Part shown: piece by piece, positions 1 to 64,000 of the stretch | Layout: every line of letters starts with the position of its first letter | How positions within the stretch are numbered: the stretch's first letter is position 1 | DNA from: Metarhizium brunneum | Lineage: Eukaryota > Ascomycota > Sordariomycetes > Hypocreales > Clavicipitaceae | NCBI RefSeq assembly: GCF_013426205.1 | Contig: NC_089428.1 | Coordinates: 2,480,001-2,544,000 of the forward strand | Length of the DNA: 64,000 bases | Reading direction: 5' to 3' | Notes under the pieces: model-generated | Database searches by the model: none | What the model was told of the DNA's origin: nothing | Seen by the model: only the letters and a program-made list of their open reading frames with translations | Made by a program: the position numbers and the translations under genes

Positions 1-297
1 CTTTTAGTAACTGAATGTCTTCCGGATGGGGAACACACCAGGTTTTCTAATACGGCGGAGTGGCCATTGAGCAAGTACAGTATCATCACCAGGAGACTTG
101 ACAGCACTGCATGTGAAGAATGCGGTTCTATCGGGCAAAAGTTTGGTGAAGGGGGTCATGTTGGCGGCAGTGAAGGAAGTAGCGAATGCAGCAATGGGAA
201 ACTGAAGAGAATCTACGATAGATACGAATCACCGCCCGACGAAGTTCCAGAGCATAACCCACTATCAAAAAGGAGAAGAACAGCAAAGCGTCTATAA
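1..297 (+). CDS. 3' end of an unidentified gene, cut by the window edge
   Basis: The frame is open from base 1 to a stop at 295-297, giving 98 codons with no start codon that looks real, so this is probably the last exon of a gene lying to the left. The C-terminus is hydrophilic and basic and ends SKRRRTAKRL, which could act as a nuclear localisation signal. A short Cys pair (CEEC) is present. I do not recognise the family. It could also be a chance open frame, since only the basic tail and the uninterrupted frame support it. Confidence 0.35.
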   Translation, partial: LLVTECLPDGEHTRFSNTAEWPLSKYSIITRRLDSTACEECGSIGQKFGEGGHVGGSEGSSECSNGKLKRIYDRYESPPDEVPEHNPLSKRRRTAKRL

Positions 298-1565
298 CCA
301 AACTCAAAGATTCTGATATTACTGCCGAGTATAGCATTGATCATCTTGGAGTGGTCTAGTGGCTTGGAGTGGTTCCATCAAAGATCAGGAGAAATAAAAT
401 GCTGCTCAGCTATACAGTCATGATCATTTGCTTACTATAACATATTGGTTGTTGAAGCATGCCGCCGTTTCAGGGCTTCACTTCGCCTTGATGGTTGAAA
501 AGGCAGGTTCACATTATGATATGGTTGCAGTATAATATACAGATTTTCCCAGTTGGACTCGTATGGACTTTGAACTCTCTTGCTACTGAAGCGATCTTGC
601 TATAAGAGGGTTCGGTAGGCCTCGTGTTTGGCCATTTTCCAATGTATTTGACCAGCGGTAGACGAGAAGAGCTTTCGTGTTGACACCATACTTTTCACGC
701 ACTCATACTTCGCCCTGCATACGAAGAAGCAATACCAGGGCAGGGAGTATGAGCTCCCCTGATGTAGCATGCTTACTGAAACTAAGAGCAAATTTGCCGT
801 TCGGAAGGATCGACGCTGTAAGAGACTAACCGCCATTGCGTTGAGGGGGGTGGTCCGGATCCAGCTGCAAAAGCACGGGATATCAACTGCAGTTAAGAAT
901 AAAGACGGATGGACGGCACAATATCCGCGGTGTAGAAGGCTGAGACTGTTGAATTGCATTTCACTGGCCGGGACAAGGTTAGGTTGCATCTATGAGTGAT
1001 GCTTTGCCAGCCCTTCCTTGAATTACGCACGCCGAAGAGCACAACCATGCAAAGGACAAGTCACAATTACCATACTGCAGAGGCCAACAAGAAGTTCCGG
1101 GGCGTGAGGCAGCTCAGATTCCCACCGAAGAAGGTTGCCCTTTTCCTGGCTTCGTCGCCCAGGAATGCCCTAACACGGCGCCATCTGCTTTTCCTGTCAC
1201 TGCAAGACAACCCAACCCGAGCAACCCCACGAGATGGCTCTCATATCACGATTCCTACTGGCTAAGATATCCGCAAGGCGGCCAAGAGGCTGCAATTTCT
1301 CGGTGCGAACCACTTTCATCAGAGGCTGAGTGTCGATTGCGCGAGCATAAGAACTGCCGTAAAGAGCCACATTTGTTCGAACCTGGAGTCCTCTCAGTGT
1401 CCCGTTCCATTATTACTCTTAAAAAAACTTCAACACAACAACTCACCCTGGAGAGCGTATCAGGTGTAGTCCTGTTGTGCGATAAACCCGAGATTCACAA
1501 GCGTCACACGAGAGTATCTCGGAATCATACCCACCCCTAACCGCCACACGTATACCCCTTAGACT
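298..1565. other. intergenic stretch, no supported gene
   Basis: Open frames of up to 129 codons occur on the minus strand between 600 and 989, but they lack splice context and recognisable motifs. I see no repeat or RNA gene here. Confidence 0.4.
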
Positions 1566-3559
1566 ATGGACTCGGCTCCATGGGATACGAAACCACTGTC
1601 ACAGTCATTGGTGACCAATGAAGGACTCGGAGAACGTACTCGTCCCGTGGAACCCACCTCTAGCTGCCATGAAGGCGGCTTTGAGCGCTTCCCGCGCCGT
1701 TGCGACGATAGCACCGAGTCACAGTGAGTTGGCCTATTACTCGTAAATGGTAGTCCGAGATCTTAAAAAGGATGTTGAACTGTGGTGTTAACAGCATTGG
1801 CTAGTAGGACGTATTCATCCGTCGCTTCAACTGCTCAGCAACGCAGCTTATCACCGTCGACTCCGGTCAGGCGTCGCGTTGGACCAGTTGACAGAGAAGA
1901 GGACTTCGTCTGCAGTAAAAATCCGGCGAGACCTGGCGGATCTCGTCAGCACAGAGGCCAGTCTTTTGATTCGGCATCGGGATCAGGAATGCTTCTGCAA
2001 CCGGATACTCGAGTCATATCTTCACACCAGCTTGCCGCGGAAGTCCAAGGTATTTATGCCGGACTGGCTTTACTCGAGAGCAAATGCATTGAGTATGACA
2101 GCACACAGAAGGGGACTAATCTAAGCCAAGAGCAATATCACACATTAATTTCCCTTCATCGGTCACTTCTCCAAGAGCATCATGACTTTCTATTGGCATC
2201 CCAGCACCCATCGGCGAGCGCCGCAATCAGAAGGCTTGCATCTAAGCATTTCTTGCCTGCACGAATGTGGCGCCATGGTATACACTCGTTTCTAGAGCTT
2301 CTAAGGCGGAAACTGCCTGGTTCGCTCGAGCATATGCTTACATTCATTTATATCGCGTATACCATAATGGCACAGCTATATGAGGCAATTCCGTCGTTTA
2401 AGCACACGTGGATAGAGTGTCTTGGTGACTTGGCGCGTTACAGGATGGCAGTTGAAGACGATGATATCCATGAACGAGAAACTTGGACTGGTGTATCAAG
2501 ATCCTGGTATACTAAGGCTTCGGATGAGACACCAACGACTGGACGACTTTATCACCACCTAGCGATTTTGGCACGACCAAATGCCCTGCAACAGTTGTAC
2601 CTCTATGGTAAATCTCTCTGCGTTCCAGTCCCATTCCTCAGCGCTAGGGATAGCGTCATGACGCTATTTGATCCTCTCTTAAATGCAAATCCAAGTGCTT
2701 CTCAACGGCTAGAGCCAGTTGATGTGGCCTTTGTGCGAGTTCATGGCATACTCTTCTCTGGCGCGCATGAGGATCAGCTCGAGCCCTCAATGAAGCAATT
2801 CCTGGATCTTCTAGATAGTCGCATTGGAAGAGAACATGGATGTTGGCTTGAATCTGGGTAAGAGACGTCACTGTAATAACATAAGATCTGCAACAAGCTA
2901 ACTAGGCTAGGTATTTCATTGGCATCTCATTAAGCTGTCTGCTCCTAAGTTTTGGAGACGCGTCAAATGTCCTTATGAATGCCGTTTTGAAGAGTCAACA
3001 AACAGACGACACTATAATGCTTCCGGATCCGGTGCTGACTGACACATTCAAAACGGCGGTGAGATTTACAGCTCGCACGTATGAGATTGTTATTGCTCGG
3101 TGGGGTGACAAGAACACGTTTCCCTGCCTTCATACCCTCCTAGTATTCTACTGGTTTATGATGGATTTTGACGTAGGGAGACAGTACTTAGAGGGCTCCC
3201 TCCCATGGGAACAGACTGCTTTACTACTTAACCATCTGTTACGGACCAGCGAGTATACGCCACGGTTAGATACTCCGGAAATTCCGTGGCCCGAAGTTGG
3301 TAAGGCGCATCCTCTTCCCGAAGACTATGCTATGCGTGGTTTAATCTATACTGGAACCTATTTCCCGAAGAACTGGTTTGATAATACGGCGATTGATGAT
3401 GAAGAAAAGTACTTTGAGCCTGCGTCAACGGTTAGTAAACGTTGCGAAAGAATCCTATGGCTGGGTTATAGCATGGCAATGAGGAAAAGAAGACTACACT
3501 GGGACAAGAACACTAAGCAGTTTTCGGCTATGAGTAATGAGAGTAATGACGACAACTAA
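1566..3559 (+). CDS. Est1/SMG-type DNA/RNA-binding domain protein
   Basis: Three exons are inferred: 1566-1723, 1805-2857 and 2911-3559, giving 619 residues. Donors are GTGAGT and GTAAGA; acceptors end CTAG, with TTAAC and CTAAC branch sites upstream, and the phases agree. Residues near 302 read YHHLAILARPNALQQLYLY followed by KSLCVPVPFLSARDS, the hallmark of the fungal Est1-type (EST1/SMG5/6/7) alpha-helical RNA-binding domain. Family members work in telomerase recruitment or nonsense-mediated decay, but many fungi carry large expanded sets of unknown role, and this copy has no PIN domain. The N-terminal exon is short and Ser/Pro rich. Exon 1 is the least certain part; without it the first ATG would be at 1989. 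Confidence 0.75.
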
Positions 3560-4351
3560 TCGACATATCATGACATTTCCGAGACCTCGAAACCGGCTTG
3601 ATTAGGCAGTCGTGCTGGGGACTCTTCACGAGGGAAATAAAAGGGAACGACGAGCCGATCGCGGTCCGCAAAAGAAACACTTGAGAAACGAGCCTTCGAA
3701 TACCCGAGGAGTCGCAGAACCCGTTTTTGTGCATCACTAATTTGGTCAAGCTGTATGGGAATGGAGGGAGGTGTAGATTAGCGGCGTCGACACAGACAGC
3801 TAGTTAGAATAGGTAACTGCTATATGTCACGGTGCTTGTATGTGCTATTCTTCTAGCTTTTTGTACTCCTCAATACCGCATATTCCGTCCAGCATAAGTT
3901 CATCTGAAGCCAACTTGCCCTCCAGAGTAGGAATACCCGCCTCGCAAGAATGTACTCAAGACTAATTCAGGACTACTACTGGTGTGAACCTATTGTCAGG
4001 TAAAATATACATATCAAGTCGTACATGTCGCACTTTATAACAGTTTGATTTGATCGTCTTTTGTGTGCTTCTTTGCATGCATATCTTTTGTCTCTATACA
4101 TGCGTTTAATTTCCACATACGAAGTCATGCAAATGCGGGTAAGACGGTGGCAACAACGCAATATTAAATTGGCGCTCGTTGAGTGCAGGAACGAACTGAA
4201 GAGAGCACATGTTGGTCGCAATGAGAACTTTCCCGAAATATAAATAATTACAAGTTCCCGCACGTTCAAATCCAACTATCCGTTTTTTTTTTTTTTTTTG
4301 CCCATTCAACGTACATCTTAGTTGATTTAATTTGTCTTTTGCTCTTCAAAA
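3560..4351. other. intergenic stretch with a 17-base T run
   Basis: Nothing coding is supported. A run of 17 T lies at 4283-4299, about 50 bases before the next start codon. TATA-like AT-rich sequence lies near 4218-4232 and may be the promoter of the following gene. Confidence 0.4.
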
Positions 4352-5605
4352 ATGTCTGACAAAGACAGCACACTCTTTATTGGCGATTCGGACCCAACAT
4401 GCCCAGCCGGAGTGACACCACAGCCGGATGGATATGTATCCGGGCAGTCATATCAGCAAACGTATCAAAAATTCTCCTGCAGTCGAATAGATATGTATTT
4501 GGGAAACATCCTTCCTGAATGGCCCATCTTTACACCGGATGAAGTATTGGCCATGCGACAGAAATATCTTGCTGGCCAGGGCTCCGACAACGATCGACTA
4601 TCAATGTTGGTAATCATAGATTTAGCGGATACTATGAATCCAATTCATAGCCAGGATATTCAAGAGCTCCAATTCGGTCTTCGCTATAGGCGAACTATAC
4701 AAACCCATGCACTCTTGGCACTGTACTGGAAGCGTCGCGGATTTCATGGATTTGCGAATGAACACATCACCAAGGCATTTGCTTTAGGATCCTCTTCTGG
4801 GTAGTCCTGAAATCGCATCCGATATGAGGACCCAAAGACTGATACTTCAGTAGGGTTCAGTGGAAAAATTCTAGCCTTGACGATCATTTCGCGGATATCG
4901 TTGCACTCTGGTGTTGCTGCTTTATTATCAGGTAAATTCCCTTTGTCGCCTTCCCCTATTCCTTGCCGCAGATAAACCCAACTGACACCAATAGCGAGTA
5001 TCCTATTCACACAGACATGAATCCAGTTCCACCATCTTTATACAAATACCTGCCGTTACCATCCAAAGACGACATCGTACGAAAGTTTGGCACAAGTGCT
5101 GGAGCCTTTTTCGAACTCCGAGTCGCGTATATTTCACCACGGCTCACCTCAATTCCCCGGCCTCAGCTTGAGTGTCTGCCCCTAGAGCTTGTCGAAGTAC
5201 CCACTCCTCTTGTAACGCTAAAAGAACGCTATATAAATACGCACGGCCTTTCAATAAACCCCCAACAAAGCCGCTTCACGTCTCTGGAGTCGTACATTAA
5301 GATGATTCAAGAATTCGAACCAGCTAACAGACGTTGGGCATTTCCGACGTAATTTTCCATTCACTCTTAGAACTCATGGGAGCAAGGGAAAATACTAACA
5401 TCTTTTTAGAGAACGATTTTGTTTGTATCAGTTGACGGCCATATACTCCGATACGAACCAAAGATCTATTTGCATATTACTAGTTGAGAGGACGCTCAAG
5501 TTTTTAGACCCGGTTCCCGACTGCCTTACAACCATGGACATTAACTCAATTTGGGTCCTATGGTGGAAGTTATGGGGATATCCTTGCCTGCCACATTCCA
5601 CATGA
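4352..5605 (+). CDS. four-exon orphan protein, function unknown
   Basis: Exons 4352-4800, 4851-4931, 4995-5348 and 5410-5605 join in phase to 359 residues. Each intron has a GT donor and AG acceptor; the third has a perfect TACTAAC branch site (5390s). No domain is recognised. The protein has an acidic start (MSDKDSTLFIGDSDP), a central segment with LALYWKRRGFHGF and a WCCCFI patch from the small second exon, and a Trp-rich end (WVLWWKLWGYP). The joins matter: read without introns, the region looks like several unconnected short frames. The last exon overlaps an antisense open frame (5428-6240). Confidence 0.65.
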
Positions 5606-6240
5606 GGAGCCTCCGAGGCCGAGGTAACTCGAGGGCGTGGACAAGATTGGCGGTATGCATCATCGCCTTGTTGACAAATACAGACGACCGGTGACGCCTC
5701 ATGCGGGCTAAGAATGGAAAAACCGGGAATATAAGCTGGAATGACAATCACATCAGAAGTGGAATGAAGATGATCGCTGAGCTGGCGCGTCGACCTCTGT
5801 AGGTATTTGCACACAGCTTGTTCTATGAAGCTGTCGAGGTAACATTGCCGGTTGCAGAGGACGCATTTGATGTAATGAAAAGGGCATAAAATGGACTCGC
5901 CTAGTCTAGATATTCCGCTTGCATCTACATGGATGTACCGTTGTCTTCTTGGTTTCATACGGCTATAGTCTCGCGTCGACAACCTGCTCCGCGAGTTTGT
6001 ATCATTATAGGGGCAATAAGCGGTCTGCATGAGCAATACAGCACAGGGGGGATGTAGTTTTGTATTAATATAACGCCTTAAAAGTCTGCTCAGACCAAAA
6101 ACCATCTGGTTGTGTGTAAGACTCGCGAATGAGGACTCAAGTGAGGAAATGATTTGACAAGTGACAACTAGCACTGTCACACCTTCACATTCATGCAAGC
6201 GTCTGTGTGACCTTTGGCGGCTCAAACTATGTGACAACAA
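5428..6240 (-). CDS. doubtful antisense open frame of 270 codons
   Basis: A 270-codon open frame on the minus strand overlaps the last exon of the preceding plus-strand gene at its 3' end. It contains a Cys/His cluster (CPFHYIKCVLCNRQC) near residue 140 that could bind zinc, but no family is recognised and composition is otherwise unremarkable. It may be a real small gene, or a chance frame with its 3' part fixed by the gene on the other strand. Confidence 0.25.
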   Translation of the reverse strand: MLSHSLSRQRSHRRLHECEGVTVLVVTCQIISSLESSFASLTHNQMVFGLSRLLRRYINTKLHPPCAVLLMQTAYCPYNDTNSRSRLSTRDYSRMKPRRQRYIHVDASGISRLGESILCPFHYIKCVLCNRQCYLDSFIEQAVCKYLQRSTRQLSDHLHSTSDVIVIPAYIPGFSILSPHEASPVVCICQQGDDAYRQSCPRPRVTSASEAPHVECGRQGYPHNFHHRTQIELMSMVVRQSGTGSKNLSVLSTSNMQIDLWFVSEYMAVN

Positions 6241-6499
6241 CTATCTTGGAAGAATACGGCGGGACTGCCCGCATGGACGTCACTTTTCGTAGCGTCTCTT
6301 TAGCTGTAGACAAGGCGGCGTGAGGTTCATGACTTGGTTTACGAGGGTCTGAATTCGGGTAGCAAAGCATCAGACGGGAAGGTGCAGACATAACTGACCG
6401 CCTCCCTTACTTTCTTGGAAGTGTTTTTAATTTGCACTTAACTCTGTGTTTCTTGTAGCATGTGGTTGAGCGGAGGACGTTGGACTTGGGGGCATCAAG

Positions 6500-6507
6500 G
6501 TATAAAT
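6500..6507 (+). promoter_or_regulatory. TATA box of the kinase-like gene
   Basis: A TATAAAT element lies about 250 bases upstream of the start at 6752, with no other gene between. Distance implies a long 5' leader, so the assignment is tentative. Confidence 0.35.
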
Positions 6508-6751
6508 TGCAGCACATCCCCTTCCGAGAAAGATCGCAATCTAAAGAGATATATCACACTGTTTGCAAAAACATACAATATCAATCTATCAGTTTGTTCG
6601 TTTTATTAGTTTCTCACTTCTCATAGCGCCTACTCCGGTCAACCGCAGTTTTTGCTACGCAGCCTTTTTACTTATTTGCTGACACGGATTTCGTCATCGA
6701 TCACTCTCCGTCCATGCTCGTCTAGTCATTTTCACGAAAAAATTCGCGGAC

Positions 6752-7891
6752 ATGGAGTCGAGCCGCAGCGCCCCAAAAATTGCAATACACGGCCACATAG
6801 CAAGACCTGGGGGGAAGTGCTCTGCGGTGGTGTACGATACAGCCAACCACGATTGGCATGGAGTAGAAGTCGAAGTAACCTGTCGCGGGGCTGAAGAAAA
6901 GACGACGGATATAACGTGGCTATCATGCATAATTGAAGAACATCTCAGACGTAGTTACGTTGACATTAGGGAAGATCCGGACCATGAATGGAGTGCGGAT
7001 GAGACGGACTGCCAGAATAACTCGTACACTATTCGAATATGGCCGCGCAGTAGGGTGCTGTTTTACGGTCACAGAACCGACATATTCCAGCCCACAGCGT
7101 TGGACATAAAAAGCCCGCAGCCAATGGGTCACAGAGTTTACCGATGCTCTTGGAAAGGTCAGGAATGCGTTCTGAAGTACATTGAAACCGATACCGATGT
7201 GGGTGCGATTGAGCTCGAAATCGAAAAATGAAAAGATCTTATAAACAAGGCACAAATACCAGCGAACCAAGTCAATTCGGAAATGTCCAGACGCTTCTGT
7301 CTCGTTCCCATTCTTGCCGTTGTTGTGGCCGATTGGCAACCCAGAAAACCCAACACAGTTGTGGGCATCCTCATGCCTTATGCCGGCGAGGATTTGGGCA
7401 TCTTGGCAAAGAATAGTGGAGGCAACCTACCCATTACACTTCAACAACTTCAAGACCTAGTCCGAGGCGTTCGAGAGCTTCGGAAGTACGAGCTTTTCCA
7501 GGGTGACATAAGGCCGTGGAACACGCTCCTTCAGCCTTCAACAACGGCTTCCAAGCCGCGTCTAATGCTCATCGATATCGACATGGAGCTCCCAGGATAT
7601 CCTGGAGATGCAAAGGCATTAGGGAAACTACTGCAGTGGTGTCTCGAAAACTCGATGGCATTGAGTGAAGATAAACAAGCTAAAGTGAAGCTTATTAATG
7701 CCGTGAAAGCGCTCTTAAGTGAAAATTTCGACATGGCTATTGACTGCCTATCTGCGACAGAGCAGTCTATGCGACGAGGCCCCCCCTTCTACGTAAGTGT
7801 TCAAGGTTTCCATCCATGACGTGGATTATGTTATTATGGACTAATATAGTGTATCTAGACATGCCAACAAGGTGGGCTAGATTGGGTGTAA
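6752..7891 (+). pseudogene. protein-kinase-like gene with an in-frame TGA
   Basis: The frame runs from ATG 6752 to a donor GTAAGT at 7793, then to a short last exon 7859-7891 (branch CTAAT, acceptor CTAG), for 357 codons. A single TGA at 7229-7231 (codon 160) interrupts an otherwise continuous frame. Kinase features lie on both sides of the stop: GHRVYRCSWKGQECVLKYIE (beta-3 Lys 142) and a helix-C Glu-rich stretch before it, then FQGDIRPWN (catalytic-loop-like Asp 252 and Asn 257; HRD is replaced by QGD) and LIDID in place of DFG. This is an atypical fungal kinase-like fold. One base change explains the break; sequencing error, readthrough or use of codon 178 as a second start cannot be excluded. 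Confidence 0.65.
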
Positions 7892-8210
7892 CAAAATTCC
7901 AATTGACACCGCTATACTAGGATAGGTCATCTAGATGAGCTCTCGTTCATGTGTCCAATATAAAGGGATCAGGAATTTCCATTGTTCTTAGGGTGACGCT
8001 ATGCAACGGGCTAGAGCCAAAGAAGTCTGGCCCCGTCACAGTGCGCTGCCATATGGGATCGAAATCGGTTGATATGTTGCGTATAGATCTATGCCTCAAC
8101 GGTAAAACTATCTGAGTATGCTTAGATATTGAGTATGCTTAGATATCTACCGTCGCGACAGCCAGCCTCCCCTTGCAACTCTTCACTCCCTTCAGCCCCT
8201 ATTCTCAGAA
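7892..8210. other. intergenic, with a tandem repeat
   Basis: No gene seen between the kinase-like gene and the convergent small gene on the minus strand. It contains the 17-base tandem repeat listed separately. Confidence 0.4.
8113..8146. repeat. two perfect tandem copies of a 17-mer
   Basis: TGAGTATGCTTAGATAT occurs at 8113-8129 and again at 8130-8146 with no mismatch. The recency implied by perfect identity suggests replication slippage or a small duplication. Confidence 0.9.
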
Positions 8211-8531
8211 TTATCTTGAGATTTCGAAACCCATTGACTTGGCCTCCTTTATTGTCATATCATATTTGACCCATGTTTTGCTGTCACCCAATCCCTGTCC
8301 ACTGAGATCGACGAACGTCCCCTCGAAATGTTTCTTTTCTTCGTCGGTGGCCCAGGGCCTGTTCTTGTAAGTTTTGTTGAAGTTGTGGGTGCGTATCTGT
8401 ACTGTGGTTCCGTCGTGGAATGTATGGAAGAGAAGCCAAGTTGAGGGATTGTAGAACGACGCCGGTAAGAGTAGATATCCGGTCTCTTTCCAGGCTCGAC
8501 AAAGCGGAGAAAAGTCTTGGGCTTGTTCCAT
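8211..8531 (-). CDS. small orphan protein (106 residues)
   Basis: The ATG at 8531 gives a 106-residue protein beginning MEQAQDFSPLCRAW; the frame is open further upstream but only from a TTG. A TATAAAAAA box on the minus strand at about 8623-8614 places transcription start near 8590, which favours the 8531 start. The protein is mixed alpha/beta in appearance with a hydrophobic YLLLPASFYNPSTWLLFHTF centre and ends GFEISR. No family is recognised. Confidence 0.55.
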   Translation of the reverse strand: MEQAQDFSPLCRAWKETGYLLLPASFYNPSTWLLFHTFHDGTTVQIRTHNFNKTYKNRPWATDEEKKHFEGTFVDLSGQGLGDSKTWVKYDMTIKEAKSMGFEISR

Positions 8532-8859
8532 TATGATGTCTTTTATCGTATCTAGTGAGGGTATGAGAATTCGAACGACAGAAAATGGTTGTCGATATTC
8601 GAGGGCTGCCAACGTTTTTTATACCTCAGAACCACCTCTGTAGGGACAATGTCGAAAAGTTTTTTATGTCGAATTTGAATGCCGTCACAACCATGCTGTA
8701 CCTTCAGCTGCTATGTTGATGATGACGGTTAGCCTAATGTTCTGATCAATGGCTTGTGTAGCTAACAAGGCCACTGATGCAGGTGCTAGAGGGGCTCAAA
8801 TATCTGCTGCAATTGATGGTCTGCTGCCATGTCAAGTCTTTCTTGACCGGGCTTCGCTG

Positions 8860-8868
8860 TATAAAAGG
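8860..8868 (+). promoter_or_regulatory. TATA box before the Cys-rich small gene
   Basis: TATAAAAGG, a near-consensus TATA element, is followed by a leader with a plausible intron (GTATGT donor at about 8943, CCTAG acceptor at about 8992) and the start codon at 9028. Confidence 0.5.
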
Positions 8869-9027
8869 TCGGACAACCCGCCGTTCTACCTTGCAATAAG
8901 GAGCTATTCAGTTTCACTCTTCCTTCGGCTGCCAGATATTTGTATGTATACTATATACAATATTGTTCTAGTCTCAAACCTAATTTTTCCTAGGTTCACC
9001 AAGGCATCGTATCTGCCTGGATGTAAG

Positions 9028-9327
9028 ATGATTAGCTCTGGCAGATCAGGGTCTTGCAGCACCTGCGGGCACTTCAACGAAGTTCATCGCAGTGAACCGT
9101 GTGCAGCACGACGATGCCGCAGAAAGATCAAAGTTTGTGGCAGCACAGTTCACACCCTTATCCATATGGATGGCACTGTTGACGAGAATTGGACCGGATG
9201 GGTAGTTTGCAGGCCGTGTCCTGAGCATGGACGGGAGAGCAAGGATGTGGACTATAGTAGCTGTCCTGTTATCGCTAAGGATGATGAAGGCAATCTTGTT
9301 ATCGTACAATACGGTGTAGAGTACTGA
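9028..9327 (+). CDS. small Cys-rich protein (99 residues)
   Basis: The protein starts MISSGRSGSCSTCGHF and carries eight or more cysteines and several histidines (CSTCGHFNEVH, CAARRCRRKIKVC, CRPCPEH), suggesting one or two zinc-binding or disulfide-bonded knuckles. There is no signal peptide. The frame is open upstream to 8749, but a TATA box at 8860 and a predicted leader intron place that part outside the coding sequence. An ATG-TAA pair sits one base before the start codon (9021-9026). Family unknown. Confidence 0.45.
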   Translation: MISSGRSGSCSTCGHFNEVHRSEPCAARRCRRKIKVCGSTVHTLIHMDGTVDENWTGWVVCRPCPEHGRESKDVDYSSCPVIAKDDEGNLVIVQYGVEY

Positions 9328-10080
9328 GTTGGTCTATCAGTTTTCTGGGAGGTAACAGATGTATTGCCGGTCACGAGCAAGATTTGTCGGCTAGTAATGC
9401 AATAGCAAGATTAGTAGGCTGTTGGGAAAGCCATCAAGCAGTGTCAGATATCAGAACCTCAAAATGTGGTAAGTCGTTGCTTCTTACGATGCCGCGACGC
9501 GGCATTGTAGGTATCAGCAACGACTCCTCCTAGTCTTAGGATTGTATCAGACATGGTTCCTTCACAAGATAAATACCGCGTTCATTTCTATCTTTCATTT
9601 GTTCTTCAGATAATTCTCATACGACGCCATTATACTCGATCTTTTGTGACCCTCAATTGTCTGACAACCAGCTTGCGCGGGAAGACAATGAGCAGGTCTC
9701 AAGACAACGTGATTGAACCATTATTCTGCCCACACGGTCGCTTACGGCGGTATTAACGGTGGCAATATCATCAGAAGCTGTCGATAGAGGGCTGGTTTTG
9801 ACCGTGAATGGGGACCGATGACGTTAATAAGTTTATTATCGAGACAGCTGGCGCGATATTGTCTGTGCAGCGACGCGGTGGTGACTCCATTAGTTGGGTT
9901 GACAGGTTTGTTGCCTGATAAATCAGGCCGAGAGAGCTAGAGACTGTATTTAAGGCTCTCCATTCCTCCATTCAGCATGATCACAGGATACCCCAAAAGT
10001 AGCACCACCATTTTCACGTCAAACTTCCTCGATGGCCTTGAGCACCCTCAAGTCATCGTTGCCAACCTACTACCTAGAGG
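9328..10080. other. intergenic, holds the foldback and a promoter region
   Basis: Apart from the palindrome, a TATTTAAGG element near 9946 and an ATG at 9977 that opens a 74-codon frame overlapping the next gene out of frame, nothing coding is supported. Confidence 0.4.
9472..9525. repeat. 54-base imperfect palindrome (foldback)
   Basis: Outer arms AGTCGTTGC (9472-9480) and GCAACGACT (9517-9525) enclose a perfect inner palindrome ATGCCGCG-A-CGCGGCAT (9489-9505), with TAC/GTA pairing between. Together it could form a long cruciform or RNA hairpin. Confidence 0.85.
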
Positions 10081-11895
10081 ATGGCAGATGCCCTTCGACC
10101 AGACAACGAAACATACAAGTTTTATTATGAAGCAGGCTACCGGTTGTGGCATAGCCTTTGCTCAAGCTCAAACACATCTCCTTTCGATGCAACCAGCTTA
10201 GACATTGAAAATGCGTTTCCCCAGCATCCCTATTTTCCGCCACAGCTAGAGCTCGATCGCAATTCCTCTACCGTCCTATATGCGACGGGAACATCTACTT
10301 GGGAAACCAGCAATGGCAGTTGCAACCTACCCTCCTTGCAGATAGGACTTACCTTTGGAGTTACGATAGCCTGCCCAACCGCCATTTCTCTTCAATCGAG
10401 TCGCCTAATTGACAGCCCGAATCTCTTCGATGAGGAATCCAAGCATATGTTGGTTCTCACCCTCGCCTGGGCCTATGTACTATCTGCACGATGGACGGAG
10501 ATCATTCCCGGGGCATCAACTATGTCATACACCGAAAGCGTGGCTACGCGCGACAGCCGTGACAACGCCCGCAACGGCGACGGCGATTTAATCGTGGACC
10601 TTGGTGACATTACATATGAAGCAGCGCGGTGGTGGGCGGCCATTCTTGCTCCCGAAGAAGGCTGGGGCGCTTGCATTTTTCACAACGGCAGGGTCTTAAA
10701 GTCGCCGTGGTCTGTAAAACTGGAGTCTTGCAGGACGTTGGCTCTACGTTATAACGCCGTACCCTCGCCTCTGGAATGGCATTTTTCGGCATCTTTCTCC
10801 ACTGCAATGGCTTACATCCTTGACTACGCAATCTACCATGGACTTCAGAACCAAAGTCGAGCGGCATTTGCTGCCGCACTCCTGCTGCCGACACGCCACC
10901 GCATTTCGAAGCAGGTTCGCTGGCCCCGTATGCATCTTCCCCGCCTGCAACGGTCGAAACCTTCCGTGGAACAGTACCTTCCGCCATGGGGGAGCAACAA
11001 CTGTCAGTTGGATAGATTGCTCGCCCTTAGCTGCAATACTACAGGAGTAATCTCGCTCTTGTGCAGCACGTTTATTGAACCGGACATCCCGTGCAATGTC
11101 TGTGGCGCTTGGATTCAAGGCGCTTTTGCAATTCTTGACACACAAGTCGCCAAAGAGCCGCATATTCTGGCGCAAATGCTTATGTGCCGAGCTCCCAACT
11201 TGAATTTTCTGTGGTTAGGGGGCATACTTATGAACGTCCAGCACTACATCATGAAATGGGCTCGCCCTGTTGCGTTTCAGATTGATCTACATTCTGCGGC
11301 CTGGACAAACAGCTATGTTTCTTTCATCCAGAAACCTGTGTCGCGCACTGCTTCAAATGCGACAACGGTGCAGCGGTCGGACGAGGCTCGATTAATGTAC
11401 CTATCGCAGGCTGACCATCACAGCAATCCCCCTCTCGTCCCGTTCACGCCATTTGGCTCCATTGCCCTTAAAGACTGCATTCTCGAGGTGCAAATGCACG
11501 TCTCCTGCCCCGGCTATCACGGCTTAAGATATGCCGGTTGGGCATGGAACTGTAGGAACAACACTAAGATTGCCCAAGACCCAATTGAAAGCTCTTTTAC
11601 AACCAGCTCGAAGGTAGATGATGCTGTTGCTGGCCATACTACCATTCACTATGACAACCTTGACCGTGACAAGGACTGTTCAGAGTCTATGACGCGAAAC
11701 ATGTTTAAGTGGCTTCGCGAAGCGGACGGGTTTCCCGTCGCCGAACGAGCTATCAGAGAGCATGAATGGATTAACGGGGGGTGGAGCTCGGAGGAAGAAA
11801 GTGCCGCACCAGAGGGTGATGGAAAATCGACCACAAACCGACAGATTGGACCATGGATATGCCGGGGCATAACGACAAGATGTAACACAATTTGA
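10081..11895 (+). CDS. conserved fungal protein of unknown function (604 residues)
   Basis: A single uninterrupted frame of 604 residues begins MADALRPDNETYKFYYEAG. Near residues 375-415 it has FLWLGGILMNVQ and PVAFQIDLHSAAWT followed by SFIQ, matching a widespread Fusarium/Metarhizium-type family often mislabelled in databases as an immunoglobulin heavy chain variable region; I treat that name as an annotation artefact. A CNVC motif and scattered hydrophobic patches are present but no catalytic signature. An upstream ATG at 9977 is out of frame and would form an overlapping uORF. Likely a soluble protein; role unknown. Confidence 0.65.
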   Translation: MADALRPDNETYKFYYEAGYRLWHSLCSSSNTSPFDATSLDIENAFPQHPYFPPQLELDRNSSTVLYATGTSTWETSNGSCNLPSLQIGLTFGVTIACPTAISLQSSRLIDSPNLFDEESKHMLVLTLAWAYVLSARWTEIIPGASTMSYTESVATRDSRDNARNGDGDLIVDLGDITYEAARWWAAILAPEEGWGACIFHNGRVLKSPWSVKLESCRTLALRYNAVPSPLEWHFSASFSTAMAYILDYAIYHGLQNQSRAAFAAALLLPTRHRISKQVRWPRMHLPRLQRSKPSVEQYLPPWGSNNCQLDRLLALSCNTTGVISLLCSTFIEPDIPCNVCGAWIQGAFAILDTQVAKEPHILAQMLMCRAPNLNFLWLGGILMNVQHYIMKWARPVAFQIDLHSAAWTNSYVSFIQKPVSRTASNATTVQRSDEARLMYLSQADHHSNPPLVPFTPFGSIALKDCILEVQMHVSCPGYHGLRYAGWAWNCRNNTKIAQDPIESSFTTSSKVDDAVAGHTTIHYDNLDRDKDCSESMTRNMFKWLREADGFPVAERAIREHEWINGGWSSEEESAAPEGDGKSTTNRQIGPWICRGITTRCNTI

Positions 11896-12587
11896 ACATG
11901 TTGTAGCCAGAGTGCATGACATCCACCACTAGCTTCTTTTAGGTCTTTGCCTAGGGCTCAAATTTGCTCATATAAGGAATTGACAAAGAGTGGCGAGCAA
12001 CAACTGGCTAACTCCTTGAAGGAGCGATGGGCACAAAAGGTAAATCCTTCTCTCTACCTATAAATGCGTTATCAGCTAACCACCTACATGTGACGGTACA
12101 AGGGCACGAGCAAGGTCAAGTGCGACTTGGATAAAGCGATTGTTCACAAGGAAAGTAAGAGCTTCCCAAGGAAGTTCAGACTCGAGCTATGTAAGTCCTG
12201 ATGTGGGGCCGTTCCCTTACACTACAATGTGATTACCGGGAACTGAGAGAATGTATTACTTCGAATGGGATGTTCTGCAAGGAAGAGAGATAGTTTGGCG
12301 CAAAACGGTCGAGGAACGAAGAGCATTAGAAAGACAAAAAATAAAACTCAATGCTCAAATGTCCAACTAGTTTCTCTGAGATAGCTAATTTGAATAGGGT
12401 TTCTGTTTTAGGGAAGTTGAAAGTTATAGCTCGGATATCGATTAGCTTAGTTGTGTCATTGTACTTAGATCACCCTTGACGGCTAAGTATGCTATCAGAA
12501 AGTCCGATTCGAATTATCAGAATCTTGCGTCGAGATCAAACCCATTCCACCTGTGGACTGTAGCGTAAACCATACATCAATGAGAGC
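11896..12587. other. possible decayed small gene, unresolved
   Basis: Three short coding-like segments lie between about 11965 and 12370: a Lys/Glu-rich piece ending at a GTAAAT donor (about 12041), a middle piece after an acceptor near 12102 up to a GTAAGT donor at 12191, and a final piece from ATG 12251 to a stop at 12370 (MYYFEWDVLQGREIVW..). Splice sites look good but I could not join all three in one phase, so this may be a broken gene. The rest of the gap shows nothing. Confidence 0.3.
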
Positions 12588-13620
12588 TTAGCATGATTCC
12601 TTACGCTCATCGAATTCAGCGTCCACAGACTCGTTCACTTTCTTCCGACGTACCGCTCGTAAATTCCAGAGGCACCGAGCGGCGACGGCACACATCATTA
12701 CCACCAGAAGACTTGCAATCACGACAGGCGGAATCCACATTCGATCACTGCGTTGGAGAAAATGCTGCGCGACGGCGATACTGGCGCAGAGGTACGCCAG
12801 CAAGAAAGCCATTGCAAGGTCCTATAGGCAGAGTCAGAACTGGAAATATGCTCTAGTTATTGGAGTTCAACTTACTTGGAAGACAAGGAGGGAAAACACT
12901 CCATACCCGAGAATTGCCCAGACGAAAAAGAGACCAAAGCCCTCGATAGTGTCGTTGTAGCCGATTCCAGCTGTTACGGCAATTGCCCAGTTCCAAAGGA
13001 TGGCAATAAAATTCCAGGCAAGAGGGCCGCAGATAACTGAAATGCGAGTGAAGTGTGAAAGCTTGCTATGCTTAAAGTAAAGCACAGAGAGGTTGACGAA
13101 ATTGAGAATCAAGATACACTCGGCCCAGCCAAAGGCAGAGCGTACAAACAAGACCAGAAAAACAACGTGAAGTAAATTGTTGATGCTGAAATGATTGCTG
13201 ATTGTGATGTAGCTGATGTCGTTAGAGGCCGCGAAAATATTGGCCAGCATGTGCACAAAGAGCGCGGCATGCATTCCTACCCTAATAGGTGATTTAGCTG
13301 CGGATCAGTCTGTTTGATGCTCGATACTAACCAGTAGGCAATGACCATGTTTGGATCAATGGTCAGGCCCGTCTCATACTGAAAATTCTGGTCCCAAATG
13401 CGCGCCCCGATGGTGGGACCATCTCGGGGTGCGCGGACCGTGTAGTAAATAGAGACACCGGCAGAGACCCCCCAAGTAAGCGCATCGATAACATGAGCGA
13501 GATCGAATCTTCGGTCAAGGTCCACTCTGGACACTTCGTTGACTATGTATGAAGATCAGTACAAGCTATGTGAGGGGGGACAGCAGCCTGACGCTTACGA
13601 GAGGCCGGCTGCTTTTTCAT
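12588..13620 (-). CDS. DUF1774-family integral membrane protein
   Basis: Four exons (13620-13599, 13542-13332, 13281-12876, 12821-12588) join in phase to 290 residues. Splice sites are GTAAGC, GTTAGT and GTAAGT donors with AG acceptors. It has about seven hydrophobic segments, and the motifs SIYYTVRAPRDG, NNLLHVVFLVLFVRS, ILNFVNLSVLYFKHS and SGPLAWNF-like CGPLAWNFIAILWNWAI are those of fungal DUF1774 membrane proteins, whose biochemical role is not known. The C-terminus is basic then acidic and cytosolic-looking. Confidence 0.85.
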
Positions 13621-14007
13621 GATGGCGTCTAGGCAGAACTGAATGCTAAGGTTTCTTTGATTTGATGAATATGTCTTAAGTGGCAAGAGGAACTTGGGAA
13701 GACAGGAAGTTGTCTGAGGTGTAGAAGAGGAAGCCGGGACTTATATAAGCCCAGGTCATAAACCCCGGCTTTCCTCATTCATCCTCGGTTTATCCTATGT
13801 AGCTCGTCCAACGTGATTTTAGTCTGCGCAGATACCGCCCGGGACTTTGTTGGCGCCTAGGTGCATACGACCTTATCCTCTTTCAGAGCAGCAAGGCATG
13901 TTTATGCCACAAATCGCGCAGGTCACATTACTGCATTTGGACACTGAATTGGATTGGTTGTTACACCCTCTGGGGCGCTCTTAAACTGTCTAACTTATGG
14001 TACCACT
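13621..14007. other. intergenic region
   Basis: Upstream region of the DUF1774 gene (minus strand) and downstream of the next minus-strand gene. No gene or repeat is seen. Confidence 0.4.
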
Positions 14008-14482
14008 CTAATAGGTACTATCTACATTCAGTGTATTATCTGATTCAGTTTCCCCAAGCCCGGCCGAATCTCCGTGCTGGAGATTTTGACGGTTTCGCAC
14101 TTTGACAGTACGTCGAGACATACTCAGAGGCTTCTAGGTACAACAGTAAGTTTAGTCTCCCCCGTACGCAATCACGTAGTCACTTGACACTCACCAGGTG
14201 CTTCAAAGCAAGAAGTTCGGCAGACAGCTTTTGTATCTGCTTCTCAGCATTTTGTTTCTCGAGACTCCTGACGTAATGCAAATGCTGAATTTCAGTCTGC
14301 AATCTGCAATTCTCTCTTGTCAAATTAAACAGCCGTGTTTCATACTGCGTTATGGAGCGTAAATGCATGATCTCTGAGCCCAGCGCATTGCGCTCTTGTA
14401 GGGATGTGAGTGGTGCTTTGACACCATGACTCTGAGCTTCTGAATGATCCATCGTAGAATGAGGTGAGGTGTGACTTTGCAT
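14008..14482 (-). CDS. small coiled-coil protein (137 residues)
   Basis: Exons 14482-14195 and 14133-14008 join in phase 0 across a GTGAGT...CCTAG intron. Residues 30-95 form a long coiled coil (NLTRENCRLQTEIQHLH, EKQNAEKQIQKLSAELLALK), followed by a basic, polar tail. No DNA-binding basic region precedes the coil. It resembles in size and layout the coiled-coil genes of the duplicated cassette further right, suggesting a family theme in this region, although I see no direct sequence match. Confidence 0.6.
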
Positions 14483-15039
14483 TGTATGGCTTCCCTATTC
14501 ACAAGGCATTACATACTGTATTTATATTTATGGAACCGGCGTTATCTTTGATCGGCCGATGGGCCCCGTCGGCTTCAGTTTCCGGACGGCCCCATATCGG
14601 GGCAAAGAGAAGGTGATGCCCCGGCTTTTTTTTTTTGTGATGAACCCCGAAGCCCCGCTATTTTCGCCGGATACAACACCCGCCCAGTATTGTGATTCCT
14701 ACGGACGGCATGAAGCTAGGCGCCCATAATCCACGAAAGGGTGGAGACAAGGGTGAAATTTTTCCAAATAGGTTACTCTGGTGAACATGGGTTGGGGGGT
14801 AACACGGCACGGCAAGTGCTGTTGGGAAACTTTGCTGCTGGGGTGCTTGATTTTAAAGTGGAGACAAACTGTGATAGAGTTGCCTAGCTGTTACCTACCT
14901 AGGTACTTGCTCCTCGTTTATGCACCCGGCGGCTGGCTGAAGGACTCCCCAACTCGAGTGCTTCGATCACATCACATTAATAACGACGCATGCAAATGCA
15001 TTACAAACTCAAGTGGCAATCTATTAATCATTCTATAGC
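14483..15039. other. intergenic region
   Basis: No gene seen. A run of nine T lies at about 14628-14637. Confidence 0.4.
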
Positions 15040-16419
15040 TTACAAGGCCCAGGACCAGGGTGTGGCGTCGCGAAGGTTGTTAAACACCTTTCCAGTTCGA
15101 GCCAGAGCGCCAAGTTGCCATTTCTGACCAACTGCAGGCGGACCAATCGAGCTCCGGAACGACTCGGCTCTCAGCGCATCCGGCTCCGTCAAGTTCAACG
15201 CAACGAGGTTGCTAAGGCGCCGGAGCCTGTTTAGCGGAAGATCTACGCTATGAGAGGCGAATGTCATTCTGGACTGTCGATAACAAGACTCGAATGTATC
15301 ATGTACTGAGAAAATGCGACCGTCAAATTCTGTCCAGGTTATTCCATCCATATTATCTCGTCTTTCTGCCAGCCAGGCGTCAAGCAGTGCGTGGTGCGAT
15401 GGCCGAATGAAGGACCGATACAGGGCCCCATAATCAAGCAGGAAGGACTGGGAGTCTCTGAGTGATCGCGTAACCGGCCCTCCGCGTTTGGCCCGATGGA
15501 AAGTAAACCCTCGATGTCTGTATTTCTTCACATCAAGGTGGGCGTTCCTGTATTTCTGGCCCGGCCATGGTCTCCACATAGATGAGTGTTTGTCCTTACA
15601 CTGGGTGTAGTACATGTGGCCCGCGCACCATCCACTGATGAAGCACTGGACATGGCTGGCGTAAAAGCCTTTGATAAAGCTCATGCAGCTGTTGATGCCT
15701 GAATAAGAACATCCGATAATTAGTTCGACGCCCTGAGACCCTGAGCTGGTTTGTATGTATCCTTGAAGAACATTGAGTGCTTCTCTCGCGCTGCTTGTGT
15801 CCTGACTAGGCGGAAAAGCTGACTCTTCTGAAGCAACGCCCAAGGTCGGCTTTTCCAGATCAGATAACTGGCAGGCGTCCGAATTGAGCCTGTTGCCGCA
15901 GTTCATCTCCTTGTATGCCTTGAATCTGCCGTAGAGCGCTGTTCCGAGCAAATTTTCCGCTGCAGCTGGTTCAAGGGATTCTGCCCTTGAGTTGAGACAC
16001 TCGAGATCCGCACTTGAGATGGAGGCCGTTCCAAGTGGGCGAAGCGATCTTGCCACTTCAGCTGCATCAAGCTGCCACGAGACCCCGCAAATTTCCAACA
16101 CATTGACCATGTCTAAAACTGATTCCTTGTATCCGGGAACGAAGAAAGTCCATACGGAGTCTTCACTTGTTGACGACGGGAGAAAGAACCCCAAAGCGCG
16201 CGGACCGGTGATAACACAGCCCGAATCAAACATGGCGGACAATAATGTCAATGGGTACCGGAACGTTCGCGACAAATACCCAACGGGATCAGCTCGCGAC
16301 TCGTAGCACTGTTTGAGTATCGAGCTGTAGGTAAAGGCTTTTCTCAAGACACAGGCATCTCCTATATCGAGATTTTTCATGACGTTTTGAAGGGCTGTAG
16401 ATTTTTCTGCGAAAGACAT
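15040..16419 (-). CDS. expanded-family fungal protein with degenerate nucleotidyltransferase-like N-terminus
   Basis: A single 459-residue frame starts MSFAEKSTALQNVMKNL. Residues 60-100 read SGCVITGPRALGFFLP ... DSVWTFFVPGYKESV. Many filamentous fungi have an expanded family with the pattern SGSRALEFFxPGS..SDWDFYVP at this place, reminiscent of a nucleotidyltransferase GS...DxD site. Here the DxD aspartates are replaced (VWTF), so catalysis is unlikely. The C-terminal half is Arg/Tyr rich with no motif. The nucleotidyltransferase reading is inference from the motif pattern only. Confidence 0.55.
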   Translation of the reverse strand: MSFAEKSTALQNVMKNLDIGDACVLRKAFTYSSILKQCYESRADPVGYLSRTFRYPLTLLSAMFDSGCVITGPRALGFFLPSSTSEDSVWTFFVPGYKESVLDMVNVLEICGVSWQLDAAEVARSLRPLGTASISSADLECLNSRAESLEPAAAENLLGTALYGRFKAYKEMNCGNRLNSDACQLSDLEKPTLGVASEESAFPPSQDTSSAREALNVLQGYIQTSSGSQGVELIIGCSYSGINSCMSFIKGFYASHVQCFISGWCAGHMYYTQCKDKHSSMWRPWPGQKYRNAHLDVKKYRHRGFTFHRAKRGGPVTRSLRDSQSFLLDYGALYRSFIRPSHHALLDAWLAERRDNMDGITWTEFDGRIFSVHDTFESCYRQSRMTFASHSVDLPLNRLRRLSNLVALNLTEPDALRAESFRSSIGPPAVGQKWQLGALARTGKVFNNLRDATPWSWAL

Positions 16420-18136
16420 CTTGAGGGAAGGTGGAAAAAGAGTTTGGCAGTGTTCTAGATGTGTGGGGTTGGTACAGAAGATGGTCGAGATGCTGAAAAA
16501 AAAAATAGCCCTCTCACTCGAGCCTTAGCACCTTTAAATAGTTACATGCTCTGATATGTCTAATAAAAAGAGCAGGTTTATCATTCGACTTGATCTCACG
16601 TTTGTACGTGTTTCGCAGCTGAATGCCTTGATGCCTCTCTTGCTCAACAGTCTGGTACTAAATCTAGTTCTGGTCATACTAGGCTGGGCCATCTCAAAGC
16701 GCTAGCTGAGGGCGCGAGAGCACCACTATCTTTAGTCACAGCGGCTGTCTTCAACCGACCACATTTCTTATTCCTCATAATTCGGCAAACAGCATTGAGT
16801 AGTTAGTTTTTGAGCGCTTAGCACACCTGCAGGCTTCCGGCATTGGAAGATTGCTAATATTTCGGTCTCGCAATGGCTGTGAGAAGACCCTGCTTAGATT
16901 AGTAAAATTGCAATTTCGTAATAAGATACAAATTCTCTCTAAGAAATTAGGAATTGCATGGAGAGGCAATTTGATCTCGTCCTGGCGGTGAGCGTGGGCG
17001 CAACTCGACGCCGGTTGACCGTTATGGGTGGAACAGCGGACATGCACGGTAATCCTAGGTGTAATGGGGCGCTACGCTTTCGGGGGCTTATCCCCTAAGT
17101 TTTCACATGGGCTTTAAACAATTAGGGAAGTTGCTGGTATGATCCAGGAGGTGGTGCCGGTAGCCTCGCTTGCAAGGTTACCACCACTCAAAGGGTGCTG
17201 GTAGCTTGCTTCAGAATGCTACTGGTATCAGCGAGTTATCGGTAACATTCATCGGTCGGCTGCCAGTAGTAGTGGTTTGCTAACTAAAAGTTACTAATAA
17301 CACGGCTCTTGAAAGCCATCGGGTGCTGGTAAACGATACGGAATGAGTACCTGGTACTAGAAGATGTGGCCAGCGTTACTGGCAGCACCAATTTTCTCAA
17401 ACGCGTTGGCGACTGGCAGCTGGCTTCACCAATGAGCCGCGAGTCGGCGGCCGGTTACAAGGATATTGGGGTTTGCGCAGATGCAGGCAAATTGATATGT
17501 CATTATTGTTTCTATAACACTAGCTGAGAATGGTCTGATGTGTACCTAGTAAATAGACTAGCCAGACGACAAGATGCCCTGCAGTAGCCATACGGCGACC
17601 GAGAACTAGGCTTAGGGTGTGATCTTCTGTGAGTCCGCCCCCGCCTTCCCCGGCGACTCTTGGTTCGAAAGTCGTCACTTTGGCGTGAAGACCGACGGTT
17701 GCGAGATGATTCAATCCGGTCTAGTCCATTTTGTGGCTTTAGTAAATGTAATATTGACGAGACTTACTGGTTACCCTACAGTTTGGTGACGGCATAAGCG
17801 CACGCAAAGGCAACTGAAAGCTTGACGAGAGTCATGATTGCAATGTATCCTGGGTGGCATCTATGTTGCCGTTGTACGATGGGACATTGTGCCTCTTTAT
17901 AGAGTAACTCTATTTAATCGAAGAGAGCTTGCGGCAATCTAGGCAACCTTTCCACATTGTGTTGGACCAGTGTTGGCAACTGGCAGATCTAGGCGCTTTC
18001 AGCCCACCACAGTTTTTCTCGGTTGTCATTGCCACCATGTCGTGCGTATACCCCAATCCGAGCTGCATAAAAAGCGCCGCAGCCCTTTGCTTGTGTTTCA
18101 AGCGGCGCATCTTAAAATTAACTTTCACTCCTCACA
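16420..18136. other. 1.7 kb without a supported gene
   Basis: Only short, featureless frames occur. The segment 17,130-17,440 is unusually rich in CTGGTA/TACCAG words (see findings). The region just before 18,137 may hold the promoter of the next gene. Confidence 0.4.
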
Positions 18137-19009
18137 ATGCCCGTTGCGTTGCCCACTTTTCGCCAGCTCCTTGCTCAGCTCGGGTATGGTGACCTCGGTC
18201 ACCCCCAGACAACGATCTTCGTCCATGACATACTGGTCTTTTTGAATGCCATAAATCCTATGAAATTCACTTATTGTCCATCTTACGATGCTACGCTTGA
18301 GGTTTATCATGGGCTTGCACGGCATTTTTTAGACCTACTCGGACGCGGCGATATTTATTGGCCAGGAACTGGAGACGCTGGCCTTGTGTATGCCGCCAAT
18401 CTCCAGAAGTAAGCTCTTTATTGTATCTCATTAATTACGACTCTAGTTAACACGTCAGGTAGAATCCAGACACTTGTTGGGTATCTTTTTTTTCGCCTTG
18501 CTGAGGAAATTCGGCGCTGGAGGCGGACGCCTTCTTGCCGAAGTCGCGATGTTAGAGACGGCTTCAGTCTCGAAAGACTCTTGACAAACAACAATGCTAA
18601 TAGCATAATCCAACAAGATATCATTACTGACTATATGACAAATACCTGCCACATTGGCAGTTTCCAGTTCAAATATAGCCTAGGAGAAGACTTCAATGGG
18701 TACATGAGCTATAAAACGTGGGAGCCTCCACATAAGTTTAAAGTCACGTCGCTCTCAGAGCTCATGAGCGAACTACCTGGAGCGGGTGACGCATCTGGTG
18801 TAAGAATTTCATTCACTGGACCTGGTTTTTGTATTAGGGGAGTTACTGTTGATGAGAGTGACTTTAAGAGACTAAAGGTTGAGCTGAACGACCAAGTCTG
18901 CCGACTCTTGATCAACCGCAAAACAGTTTGGGATAACTTCAATGTACATGTCCAGATAATGATTCTTAGAGAGGTTCGACCTACGAGTCACTGGATCTTC
19001 TCGGAATAG
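18137..19009 (+). CDS. two-exon orphan protein (272 residues)
   Basis: Exons 18137-18408 and 18463-19009 join in phase (GTAAGC donor, GGTAG acceptor, TTAAC branch). The product begins MPVALPTFRQLLAQLGYGDL and ends SHWIFSE. The second exon is Arg-rich at first (FFRLAEEIRRWRRTP) and then acidic. No domain is recognised. Its last codons are the left edge of the duplicated block: the final 18 bases recur, with one mismatch, at 24,805-24,822. Confidence 0.6.
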
Positions 19010-19545
19010 ATGAAAAATGCCGAACGCCGAGCTATACGGACATTATTTAGGCTGCCCTTCGCTTAGTAGTCAGTGTCACCATTTTGTGATTGTGACGGCC
19101 CGTGCAGCCTGCCAGCCAGGGTAAATCGCACAGGTTGGGCGGAAGGTGGGACGTGAATCTGGCCATGGAGGAAAGACGTGGGGGAGTCAACTCCACATAC
19201 TGAAGCACCTGAAGCATGAACGGTAGGGTTGGCGTCTGCCATTGTGAGGCTTACTAGCGTAGGCCTCATTGTCATAGTGCGGACCGTACCGTCGGTAACC
19301 AACTAAAAGCGATAGTCACACCCACGCCAGTCGTCGTCTTCATTTGGCCAACAGGCTTCCTTCACAAAAAACAGGCCACATGTGCACATCTCCTGAAAGC
19401 CCCAGTTTTTATTATTCAAGTGCCATATACATCCCGTGCCCTAGTGTTGAACTATTGCAGAATCGACAATTTGCTTTCGTAATGTCTCCAATAAGAAGGC
19501 GAAGTTCTCTTCACGAATCCCCCTGTCCCACCTCCGCCACCCGAA

Positions 19546-20136
19546 TTAGCGCCTCTTGTTTGGTGATTGCGGATAGTCTTCCGCCTTCCGTTTCTGACCC
19601 CGACTCCCATTGTGGCAGTGCATACCATTCAGAAGCATCGGCGATGGTCGGCTGTTCTGGCTGACTGGTGGAGGCAGCAGCAACGGGGAAGGGGTTGATA
19701 GGTCTCGCTGCGGCTCTTGCGTGCTCACAGCTGCGGCAGCGAACCTGTTGAGCGGGCTGGCTACCGGGACAGGGGAGTGCACTAGTCGTGGATGAGGGTC
19801 AAGGTACAGGGTAATTCCGTGGCACTCATCCCCCTGGAGGTACAAGTCCGTGTGGATAGACAAGAACGGGCCTGGGCATGTTGACGGCACGGTATGAGGA
19901 AAGAAAGTCAAAGAGACTCTAGGAATATTGCTGCTGTCAACGATCTGTGGCTCCACATCGTCTGTTCGTCCGGGTGATGGTGTTGGGAACCACAGACTAA
20001 TTCCGCCATCTTCATCAGTCACTGATTCCAGCGTCGCGATGCCACGGTGCAGTTGGTCTTTGCACTCCAGAACCACATAGACTCCAGGCCGTCCACGGTT
20101 GTTGGCGTCGACAACCTTGCAGGTAATTGGTGCCAT
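19546..20136 (-). CDS. transthyretin-like domain protein, copy A
   Basis: A 196-residue single-exon protein starting MAPITCKVVDANNRGRPG. Residues 1-110 follow the transthyretin / 5-hydroxyisourate hydrolase pattern: CKVVD...GRPGVYVVLECKD, then VTDEDGGISLWFP, then RVSLTFFP..., and a late beta-strand GITLYLDP. The C-terminal YRGS catalytic signature of true HIU hydrolases is absent, so enzymatic action in urate breakdown is doubtful. The tail is Pro/Ser rich and ends with a basic QKRKAE...NKRR nuclear-type signal. Copy B is the partner at 25,476-25,961. Confidence 0.7.
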   Translation of the reverse strand: MAPITCKVVDANNRGRPGVYVVLECKDQLHRGIATLESVTDEDGGISLWFPTPSPGRTDDVEPQIVDSSNIPRVSLTFFPHTVPSTCPGPFLSIHTDLYLQGDECHGITLYLDPHPRLVHSPVPVASPLNRFAAAAVSTQEPQRDLSTPSPLLLPPPVSQNSRPSPMLLNGMHCHNGSRGQKRKAEDYPQSPNKRR

Positions 20137-20578
20137 ATTGTCGTTTATGGTAGTTTCTGTTGATTATGATTCTTTGCACTGATATATATATATCGCCTCA
20201 ACGAACTTCGGCGGCTAACGATCTTCAAGATCTACGAAGTATCTTTACTTTAAATCTGTCATTTTGGCCTTCATCAAGTGCGGGACGAAATTTAGGACCT
20301 GATCTGATCGTCCCACGCTCGTCCGCCTTCTCGATTTACCAGCTTGGAAGGCCCCGGGCCGTCTCCACTCTTTTACGGCTTACCGCCGTGATGTCGGCCG
20401 GTTCTCTTGCGCCAATGTTGCATCCTTCACTCGAGATTTTGGGGGGGTGGGCGGCGGGTTGGGGATATGGACAGTGCTGGTTTCTCGGGCGTGCACTTGC
20501 ATGCCCAGTCGCATTCGGCACCTGGGCGCTTGCGCGTGTCCGGGATCAATATGATAAGGACAACGTCGTGTATTTATT

Positions 20579-21037
20579 TTAAACTGGAGAAATAATCATC
20601 CCTAGACTGTCTAAAATTGCGGAGGAGACCGACCCCCGGCGCCTCTCATCTCGCTTTGCACGGCGTCTTCCGCTGCAGTTGCGTCCCAGGTGGCCTCCAC
20701 CACAGTCTCTCGATAACCCTTGAACGCAGAGCAAATGGTGTTTGATAACGTGGGCTAGTCCATCATCCTGCTTTTTTATGTATTGCCTATAGGCAGAAAG
20801 TTGTTGTCGTAGCGCGGTATTCTGGCTGTCTGCCTCATGAAGAGATCTACACAGGCCGGCGTTTTGTTTCTGAAGCTGAGATACTTGTCGTCTCAGTGCA
20901 TTGGCAGTGTCTTGGCTCTTGGCAAATTGGCCAGGTAAGACCAGACGACGATTGGCAATGGGGTGGTGTATGCCTCTTTCGCTCAAGTCGCCTTGCTCGA
21001 GCAGGGGTGGGAGCTTTTTGGACGTGTAGTTAGCCAT
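20579..21037 (-). pseudogene. coiled-coil protein X, copy A, frameshifted
   Basis: From ATG 21037 (MANYTSKKLPPL) the frame matches copy B through a coiled coil (ALRRQVSQLQKQNAGLCRSL, ALRQQLSAYRQYIKKQDDGL). At about 20735-20741 copy A has one extra base relative to copy B, after which the reading leaves the conserved frame and runs to 20579. In the other frame the conserved C-terminus continues to a stop at 20611-20613. The open product is 152 residues with an aberrant Arg-rich end. It is either a pseudogene or a copy with a new tail. Confidence 0.6.
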
Positions 21038-21229
21038 GGTGAATCGGCGGCGATTCGTTTGCACTTGGATGGCCACGTATGCAGGGAAGATGGACATTGA
21101 AGTAGTATGACGGCTTGAATCAATTTCTCACACAAAAACTAAAATCGTACACGGATTACCTTCCAACGTTCATGCAGCCTCTGTCACTTGCCCCGCTCAA
21201 CCCCCACCCGTGTGGCCGTTGGTTGCGCA

Positions 21230-21846
21230 TTAGCCCTGTTTCTCAAGATCTTCCTCGAGATTTACGCCAAGAATGTGTGGCACCAATCCCCTGGTAAAGT
21301 CTCGAAGACTTTGCTTCAGGTCCTCAACTACCTTGGTCATGCCTTCAATGACTGCCAGGCGACTAAGCATGTCGGAAATATGGTTACCCATCTGATCCAT
21401 GATTCTATTCCCAGCAGCTGCGGTCTGCTCCAAGTTGGCCATACGTTCGTTCATCCCAATCAACATCCTGAGTAGTGACTAGGTCAGCATGCGAGTTCGC
21501 CATCCTCAATGTCGTTAGAAAGGACCTACCATCTCAAATCGTCGTTGGTGGTAAGTGCGGCATGTAATGTAGATTGATCGTAGGATGGCAAGGCACTCCC
21601 ACTGAATGCCCCATCAACTTGAAGCAAACTACTATTAAATTCAGACCATTGTGCCTCTGGATTCAGTGCAGTTTGCCCAGAAACGGCTGGCTCGCAGAGC
21701 ATTGTTGCTGATGAGTTTATGGGGAGAGTAGACGAGTCGTGATCCAACTGTGGAACAGCAGAATTGGATGAGCTGCTACGCTGTGGATTTTTGGGCGTTG
21801 ATGGCCCTTGTGTGCTCGCTGACATATTGAAGGTGAAGTAAGACAT
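21230..21846 (-). CDS. coiled-coil protein Y, copy A
   Basis: Exons 21846-21530 and 21467-21230 join in phase 2 (GTAGGT donor, CTCAG acceptor) to 184 residues. The first half (MSYFTFNMSASTQGPS...) is Ser/Thr/Pro rich and disordered; the exon junction falls in NDDLRW|MLIGMN; the second half is a short coiled coil (MNERMANLEQ, LSRLAVIEGMTKVVEDLKQS). Copy B (27,086-27,705) has the same intron. The layout suggests an adaptor or dimerising protein; no known family. Confidence 0.65.
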
Positions 21847-22112
21847 GATGCTGTTGCATGAGAGGAGTTGGACAAACAGGAGTTGACTGACGTTTGCGCC
21901 ATCTCCGAGCAAGGCCGCAATTAAATAAACACACATTGCACAAATTTCCTTGTAAGCGCCCGTTAAAGTTAGGCAATCCTAGAGATCACACCAGGATACA
22001 ATTAAATATAAACGGACTTAAAATAGGTACATCTCTTGGGTACAAAATGGCCCGATTGACTGCTCTTGCTTCCGAGCCAACAGCATCACTAGAAATAATT
22101 AACGGCAAAGAA

Positions 22113-23063
22113 ATGTATCACAACGACGTCTTTCCGATTCTGGCGTGCTTGCTATGGCCGGCCACTGCAATCCATAGCATGTGCCTAACCTCTCCAATCA
22201 TCTCCCTTGAGGCTGGGCAGTCAGTCTTGTCTGCCGTGTAAGTTTCTTAGCGGGACCGGGCGTCGCCGACACTCGCTAACCATTCTGCATAGTATCAACG
22301 CTCCCCAGTCCACGAGATGTTACGTCACCATGAATTTCGGCGATTCCTCTTTCCTCCCTCTGCGCTTCAACTTTTCCACCACACAATGTGACGGTCAAAT
22401 GATTGCTACTTTTACCACCCCTGCAGAGGTTCCCAATGGTGAAGCAGATATCCTTTGGTAAATACAATGGCACGGACGTTTATGGAGACTAGGTTGACTA
22501 ACTGTAGTAGGCAATGCACTGGATTCTCTCCGCATTGCTATCAGGCTAACATAACCAACGGCACATCTGACCCTTCCATGCAGCTTGATAGGGAAGCACG
22601 AGTTGGATGTATTACCGAGTTACTCAAAACGAGCAATGTCGTGATTACCAAAGTAATGCCAACTCGTACAGCAACCGACACTGTAGTGTCCGTCTTCACC
22701 TCCACGACAACACGTTTTACCAAGTCGCAGACACCAATCACAACATCAATTCCGGCCCAGTCACAGTTCACCTCCGGGGTATCAACGCCACCCTTTACGA
22801 TGTCGGACAAGGATCCGACGCGGACAGACACAGCAGCCGCCCGGGCTCCGAGTGTTGACTCCGTTCAAGCGGAGATGCCTCCTTCTAGCGTGTCCGGAAA
22901 AAACGTCATAACTACACCCCCCTCGGCTTTAACGACTGACAAAGTGTTGGACAGTGCCGCGACCAGAGTCACCACTCCCGTTACCAGTTCTGTAGTAGTC
23001 ACATTGTTGACCACCACACTATTACGAACTGTAACGGTTAGTTGCGCAACAGGGAAGGGATAA
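22113..23063 (+). CDS. secreted Ser/Thr-rich protein, copy A
   Basis: Exons 22113-22237, 22293-22457 and 22511-23063 join in phase to 280 residues. A signal peptide is clear (MYHNDVFPILACLLWPATAIHS). A Cys-containing N-terminal domain follows (SPIISLEAGQSV, STRCYVTMNFGDSSF, PNGEADILWQCTG, CYQANITNGTSDPS), then a long Thr/Ser-rich, probably O-glycosylated region. It ends without an obvious GPI signal. Exon lengths 125 and 165 are identical in copy B. Likely a cell-wall or secreted surface protein; the domain recurs in other fungi without assigned function. Confidence 0.7.
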
Positions 23064-23203
23064 TTGGAGTGATTGGACTGGAACTTGTGTATATAATATT
23101 TCTCTGCGACCTGTTGCTAAGCTAGTCTAGTTGTTCAGATACACTCACAGTAATTGACTTCATCCACATTACACTTTGATACTTCCGTTGCAAGCTCTTG
23201 ATC

Positions 23204-23833
23204 ATGTCCTACCCGCGTCTCCCTCCACTTCGGCCGACAGAAACAAAGCAGGATGTTCCAAGGGGATCAAGCGATCCTCGACGAGGCCCTTCGACTTCCC
23301 TCAAGCTCGGCCTTGAGCAAGCGAATGGACGCTCGATAAATACATGTCGAGCCATCCATGCACTATGGAACCAGGATATGAAAGAAGCTGCTGTACGAAT
23401 GTATCGTGTTGAGTCGAGCCTACGCGCGTCTCAGGAAGAAGTGACAAGGCGCAACGCCCAACAGGAAGAGGACATGCTTAACCTTCGGACCAAAGTGTAT
23501 GTGCTGGAGGAAAAAGTTCACATGTTACGGGACGAATGCCAGACTCAGCGACATGAGCATCGTAATCTCAGCCAGGAGCTAGGTGCGGAGTTGCATTGCA
23601 CTCGGGAGCTTATGCATCAAATGACAGGAGACATCCAGTCGCTGAAAGAAAATCAGGTGCGCATTCATGTGTCTTCTTTCTCATATTACATTGACTAATT
23701 ACACATAAAGAGTCCAGCAGGAATCGAAGTTCCGAATGGCTCAGAGGGGTCCGACTCTGCCTCCAGCCCAGTGACCCCGGAAGCGATGGACGCTTGGAGC
23801 CCCAAGGCGTCGGATGGTTTCTCCGGGAAGTGA
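23204..23833 (+). CDS. coiled-coil protein Z, copy A
   Basis: Exons 23204-23656 and 23711-23833 join in phase 0 (GTGCGC donor, TAAAG acceptor, CTAAT branch) to 191 residues. The N-terminus is basic and Pro-rich (MSYPRLPPLRP); residues 50-150 form a long coiled coil (MYRVESSLRASQEEVTRR, LRTKVYVLEEKVHMLRDE, CTRELMHQMTGDIQSLKE). The second exon is acidic and Ser-rich (EGSDSASSPVTPEAMDAW) and lies entirely opposite the last exon of the MADS-like gene. Confidence 0.65.
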
Positions 23834-24233
23834 CCGCCTTGAGGTTCGCCCATGGTAGATCCCTTCTTCGTGAAGTCTTCTGGCCCCAGGACAACTGGTA
23901 GAGGAAATATACTAGCCTAGGGCAAGTCAGATGCAAATCATACGCGTGTTGTTTCATATATCATACCAGCTCCCGTTGTGAAGGCGGAGTAAAGTCACTG
24001 GAGTATTGCCAGATTTTGTTGCTCCTCTTGCTGCGCACGCACAAATAAACGTCTACTTCGCAATCGATGTGTAGATCGTGTGCCTTTTTCAGGAAATTCC
24101 GTCTCCGCTTGGAGAAACGGCTGGATCTGTTCTTTTGTACGCGCTGCATGTCACCGATGTTCACAGGTCGGCAATCCTTTGAGTTATTGCACGCTATGTG
24201 GTCGCTGTATATCTGCGCAAGTTCCTTACCCAC
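23695..24233 (-). CDS. MADS-box-like protein, copy A
   Basis: Exons (24233)-23967 and 23916-23695 join in phase 0 (GTATGA donor, CCTAG acceptor). The domain reads RSSRFSKRRRNFLKKAHDLH then EVDVYLCV and KIWQYSSDF, which follows the MADS pattern (KRR.GLLKKA.EL...EV.L.....K...YSSD). Family members bind CArG-type DNA as dimers. The start codon aligned with copy B is GTG here (24231-24233); the next ATG is at 24149, just before the domain. Second exon: LPVVLGPEDFTKKGS.., antisense to the coiled-coil Z exon 2. Confidence 0.65.
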
Positions 24234-24602
24234 AAATGGTGAGAATCTTGCGAAACAGCTAAAGAAGGTGAGCAGAATATCACTTTATTTGATGTAGAAA
24301 ACCTACTGGTTGCAAGTCATGTTGGTTCACTCGGTGCCCTATTGCATGCTCAGGCTTCATCCTAACCGTCATAGTCTCTTTATCTGCTGCCGGTTTTAAC
24401 TTTAGTACTCTATTATTACCAGTGCATGTTCTATAGAGGCTTTGGCGCTGCTTAAAAATAGGTCTACCAGCATGGCATCTTGCCGCGCGGTTAGCCTGCG
24501 AGGGAGTTCATGGTAACCCGACTCCCACACATCTATCACGCTATAGCTCGCGAATTTGGTCGAAGTTTAGTGATAGGATTTCTGGTATTATTCTTATTTG
24601 AA

Positions 24603-24784
24603 GTTGTAAACTAATGCGATTATCGTGCAAGAGAATCCGCATACTGCAGCGCAAAAATCACCAATCCACTGATCACGCCCTGATCGGACATGGCGGTGGA
24701 GCCCATCTTCGTGACTGCTCTCGTCGCATTTGTTGTGAGACGACCGCTACGGTAGTAGGTGCTATCGCTAGCATGGTACCAAAG
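24603..24784 (-). pseudogene. 3' relic of the four-span membrane gene
   Basis: This segment matches the 3' coding end of the intact gene at 30,441-31,081 (bases from about 30,456 to 30,635 there) and then stops abruptly. It is the right edge of copy A, joined directly to the left edge of copy B. Confidence 0.75.
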
Positions 24785-24804
24785 AGGTCCAGCCTGCAAG
24801 CCAA
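24785..24804. other. junction of the tandem duplication
   Basis: Similarity to the membrane gene ends by about 24,784 and similarity to the 3' end of the 18,137-19,009 gene begins by about 24,805. The short stretch between matches neither parent clearly and marks the breakpoint. Confidence 0.75.
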
Positions 24805-25475
24805 TGGATCTTCTCAGAATAGAGCGAGATTGCCGAATACCGAGGTGCATTTGCTTTTACAAACTCCGTGGCAGATCCCCGGTGGAGATCAGCCTTAACG
24901 AGGATATGATGGTCTTCTCTTGAGGACCAGGCCACCAATTTGGTGGTTGTGGGGGTCTGTTCGCCTTGTCTGACAAGGCAGAACACTCAGGTCGGGCGTA
25001 ATGGGGGGAATAAAACCCACATTGAGAGTGGTGAATGGTTGACGCCCGCCTTGTCACATTGTGCAGCGTCAATTTTTTACTGCTTGTCATTGGAGCCCAC
25101 AGCGTGCGGACCGTACCGTCGGTAACCAACTAAAAGTGACAATCACCCGGCTCATCTGCATGTTGGCAAAATGCTTCTTCATTGAGAATCGGTTGTATCA
25201 CATGTGCATATCTCTTCAAAAGCCAGTTTTTACTGTTCAACTGCTAGATATACCCAGCTCTCTAGCCATGGCGGCGGGACTTTTGTAGACTCGGCAGTTT
25301 TCCTTCCCTGCGTCTCCTCTCCAAAGTAGAAATACTGGCTTACAAAAGCCCCGCGCGCCCTCCCACCACCCCTGCTTTTCACCGTTTCTGGCCACAGCCA
25401 CCTGAGCTAATAGCGCCTCTTGCGGCTCTCCTTCCGCCTTCCGTTTCTGACCTTTTCCCGTCAAGGCAGTCCATG

Positions 25476-25961
25476 TCACATAGAAGTATCGGTGATTGCC
25501 TGTTTTGGGCTGACTGGCGGGGGCAGTATCAGCGGGGATGGGATTGGCAATTCTTGCCGCGACGGCACTTGCGTGAGCGGGCTGGCTACCGGGAAAGGGC
25601 AGTGCTCAAGTCGCGGATTAGGGTCAAGATACAGGATAATTCCGTGGCATTCTTCCCTGTCGAGGTACAAGTCCGTCTGAACCGACAAGAACGGGGCTGG
25701 GCATGTTGACAGCGGCGCGTGGGGGAAGAAAGTCAAAGAGACCCTAGGGCTGACGCGGCTGTCAACAATCTGTGGCTCCACTTCGTCCATTCGACCTTGT
25801 GATGGTGTTGGGAACCACAGACTGATTCCGCCATCTTCATCAGTCACTGATTCCAGTGTTGCAATGACGTGGTGCTGTTGATCTTTGCACTCTAGGACCA
25901 CGTAAACTCCGGGTTGTCCGCGGTTGGTGGTGTCGATGACTTTGCAAGTGATTGGTGCCAT
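25476..25961 (-). CDS. transthyretin-like domain protein, copy B
   Basis: The start MAPITCKVIDTTNRGQPG at 25961 corresponds to copy A; the frame is open upstream to 26030 with two further ATGs. The product of 161 residues keeps the transthyretin-like core (VYVVLECKD, VTDEDGGISLWFP, RVSLTFFP, GIILYLDP) but ends early: small insertions and deletions near the Pro-rich tail put the conserved basic QKRKAE motif into a different frame (seen at about 25,430-25,450). Copy B therefore lacks the nuclear-type tail of copy A. Confidence 0.65.
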   Translation of the reverse strand: MAPITCKVIDTTNRGQPGVYVVLECKDQQHHVIATLESVTDEDGGISLWFPTPSQGRMDEVEPQIVDSRVSPRVSLTFFPHAPLSTCPAPFLSVQTDLYLDREECHGIILYLDPNPRLEHCPFPVASPLTQVPSRQELPIPSPLILPPPVSPKQAITDTSM

Positions 25962-26449
25962 TCTGTCTTGTCGTGTCTGCTCGCTGTCATTGTTCATGAT
26001 TCCATGCAACGCGTATTTATTGTGGCTCATGTACTACGGTAACTGTTACACCTGCAGGGCTGTCTTATTTTTAGTTTCGCGACTTGTTCTCATCCAAGTG
26101 CTGTGACGAAAGTTAGAACCTGGCCGGTGCTGCCCCTGCCACCCTTCGGTCGTCGGCGACTTCCCTCTGCTGGCCTTCAAAGTCTGGAGCGTCTCCGCTT
26201 CTCCACTTCATTGCGGCTTGCCGCCGTATTGTTATGCCTCTTTCCCACCATTGTTGCCTATTTTGCCGGACTGTGCCATAGGCAGTACTCAGCTTGGGGG
26301 TGAGGTGTGCAGGTAATGCCTCAATTGGGCATGCAAACTAGAAAAATTCTCTGCGTGACATTCGGCACCTGGCGCTTGTGCGTGTCGAGGATCGATAGGA
26401 GAAACGACGTCGTATTATTTTTAAGCAGAAGTAACCATTCTGAGACTAT

Positions 26450-26875
26450 CTACAACTGGGGAGGGAACAGCCTCCCTGCGGCTTCCATCTCACACTGCGC
26501 AATCTCCTCGCTCATGGTTGCCTGTTTAGTAACCTCCACCACTGTCTCTCGATAGCTTTGGAACGCGGAGCAAATTGCCTTGATGACCTCCGCTAGCCCA
26601 CTATCCTGCTTTTTAATGTATTGCTTGTAGGCGGTAATTTGTTTTCGCAGCATAATATTCTCCTCGTCACTCGCACGTAGAGACTGACAAAGCGTCTTGT
26701 TTTGTTCCTGAAGCTGACCCAGTTGTCGTCTCATTTCATCAGCAGTGGCTTGGTACTTGGGAGACTGTCTTGGTAAGACTAGAGGCCGAGCGACAGGGGG
26801 GCGATCTTTGCCTTTACCGCTTAGGTCGGCTTGCTCAGGCAGGGGCGGGAGTTCTTTCGCCTTGTAATTAGCCAT
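26450..26875 (-). CDS. coiled-coil protein X, copy B (intact)
   Basis: A 141-residue protein starting MANYKAKELPPLPEQ. After a basic Pro-rich part it forms a coiled coil (EMRRQLGQLQEQNKTLCQSL, IMLRKQITAYKQYIKKQDSG) and a helical end (SYRETVVEVTKQATMSEEIA). Used as reference for the frameshift in copy A. No family recognised. Confidence 0.65.
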   Translation of the reverse strand: MANYKAKELPPLPEQADLSGKGKDRPPVARPLVLPRQSPKYQATADEMRRQLGQLQEQNKTLCQSLRASDEENIMLRKQITAYKQYIKKQDSGLAEVIKAICSAFQSYRETVVEVTKQATMSEEIAQCEMEAAGRLFPPQL

Positions 26876-27085
26876 GGGGTCAGGAATATTTCGTTTGCAC
26901 TCGGAGGTTGTAGCACGCATTGAGACAAAGTGGACTGAAGTACCAAGGTTTTATGTCCTAAGCAAAATTTGTCAAAAGCTAGTTGAGGTAACTACGTGGA
27001 TTATCTTTAAACGTTCATGCAGCCTTCTGTCACACTGTCCGCCGTCCACTACCGCCCGGGGAGGCCTAATCGACAATGCATGGCA

Positions 27086-27705
27086 TTATGTGTATGCGCA
27101 TTGACCGTGCCTCTCAAGATCTTCCTCCAGATTTACGCGAAGAATGTGCGGCATCAGTCCCCTTGTAAAGTCTCTGAGGTTCTGCTTAAGGTCCTCTACG
27201 ACCTTAAGCATGCCTTCAATCACTGCAAGGCGACTAAGCATGTCGCAAACGTTCTTGGCCAACTGATCCACTGTTTGGTTTCCAGTAGCTGCAGCCTGCT
27301 CTAATGTGGCAATGCGGTCGTTCATTCCCATCAACATCCTGAGTAGTAGGTCAGAATGCAAGTCCAGCGTTCTCAATCTCAAGGTATGACTTACCATCTC
27401 AAATCGTCGTTGGTTGTAAGTCCGAACGAGGATTGGTCGTAGGATGGCAAGGCACCGCCGTTGATAGGCCCATCAACAAGCAAGCTGCCATCAAACCCAA
27501 TCCAAGGTGCCCCCGGATTGAGTGTAGGTTGCCCACAAAGGGCGGGCTCACAGAGTGTGGTCGCCGGCGAGTTTGTCGGGAGAGTAGACGACTCATGATC
27601 CAACTGTGGCACTACAAGTTCGGATGAACTACTAGTACACTGCTCTTTTTTGGCATTTGGTGGCCCTTGTGTGCTCGCGGACAAGTTGAAGGTGAAGTAC
27701 GACAT
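27086..27705 (-). CDS. coiled-coil protein Y, copy B
   Basis: Exons 27705-27395 and 27338-27086 join in phase 2 (GTAAGT donor, CTCAG acceptor) to 187 residues. Ser/Thr-rich first half (MSYFTFNLSASTQGPP), coiled coil second half (MNDRIATLEQAAATGN, LSRLAVIEGMLKVVEDLKQN). The junction NDDLRW|MLMGMN is identical in position to copy A. Confidence 0.65.
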
Positions 27706-27976
27706 TATGTTCGATAAGAAGAGGTTGGACAAGCAAGAATTGGTTGAAGTCTGTGATTCCGCCGAGCATGGACGCAATTAAATATAAGTACCTCGCTCAA
27801 ATGTTACTGATAAGCGCCCATTAAATTTAACACCAGAAATCGCACCAGGGCGCAATTGAATATAAACGCGCTTAAAGTAGGTAACCACGAATCATGGGTA
27901 CAAAATGGTCTCGATCTACAATATCCTGCTAGCCAACGGCATCACTAGGAAAGTGACCAAGACTTTAAGAAACAAA

Positions 27977-28937
27977 ATGCATCTCAACAAGCTCTTCTCA
28001 ATTCTGACATGCCTGCTGTGGCCAGCTGCTGCTATCCACAGCTTGTGCCTCACCTCCCCGGTCGTCTCCCTTGAGGCTGGACAATCGGTCTTGTCGGCTC
28101 AGTCAGTTGCATCCCGAGGACCATGACGCGGACACTTGCTAACCCGCCTACACAGCATTAACGCTCCTCAGTCCACAAGATGTCAAGCCACCATGAGTTT
28201 TGGCGATTCCTCTTTCCTCCCTCTGCGCTTCAACTTCTCCACCACACCATGTGAAGGCCAACTGATCGCAAAATTTACCACCCCTGCGGAGGTCCCCAAT
28301 GGGGAAGCAGATATCTTTTGGTGAGCACAATAACCATTCCATTGCAAACAGGTCTACTAACTGTGGTAGGCAATGCGCCGGACTGGCTCCATACTGCTAT
28401 CAGGCGAATATAACGAATGGCACATCTGATCCTACCATGCAGCTTGATAGGGAGGCACAAGTTGGATGCATTAACGAGGTACTCAGAACAACCAGTGTCC
28501 TTGTTGTCAAAACCATGTCCACTCGTACAACAACCGAAACTGCAGTGTCAGTCTTTACCTGGACAACGACTAGTTTCCCTAGATCACAGGAGACATCACC
28601 CACAGTCACACTCCCGTCCCAGTCATGGGTCACTTCTGGGGTGGCAACACCATCATCTACAGTGATGAACAAGGATCCAACGGGGACGGACACAACAGCC
28701 GCCCGGGCTCCGACTGCTGACTCCGTTCGAGTGGAGATCCCCCGGTCCGATATGATCGGAAGAACCGTTAGAACTACGTCCCCATTGCCTGTGACAACAG
28801 ACACAGTCTTTGACAGTGGCGCTTCCAAGGTCACCACCCCTCTTGTCAGCTCTGCGGTGACTACATTTTTGACGACGACACTATTGCGGACCGTAACGGT
28901 TAGTTGCACAGCAGGGAGCGCAACAGGGAAGGCATAA
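27977..28937 (+). CDS. secreted Ser/Thr-rich protein, copy B
   Basis: Exons 27977-28101, 28156-28320 and 28370-28937 join to 285 residues. Signal peptide MHLNKLFSILTCLLWPAAAIHS; Cys-containing domain as in copy A; long Thr/Ser-rich tail. The first intron has the rare donor GTCAGT where copy A has GTAAGT; if it fails to splice the protein stops after about 50 residues. Confidence 0.65.
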
Positions 28938-29081
28938 ATGGATCTTAGCTTGTGCATATTAGACTCTGGTCGGACGTGTTGTTGAGCTAGTTTAGGTACT
29001 GAAATACATACTTCATCGGTTTCCTCTCCGCCTGATTTGCTTTTACGCATACTTGCAAATTTCTTCTGAAAGCATTTGATA

Positions 29082-29687
29082 ATGCCTGACAGCCGTCTCC
29101 TTCCACTGCGACCTGCCCAAACAAAGCAGGATGTGATTATAGGCTCAAGTGATCCTCGGCAAAGCCCGTCGTCTTCTCTCAAGCTGGTCCTAGAGCAAGC
29201 AAGCGCAGGATCGTCCAATACGTGCCGGGCCATTCATGCTCTATGGAACCAGGATGTGAAAGAAGTTACCTCGAGAATGTATCTGGTTGAGGCAAGCCTA
29301 AGTGCGTCTCAGGATGAAATGGCAAGGTGCGATGAGCAGCACGAAGAGGACATGCACAAACTTCGGACCAAGGTGTATGTTCTGGAGGAGAAGGTTCATG
29401 TCCTACAAGAAGACATGCTGAATTCCCGACAAGAGCACTATGATTTCAGCCAGGAATTACGTGCCGAGTTACATCGGACTCGAGAGCTTTTGCATCAAAT
29501 AACAGGAGATATCCAAGTACTGAAAGACAATGAGGTTCGCATTTATGTATCTTCTTTCTCATGGAACATTAGCTAATTACACGTAAAGAGTCCAGGCTTA
29601 GTCGAAGTTGCGAATAGCTCAGAGGGATCCGACTCTGCCTCCAGCCCAGCAACACCGGAAGCGATAGATGCCTGGGGCACCAAATAG
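29082..29687 (+). CDS. coiled-coil protein Z, copy B
   Basis: Exons 29082-29534 and 29589-29687 join in phase 0 to 183 residues (MPDSRLLPLRPAQTKQD). Coiled coil as in copy A (LRTKVYVLEEKVHVLQED). The second exon (EGSDSASSPATPEAIDAW) is shorter than in copy A because of an earlier TAG, and is again wholly antisense to the MADS-like gene. Confidence 0.65.
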
Positions 29688-30084
29688 CCAGATAGCTTCT
29701 CCATGCAATATTCCTTCTTGGTGAAGTCATCTGGACCGAGTACAACCGGCAGAGGGTACATATTAGCCTAGAGCAGGTTAGAAATATGTCACACACATAT
29801 TGCCTCGTACGCCATACCATCTCATCGTGTGAAGGTGGAGTGAAGTCGCTGGAGTATTGCCAGATTTTGTTATCCTTTCTGCTGCATACGCACAGGTAAA
29901 CATCTACTTCGCAGTCCTTCTGTTGATCGTGTGCCTTCTTCAGAAAATTCCGTCTCCGCTTAGAGAAACGGCTGGATCGGTTCTTTCGTACCCGTTGCAG
30001 GTCACTGATTCTGACCGGTCGGCAATCCTTTGATGGATTGCACATTATATGATCGCTATATATCCGTGCAAGTTCATTCCCCAT
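29573..30084 (-). CDS. MADS-box-like protein, copy B
   Basis: Exons 30084-29818 and 29767-29573 join in phase 0 (GTATGG donor, TCTAG acceptor) to 153 residues starting MGNELARIYSDHIMC. MADS-like core RSSRFSKRRRNFLKKAHDQQ, EVDVYLCV and KIWQYSSDF at residues 30-80. The second exon (YPLPVVLGPDDFTKKEY ... SGVAGLEAESDPSE) encloses the antisense exon of coiled-coil Z. A likely nuclear DNA-binding protein; target genes unknown. Confidence 0.65.
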
Positions 30085-30440
30085 AAACGGTGAGAATCTT
30101 GCGAAACATCTAAAAGACGTGAGCTGGATAATCACTTTACCTGGTGTGGAAAACCTACTGATTGCAAGTCATGTTGGTTCACTCGTGCCTTGTTGCAGGC
30201 TGAGGCCTGATCCCTAACTACTCGTAACCTCTATACCAGTTGCCAATTTTAACTTTGGTACACCTGCTACTGCCAGGGTATATGCGATAGAGGTTCGGGG
30301 CTTCTTAAAAATAGGTCACCTAGCATTACAGTTTGCCGCGCGCTTGGCATGTGAGGAAGTTTTGGTGTCCCGACCACCACACATCTGGCACGCTATAGCT
30401 CGCGGATTATGGTCTAAGTTTAGTGAGAGAACTCCTGGTA

Positions 30441-31081
30441 TTATTCCTGTCTGAAGTTGTAAACTAATACGATTACCATGGAAAAGAATCCGCATATTGC
30501 AGCACCAAAAATCACCCAGCCATAGATCACGCCTTGGCCTATCACGGCGGTGAACCCCATACTCGTGATTGCTCTCGTCGCATTTGTTAGTGAGACGACC
30601 GCCACGGTAACAGGTGCTATCACTAGCATGATACAAAACAAGACGCCAACTCTAACCCAAATTGTAGGTTTTCTTGCAAGGAGCAGTGCACAACATATTA
30701 CCGCTGCTGACACCGCGAGCAACATCTCAATTTCGGACAAGCACTCCAAGTGAATTGTAGATATCTGTTGGATAATGCGATTCGTCGAGTTCGTTGGTAT
30801 TGCTAGAACTGCTTCGTCGTAGCGAACACACCGGATTGCATGGGTCAAGCTAACACAGGAGCCCCGAATTCCAATGGTCAAGTTTGCTGAGACATGAGCA
30901 TCTTGTTTGGGTATCTACGGAGCATATCAGTCTTAGCTGACATTGTTCGTAACACGATACACACCTGAAAAACTATGAGGCCGCGGTCAGAAAATGCAGA
31001 ACTGTGTCGAATGATGGCGGTAATTACTGTATTTGTGATAAAGGCTGCCAATGAGGCGCACACAAATGCATTCCTCTTCAT
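30441..31081 (-). CDS. four-span membrane protein of claudin/SUR7/FIG1-like layout
   Basis: Exons 31081-30965 and 30914-30441 join in phase 0 (GTGTGT donor, CGTAG acceptor) to 196 residues. An N-terminal hydrophobic helix is followed by an extracellular-type loop with NLTIGIRGSCVSL, then three hydrophobic helices (MLLAVSAAVICCALLL, VGVLFCIMLVIAPVTVAVV, VIYGWVIFGAAICGFFSMVI). The G-x-C loop plus four spans recalls fungal SUR7/PalI and FIG1 claudin-like proteins, which act at cell contacts and the plasma membrane. This is a topology-level comparison only. Confidence 0.55.
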
Positions 31082-31293
31082 GGTGAGAGAAGAGTTGGCT
31101 TAACGCGTTAGCTGGTGTGTCTCGTGGGGCTTGCGTTTTATTATCTGGTGAATTAAGCCTGCGGCAATCGAGTAACTAGCTAACTACATTTAAATTAATT
31201 CAGCCCGGAGGGCGTTTATACAATAAAAACAGCACTTGAGCCCTAAGTCGATTCTAGCTAGGGAGATGATAGATCAATGTACCCGCTCTACTC

Positions 31294-33654
31294 TCAATTA
31301 GTCCCCGATAGCAAAAGCTCAGCCTCCTGTTCTAGGTGAGGAGGAGAGAAGGCCTCATCGTAGTTAATTTCAGGAATTTGCGGGTTATTTTCGGGATGGA
31401 CATGCTGAGCAGGTTTCGAAAGTGGTTCGGGACCTCGCTGAACTACTGGTGTTGAATTCTGGGGATTCATAGAGGGCGGTAGCGCAGGCGTTGCAACGGG
31501 TGCTTCCAAGGGTCCCTTCATCTCCCAGCGCACATCCTGTGACGTGCTAGCTAGATCATGCACTACTGCTCGTCCTAGCTCCTCGGCCGGCTGTATTTGG
31601 GTGACCTGCTCTGCCCCAGCCTGCTCTCCCACGGCTTGAATCCCCCCGACCTGGTCCTTCTTCCTATTCCTCTTTTCTGGCACTTCTGCTGCTTCATATA
31701 CTTCATCATGCTTGCGTTTCTTTTCTTTGGCCCGATTTGGATTCTTAGTCGGGGGTGTCAAGTGCGCCAGCGCTTGAGTCGGGATACCCGCTGGATCTAC
31801 TGGTGGGCCAACGTAGAGATCAGACGCCCGAGTCGCTGGGATGTCTGGGACATTCTGCTGCCTGAATGTGAACTTGGGCCTTTTGCCCCGAACGCGCGGC
31901 TTGTCGCGACTTGTTGCAGACCGAGCAATACCTCGAGGCATTTTGTCCTTTCCTTTCTTTTTGGGGCGCGTTTCATTATTGCCCCTTGGCCATAACTTTA
32001 ATACTTCACCTAGCCTTGTGTCTTCGTTTATCTCTGCCTCACTCCTCCATGCCTCATTTGGCTCTGTTGTATCCACGTCCATTTCAGCACGGAGAGATGC
32101 AGCTGATGCCAGCGATGGAACCTTCGGTTTACCCCCAAAAAAAGCTTGCAAAATATCGCTTTGCACACGTAGCTCTGGTGGCACCTTGTCATCTAGGGGT
32201 TCCGCGAATAGTTGTGGGAAAAAAGACGATTGCAGTAGGATGTGGTACCCCGCGAGGCAAGGTTTTCCACTGCGCCAGTCCCTCCTCCTCTTCGGCTGGG
32301 TGTACGATATGTGCCGGTTCTCAATCGGGTGAAGACGCCCTTTCTCAATATTCGCGTTAGAGAAACCTAAATCTTTAAGAGTGACACAGAGACGGCTTAG
32401 AACGCTATTATCAAAATTGCCCGCCATCCACACTCTCTTGTCAAAGTCCCTTAGAGGCGCCTCGGGTGACAAGTAAGGGAAGTAGCGCAATGCGGCTAGA
32501 AATGCTTGAATGACTGCAGCGTCGGCAGTTGGCTCATTCACCTGGATCATGCGACCGTGGCCGACTTCCATCGAAGCCCCACGACTGTTCCAGTCCTTTT
32601 TTAAATTCTCAATAAGACTGGAACACATGGGCTCGATTGTATCAGCCCCGCTCTCTGACGGCCTGTTCTCAATGTGTTTCTCAAGGATTTTAGCTCCAAT
32701 CGTCAAATATCTCATGTTTTCATGAAAGGTCTGGATGCTAGGTATTGAATCCGGGAGCTCAAGAATGTTGTCTTTAATTCTGTCTCGAGCACTCTTTGAT
32801 AAAATGCCAGGAAACAGTGTTCCGTCCTCAAAAAGATCGCAGATCTGTGCTCGGTCTTGCGAATTCCACGACGGCGCCCGATATTGAAGAATTGCAACTG
32901 TATTTGCATCAAATAGATGCAGCTTGTCTTCATGTCCAGCCATTATTTTCAAAGCGACGTTCTTAATATGCACCCAATAGTTGATGATGAGCGGATTGAT
33001 GCGGGCGGCCAGATGTTTTGCCCAGTTACCAAGCTGAAGTCCATCCCAATAACCAGGAAAACAAAGCATGCTATCCATAGCTGCTATTATATGCGGATGT
33101 TTCAATAGACTACCCAGTATCTTCCTCTTGGACCCCGACAGCTTGTCCATCCAGGCTTGGGCAACAGACACACGATTCTTTTTCCAAGACCCGGCCATGT
33201 AATACCGCACGTTCTGGAAGACGGCACCATCGCAAATCTTGCGAGGTTGTACTAGCATATTGATAAGAACGTGACCAAACGCTTCGATGGTAATCTTCAA
33301 TTATGACATACCTGGAATGCAGTACAAGCGTACGTTGCAAATATGATCCCTTCCGAGGGCAGCCTTCGCTCTGTCCAGATCGAAGTCCTTGGCAGCGTAG
33401 AAAACTTGGTGATCATTGATCAAAGGACTAGATTCCAATTCAAGCGTCGCATACAATTGCTCGGGTGAGTAGCTCAAGTCCCGTAGAATGTCATCTCGGG
33501 ACCTTGGAGTAATCCGAACTGAGATGGCATGTCCTGGATCACGAAGATGCTCAATGATGTTGATCGGGAATGACGATGAATCAACATCCAAATCCTCGCT
33601 CTTCAGACTCGACAAAGGGACTCGAGCTTTTCCTTCTAGATACTTAGACTCCAT
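31294..33654 (-). CDS. DUF3723-family protein
   Basis: Exons 33654-33312 and 33251-31294 join in phase 1 (GTATGT donor, GCTAG acceptor) to 766 residues. The region around residues 115-260 (VRYYMAGSWKKNRVSVAQAW, PGYWDGLQLGNWAKHLAARI, ANTVAILQYRAPSW, then IPSIQTFHENMRYL) follows the DUF3723 pattern. The C-terminal third is Lys/Arg/Pro rich with several nuclear-type clusters (RPKKKGKDK, KEKKRKHDE, EKRNRKKD). DUF3723 proteins are of unknown function but are one of the recurrent accessory families of Starship elements. It is divergently paired with the next gene, 289 bases away. Confidence 0.7.
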
Positions 33655-33943
33655 CTTCTGTGGTTACTGGCAACTTCTTGGCGGCGTTGATGGTTCAGCC
33701 AAGCCAGAGTAATTATACAAATGGGTACTACTATTTGTCCTGCAGAGTTAAATCTAATACAGTCCAAGAAATATATAATACAAGGGTATTGTTTAAAGCC
33801 CACAACAACCGGTCTCCCGGTCCCCGGTGTCAGTGCCCCATCGGACAAGGCAAAATTAAAAATAATACCCAACGCCCAGGCTCCAGTGGACTCCGTCTCC
33901 CGCACACCGACACACACAATCTTGCCGTCGCAATCCCCTAAGC

Positions 33944-35879
33944 ATGCAGCCCAACGACCTCCTCCACATTCGGTCTAGTGCAGCTGGTCTTCCTGGGCCA
34001 TACCTGCAAGAAAACATGGCGCCGTACGAAATTCTCGACAAAATAGGCGAAGCAAAACCACGGACCATTCTTCTTATACAGGGGCATACTGAGCAAGGCG
34101 ATAGTCTCAAGGGCGCCATGAGATTCCCATATAGAAAATTCGCCATAGCCCTTCAGCGTCAAGGGTCTAACTTAGTGGTGATGTGCGACATGCACAAGCA
34201 ACCAGGCAACGCCATACCTCGCATCATAGCGGGGCCCGTTCCAGGCAACTACTGTTACCACCTGGTGCAACAGCCGCCCGCAACCATGACAGATTTGGCT
34301 TACAGAGTTTATTGCGATGTCTTTGCTTTGTTCAGCGACATAGTGTTAATCTCTGTAGCGGATTTCGGTGGACTTGAACGGGTCCTGTCGTTTGTATGCT
34401 CTTGGGTCCTGCGCCGACAGTTGCAAAAACCCAAGCTTCGGACTCACTTTGTTGTCGCAACTGACAAATACTGCTTAAAGGACATTCAATTTGAACTTCT
34501 AGCTACTATGATGGCAGACCAGTGGACACAATCAGTGGCGAGTGTAAAAAGAACAATAAGTGATTATACAGAGCTCAGCGTTATTAACGAGTCTTCTGCC
34601 AGCCCTGGCCTGGTAGTAAAGCTATTTGGTCTCAGGAACCATCGACAAGCTGAAGGGCTTCACTTCACTGGGTCCGATACTAGAATACTCCTTCGCGCCG
34701 CTATTGCACATTATACTGCCAAACCCATGGAGACATTCAATTTGGTCGCCGCATCCCGCCCGTCATGGCCAGTCCCTGAAGAACTGGGCCACCACATTGG
34801 AGAATTTTTGGCGGCTTGCCCTCCAGAGCCTGTGGACCATTACCCCATCATTGCGTCCGCACTTGTAATGAACGCATTTCACCCAGGATTACACTGTGAG
34901 TAATCTGCCACTACAACCGAATCTTTTCTAACGCAAATTAGCGTTTCCTCCGAACCTGACGTTTGAGTCTTTATATGTCAAGCACTTGGCCGCATTTGAA
35001 CAGCAGGCAGGCTGCAAGGGCTTAACGGACCGGGTCCGCAGCGCGTTTGTCGACATCGCCAAATACACGATCGGACCCGTGGTTGAACCTAGGGTACAAC
35101 ATCTCGCCAGACTGCAAGGCTGGAGACCCATTTCGAGCGTGAAACTCCGAGCGACTTGCTCAATCTGTCTCATCAGGGCCGGTGTTTTCATGATGGATTG
35201 CAGTCACTTACTATGCGACTATTGTGTTGCCACCTGTTGCTTGCCTGTACAACCTTGCCACTACCAGTCGTCACGGTGCTTTTTATGCCAGCAACCAAAT
35301 CGTACTACGTTTGTGCTGAACCCGCCTACGGCTGGACTCCGCAAATTGGAGCTGGGCTGCCCAGCACGACGGCTGTACAACACGGCGGAGAGGCTGTTCT
35401 GTTCCCTTTTTTACATCGAATTGAGCCACAAACCAAACTTCTACGCCTCTCCAGACAACTGCGTGGTCAAAATTCTTTGCCGTACACATCCAAGTCCGGC
35501 TCTCACGAGAACTCTAGCCTGGCTTCATGTAAACCGAATCCACATCAAGTACAGAGGCCATCAGTCTAGTACGTTAGAAGCAGTGCTTTGCACGGCCGAG
35601 GTCTTACAGAAATGCTGGGAAGGGCAGCCGTTTTGCAGAACGGTAGTTATTGCTGCACATTCTCTGGATACCATAATCCAAATGCAGTTAGGCCCCATTG
35701 AAGGAAGGTTTCATCATGTCAGTAACTCTCCGTATAAGCTGGGTCATCTTCTTCAGCATCAAGAACAAGGCTGGCTCTTCAATAGCCAAGGACATCCGCA
35801 GAATTGGGAGCGGAGCTGTAATAGTGCACTACAACTAGAACTAGACCGACTTATAGAGGTAATAAGATTGACATTGTAA
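33944..35879 (+). CDS. patatin-phospholipase-type protein lacking the patatin core
   Basis: Exons 33944-34895 and 34942-35879 join in phase 1 (GTGAGT donor, ATTAG acceptor) to 629 residues. The N-terminal 300 residues (RTILLIQGHTEQGDSLKGAM, CDVFALFSDIVLISVADFGG) and the zinc-finger-like CSICLIRAG...CSHLLCDYC match the front of large fungal patatin-like phospholipases, in which PPTAGVR is followed by the LSLDGGG catalytic site. Here PPTAGLR is followed directly by sequence like the post-catalytic tail of that family (LFYIELSHKPNF, VKILCRTHPSPAL, SNSPYKLGHLLQHQE). GxSxG and DGG are absent. So the lipase core seems deleted and the protein cannot be an active lipase. Confidence 0.65.
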
Positions 35880-35961
35880 ATAGCTTAATTGTACACAACT
35901 GAAAAAAGATGATTCTAATGATACAAGACAAAACATGCAAAGTGGCCAAAGGCTGTTGAGA

Positions 35962-36630
35962 TCATTCGAACTTCTTGATGAGTGCTAGGATTTCTCCTCT
36001 CTTGGTCCTAGACAAAGGAGTTGGTTGGCGAACGTCCTCCTTTGTCTTGTGACTAGACTGCTTGGCCGGTTTTGTGATGCGAATGGGACAAATGGTTTCT
36101 GGGGAGGCACAGCGCTGGGCATTTGGGATGGTGTGAACCTCAGCCCATGGATGCAAGGGCTCTTCCATGAACCCCTCCCCCTCCTCACAGTGAGGAGTAC
36201 GTACAATATTCAGAAGCGCGACACCAGGCTCTGCTTCCTCCATGATGCCGGGTGATGTTTCGGTTCCTATCGAGTCGACACATGATGACGACGCTCTCGA
36301 CGAGCGATTTTCTGTCGAGTCGAGACATGACGAGGATCTCGACGAGCTCATAGCTCTTAGTACCGCGACCCCTTTGCTTGGTTTGGACATATAGGGATCC
36401 ACCTCATGAGGCCCAAGCAGATCTTGCTCGTTGATCTGCAGGAAGTCCCGAGCTAGACCAGGACGCGATTGATAGCCTCCTATACCACCATCGGGTCTCC
36501 TTGCAATGACCACTACATCGACATCGTACTGTCGGAATAAGGCGTTGGCTTTGGAAAACATTCCCCAGCTGCAGTTTAAAGTGCCGATTTCTGGTCTCTT
36601 GTTGACCTTTGAGCGCTGTCTCCGGGGCAT
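35962..36630 (-). CDS. MADS-like protein with Ser-rich tail
   Basis: A 222-residue single-exon protein starts MPRRQRSKVNKRPEIG. Residues 5-55 (SKVNKRPEIG..., MFSKANALFRQYDVDVVVIA, IGGYQSRPGLARDFL) match the gene at 41,806-42,495 and weakly follow the MADS pattern K..G.F.KA..L...DV.V......Y.S. The remainder is acidic, Ser-rich and disordered, with a basic end. A nuclear regulator is plausible; the MADS relation is weaker than for the cassette proteins. Confidence 0.45.
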   Translation of the reverse strand: MPRRQRSKVNKRPEIGTLNCSWGMFSKANALFRQYDVDVVVIARRPDGGIGGYQSRPGLARDFLQINEQDLLGPHEVDPYMSKPSKGVAVLRAMSSSRSSSCLDSTENRSSRASSSCVDSIGTETSPGIMEEAEPGVALLNIVRTPHCEEGEGFMEEPLHPWAEVHTIPNAQRCASPETICPIRITKPAKQSSHKTKEDVRQPTPLSRTKRGEILALIKKFE

Positions 36631-36654
36631 TTTGGACGCTGTGTTGAGATGCAC

Positions 36655-37107
36655 AATAAGACTCGTTATGTATTAAGTGAGCGTGGTGAAATCTAAGGTT
36701 GTACTTTGGGTGGGCATGCGTCTTCCTTTATCAAGACTTCTGTCCATCTCCTATCTCTCGATTGAATCCGGACGGCTCAGCATCCGGCGGCAAAGCACCC
36801 TTCAATGATTGATGGCTCCGAGTCCGAAGCGCCGTGCCGGAGATGGTGGGCCAGGCCGGCAGTCAGGACCCCGGTGTTTAAGTGGTCATGAGAACCGCCT
36901 CCTAGACGGGGACGCGCCTATTAAATATAGCCATTCTATTATTAGTATGGCAACTTGCAGGCATCAATCTCTATCGGCGTTTGTAGCAGTTCCTCTGCAC
37001 TACACTCGGCCCGTTCTATCCTTAACCACGCCTTGATCTTCTTCTCCCATCAACAATCCAACATTGTGCGGTAACACTTCATTTCCCTTGCAATCATAAC
37101 AGAAACC
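36655..37107. other. intergenic region
   Basis: Divergent region between the MADS-like gene and the reductase gene. No element beyond general AT-rich stretches is seen. Confidence 0.35.
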
Positions 37108-39032
37108 ATGGACGACTGGAATATATGGTACATGGTAGCACTCTTCAGTTTCATTTGCTTAGCTGTAGTCGTATGGACTTTCAAGAAAACCGTCACAAAC
37201 CCGAAACTCTTCCTCATTCGCCATTTCCGATATCCACTGGTATTTCCCAAAGGCTGGTTCAGCATCACGCGGGTACAAGCATTGACTGTGGTTCTCTTTA
37301 TGCTATCAAATTGCGCGATAGTCTTGGCTCCTTCTTTCTTCGCAGATTGGAGAAAGCTTCAACAGCGTGCCGCTCTAGCCGCAGCAGTGAATTTGGCACC
37401 ACTTTGTGTAGGAGGACGAGCACCTGTTATTGACGCTCTTAATGTCCCTCGCCGTTGGTATACCCTCATTCACTTCACTTTGGGCGTCATTGCGACATTC
37501 CAGGGAATATGCCATGCAGCCATAGCCTTGGCACATCATCCAAAGCCGGGGCAGATGACGAATTTTGGATGGGCTGTAGGTGTTCGCAAAATGAGAGCGA
37601 AGTGGCATACTGACAACAGCAGGTGTTTGGTTTGATCATCGGATCCTCTTGTATGGCGATACCAATTATAAAGCGATCCTTGGGGAAATGGTTTCAATGG
37701 TCCCATAGGGCAACGTCAGTCGGAGCCATGGTTGCCCTGCTCTGGCATATCTTACAGACATCGTCCAATCGTGCTCGGATTCTAGTCTGTTCCTCTTTTG
37801 GACTATGGCTCCTTACAACCGCGGTACGAGTTCTGAAGATGCTATACTATAAACATACGGCCGAAGTTACATACGTTTCCAACACTGCGGGCGCTGTCTT
37901 CGTCAACGTTAGACTGGACCATCCGATCTTATTAAAACCCGGTTGTTATTTCTACATTTTCTTCCCCATGACTTGGCCACCATTGGTGTGGATAAGATAC
38001 AATTTTCTTCATAGCTTTACGGCCATTGCACAGTACAATTCACCGGCCGACAAAAGCGGACAAGTGTCTACTGTGAGCTTCCTCCTCTCCCGTCATGGAA
38101 ATCACGGGACGGCCGTCTCAATGCTCCATGAAGGAAGTCTTCTATTTCTAGATGGACCTTACGGCCAAGAGGTAGACTTGGCAACGGATGATATATTAAT
38201 TTTGGCTGCGAAGGGTATGGGTATTGCAGGTGTACTTCCGATGGTTACAGACCTCGCGCTACGCCGAGACCATGACAACCGCATCAGAGAAAGAATCCAA
38301 GGTTTAACAGAAAGACTCGGAAATGAAGGTAATAATGAAGCGCTTTTAAAAGAAATTGCGTACGTAAAGGCAATGCGTCTGTTTCGTGACGCAACCAAAA
38401 AAGTCATCTTATTCTGGTCTCTAGAATGCAATTCTCAGATGGAATGGGTTGAGAAACAGCTCAAGTGGCTTCAAGAGATGGACCCCCATAATGTAAGTTT
38501 TCATTCCTCAAAATAACATCTTATTGACTGGCATAGAAACTACTCGTGGTTTGGTGTCGTTATCCTGATTTGCGGACTGGTCATGATCCCTTTGACCTCG
38601 GATCTCGCTTCTGGATGTGCTTAGACTCAAGTGCAACACCCTCATTTGAGAAACTCATCCCAATCAAAATAAAGGAAGAAAGATTGCGCATGGCCGGAAG
38701 AATGACTGTTTTTGGTATGCAGGTCACTGAGTCGCGTTTTCTTCATAAGGCTTACATGTACAGCTTGCGGCGATGCGTATTTTACGGCCTTGATGCGAGA
38801 CGGGACTATCAAGATCCTCAAGGACAAGCCCGTCAAGTTTCTTGAATCCGAGTATCAAAGTCGTTCTTTGGTACGAGTGAGCTCAGTGGAAGGACCCCGC
38901 CGTGGGAACCCACGGAAAAGGAAGAAGCTGCGAGGGCATACCGAGCGTTTAGAGCTTCAGAATATGGCCAATAATAGACAAACAACGTATTCGCCAGTAT
39001 CCGAGGGGAGTTTTTACTCTGTAAAGTTGTAA
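37108..39032 (+). CDS. ferric-reductase-like transmembrane protein
   Basis: Four exons (37108-37575, 37623-38492, 38537-38714, 38764-39032) join in phase to 594 residues. The N-terminal half is a multi-span membrane domain with His-bearing helices (WYTLIHFTLGVIATFQGICH, WFQWSHRATSVGAMVALLWHI). The C-terminal half has the FAD/NAD(P) reductase layout: a weak FAD site (FLHSFTA in place of HPFT), LLFLDGPYGQ and GMGIAGVLPM nucleotide loop, and an end TACGDAYFTALMRDG-like stretch preserved only if the last intron is removed. The family reduces extracellular ferric or cupric ions with cytosolic NAD(P)H. Ferric reductases are a recurrent Starship cargo. Several heme and flavin positions look divergent. 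Confidence 0.8.
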
Positions 39033-39386
39033 TTCATTTTTTAGGTCATCTTAGCTATTCTACGGTTCTTGGGCTAGTTTGATAAATGTACGCTGTCTTT
39101 AGTTACTCTTAAATTGTCCCGTTTTACAGTGAATGCTTGGTTTGCCGTCAGCCCAAATGGAGCAGGGAAAACAGCCTCTAGGAAGCTCTGCTGGACGAAC
39201 CCCCCACGTTAAAGTTAGTGCACGAAAGTACAACCCAGAAACCCCGTAACTACAAGGCGATTAATCTTAATCCGGCGGCAACTCAAAATGGAATGTGTCG
39301 CGGCTATGCTGATGTATATATTCGTCGACACTTCCGCCTGTCCACCACATCTGGATCCGTAGCATTATACTTCAACCATAACAATC

Positions 39387-40627
39387 ATGTCTCCTCTCAA
39401 CTCCCCAGAAGGCCAATATTTGTCTCTTGCTGGTTCGTTCCAAAAAAGTCAAAAAACTTTAGCAAATAATTTTAAAACATGGGGTCTAAAGCCCTCCTCC
39501 AAAAACCAGGCACCCACAATCCTTGCTGCGACAGAAGCAGCCTATACCAACTCGGTAAAGCAAGTTGAAGACGCTCGCAACAGACAAATACTCATCCTTA
39601 ATGAGGACTGGGTTGATGAGTGTTGTGAACAAAAGTCCTGGATAGCACCGGAGGACAAACATATTTGGGAGAAGGGCGGGACAAAAGAAAGTCTCGCGGA
39701 GACAGGTTCCACGGCCAGCGGTGAACCCGCTGGCAAGCCAACGGAGGACGACTCAGCGAAGGCCCCTAATCCTCCTCCCAACCCACCTGAGAATCCGCCA
39801 CCACAGCCGCCTAATCCACCTGAGAATCCTCAACCACAGCCGCCTATTCCACTTGAGAATTCTCCACCGCAGTCGCCTAATCCACTGAGATTCCTCAACC
39901 ACAGCCGCCTATTCCACCTGAGAACCCTCCGAAACATGAATCTGATAATGAGAGCATGGAGGTTGCTCGTTTAAAAAAACAAATTGAAGATTTAAAGAAC
40001 AGCAAGACAAATGGTAAATATGGTCCTTCAGATCGATATGATCAATCTGAAGACCAGAAGGAGTGCTTTGACATATTTTACGAATGGTCCAGGCGCTTTG
40101 ATAACACAGATGATCCCAACACGAACAGAGTTGAGGTGGATTGTCACCCAGCCGACATCAACAAACCGCTCAGCGATCGACGTAAAGAATATGAGATGGA
40201 GATTATGCTAATAACTCAATTTCGATCTTACGTATTTGTGATTGACCCGGAGGGGAAAATTGAAGGTTACGACTGTTTGAGGCCTGGGTACCTGATTCCA
40301 AGATCAGATTGCCCAGCAGCGGCACGGAAATATGAAGACAACGGTGGGGAGATAGTGAGAGCAAAACAAAGAGAAAATCTCCAGGGCAAGCAAATGACCG
40401 ACTTCATCTGGTGGAGTGTAGCTACGGATCCGGAGGGCCGTTTTTGCTACTGCTTGGGAGCTTTCAAGGGGGACAAACGGCCCTCGCTCTATTCCCAGTC
40501 AACCTTTAAGGCCAAATGGGGCAAGCTTGCTGATGATCAAATCAATGAAATACGGCGGAAGTTCAGTCAGGCGGAGCTGAACAAGCAGGCAAAGGCACGG
40601 TCGCAAAAATTGCTGAAGTTGAACTAA
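39387..40627 (+). pseudogene. BRCT-domain protein interrupted by a -1 frameshift
   Basis: From ATG 39387 a BRCT-like domain covers residues 8-90 (YLSLAGSFQKSQKTLANNF, ILILNEDWVDECCEQKSW). A Pro-rich repeat follows (units like PPNPPENPQPQ). In the fourth repeat unit, near 39,886, one base is missing relative to the other units; the frame then runs into an unrelated end while the conserved repeat and a 223-codon downstream part (ARLKKQIEDLKN coiled coil, then an unrecognised domain DFIWWSVATDPEGRFCYCLG) continue in the next frame to 40627. Restoring the frame would give about 413 residues. BRCT domains bind phosphoproteins in DNA repair. Confidence 0.6.
39779..39925 (+). repeat. Pro-rich coding minisatellite, 33-base unit
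   Basis: About four to five imperfect units of roughly 33 bases encode PPNPPENPQPQ-like peptides. The unit near 39,886 is one base short, which causes the frameshift in the BRCT gene. Confidence 0.75.
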
Positions 40628-40817
40628 GCTGGTAATATATGTCGCTCACTTAGGAAAGTTGCAATTATTTTTCTGGAGGTAAAATGCGTTCATAGCAGAC
40701 AGACTGATGTTTAATTAGTTACTTGACCTTCTGTTTTCGCATTCCTGCTTCCAGTGTAACTGTCGGTTTCCTAGAGCCCGCAACATAGCGTCCCATTGAA
40801 TACCTGTTCTAGCCTAA

Positions 40818-41167
40818 TCACCAACCCTTGGCCGTCCCACCATTAGCACGCCATGGCGCAACAGGAGCGGTCGGAGTAGTAGGAGTTTCTGGTGGCAGCT
40901 TTTGAACGGTCAGCCACGTATCGATTGAACGTTTATCGCACGTACCTCTTTTTTAAGTGATATAATGTTAAGTCTCAAGTGAGTGATTAGTCTTGATGTT
41001 TTGACCTCAATATCGGACAGTTCGCTCATAAGGAAGTTGATGTCCTCCCGTTTTGCTTGGAGCGCTTTCTCTGTGTCTTCAAGCAGCATTATGCAGCTTT
41101 CGACAACCGATACTTTGTCATGAAGAGGGACAAGGCAGAAGGCGTCAGATTTAACATGAGAAGACAT
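40818..41167 (-). CDS. small coiled-coil protein (100 residues)
   Basis: Exons 41167-40946 and 40898-40818 join in phase 0 (GTACGT donor, AAAAG acceptor, CTGAC branch). The first exon is helical and coiled (EDTEKALQAKREDINFLMSE, HLRLNIISLKKE); the second is Pro/Thr rich (LPPETPTTPTAPVAPW). An in-frame ATG lies 33 bases upstream. It resembles the cassette coiled-coil proteins in size and layout and lies next to a MADS-like gene, as they do. Confidence 0.5.
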
Positions 41168-41805
41168 CGTAAACTTATAGACTGATAAATCCTTGTACAT
41201 TGATCTATGTTTTGTAATGTGGAATTGCGTGAATTTATACTCTTTTGCGATCTATTAATAGCCGGAGAGGAAGCACCGCAGATTACGCCCCCGGCCGAGA
41301 CCGTCAAGCGGGGTGGCTGCCGGGAGGGAACATAGAATGGGCGTACGGTGCTCGGCGTCGTAACGGGCGGGACCTACCATACAGGCCGAGTCACCAAGCA
41401 AGGCGCATTTCCGCATCACATCAGCTATTTTTAAAGCCTGGTTGTTTTTAGTGGGTGAAACAACTTAACAGGCAATCGTGGTCCAGGATCCATACCACAG
41501 TGCATACAAGGCCCAGCACGAGCTTCAGATACTATGTTCTGTTGGCTCAGTCGCCCCAAAAGCAGCCACAGTATGTGCGAATGTGATAATATACGAAGTG
41601 GCCCTTATTTTTGAGAAGGAAACAATCCCAAATTAAAGTAATATGGATATCAATTTGTGCCGGGTGCCGGAAAAGAATAAAAGCAGACTAATGATGAATA
41701 TCTCTTCTGAGTCCGCATCACATAGGTAGTAGCTTCTATTACGGCAGGTTATTCACGCAAATGTAGTAGTTATTCAGAAACTAAACAAGATTTGTGTTTC
41801 TCGCA

Positions 41806-42495
41806 CTATCGACTAAACTTTCCAAGCCAAGACCATATGAAGCTGCTCTTCCCAGCAGGAGCCGACGTCGGCTGGCAGACTTCATCTGACGCCGGGGAGA
41901 GTGGCCCGAGACTATTGTCATTAGAATCGCCATTGGTGCTACCAAGTAGATGAGCTGCCACATCTAGGTCTGTGTCCCCTTTGAGTACCAAATTTCGTTG
42001 TTCCCGCGCAGAAACAGCATGCGATGACGCGAGGAGTGCAGCTTCTGCCAAGCAATCCAGGGGCGTGTTCTTGTCACATTGGCTGCCATGGCATGTATTG
42101 CCTTGACGACTGTCTGCGCTATCAGATGCAGCGACTGAGCTTGTTGGAGGGTGTGGCGAGAACGTTTGGTGGCTTTCTGCAACAGAAGATGATGGCGACA
42201 CGGATGGTTGACTATGTGTGGGCATGCGTAGCCGTCGCTTTTGGTAATTGCATTCTTCAATAATGTGCGGTAGGAGTAAGGGAACCTCCTCATTCCGAAG
42301 AAGCTCTTGAGCCAGCCCAGGTTTTGACTCATACCCTCCAATGTAACCGTCTGATGTCTTCATGACAAGCGCTATGTCAACATTATAGCGCCGGAAAAGG
42401 GTATTGGCCTTGACGCATAACCCATTTTGACGATTTTTTTTGCCCACCTGAAAATTTTTGTTCACCTTTGATCGAGTGCGCCGTTTGGGGTCCAT
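41806..42495 (-). CDS. MADS-like protein, paralogue of 35,962-36,630
   Basis: From ATG 42495 (MDPKRRTRSKVNKNFQVG) the protein has 229 residues; the frame is open to further ATGs at 42561 and 42639. Shared with the paralogue: RSKVNK, KANTLFRRYNVDIALVM, IGGYESKPGLAQELL. The middle is Ser/His/Pro rich and the end is acidic. The first 60 residues keep the spacing of a MADS helix and strand but the DNA-contacting motif is degenerate. Confidence 0.45.
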   Translation of the reverse strand: MDPKRRTRSKVNKNFQVGKKNRQNGLCVKANTLFRRYNVDIALVMKTSDGYIGGYESKPGLAQELLRNEEVPLLLPHIIEECNYQKRRLRMPTHSQPSVSPSSSVAESHQTFSPHPPTSSVAASDSADSRQGNTCHGSQCDKNTPLDCLAEAALLASSHAVSAREQRNLVLKGDTDLDVAAHLLGSTNGDSNDNSLGPLSPASDEVCQPTSAPAGKSSFIWSWLGKFSR

Positions 42496-42639
42496 CTGTG
42501 CCCCAGCGTCCCAAACATGATTAATACCTGAGACATCGCGAGAGCGAAGGTTAGTAGCCATGTTATGCCGGAGGAATAGGTCGGATGGTATGGGCTTAGT
42601 TAAATGAGAATGGTGATATTGCTCCTGAAGTTTGTACAT

Positions 42640-45439
42640 AGAGTTGCTTGGGGACCATGCTTCCCTTTTGTATTAAGCATTATCTCAAACTGGCCGCTTG
42701 AATGGGATTGATTACGCGGCCCCGAGAGTGAGTGTACCAATGACCGGCGGCCGGTAAGCGCCGTCCCACGGGGAAGTTGACACCTGTAGGGTGGGCAACA
42801 ACCATAGCCCTGAGACTTGGTTCCTATTCACCCCCTCGTCGTATTTAGACCGTCTCTCTCTATTTTTAGGACATTGAAGAGCTACGACTCTAAGCGCCGC
42901 CCATGCATAGCCTTCAGTTTGCTCAAGGATCTCCGGGCGTTGCAGATGATGGGTGGCCGAGAAAAGTGGGTGGCCGGCCGAGATGGATGCGGAGTGGGGT
43001 CGCCGGAATGCCGAAGCGCCGAAGAGGACTGATCATGGAGGGCATGCTTGAAAAGGAGTCTAGGGTCTGGCCTGTTTGAATATCTTTCCTCATGAGGATA
43101 TGGCGCCATCGCCGCCGTTTACCTGGTCGTTCGATGGCTGCTTGGCGACTAGCGCAGTCTTTTGTGGCAGGAACAGGACATGACCATGAGTGCCGACACC
43201 TGCCTGCCGCTCCGCTGCTGTCTCCAGCTTAAGTGAACAGGAATATCATGGTCAAGCCGGCTATCAGATGCTGGTGGACGATTCTGGCTTTCATAGCATG
43301 TACAGCACGGTCAAGAACACGTTATGCTAGATAAATAAGATGAAACAAGCTGCCTAATTGATAACTTTCTGACTAGATTGCCTAGTTCCTTCCACTGAGA
43401 GAGCCAAATGGCGCGTCTCTTCCTCCCTCCGTACAGCCACCCAGATTGGCCTCTAAAACGGCTTCGTACTTCAAACGTTCGCTTATAATTCCCTTTGCTC
43501 TCGAAATAAGCAGCTGACCGCGCAAAACTTTGCGTCTTGGTGTTTTACCGGCTGAAGTGCGTTTCTTCTCGACATGGGACAAGCTACTACCTCTAGCAAC
43601 AATGGGCATGTTCTCCTCCCATTCCTATCGGTCCGCTTTCTCCTTCGTGAAGGACTTCTTTCTGCTGATGTGACATTCCCATCTACGTCGATTGCAGGCT
43701 GAGAATAGCAAGGGTTGGCAGCCTCAGGCGTTGAATCTTATACCACAGGAGGCAAACTATTCTCTTTGGGTCCCAGGCTAATGGCCCTCAAAACTTCTTG
43801 TGGAGTCATAAGAGGTTTCAGAGCCATCAGTATCTTCTGAGTCAGAGTAGCTTGGGCAAATATCATCGATAGAACGGCAGCGCTTCGCTGCTGGTGCAAC
43901 TGGGGCTGCTGGTACAACGATGCGGAGCCGTTTGACTAGACTTGAGATTGCTCAGCTGTTGTATTTCGATAGTCCTCATACCAGCGATAAACCTTTGCCA
44001 TGTCTAAATGTATTCGGCTGGCATTTCTCGTATTGGAGCGGCGTTCTGAAGACACCAAATGGGAAGAAGGAAGGGTAGTAAGATGGGCGGGCAAGGCCGA
44101 GGTCCCTGAGATATGAAAGGGGACTGTTGTGTCGGTGACAGTAAATGTTCGGGGACGGCATATCTTGGTAAGTCGGCTCAGACCTCGCTCGCGGTGGCGG
44201 AATTGCACGTCAGTGGGCTGGGTAGCTTAGCTCTGTATTCAAGCTGCTTATCAAAGATCTGCCACACTGGCCATTGCAATTTTTTGGCGGTGGTATGTAC
44301 TTCTTGCTGACGCGGAAGTCGCTCTCGCAGAATATGAACGCGGCGCAGGAGACGAGGATACCCGGCGGACGACGCCAGAGCCCTCCCATTCATTGGCACG
44401 TGTATCCAAGGTTGCCAATCGTAAAACCGCAGACGACTTCGCATGCGAGATACCGGGCCTGGAAGCAAGACTTAGGCAAAAAACCTGGCAAGAGCTTGAA
44501 GAACATCTAGCAGGCTGTCGAGACAATAGGTAGGTTCATGCGACTGTACGACAATGATCTCCCCACCGAACACGGACTGGTAGGGGGGGCATGCGCAACC
44601 GCACGGAAAATTCCATGGCTTGGAGCTGTGTATATAGGCTGGTCGCTTCAAGTCAAGCTCCTTCTCGATGCTGGTCGTAACATGACAGCCTGTGATAGCT
44701 AAGTCACCCTGCTCCGCGAGATACAAGCCAGACAAGTGCGATATGAGCGGGCGGTCATGTCGCGACGCGTTTGTTGCTGGATAGGCTGACCCTGAATTGA
44801 CGTGATTAAAACCGGACAGTGCGCGATAAGGGTCACTACACAGTGCGCCACCGGACCTTTACTCGAGACAGATGCGACTGCACGGGGGGAAGCAGGATAT
44901 CCCCTGGCTCACATTGCCCAGTCACCGTGACTGGTAAACCATTGTGATGTCGTCGCATGATGGCGCGCGAGAGGGCTATATATTGGTTGAGACAGCCTCA
45001 CACAACTGAGAGGACTGAGTTGTAACTGACTAGTGATTACTCATTCCCGGTCGACTCGAGCAAGTTGGCATTCACATCGGCGGCGCGAATCGCTCTTCCG
45101 GTCATTGCTGTCTGGTAAGATGCCGTCCTGTCATAAAAAAGGGCGAAATGATTGGTTTCTCAGGGCTTAACAGCAAGGTCCCTGATTCCCGTCCGACCCA
45201 AGGGAGTAACGGCCGGGAGACTGCGAGGTCGATCGAGATGCATGCAGGAGGTGAACATCAAGTCTGACCAAAGCTTCCGAACTGAGCGATGACACTCCGG
45301 TTACACAGACGGTGCGATATTCCTCATGGACTCGCATTGGCGAGGTGTCGCTCCCCCTCGCTCCCTTCTTCAAGCCCTCTCCAGACACTAAAGAACATAC
45401 AATCTCACTTGTCCCCGTTGAAACGCTCCATCAGTCGGT
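42640..45439. other. 2.8 kb with only fragments
   Basis: No complete gene is supported. A 75-codon minus-strand frame at 43,382-43,609 (KKRTSAGKTPRRKV, QLLISRAKGIIS) may be a fragment of another MADS-like gene. Overlapping minus-strand frames at 44,178-44,735 look partly coding but cannot be joined. An AT-rich promoter-like TATATATTGG lies near 44,980. Confidence 0.35.
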
Positions 45440-45890
45440 ATGCCTGACTCTGAAGACTCCACTGTCGGCTGGATCTGCGCTATAACTACGGAACAATTAC
45501 ACACTGGGCAGGATTGGAAAACACAACGTTGTCATCGCTATCTTGCCAGATGGGGAATTCGGCACATCCTCTGTGGCACTCGCTGCAAGAGATATGCTGC
45601 ACAGCTTCCCTGGTGTCAGAATGGGTTTGATGGTCGGCATCGCTGGCGGTGCGCCAAGTGCATACCAAGATGTCCCACTAGGCGACGTCGTTGTCAGTGC
45701 TCCTGGCGACAGGAATGGCGGCATATTTCAGTATGACTTCGGCAAGACGATCCAGGGAGAATCCAATGGGAAACGTTGCCCACCACAGGTTTCCTAAACC
45801 AGCCCCATTGTCCTACGAATTGCGGTGAACGGACTAAAGGCACAGTATAACATTCACAGTAATCAGATTGAACAGGCTATCAGCGAGGCA
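45440..45890 (+). pseudogene. NLR N-terminal nucleoside-phosphorylase-like domain, relic
   Basis: It starts [18 protein letters not shown], the usual beginning of the purine/uridine phosphorylase-like (PNP_UDP) domain found at the front of many fungal NLR (STAND) proteins. The next 20-30 codons of the family are missing and the frame shifts; the conserved sequence resumes with [20 protein letters not shown] and [42 protein letters not shown] second frameshift follows and the relic ends with IAVNGLKAQY-like sequence. No NACHT/NB-ARC or repeat domain follows. Intact proteins of this type act in non-self recognition and cell death in fungi; this one cannot be functional. Confidence 0.75.
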
Positions 45891-46747
45891 GGTGGCTTGT
45901 ACTCCGCCCCTTGATAGATTGGCGGGAGAGTGTGCAATTAAAACGGCGCTAAAAATGCAAAGTCGGCTATAGCAATAGTGGCGTGTGGCGGTGCAACCTG
46001 GCCAAGGAGACACAGTCTCCCCGCCAGACGAGAACATACAGAAGATACAAGCGTCAATGAATACAATCATCAATTTTGACCTCAATAACGGACCTAACCC
46101 CGGTAGTAACTCAAGTGGGGCATCGTGAAATTTGACACCCCTCTTGGTGCCCTGATTTCTCATCAGTCTGCCTTGCATTTACGACGATCGATTCTTCACA
46201 AGCCAGTCACGACAACGCTTCACAGAATGCAGACCCGCACTTTACCCGCACTTTGCCGGGGTTTCAGCCGTCCTTGCATCGACTCGCAACACAGGCACAC
46301 ACGGAACAGTCTCGAGGGATCTTTTGTGGGATGATATATCCACTTTGTCCGGGTGGCAAGATGTGGTGAGGCATGGTCTGTGCCTACTGCCTAACGAGGA
46401 TTGGCGGGCGATCGGGGCGTGATGCATTTTGCATGCATTTAGAGAGAGGATCGTGCCTCTCTCGCATAGAATAGGCTGCTATTAGTGCTACTAGAAGGAA
46501 TTCAGTAGACCTATAATTTTGCTCTTTTAGACGCAACAGCCTAAAGGCATACCCACTAAAGCCATGTCTTGCCAACTCCCGCCAAGGTGGGCCCTGGCTG
46601 GTGTGCGAGGCGACTTGGAGCTTAATAAAGCCCTTGATCCCCTCAGAATATAAGTCCCATCGCGGGGCATTACGAGGAGTTTGAAGAGCCCAGCACAACC
46701 CGTCCCTCTTGGCATAAGATCGGGCCATAGACGAAAGACGGGGGACC
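45891..46747. other. intergenic region
   Basis: Contains only antisense frames of the arrestin-like gene and short featureless frames. Confidence 0.35.
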
Positions 46748-48313
46748 ATGGCAGAGCACCCAGCTTCGCGATTCCTTAAGGACGACAGTGACGTGGCAAT
46801 AGAGTTTCTCGGGGCACAGTTAGAGAATGGAGGATGCGTACGACCAGCTGACATCTTGGAAGGTCGAGTTCGTGTGTCATCAAGACATCCTCTATCTTTC
46901 AGCAGATTTGAGGTGCATCTTGAAGGTAAGTTTATGTTCTCATTCACCCTTTTGTGGTATTTACTGTACCAGTGGGGTCTACTAATGGCAGTACAGCTGA
47001 AGAAACCACAACTGTTACCATCGATGAGGCGACGCCACATACCTTTTCCAGAGCGGTCCGTTTCTATGATCAGATATCGTCACAGTCTATGGCAAACTGA
47101 CATGCCGCAGTTATTAGATGTCGCGTGTTATCCTTCTGTTTCACAGGATCCCGGAATCGACAATGAGGGATCCGAGCACATATACAGCATCCCCTTCTTC
47201 TTCGTTATGCCCGATGGTACTGAGTTCGTTCCGTTTTCACGGCATGCATTACCCCCTTCTTTCAACCGCCATAATGCTTTATTATCCTCCTGGAGCCCTA
47301 CACCGATTCCAGATATTTCAATCTTGTACTTCCTTCAGGTTGTTTTGACCTACAAGCCGGGAAAGGCTGGGACTGCGGGCACGCCGACCACATCTACAGT
47401 GACCAAACCGATTAAGTTTCTTCCTTACATCGAGGTCCCCCCTCCTATAGATACTGACAGCTTCCCTGGAGAGTTTACACTTAGTATACAAAGGCCCATC
47501 TGGAAGAACGTTCTTCATAGTCGCCTGGGACTTGCCATCATCAGCGTGAGGGAGCCACAGCCGCTGGCGTATTCATCGGATGTCGCCCGAGGTTCCACTG
47601 AATGTCAGCTAAGTATTACTATCGAGTGTGATCTTCTGGCATTCCACCGGCTGCGATGCGTAACAGTTACGGCCCTTCCCACGATCTGTGCAAAGACATA
47701 CTTTTCTTCCAAAAAGATGGTATGCGTGCCTGCACAGAGTCAACTCACCAGTCATGGGTCCGTCCAAATGCACCAGGACTTGCTACGACTAAGCAGCCAA
47801 AAGTTCCAGGGTCTGCAGTGGGCATTCTCACCCGCAGATATGTCCACTTGTAACCCAGCCGAGCACGACGAACGGTTTGCCCCTTCCGGATATTCGTCAC
47901 CGTCTGCCTGCCTCCGAGACTTGAATATAAACTCAACAAGCGGTGTGGTATCATGTTGCTCAGAAGACGCATCATCTATGAGACGACAGGCAGGGAAGTG
48001 GCAAACATCGATCTGTGTGCCCATAATGCCACCTCGTACGCTGCAACCGAGTTTCTGCAGCCATCTCATTGCACGGTCATATTCATTGCGTCTCCAAGTT
48101 TCCTTTGGCGGTGTCTACACGAGCAAAATCGACCTTCAGGTACCGCTCCAGGTATCATACCCACAGCCGCCGATATTGCCATTGCATACTGAGTGCATTA
48201 ATTCACAACAATCGCAGAGGAGCGAAAGTATGGGCAGCTGTTGTAGCTTGTCGAATCATGTGAGTTCTCCCCTGCAAGTCTGTGATTTGACTACTGCAGC
48301 TAACCAAGCATAA
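46748..48313 (+). CDS. arrestin-like (alpha-arrestin family) protein
   Basis: The continuous frame of 521 codons hides two introns: 46926-46996 (GTAAGT...ACAG) and about 47089-47146, where only a GC donor (ATG|GCAAAC) keeps phase with the CACAG acceptor. Spliced, residues 1-75 read VAIEFLGAQLENGG, EGRVRVSSRHPLSFSRFEV and TTVTIDEATPHTFSRAVRF, an arrestin N-type fold; later LPPSFN, FLQVVLTYKPGKAG, EFTLSIQRPIW and a C-type part with ICVPIMPPRTLQPSFCSHLI and SYSLRLQVSFGG. Alpha-arrestins act as adaptors for ubiquitin ligases in membrane-protein traffic; I see no PY motif. The second intron is the uncertain point. Confidence 0.75.
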   Translation: MAEHPASRFLKDDSDVAIEFLGAQLENGGCVRPADILEGRVRVSSRHPLSFSRFEVHLEGKFMFSFTLLWYLLYQWGLLMAVQLKKPQLLPSMRRRHIPFPERSVSMIRYRHSLWQTDMPQLLDVACYPSVSQDPGIDNEGSEHIYSIPFFFVMPDGTEFVPFSRHALPPSFNRHNALLSSWSPTPIPDISILYFLQVVLTYKPGKAGTAGTPTTSTVTKPIKFLPYIEVPPPIDTDSFPGEFTLSIQRPIWKNVLHSRLGLAIISVREPQPLAYSSDVARGSTECQLSITIECDLLAFHRLRCVTVTALPTICAKTYFSSKKMVCVPAQSQLTSHGSVQMHQDLLRLSSQKFQGLQWAFSPADMSTCNPAEHDERFAPSGYSSPSACLRDLNINSTSGVVSCCSEDASSMRRQAGKWQTSICVPIMPPRTLQPSFCSHLIARSYSLRLQVSFGGVYTSKIDLQVPLQVSYPQPPILPLHTECINSQQSQRSESMGSCCSLSNHVSSPLQVCDLTTAANQA

Positions 48314-50918
48314 TTTTGGAGACTCTGCCTCCGTATAATGAGATTATAGGCTAGCAGTAGTTTTGCAGCGTGTTACATGCGTATAAGGTGTCAAATAGGC
48401 AATAATAACAGAGACTGCTAGCTTTCGGGTAAGAATGAAGAATTCGAAATGACCAAGATAGGGGTTTGAATCAGAGCTTGAGAGGCAGATGGAGAGAAAA
48501 GGATGCTGGCCAAACTCAAAGCGGCAAAGAACTGGAAATTTGCTGGGATAAGATGCAACAGAACATAGGTCTACGGGACTTCTTCCAAGAACTTCATGTA
48601 TTCCAGCTAATCCAGCCAGCCAGCCCCTTGCCTCCCTAACAATCTTCTCACTCAACTTCCATAACCTCACATCTGTGATAGGTATCTCTTCTGGGACTTT
48701 TTGCCCACTGTCTCTTTCACCCCTCCGATGTTCACTCAAGTGATACCGGTATTGTTCACACTGTGCAATCTGTCTAGTCGACTGCATGTACAACCTTCTT
48801 GAGACAGAATCTTAGTGGCAGTTCATGCACCACAGACGTGAATTGACTGTCTCAAACTTCGCCAGACGTACCGAGAATGAACCTGCCAAGGATACGTGTC
48901 GTGGTGCATCCACCCAGTGCGCCAATCGTCTCACAACAACGCCGCAACTAGAATATGGTAAGACGCTATAATAAGGGAGCTGATTGCCTGTAAATGGCAG
49001 AAGCTCTTTATTCTTTTTAAACACCTTAATTACAACTTACGAGGCAAATTTCGAACCGAAAACTGGCAAGTGGCCTAATTGGATTAGCTCTGCTTTTGAA
49101 GTCGATTAATACTTATTGCCACTTACTGGTGGAATGATGACCGCCACACACTGTTACTATTCCACCAGTAAGTGGGGTCACGGCATAATGCAAGCTACAG
49201 GTCTAAAGCGCTGGGGATGCAGTGGACTGACTACGAACAACTAAGCTGAAGAGAACGAAAGCAGAAGCTTGTGATGTTGTCTGCTACACAGGTTTAAACC
49301 CCAATCTGGGGCTACATGGCGATCGGGCAGTAGTCGTCAGGCTGACCGTGACTGGCATTACCTAATTCCGGAATGACAATCCATTTCAACAATTAGTTTA
49401 TCATTTGAGAAATTGGTGTCCCTAGGAGTTGATTGGCCTTGACGCAGCGTTCTCCCACTTAGCCTCGGTGGCGAGCACTGACACTGGCAGTTGTTTACAG
49501 TTTGGACGGTCCTATTCGAAGTCACATCTGCATAGTACGTTCCTTGCAACTATTATAAGTGTGAACAAAGCTGAAAACTGATATCCTGTAGTGGTGATGT
49601 TGGCCTTAGCCTGGGATACCCTGACGTCGCGACTTCCCTACGCGGCGTGTTCGGTACCTCCAGTAAGCTTATTATCTGTGTCATGAAGATCTGCGGGCGC
49701 CACCGCGGGCTACCATACACTCTTGATAAGGCCATTATGCTTTTAGACGAGTATGGCCAGCGTAGCGGGATTGTGGACTTGAAAAGAGAAGAATGGGCAA
49801 TGTCGTCGCTACGACTTTGAAGGGTGGCGTGGGAAAGGATTGTGCCGTGAAGTCAGTTAACCTGTTGGTAATAAGCTGGATCACTCTCTAGGAAGTGGTC
49901 TAGCGATGATATCATCCTACCTAGTCGCCTCCTATGCTTCTCATTTAGCAGCCTCTAAAATCTGGTTTGTTGCTTGCCGTCGCTGCCATACTACAACACC
50001 TGGTCACTTGCAGAATCGCAACCCTGCTGGGCTCGCTCCGCTTGCTCGATGCCCTTGTAGTTGTGTTTCCAGTACTAACTCGAGTGGCCATTGTCAATGT
50101 GACTCAACCTTGGGACAGTTCCACGTGTCATGTATTGTGAGGACATAGCTCATAGACACAATCATGAATCCAAAGATCCACCTCGCTTCGAACATTCATC
50201 TGGCAAAAACAATGGCTTGAGCCCACAAAGTGCCATGCATAGCTAGCCAGAATAGCAATCAGGCGAATGAAAGGGCTCACCTATTGATCCCATTGATCAG
50301 GATTCGCCGTTGCTGCGTTAGTGGACACATGTGGCTTGTGGAATTGCCGCAACTTCGGGCAACCCACCCATTGCGGCCGCAGTGCCAGCACGTAAATTCT
50401 CCATCGTATTGCGGCCAACGGGCGTAATTTCCCATCTGCCACCTCAACCTAAGTTTCGAGCTTATAGGATTCGTGGAGCGTGAGAGTGGACTCCGTTTCT
50501 TATTGGACAGATTTCTTATTTTACAAAGGAAAAAAAAACCTCTTTCTTACTGACGCTGCCGCGAATCCCCGTTCGTCAGAAACCTCGCTAACTCAGATGG
50601 AGTGGCTTGCCTGCTCGGCATGTCGATTGCCATCGGTGGGGGTGCTCTAACTCCACCAAAGACTCGTCAGTGTGAGCTTTAATAAACTTGCCGTGGGTGG
50701 CGGCCTGCGGTGAGCGGGCCAAGATTTTACGGTTTCTTGCTCACTTTGGTTTGGTTCACAATTTCTCCCATTATAGTCCATCTTACTACTACAACTTGTT
50801 CGCCCGGTACTTGACAAGGACAACTTACATTGTCAGCTTCATCGCAAATCAACAGCTTTGCATTGCATGTCTGCGAGCATCTACCGTCACTCTACACTTA
50901 ACTCTAGCCTTTCTGGCA
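48314..50918. other. 2.6 kb without a supported gene
   Basis: Short frames only; a 149-codon minus-strand frame at 48,344-48,793 has no motif. The region holds the inverted repeat at 49,119-49,175 and a tRNA-like A-box word just before it. The last 200 bases are probably the promoter and leader of the ATPase gene. Confidence 0.4.
49119..49175. repeat. perfect 17-base inverted repeat with 23-base loop
   Basis: CCACTTACTGGTGGAAT at 49,119-49,135 is the exact reverse complement of 49,159-49,175. It is a strong hairpin. No gene ends immediately before it, so it is more likely a small foldback element than a terminator. Confidence 0.9.
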
Positions 50919-53900
50919 ATGTGCGGCAATCAGAACGAGGTGGTACGGAAGCATGTCTCGGGCCAGTCTAATAGGCCCATGTCGGCGCCTGCTCACGCTC
51001 TCGAAATCGAACAGATCGTAAAAGAGCTCAAAGCAGATGTTGAAGTTGGTCTGTCCGACGAAGAGGCACAGGCGCGACTGGAGGAGCACGGTCGCAATGA
51101 GTTTGGCGTAGAAAAGGGTGTGCAGCCTGTGAGAATCTTCATCGGCCAAATCGCCAATGCTTTGACCTTGGTGAGTTTATTGACCAGGCTTTTAGAGGGA
51201 CCACGCAAAGAGCGCAGCGTCACGGCATGCTTCACCTGTTGGTGTATAAGGCGCCGTTCTGATGTCACTAACATATTAATCGTAGGTCCTGATTTTGGCC
51301 ATGGCTGCATCGTTTGGCATCCAGTCTTGGATCGAGGGTGGCGTCATTTCTGCCGTCATCATTCTTAATATTGTAGTTGGCTTTTTCCAGGAGCTCAAGG
51401 CGGCGAAGACCATGAACTCCCTGCGTTCTCTTAGTTCTCCTACTGCCCAAGCAATCCGCAACGGCAACAATGCGACCATTGTCACGGCCGAGATCGTGCC
51501 TGGAGATGTGGTCGATCTCAAGACTGGTGACACTATTCCGGCAGACATCCGCCTGGTTGAGGCCATCAACTTCGAGACCGATGAAGCCCTCCTCACTGGC
51601 GAGTCCATTCCTGTGCGCAAGGAAACGGCTCCAACTTACCCAGAAGACACAGGTCCGGGTGATCGTCTCAACGTCGCATACAGCTCCTCGACCGTGACCA
51701 AGGGCCGAGCTCGGGGTGTCGTTTTTGCCACTGGTCTGTACACCGAGATTGGTCAGATAGCTGCTGCCCTACGGGATAAGGTGTCCCGTCGTCGCCAGCC
51801 CAAAAAACGCGAGGATGGTACAACTACCTTTGGTCTCTGGCTTCAGGCTTGGACTTTGACCTTTTCCGATGCTGTTGGACGCTTTCTCGGTGTGAATGTC
51901 GGCACCCCACTCCAAAAGAAGCTCTCTAAGCTGGCTTTGTTGCTTCTCGGCACGGCTGTGGTTTGTGCCGTTATCGTACTTGGTGCAAACAAGTTCGACA
52001 CCAAACAGGAAGTCATCATCTACGCCGTTGCTACCGGCCTTTCCATGATCCCCGCCTCCTTGATTGTGGTGTTGACAATTACCATGGCAGCTGGCACGAA
52101 GCGCATGGTTCAGCGTCATGTTATTGTCCGCAACCTTAAGAGCCTCGAGGCACTTGGTGCGGTTTCTAGTACGCGTCTTACACCCATTCACCTTGTCAAT
52201 CGCTTAACTTGCTAGTAGATATCTGCTCGGACAAAACGGGTACGCTCACCCAAGGTAACATGATCGTTAAGAAGGCATGGGTCCCTGGCCGCGGTACCTA
52301 TTCGGTTCGTACAACTAGCGAACCTCTGAACCCTACTGTTGGCAAGCTTTGCCTTAAGAACGCCCAGCCAAAAGACATTGACTTTCGTGGTGCCGGTACC
52401 GATGGTGAGCCCATCGATGGCCACCAAGTTGTCGGCACAGATCCCACTCTCAGGGAGTATCTCAATGTTGCCTCACTTGCCAATCTCGCCTCTGTGAACC
52501 AAGTTAATGGCGAATGGCACGGACGAGGTGATCCTACTGAGATTGCAATCCAGGTATTTTCGTCCCGCTTTAATTGGAACCGACTCCGTCTGTCAACAGG
52601 AGATGGTGCTGAGTGGCACCGAAAGGCTGAGTTTCCATTTGACTCAGATGTGAAGAAGATGTCTGTCATTTTTGTGAACATGGCGACACAGAGGCAGTGG
52701 CTATTTACTAAAGGTGCCGTGGAGCGAGTTCTCACGTGCTGCTCCAGTTACGCCGTCGGCGATGAAACCAAAACCTTATCTGAAGATGTCAGGGTCGATA
52801 TTCTCAACAACATGGAAGCCATGGCCCGTCTTGGTCTTCGTGTCCTTGCATTCGCTAGCAAGACAAACATGTGTCATATCAAGGAGAATGAAGCCGAATT
52901 CGAGAGGGGAAGCTTTGAAATAGATCTCACGTTTCGTGGCCTAATTGGTCTTTACGACCCTCCCCGTCCTGAATCTGCTCCCTCTGTTCGGATGTGTCAT
53001 GAGGCCGGAATCAGTGTCCACATGTTAACTGGTGACCACCCAGAAACTGCACGTGCTATAGCTCTCGAGGTAGGCATCTTGCCGTCGAGAATAGACAATG
53101 TTGCCACCAACGTTGCCAAGACCATGGTCATGGCCGCGTCTGATTTTGACAAACTAACGGACCAGGAAATTGACAAGCTCCCTCTTCTCCCACTTGTCGT
53201 CGCTCGCTGCGCGCCGCAGACTAAGGTTCGCATGATTGAAGCTCTCCACCGTCGAAAGGCGTTTGTCGCCATGACTGGTGACGGAGTCAACGACTCGCCT
53301 AGCTTGAAACGTGCTGATGTCGGCATCGCCATGGGACAAGCCGGCTCCGATGTTGCTAAGGAGGCTTCAGACATCGTGCTAACTGATGACAACTTTGCCT
53401 CTATCCTCAACGCTGTAGAGGAAGGCCGCCGTATGTTTGACAACATCCAAAAGTTCATCCTGCACGTCTTGGCCGAAAATATTGCCCAGGCTTGCACACT
53501 GTTAATTGGTCTCGCATTCAAAGACAGCCGCGGCATCTCAGTATTTCCGTTGGCGCCGGTTGAAATCCTTTGGATCATCATGGTCACCTCTGGCATGCCT
53601 GACATGGGACTTGGCTTCGAGATTGCTGCGCCGGATATCATGCAGCGTCCGCCTCAAAATGTGAGTTTTACCCTCCAGTCCTACTAAGGCTCCGTCTGAC
53701 CATGTCTCAGTTGAAACAAGGTGTCTTCACACCGGAGCTTCTCCTCGACATGGTTGTCTACGGCCTGTGGATGTCCGCACTCTGCCTGGCTTCTTTTGTT
53801 TTGGTTCTCTACGGCTTCGGAAACGGTGCTGCAGACATTGGCGACAATTGTAACAACGAATACTCTGCAGACTGTGAGGTCGTCTTCCGCGCTCGGGCCA

Positions 53901-54412
53901 CGACGTTTGCATGTCTCACCTGGTTCGCGCTCTTTCTAGCGTGGGAGATGGTCAACATGCGCCGTTCCTTCTTCCGCATGCAGCCCAAGAGCAAGAAGTA
54001 CTTTACGCAGTGGACTGTTGACGTCTGGCGCAACAAGTTCCTGTTCTGGGCCATTGTCGCCGGCTTTGTCACTACGTTCCCTCTCATCTATATTCCCAAG
54101 CTCAACACAGTCGTCTTCAAGCACGCCGGTATCAGTTGGGAGTGGGGCATTGTCTTCATTGAGGCTGCGCTCTTCTTCTTAGGCATTGAAGGGTGGAAGT
54201 GGGTGAAGCGGGTCTACTTCCGCCACCAGGCGAAGGAGGGCGGCAATTTCAAGTCGGACCTCGAGGCACGCGTCTTTAGATACTATTTCGGCGCCGGCAG
54301 CGCCAGCAGCGACGAAGTTATAGGTACCAACGTGGACAACGAAATCACGACATCCGAGAAGAAGATCTGCACCAGCAGCAACGGTGTCGGCGAAAGCGAG
54401 AAGGGGCAATGA
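50919..54412 (+). CDS. ENA: ENA-type P-type ATPase (Na+/K+ efflux)
   Basis: Exons 50919-51170, 51286-52168, 52219-53660 and 53711-54412 join in phase to 1,092 residues, the normal family length. Key motifs are present: ALLTGES (actuator, about residue 188), CSDKTGTLTQ with phosphorylated Asp near 383, LTGDHPETA, TGDGVNDSP, and ten likely membrane helices. The order and the opening MSAPAHALEIEQ...LSDEEAQARLEEHG-type N-domain are those of fungal type IID pumps, which export Na+, Li+ or K+ across the plasma membrane at high salt or alkaline pH. The residue before ICSDKTG is Asn where Asp is common. The gene looks intact. In a mobile element it would be a selectable cargo. Confidence 0.93.
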
Positions 54413-55423
54413 CATGAGGCTGGCAAAGAGTCTGTCGATTTCGGGGGTTTGCGAGACGGTGGCATACGGTGGCCGAGTTGGCGATGCCACTGAGGTGAGT
54501 TGACTCCTGCGGGGATGGAGCGGCCATTTGCAGTATCGGTAATGAGACGTGCAGACCCTCACTACTGCAATGAACCCGCTCATGGATACAGACGTGGGCA
54601 TTCGCTCGTGGGTATCTTTCGATGTCAAATCTATTAAATACATTGTATTTTAAAAAGGGTGTCCCTACTGAATTACATCTGTTTCCAAAGTTGCGATGAT
54701 CTCCACAAGCGGGGAGCACCATTTTCCCTCCGAGCCGAGATCGCAACCTATCCTGTCAAGGTAGAATGCATATGCAGAATATTTAATCGGCTCCGTCTCG
54801 GATTTGACCCAGACTCATGATTCTTATGGAATCATCCTTTTGTCGAAGTTTGGTCGATAAATGGATAGTACAGATAAGAAGTCGTTAGTGAAGCTTTGCT
54901 CCATAACGGAGTTCAGCCTGAGTTGTAGTTGAAACAGACAGTGAGGACAGATGAACGTAGCCGTTTGAATGAGAAAGCCCTCTAGCAAGACGAAAGCTGC
55001 GTAAAAACTGCGAGTATCTTGTTTCGCACGCTGTGATCCAGATGAATCTCAAAAACAACCGTTTTATTAGCAGTAGACGAAAAGCCTAACTATAGCCTGT
55101 TTGACAGTCCTAGGCTGAAGCATGTGCTAGGAGTTCGCTTTTTTCCCGCCGTGCCTGTGAGGGTGATCAATTTTGATCATGTGCGGCGAATGGCACTGGA
55201 TCCACTGAACCAGTCCCAAGTAATTGCACCCGCCCCGTGAAGTTGTGTTGCCATTATGGTATGGTGATACCGTATAACACCCAGAAAAAGCCATATGCTG
55301 GCTGTAAATCTGGCTTGACAGCAGGTTGACAATCAAAACTCATGTTGAAAAGTGGACGGCGGCAGGAGAAACTGTCTGCGAAGTCAAAAACATAAGATAG
55401 CGCCTATCAGGCTTTTATTTATG
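54413..55423. other. 1.0 kb intergenic region
   Basis: Convergent 3' region between the ATPase and the chromo-like gene. No gene or repeat recognised. Confidence 0.45.
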
Positions 55424-56077
55424 TTATCTACTCGATCTTGTAGATAAAGCAAGACGACCAGACTTATTCATTTCCTCATCCCACGTATCTTTGTCATACT
55501 TATTGATGATGAGCTCCTCAGCTTCTTTCAGTGCCCGACTTCCCCGGAGGTCCTCAAGAGTGCCCCAAGTTGGCTTCCAACAGATCTTGAACTGAATGCG
55601 TCCGTCGACACCTTCCCGGATCGCTCCTAAACGTGAGTACTCAAAAACCTGTCTTCCGCTAACCGAGGCGCGCTTCTTCTGAATACGATGTTCGCCAGAG
55701 CCAGTAGTTCTTGTTGTATTATACTTTCTTTTCTGATTACTCCGTCGGATCCTCCCAGTGGTCTCTTCATCGTCCGCCACACGTATTGTAGCACCTTCCA
55801 AGTCAGCCTCTGGGCTAACAATTCTCGATATCATATCTCCTGAATCCAAGTTGGAGCCTCCGACACCATTTTTTAGGACGGACTGAAGATGTTCGCAAGA
55901 GCTTTGCGGGTCAATGCCGGGAACAGCATCGTAGTGCCTTGCATTGATAGGTGATGACCCGGCTGGGGGTGCGAAAGACTCCTTCGCGGAGACAAAGGAT
56001 CGTCGTAATGAACTGTGGCGAGCGGGGGACGTCCAGGAATAATTCTTCTCCAAAGTAATTCGATCCATTCTCACCAT
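55424..56077 (-). CDS. protein with a chromo-like C-terminal domain
   Basis: A 217-residue single-exon protein. The first 140 residues are polar and disordered with basic clusters (RIRRSNQKRKYN, RIQKKRAS). The C-terminus reads FEYSRLGAIREGVDGRIQFK, CWKPTWGTLEDLRGSRALKE and DTWDEEM, a pattern seen in fungal chromo-like domains (aromatic cage W/Y plus C-terminal helix). It lies 287 bases downstream of the recombinase on the same strand and may be co-inherited with it. Binding to histone tails is an inference from the fold only. Confidence 0.6.
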   Translation of the reverse strand: MVRMDRITLEKNYSWTSPARHSSLRRSFVSAKESFAPPAGSSPINARHYDAVPGIDPQSSCEHLQSVLKNGVGGSNLDSGDMISRIVSPEADLEGATIRVADDEETTGRIRRSNQKRKYNTTRTTGSGEHRIQKKRASVSGRQVFEYSRLGAIREGVDGRIQFKICWKPTWGTLEDLRGSRALKEAEELIINKYDKDTWDEEMNKSGRLALSTRSSR

Positions 56078-56363
56078 CGTGAAGTTGGCGTTCGCCTGAA
56101 GACGATGAACGCGGAGAAGAGCAATGAGGGGAGTCCGGTACGGACGTTCAAGCTCCCTTTATGGACGGAAGGGTAAGAGCACTCTGTCGACAAGAGTAGA
56201 AGGGAGGTTGGTTAAGCAAAGGTAAGCCGGGAATGATAAGTTATGGGTAAGATTGAACAAAGGTTTGAGTTCTTGCTAAGCTTCAAGGGCGGGAACGGTC
56301 CCTTTTATACTCATCACCCATCTCTAGTCACGGGTCTGGTCTCTTTCAAAACAGCCAGGCTGA

Positions 56364-59112
56364 CTACTCCCTTCCATCAACCCAGAACTCTTCATCCGCG
56401 TGAGGGTCCGGTGATGAGATTTCCCAATCCGAGTCACCACTAGCATGTGCGTAAGGTTGTGATAAGTCCGTTTTCGCCCGTTTATATGGGAGGGGACCCG
56501 ATGGTACAGCGTTACCTGCCTTTCTCTTGCGATCCACTTGTCGTCTTCTCGCAAGCTCTTTTCTGTGTTGCGCCTCGGCAGGGTTTATGTCTATTGGGGC
56601 GGTTTCAGCATCTGAAAATGAGGTCTTGTAGACCTCTATGGCTCCGAGAACTCTGTCACCTCCGTGAACGTCTGCTACGTGGGTGATCCAGCCTCCCATT
56701 CCCTCGACTTCGACCTTCCTGCCCTCTTGTAGACATGCTGGACATGAGATTGGCTCGTCAAATAGCTCACTATGAGTGTTCAGGTGGCGAGAGAACCCTC
56801 TCTGCTTGTATTGTTGGTCGCATAAGAGGCAGAGAACATCCGGTAGAGACTCTAGGTTTGGGGTGTGAACCGCGCCATGGACTCTTCGAACATGGCTACT
56901 CCAGGCACAGGGATTTGCCTCAATCACCACATCTCCAAGGTTCATCCGCTTGCACTCGGGGCACAAGAACCGGGCCTTGAAGATATGCATGTGTAGATGG
57001 CGAACATGTCTTGTGAGCGCTGACGTGTTAAAGAAGGTTCCACAGCCAAAGAGACATCGCGCGGGTTCCTTCGATTCATTCCTGAAATGAAGAACATCTC
57101 CAATCTTGTTCAGTACGCTTGCTCCGCTTATAAAAGCGACAAGACGATCGGCTAGAGCGGAAGTGATATTCGTTTGGAATAAAAGACTAGCCAGCTTAGC
57201 GGCATAGGCACTGCTGTTTCCGAACCTCTTTCTTTTTAAATTTTGCACCTCTTGCTTAAGATGTGCCGTTGATTTGTTCATTGCACGTAGCTTATCTGCT
57301 TCCTCAAAGTACTTGCGGCGTTTTTCCTGAATTTCTAGTCTCTCTAGGCAGTCAAGAGTATATCTGATTCGCGATGAGACTTTCTTTGCTTCTTGACTAG
57401 ATGACCCTTCTTTGGCTGTGATGTATTTCAGCTCCTTGCGAAGCTCTGTTATATCTTTCCTTGATTCAAATTGATCAATTTCCTTTTTAGTTAGACGTGT
57501 AGGCGCGTTTGGGTCTCGATTATGCAGGCTATTAGAGATAGCTTCCCAAAGCGCTGTGTCATGCCTTGCTTTATCGCCGAATGCGATATTCGCCAAGTTC
57601 GCACGCAGTCTAACTGGCTGATAGCTTCGCTCAAATACCTCGGTGGAATGAGATACTATAAAGTTTCGAAGTGCCGGTTGAAGACATCCTAGGGATAAAC
57701 GGTTAGAGGCAAGAAGGTACTCCAATTCAGAGGCTGCTTACCATCCAATCTACCCACCGCGCCAACACGAACTGAGTAGGGACGGAGGCTAGATCGAGAT
57801 CCCAATACCATTCGCACCTCGTTCCAAAGATTAATAAATTTATGGTAATTCATTGGCATAATATACTTATCATCACTCATAAACTCCTCTTTCCAGCGCA
57901 ACTCTACAAAGTTAACGCCCTCCTCGAGTGTTTCAGGGTGAAGCACCTCATCACAAGACGTAAACCCAGCCTCAAAGGCGTTATCTCTTATTGCTCTAAT
58001 TGTGAACATGGTAGTTAAGCATAGAACTAACGTTGGAACCACGGAGAGTGCGTAGCTCAAGCTATATGAGCCGCTTGTTAGCTTATTTATTAATTATAAG
58101 TGATGGAATAAATTATTGGGATCATTTACCTTGAACGTTGTTCTCTCTCGATTCTAAGCCGTCGAAGCTTGTTATGATCAACGGTAGACCAGCATATAGT
58201 CCGCGTAACAGATGGGTTAACAGGATCTCTAACCCACGCGAGCTTTACATGATTATACTTCTTCAGTTCTAACGCTCCTGGCCGCCAACCTCCTAGACCC
58301 ATTTCAACAACATACATAGTGAAAGAGAGTCTATCGTCAGGTGAACACCTAACATCATTTGCTCTATTCCACAAAGTGGAAAGAATAGTTAAAATATCGT
58401 CTGTAGTCGCGCCATCTTTTTGAAAAGTCTGCCCCAAGTTTAATCCGACTTCTGTGCCGAACTCAGGGATCCACTATAGTTAATTAGGGATTAGAGAAGT
58501 CTGTTGATAAGGAGAGGGGCCAAGGACTCACACGAGCTATCTCATAAGTAGGACCGCAAGTCGATGAAGTCCTCCTAGACGAATACTTCAATGACCAGAT
58601 TCCGGCATTCTCGCGATCTTGAAGCCTTTTTGGTTTCATAATCCGATCGTCTGCATGATTTACCAGCAAACACCATACATCTTCTATTGTTGACGCGCAA
58701 TTAATCGTGTGTACTTCCTCATATTCCTCAGGGCCAAGGCAGGGACGCAACGTCACAGACTGCTCCCAGTATTGTCTGAGAAATCCTTGGAAGATGGCTT
58801 GAACTTCTGGATTGCCTAAGCAAAGGTCAAACCATATATCGACCGGGTCGACTTCAGCGCAAGCGGCAAATCTACATGGAATAAAATCAGTAATAGCTCA
58901 TTGCCTAGGAATAAAGATAAGAGGGGGATGCCTCACTCTTCCCAGTTCTGCCAGATCCTTTCGCGACGCTGCCTCGTTTTTGGGTCAAGGCGGCAAACCT
59001 CACTCAGCGGCTTCTCCTGATACTTTTGCACCGCCGCCTTAGCGGCATCTTTGTTAAATTGACGCACACTCGGGCGGGCAAAGCGAAGCGAAGATTTCGT
59101 ATCTCGGGGCAT
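56364..59112 (-). CDS. DUF3435 tyrosine recombinase (Starship captain type) with C2H2 zinc fingers
   Basis: Five exons (59112-58937, 58871-58532, 58473-58130, 58061-57742, 57688-56364) join in phase to 834 residues. All introns are GT-AG. The DUF3435/FluG-type core carries the tyrosine-recombinase residues: Arg 236 in MGLGGWRPGAL, Arg 385 in LRPYSVRVGAVGRLDG, His 407 and Tyr 416 in IVSHSTEVFERSYQP (His-to-Tyr spacing 9). The C-terminal half has several C2H2-type fingers (CLFGCGTFF...H, CLLCDQQYKQRGFSRHLNTH) and a basic segment KRKAG..KRAK. DUF3435 enzymes mobilise Starship elements and stand at one end reading inward; this gene reads leftward from about 0.7 kb inside the proposed right end. 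No frame break is seen. Confidence 0.85.
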
Positions 59113-59815
59113 GATGATAAAGTGAGCGAAGGCAGCTTCAGTGGCAGTACACGTGAATGAGAAAAGGGGGGCAAAGGACTGAATGGCATGGACGGCAAAT
59201 CGCACAAGGACAAATGAAAGGGGGAGAGGGACCATTTTATCTAGTCAGTCCGTCACTTGAATTCAATCAGGCCAATGGGGCAATGGAGCCCTGCAGTACA
59301 CGTAGGCATTCTCAAGTAGGATATCACGGGCTGACCAACATGGCACATTAACGCCAGGGCGGACTGAACATGGACCTGCGACAGGACCAATGTAGAAAAA
59401 GACTTGTCGATAAAACCAGGGGGAGGAAGGGGGCGGCGGCGTTGGGCGCCTCCCCCCAGAGCCTGGGTGAGGATTTCATGCGAGTGCCAGGGTCGAAAAC
59501 AGGCAGCATGAGGGTGTGTATTACGACGCGGCGTGCGGCCGTCCATTGCCCGGCGCTTCGGTATCGGAGTGGAAAGCCCGGGGACAGAGAGCCAAAACGG
59601 TGGCAGGATGGGGAAACGGAGAGGACGGGAAAAGCGGGTCCGGGCGGGCGTTTCGGGTAAAGGTCGGGCAAGTTCACATTTCGGAGGCGGTATCCCGTCC
59701 GATCTCCCTTAATAACCTGGCGAGCGCCGGATTAGTAGTTGGGTCGGTGACGACCAGCGAATACCCGGTGTTGTATGTTATTTTTTTTCCCTAAAATAAT
59801 TTTTTTTGGCCTTAC
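59113..59815. other. captain upstream region, GC-rich with clustered CGGG/CCCG words
   Basis: From about 59,400 to 59,770 the sequence is visibly richer in G and C than the rest, with at least nine CGGG or CCCG words. It ends in an A/T-rich stretch and TTACTTAC at 59,812-59,819. No gene is supported. In Starships the segment between the end and the captain often carries short repeats bound by the recombinase; here that is inference. Confidence 0.45.
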
Positions 59816-59823
59816 TTACTCTA
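59812..59823 (+). other. candidate insertion site motif TTAC-N7-A
   Basis: TTACTTACTCTA fits the TTAC(N7)A target described for some Starship captains. It coincides with a perfect splice donor (GTAAGT on the minus strand) inside the flanking gene. The motif is short and would occur by chance about once per kilobase on one strand. Confidence 0.35.
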
Positions 59824-60202
59824 GAAAGTATACCCATGCGGATGTGTCAGAGTTGGAGACTGCCACCTTTTTGTTTTCCAACCTATTGGAAGCAAGCCCC
59901 TGGTATACAGGGGAAACGATGGAAATCTGGTTAGTGGTTGGCCCACCTTCAACGGTTCTCGGGACGGTGGCCGCAACGACGACGCGGAAACCGCGAAACG
60001 AACCCGAGGCTAGCTGCGACGGCTGTGCAATAAAGCCTTTATAATCACTCGCACTAGGCCCAAAACTTTTCCCGTCTGGGTCCGGGCCATCATTGCTGTT
60101 CTTCAAGGCAACCGTAAGTTGTGCCATGGAGGTGTTAGAGAAGAGACTAATGCTCGTTTCATCCGGCATAGCCGGGTCGAACAAGGCAGTGACAGCTGTC
60201 AT
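59816..60202 (-). CDS. 5' part of an unidentified gene, possibly cut by the insertion
   Basis: ATG at 60202 opens 128 codons (MTAVTALFDPAMPDETSI ... NSDTSAWVYFLE) that end at TAA beside the proposed element end. The sequence has alternating beta-strand character and the end (VAVSNSDTSAWVYFL) recalls the first blade of fucose-lectin-like beta-propellers, but that is a weak resemblance. The reading could continue through the GTAAGT donor into an exon that would now be beyond the element. A TATA-like TATATATTCC lies near 60,320. Confidence 0.45.
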   Translation of the reverse strand: MTAVTALFDPAMPDETSISLFSNTSMAQLTVALKNSNDGPDPDGKSFGPSASDYKGFIAQPSQLASGSFRGFRVVVAATVPRTVEGGPTTNQISIVSPVYQGLASNRLENKKVAVSNSDTSAWVYFLE

Positions 60203-62901
60203 GATGACTTTGGGCTGGGATGCAAATGTAAGATAACACTGGAAAATGGTATTCGGACAAGATGGCATGTGCTACATGGCGATGATCAGACATCTTGGAC
60301 CAGTGGGTAACTCCTGGGCTTATATATTCCTCGCCAGCTTAATTTTTCTCACCGGAACATGGCTAATCTAACTGATAGTTTTCCCCGATGCCGCCAAAAG
60401 AACGCCGAGACTCTGCAAGATGTTGCCCTGCATCGGCCAGCGCTGTTTTCTGTGCCGCTGGTGCAGCTCTCGGCCGCTTGCTAGTACTTGGCAAGCGATT
60501 TGGCCTGTGAGGTGACCGCATCATGTCGCACCTTGTCAGACATCTGCATCCAAATATGTTTAGTACCTGGCGTCTCAAGATTCGTTGGATGCATCTTCTG
60601 CGATGTGTTTGCCAATCCCCTCCCGATCGAGCAAGCTGCTTGATAATGTCTTTAGATGCTACTTACCAGGGGCCACTTTGCGCGTCTTGCTCGCTGAGAC
60701 GTGCGTCACTAGTGACCAAATATTTTTTTTTTCTCAGTGTCTTTCCCTACTACGAAGAGTCTAGCCCAGAAAAGTTGGACGAGCTTTCGCTTATTATCAC
60801 CACACAAGCCTGCCATTGGTGTTGTTGTAATTCATGATTACCCAATCCGTATTGTACTTTCGTAACTGCATGCCGTATGCTCATGTATGTAGGAGCACAC
60901 GAGCGGCAAAGCCTCTTTTTATAAAAGCGGTCAAGATGGATTAGATTCTAGATTGGCTGAAGACACTGCGATGAAACATCGGTCAGGACGTGTTACTACT
61001 TGAGGGAATTTCTGACTTGTCATAGGGACTATTGCCCACGGTTCAAAAAGCCACGCATAATGAATGGTTGGAATATCATGGCCAACGAAGCAAGCGGGAT
61101 CCTAGGACAATATGGGATCGACAGGTAGGTACAGTGTCTTGAAACCTTTGTCGATTATACTCACATGTATAATGTTTGCATCCCTGCTTCTCAACATTTA
61201 CAGTTCGGTTTCTTGGAAGCCGTAGTTATTTGGAGGCGGTGTCGGTGGCTGACTGAGTATTTACACTCCGTTTAAAGTTGACGCAAGTACACTAGGCGTA
61301 GTTTGTGGTGATTACATGCAAAAGGCTATAGAGAACTAAATAACCAGCCTCATTCATTTGCTAGCATTAATGTGGTGGGACGTGACCGTTAGTATTGTGC
61401 ATGCAGGCCCAACACATGGTGGCTCAATTATTGAGTGCTGCCCAGAAGAACTGCTCCCGTTCAACATGCTTCAGGTATTCGAGTAACGTGGGGGATCCGG
61501 TCCTGAATCACGCTTTTATTAAAAACGCGCATTTGTCAATTCTACAACCATGACATGGAGGATGCCAACATGGTACGCTTGTATCAAACATCATCACCAA
61601 GTCAGAAAGAAGGTGTACAAGTGATGCCAGCGCAAAGAGATGTCCCAAAAGCTATGATGTGGAATTATTACTCGAATCCGACAGCAAGTTTTGCCACGTT
61701 CCAAGAGAGGTTGGTTGTCACATTGTATTCATATCGTCATGGCTGACTTTGAGATGAGTGTTGCACACATTACGGCACGTCCTACCCTAAGGTGACAAGT
61801 ATTTGCAGCCATCAACCATCTTATCGTCACTGAAATTCTACTTGATCGTAGGGGGTAAGAAAATTGTCCGTAGTTTTCAGGTAGAGCAATGTAAAGACAT
61901 TTTCTCCTTTCCAAGTCGCTGGCATTGGTATCTTTTCGAGCTTGCTGTGTTGAAATGCCCTGCGTTCTGGGTCACGCCCGTACGGAAATCTTGGCCGAAT
62001 AATCGAGTTTCTCAGCATTATCCAGACACTGGAAATAGACCAGCGGACTGGACCAAGTAATATCTGGCATAAAGCTTGTAATTAATCTGAATATCCCTAG
62101 AGATACATGTCTAGAGCCTTTGCACAACTGGGTGGATAAAACTTGTCCATTCACGAAACTATGCGCCCGAAGTGGACTGAACCTGATGGCCAACGAGGAC
62201 CTAGGGTAAATGCAAAAGTGGTGAAATTAAGGTGTCGTTGAGGTCAAGTATTCAATTCATTTCGCTCGAGGTTGGCTCTTAGCTTGTGGTTGCAGGCGAG
62301 CTTGATGTTGCTTTGCTATTGGCTGTATGAAAATGCCAATAAGGAGCTGTGCAGCCATTGATGCGTCTTTTGGATGGCTGGGATCAATTGGTCGATATCG
62401 TACGGAGTGGTGACTACTTGCCCGCAAATGACATCACCTGGACGGTAGCTCCTTCCCCGCTAAGCCGCCATCCCAGACATCTGGACCACCCACGTTGCGC
62501 AGCCAGTCAGCATCACGCCATTGTCATCACATCGTGAATGAGGGCCCATGCTCCGCCGGCATCTGCTTTTGAAACTCGATGACGAAGCTCAAGATGCACC
62601 AATGGCGCCGCACGCCGTCATGGCCCGACTTGGAGCTGTTATCGGCAACGACTCTGGAAGCGTAGAGCGCCCGCTTAAGCCGCTCTCGCCCTGATGCCTC
62701 TTCCCAAGTTCCATGCCCGTCACCTCCCGTCCCGTCTGAGTTTTGGTCGCAGAATCATCTCCTTTTCACCGCCAGATTGACACTTGCATTTTACCTACAT
62801 CCATTTCCGTCGTCAGTTGCTTGAATTGGTTGTTACAACACAACCGACACGCTTCCTCATTCTCCTCAACATCTCAAGCGCATCTCCAGACGCCCTCGTA
62901 C
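60203..62901. other. 2.7 kb without a supported gene
   Basis: Short featureless frames only. A minus-strand frame at 60,363-60,578 ending RRSFGGIGENYQLD could be a gene remnant. The last 300 bases are pyrimidine-rich, typical of a housekeeping-gene promoter and leader. Confidence 0.4.
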
Positions 62902-64000
62902 ATGTTACGCAGCAATCCCCGCATTATCACTCTGCTTCGTTCTAGTCGCGCCCTTTTCAACACCCCAAACACACCAACACTACACTTCTCAACCTTGCCT
63001 CGAGCCATGGCCCAGGAATTCAAGCTCAAGGACTTGACCTCCCTCTCCTTGTCGCCCGGCTCCAAGCAGGAGGTCGAGGTTGACGGCGTGGATGGCGGCA
63101 AGGTCCTGCTGGTCAACACGGGAGGCAGGATTCAAGCAATGGGCGCCAAATGCACACACTACGGTGCACCCCTTGCCAAGGGCGTCCTTACTGCTGATGG
63201 GCGCGTCAAGTGTCCATGGCATGGTGGTAGGTAACCTCCCGCTGATCAAATCGACACCGCTCGGTATCATGTGTATTAATCGTCTCTGCCATCCGTTGCA
63301 CGGAGTAGCCTGTTTCAACACGAGCACTGGTGACGTCGAAGAAGCTCCCGCCCTCGACGCCCTGCCTGTTTTCAAGGTCACCGAGCGCAACGGCGCCGTC
63401 TATGTCATTGGCGACGAATCCGCAATCAAAAATTCCCGAAGACAGCCCAACCTCAGCTGCGCCGGTGCTTCTGTTGCAGACGAAAAGGTAGTCATCGTTG
63501 GCGGAGGGTCTGGTGCACTAGGAGCTGTTGAAGGCTTGCGCGAGAAGGGCTTCACTGGTGGCATCACTGTCATCTCCAACGAGGGCTATTATCCCATCGA
63601 TCGACCCAAACTGAGCAAGGCCCTCATGACTGACCTCTCCAAGCTGCAATGGAGAGACAAAGGCTGGTTCGATAGCGGCAACGTCGAGTGGGTGGACGGA
63701 GAAGCTACTGCCGTCAACTTTGGAGAGCGCAAGGTTACCACCAAGAACGGCCAAAATATTTCCTACACGAAATTGATCCTTGCCACAGGAGGAATCGCTC
63801 GAACATTACCCCTTAACGGATTCCGCGTGCTCGGCAACATTTTTACGTTGCGAAATGTACATGATGTCAAAGCCATTGTTGATGCTATTGGCGACAAGGG
63901 CAAGAAGGTTGTCATTGTGGGCGCATCCTTCATCGGCATGGAAGTCGCCAATGCCATTTGCAAGGACAACACTGTCACGGTCGCAGACATGTCCAAGGTT
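62902..64000 (+). CDS. Rieske-domain AIF-like NAD(P)H oxidoreductase (partial)
   Basis: Exon 1 is 62902-63226 and exon 2 begins at 63309 and runs off the window. The N-terminus (MLRSNPRIITLLRSSRALF) looks like a mitochondrial targeting peptide; an internal MAQEFKLKDL start could give a cytosolic form. A Rieske 2Fe-2S domain has CTHYGAPL and CPWHGACF (the second split by the intron). An FAD-binding VVIVGGGSGALGAVEGLR follows, then a second dinucleotide fold VVIVGASFIGMEVA. This is the AIFM3-like family (Rieske plus pyridine nucleotide-disulfide reductase), with roles in redox balance. Its conserved, GC-rich coding sequence marks core genome to the right of the element. Confidence 0.9.

Follow-up and report, generated by a model that had tools for sequence, protein, structure and literature searches.

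The window, a 64,000-nucleotide stretch of Metarhizium brunneum DNA (C7:2480001-2544000), contains a gene for a DUF3435 tyrosine recombinase, a gene for an ENA-type sodium pump, a DUF3723 gene and the 3' part of a 5S rRNA gene. Comparisons between loci were made within this one genome, for which the searched assembly comprises 37.77 Mb in seven contigs, and the window covers the right-hand portion of a complete Starship whose left end lies 49 kb beyond it. The whole Starship occupies C7:2430918-2539691 (108,774 bp; window coordinates -49082 to 59691), and a second copy is present on contig C1. The features are given in window coordinates, except for the one that lies outside the window:

1-59691, no strand: part of the Starship within the window, with both junctions in one 5S gene, an 8-bp direct repeat, conserved ends and none internal
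1-45761, no strand: core common to the C1 element, main blocks 95-97% identical, extending left to about -8174
31294-33300, minus strand: DUF3723 protein in one open frame (PF12520, E=1.3e-48)
37614-38516, plus strand: ferric-reductase-like fragment (PF08030, E=0.0025, under the Pfam cut-off; GPYG and GxGI motifs)
45762-55361, no strand: cassette of 9.6 kb without alignment to the C1 copy
50919-54412, plus strand: ENA-type (IID, K/Na) P-type ATPase, intact cargo gene, 1088 aa
55362-59691, no strand: captain-end block common to the C1 element, 96% identical
56364-59112, minus strand: captain, DUF3435 tyrosine recombinase, 5 exons, 834 aa, intact when spliced
59442-59691, no strand: right end of the element, with 93% identity to that of the C1 element and a degraded relative at C4:4360745
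59692-59699, plus strand: target duplication ATCCCGTC, right-hand copy (5S positions 33-40), a repeat present at both junctions
59692-59779, plus strand: 5S rRNA gene 3' part (positions 33-120), followed by a T run and matching intact 5S genes
62740-63234, plus strand: Rieske-domain ORF in the right flank, outside the element (PF00355, E=7.6e-11)
C7:2430910-2430917, outside the window: left copy of the target duplication ATCCCGTC

The captain gene (exons 59112-58937, 58871-58532, 58473-58130, 58061-57742 and 57688-56364) starts 579 bp, or about 0.6 kb, inside the right boundary and is oriented inward, which bears out the preliminary description of a captain at the right edge of the region that reads inward. 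That description had also called the recombinase complete, and the spliced protein indeed carries Arg236, Arg385, His407 and Tyr416 at the exact positions named, which we take to be the residues that a tyrosine recombinase uses in catalysis. Over its whole length the protein scores 79.2 bits against PF11917 (DUF3435; E=3.8e-22). Ser415 and Tyr416 are invariant in 12 aligned relatives, and His407 is replaced by Asn in some of them. C2H2-like Cys/His motifs can be seen by eye in the C-terminal part, and a search of the captain protein against Pfam returned no zinc-finger match.

The captain has a homologue of equal length in Metarhizium robertsii ARSEF 23 (MAA_08028, 91% over 834 aa), relatives at 32-47% in Trichoderma, Purpureocillium, Fusarium, Beauveria and Monosporascus, and a further relative in M. 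acridum. MAA_08028 and these relatives are annotated as hypothetical or uncharacterised, and none of the 11 matches from a broader search with alignment is named a captain. For the M. robertsii homologue, a low-confidence AlphaFold model (mean pLDDT 64.4) was searched with Foldseek, and its 20 best matches are tyrosine recombinases at E-values from 2.2e-3 to 0.18, namely 16 Cre structures (one of them taken as Cre), 2 Tre and 2 Flp structures. These Cre-like matches of a predicted structure are taken as supporting only.

The right boundary of the element lies inside a 5S rRNA gene, which is split after its position 40. In the window the junction falls at 59691/59692; the preliminary description had correctly seen an element extending to the left, with the insertion placed slightly off at about 59.8 kb. 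The first 40 bases of the 5S gene stand alone at C7:2430878-2430917, 109 kb to the left. When the C7 flanks are joined in silico, they form a 5S gene without gaps and with 95.2% identity to an intact copy over 125 bases, and with the C1 right half substituted the best identity is 92.0%. Since ATCCCGTC is found at both C7 junctions, the target duplication that had been sought is present, and the element has the defined ends with short target-site direct repeats expected of Starships. The first description was right in kind, but the element is about four times larger. In a DNA search with window positions 55000-64000, the homology to C1 ended in a 97-base piece that recurs at many places in the genome, and all five of the loci with this piece that were scanned with Rfam are 5S rRNA genes. 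The tRNA and Rfam scans of the window itself gave no matches; truncated 5S halves score under the Rfam threshold.

Terminal repeats had also been sought, and in this respect the element gave a negative result: no terminal inverted repeat is significant, as the best one in the first 30 bases (CTCCGA) was equalled by 204 of 1000 shuffles. The left end contains TGGAGGA at +35, +57 and +79, i.e., three repeats with a 22-base period. Because the motif occurs across the whole element (15 forward, 13 reverse) and is not restricted to the left end, its role in recombinase binding is put forward as a proposal.

The C1 element is defined by its ends at C1:8958265-9060558 (102,294 bp) and interrupts another 5S gene, the halves of which lie at C1:8958225 (left) and C1:9060591 (right). 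The stretches C1:8960501-8991500 and 8996501-9000000 are known from match coordinates alone. The same element is therefore present at different loci, another property expected of Starships. The left half on C1 reads AACCCGTC, so the direct repeat may be 6 and not 8 bases. Joining of the C1 halves did not favour their own pairing, which gave 88.6% identity, compared with 89.6% and 92.0% for swapped pairs.

The C7 and C1 elements are collinear end to end, with common blocks of 78-99% identity that alternate with unshared segments, and blocks of 98-99% directly adjoin blocks of 78-90% and unshared segments. The main span of the core, from -7463 to 45323, consists mostly of 95-99% blocks; identity drops to 72-86% in pieces near 23.8-27.1 kb and 45.4-45.8 kb, and is 88% in the left margin (-8174 to -7462). 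C7:2462801-2471825 has no match in the C1 element, and the first 9.1 kb of the C7 element match it only in the end itself and in a 64-base dispersed repeat. The uneven identity together with the unshared blocks indicates that segments have been gained and lost along the element. The core also contains repeats. A tandem duplication of about 5.85 kb lies within the element (19749-24783 and 25574-30638, 73-84% identical in pieces), and the two units of C1 show cross-matches of 88-92% with those of C7, a pattern resembling the outcome of gene conversion or re-duplication. A 143-base dispersed repeat at -738 to -597 is present in the C7 copy and absent from C1, and has relatives at several places on C4.

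Genome-wide, the 5S patterns gave 34 matches to the 5' half and 27 to the 3' half (2 and 0, respectively, with reversed-pattern controls), which combine into 23 paired 5S genes and leave 11 left and 4 right halves as orphans. We inspected seven of the left and all four of the right orphans; three of the four uninspected left halves are three-mismatch matches and possibly due to chance. The left end AAGCTCTT follows directly after 5S position 40 in six of the seven inspected left halves, which are those of C7 and C1 and four more, some degraded. An identical base (40/41) is thus used in several insertions, as expected for a Starship with a specific target. Three of the four right orphans carry the right end, which is heavily C-to-T degraded at C4:4360745, and neither element end is present at C4:694641 or C7:1026287. 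C4 also holds pieces of the element core, near 549-558 kb and near 866-882 kb.

Several further traces of such elements were observed. DUF3435 has 17 matches in the genome, in 11 loci. An extra left end with a 5S half lies at C1:8954916-8955086, 3.3 kb to the left of the left end of the C1 element, to which it is 87% identical over 171 bases with no similarity beyond. In the region of C4 from about 545 to 885 kb, which we regard as a Starship graveyard or hotspot, fragments of the core occur together with two left ends (673123 and 722355) and with genes for DUF3435 proteins at 653 and 794 kb. On C7, a stretch at about 2637-2653 kb is 91% identical to the left-arm part C7:2451782-2454822 and is adjoined by a DUF3435 gene (C7:2651805-2653261); it is probably a further related element. 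Close to the orphan 5S 3' half at C7:1026287 there are a paired 5S gene and a piece resembling the left end (C7:1023934-1024306).

Together, both ends, the 8-bp target duplication, the 5S target, the second bounded copy and the additional left ends at other 5S genes make it highly probable that the element is a Starship, one of the giant transposons that carry cargo and are mobilised by a tyrosine recombinase of the DUF3435 type. The second bounded copy at another locus is evidence for transposition. The captain end of a Starship, as the preliminary description had read the region, is supported by its ends, duplication, target and second copy; the split 5S gene and the ENA-type ATPase are additions to that reading. 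Mechanistically, the captain would bind both element ends, at the left one through the three 22-bp repeats around TGGAGGA, and would use a cut-and-join reaction of Tyr416 to recombine the element with ATCCCGTC in dispersed 5S genes. The cargo would travel along with the captain-driven element and would also turn over, as suggested by the alternation of shared blocks and unshared segments in the collinear elements, and the ENA pump lies in one such unshared segment of the window copy.

A genuine Starship could also have lost its mobility, and we consider this a real but lesser possibility. Long and intact cargo frames were seldom recognised, some relatives of the ends are degraded, and the C7 and C1 copies are several percent apart and therefore not a recent pair. 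However, both captains are intact. The C1 captain has 834 aa and 98.6% identity to the C7 captain, and the alignment is ungapped over 2749 bases. The values of dN (0.0067) and dS (0.042), with a dN/dS of about 0.16, indicate purifying selection since the copies diverged. Differences between the copies have a transition/transversion ratio of 1.39-1.93 with no one-sided C-to-T excess, which likewise argues against an immobile element.

Two elements, adjacent or nested, might instead share the one 5S gene, the left one with a relic captain and the right one with the captain of the window. A DUF3435 relic with stops does lie 2.8 kb in from the left end, on the plus strand at C7:2433734-2434842 (window -46266 to -45158); it reads inward and is 89% identical to C4:793713. 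In addition, the left ends of C7 and C1 are 81% identical over 213 bases, compared with 95-99% for most core blocks. Still, this arrangement is very improbable, as neither an additional end, left or right, nor a further ATCCCGTC junction was found within the C7 element, the relic shows homology over roughly the length of a gene (1.9 kb), and C1 has no DUF3435 match near its left end. C1 is moreover collinear with C7 through the left arm too, in blocks of 78-98% at C7:2447258-2448154 (in pieces), 2451037-2455672 and 2457964-2462800. A plain segmental duplication shared by C7 and C1, whose edge happens to hold a 5S fragment, would account for the long collinear blocks of 95-99%, but can be rejected with hardly any reservation, because the homology is bounded by 5S pieces on both sides with different flanks and none past the 5S halves in the flanks examined, six left ends share a single 5S base, and the direct repeat is present at both C7 ends.

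Within the Starship, the cargo matches the preliminary description in part. The 'full accessory signature' claimed there was overstated: the DUF3723 protein within 28 kb of the captain is certain, the ferric reductase is a weak fragment that has the motifs and scores under the cut-off, and the patatin-type protein and the NLR-type relic were not found in the frames scanned. No Pfam match to patatin or NLR was found in the scanned window frames, which comprised 25 of the 26 frames of at least 200 aa and 25 of the 182 frames of 80-199 aa, and the two frames taken to be the patatin candidate, 33866-34903 and 34932-35879, had no Pfam match up to E=1. Neither the patatin GGGxRG motif nor a P-loop was present in frames of at least 90 aa in the C7 element or in C1:9000001-9060558, a search that an intron-split motif would escape. 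The left arm beyond the window encodes a methyltransferase, a chromodomain protein and a DUF7492 protein. The cassette that carries the ENA gene also has an open frame of 531 aa (46718-48313) with a weak match to Bul1_C (arrestin-like, E=0.016). To the right of the element, the Rieske-domain ORF is consistent with the conserved oxidoreductase described there.

The ENA gene (exons 50919-51170, 51286-52156, 52219-53660 and 53711-54412) lies inside the cassette that does not align to C1 and is thus found in the window copy only. Two of its frames match TIGR01523 with 377 and 616 bits, each singly under the 645-bit cut-off. Over its full length, the protein has 100% identity to one from M. brunneum ARSEF 3297. 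A relative on C3 is 77% identical. In a tree of 24 rows (the window protein and 23 hand-picked from 120 listed), the pump joins a M. majus protein and then Purpureocillium with a support of 89/91. With groups named after the tree had been seen, a single clade with the native Metarhizium pumps was rejected (p-AU 4.6e-5), and a position as sister to the Clavicipitaceae clade was not rejected (p 0.19). The phylogeny suggests that the cargo ENA was likely gained by horizontal transfer, and it may alternatively be an old paralogue. More tentatively, these elements could be mosaic Starships docked in 5S genes that keep their ends and captain and exchange cargo by recombination with each other and with other Starships. 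In this way the window copy might have acquired a second sodium pump that is foreign to the native Metarhizium lineage, with a Purpureocillium-like fungus as a possible donor; we rate this as conceivable, with the odds against it.

In the accessible part of one study, the Osiris Starships of A. fumigatus, which belong to the Enterprise family, are described as inserting in and fragmenting 5S genes, with direct repeats longer than 6 bp accompanying the 5S target (PMC12153272). The same part gives terminal inverted repeats as common and not universal in Starships (18 of 20 in A. fumigatus; PMC12153272). Like Osiris, the Metarhizium element has a tyrosine-recombinase captain, a broken 5S rRNA gene and a direct repeat longer than 6 bp, and its 5S rDNA target is that of the Osiris-like members of the Enterprise family. 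Unlike Osiris as described in that part of the paper, it resides in another fungus and carries other cargo, and the likeness stands on captain type, 5S target and repeat length. A preference of certain captain families for 5S rDNA is stated in the available portion of another report (PMC12134995). DUF3723, FRE, PLP and NLR genes are named as Starship companions in the available text of a third, which gives AGAATACAGGGC as the Voyager target and reports Starships inserting in 5S rDNA (PMC10128009). Among these companions, the C7 element has DUF3723 and a fragment of a ferric reductase, and in the scanned frames neither patatin nor NLR was found. As far as that text describes it, Voyager resembles our element in combining DUF3435 with DUF3723, with 5S rDNA insertion reported for Starships, but differs in its target, AGAATACAGGGC, from the C7 repeat, ATCCCGTC. 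Even with up to 2 mismatches allowed, AGAATACAGGGC occurs neither at the two C7 junctions nor at any of the five 5S loci checked, and a Voyager target site at C7 was therefore rejected. A limited literature search found no description of a Starship in Metarhizium; in the accessible part of PMC12289983, the genus occurs solely in the reference list.

The Metarhizium element is a further Starship of an already known kind. A complete and base-exact Starship is now available for Metarhizium, whose species are pathogens of insects and find use in biocontrol. With two intact captains in one genome and with defined target and ends, target choice, end recognition and cargo exchange become testable. 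Furthermore, our results show that dispersed 5S genes are repeatedly broken at one base outside Aspergillus too.
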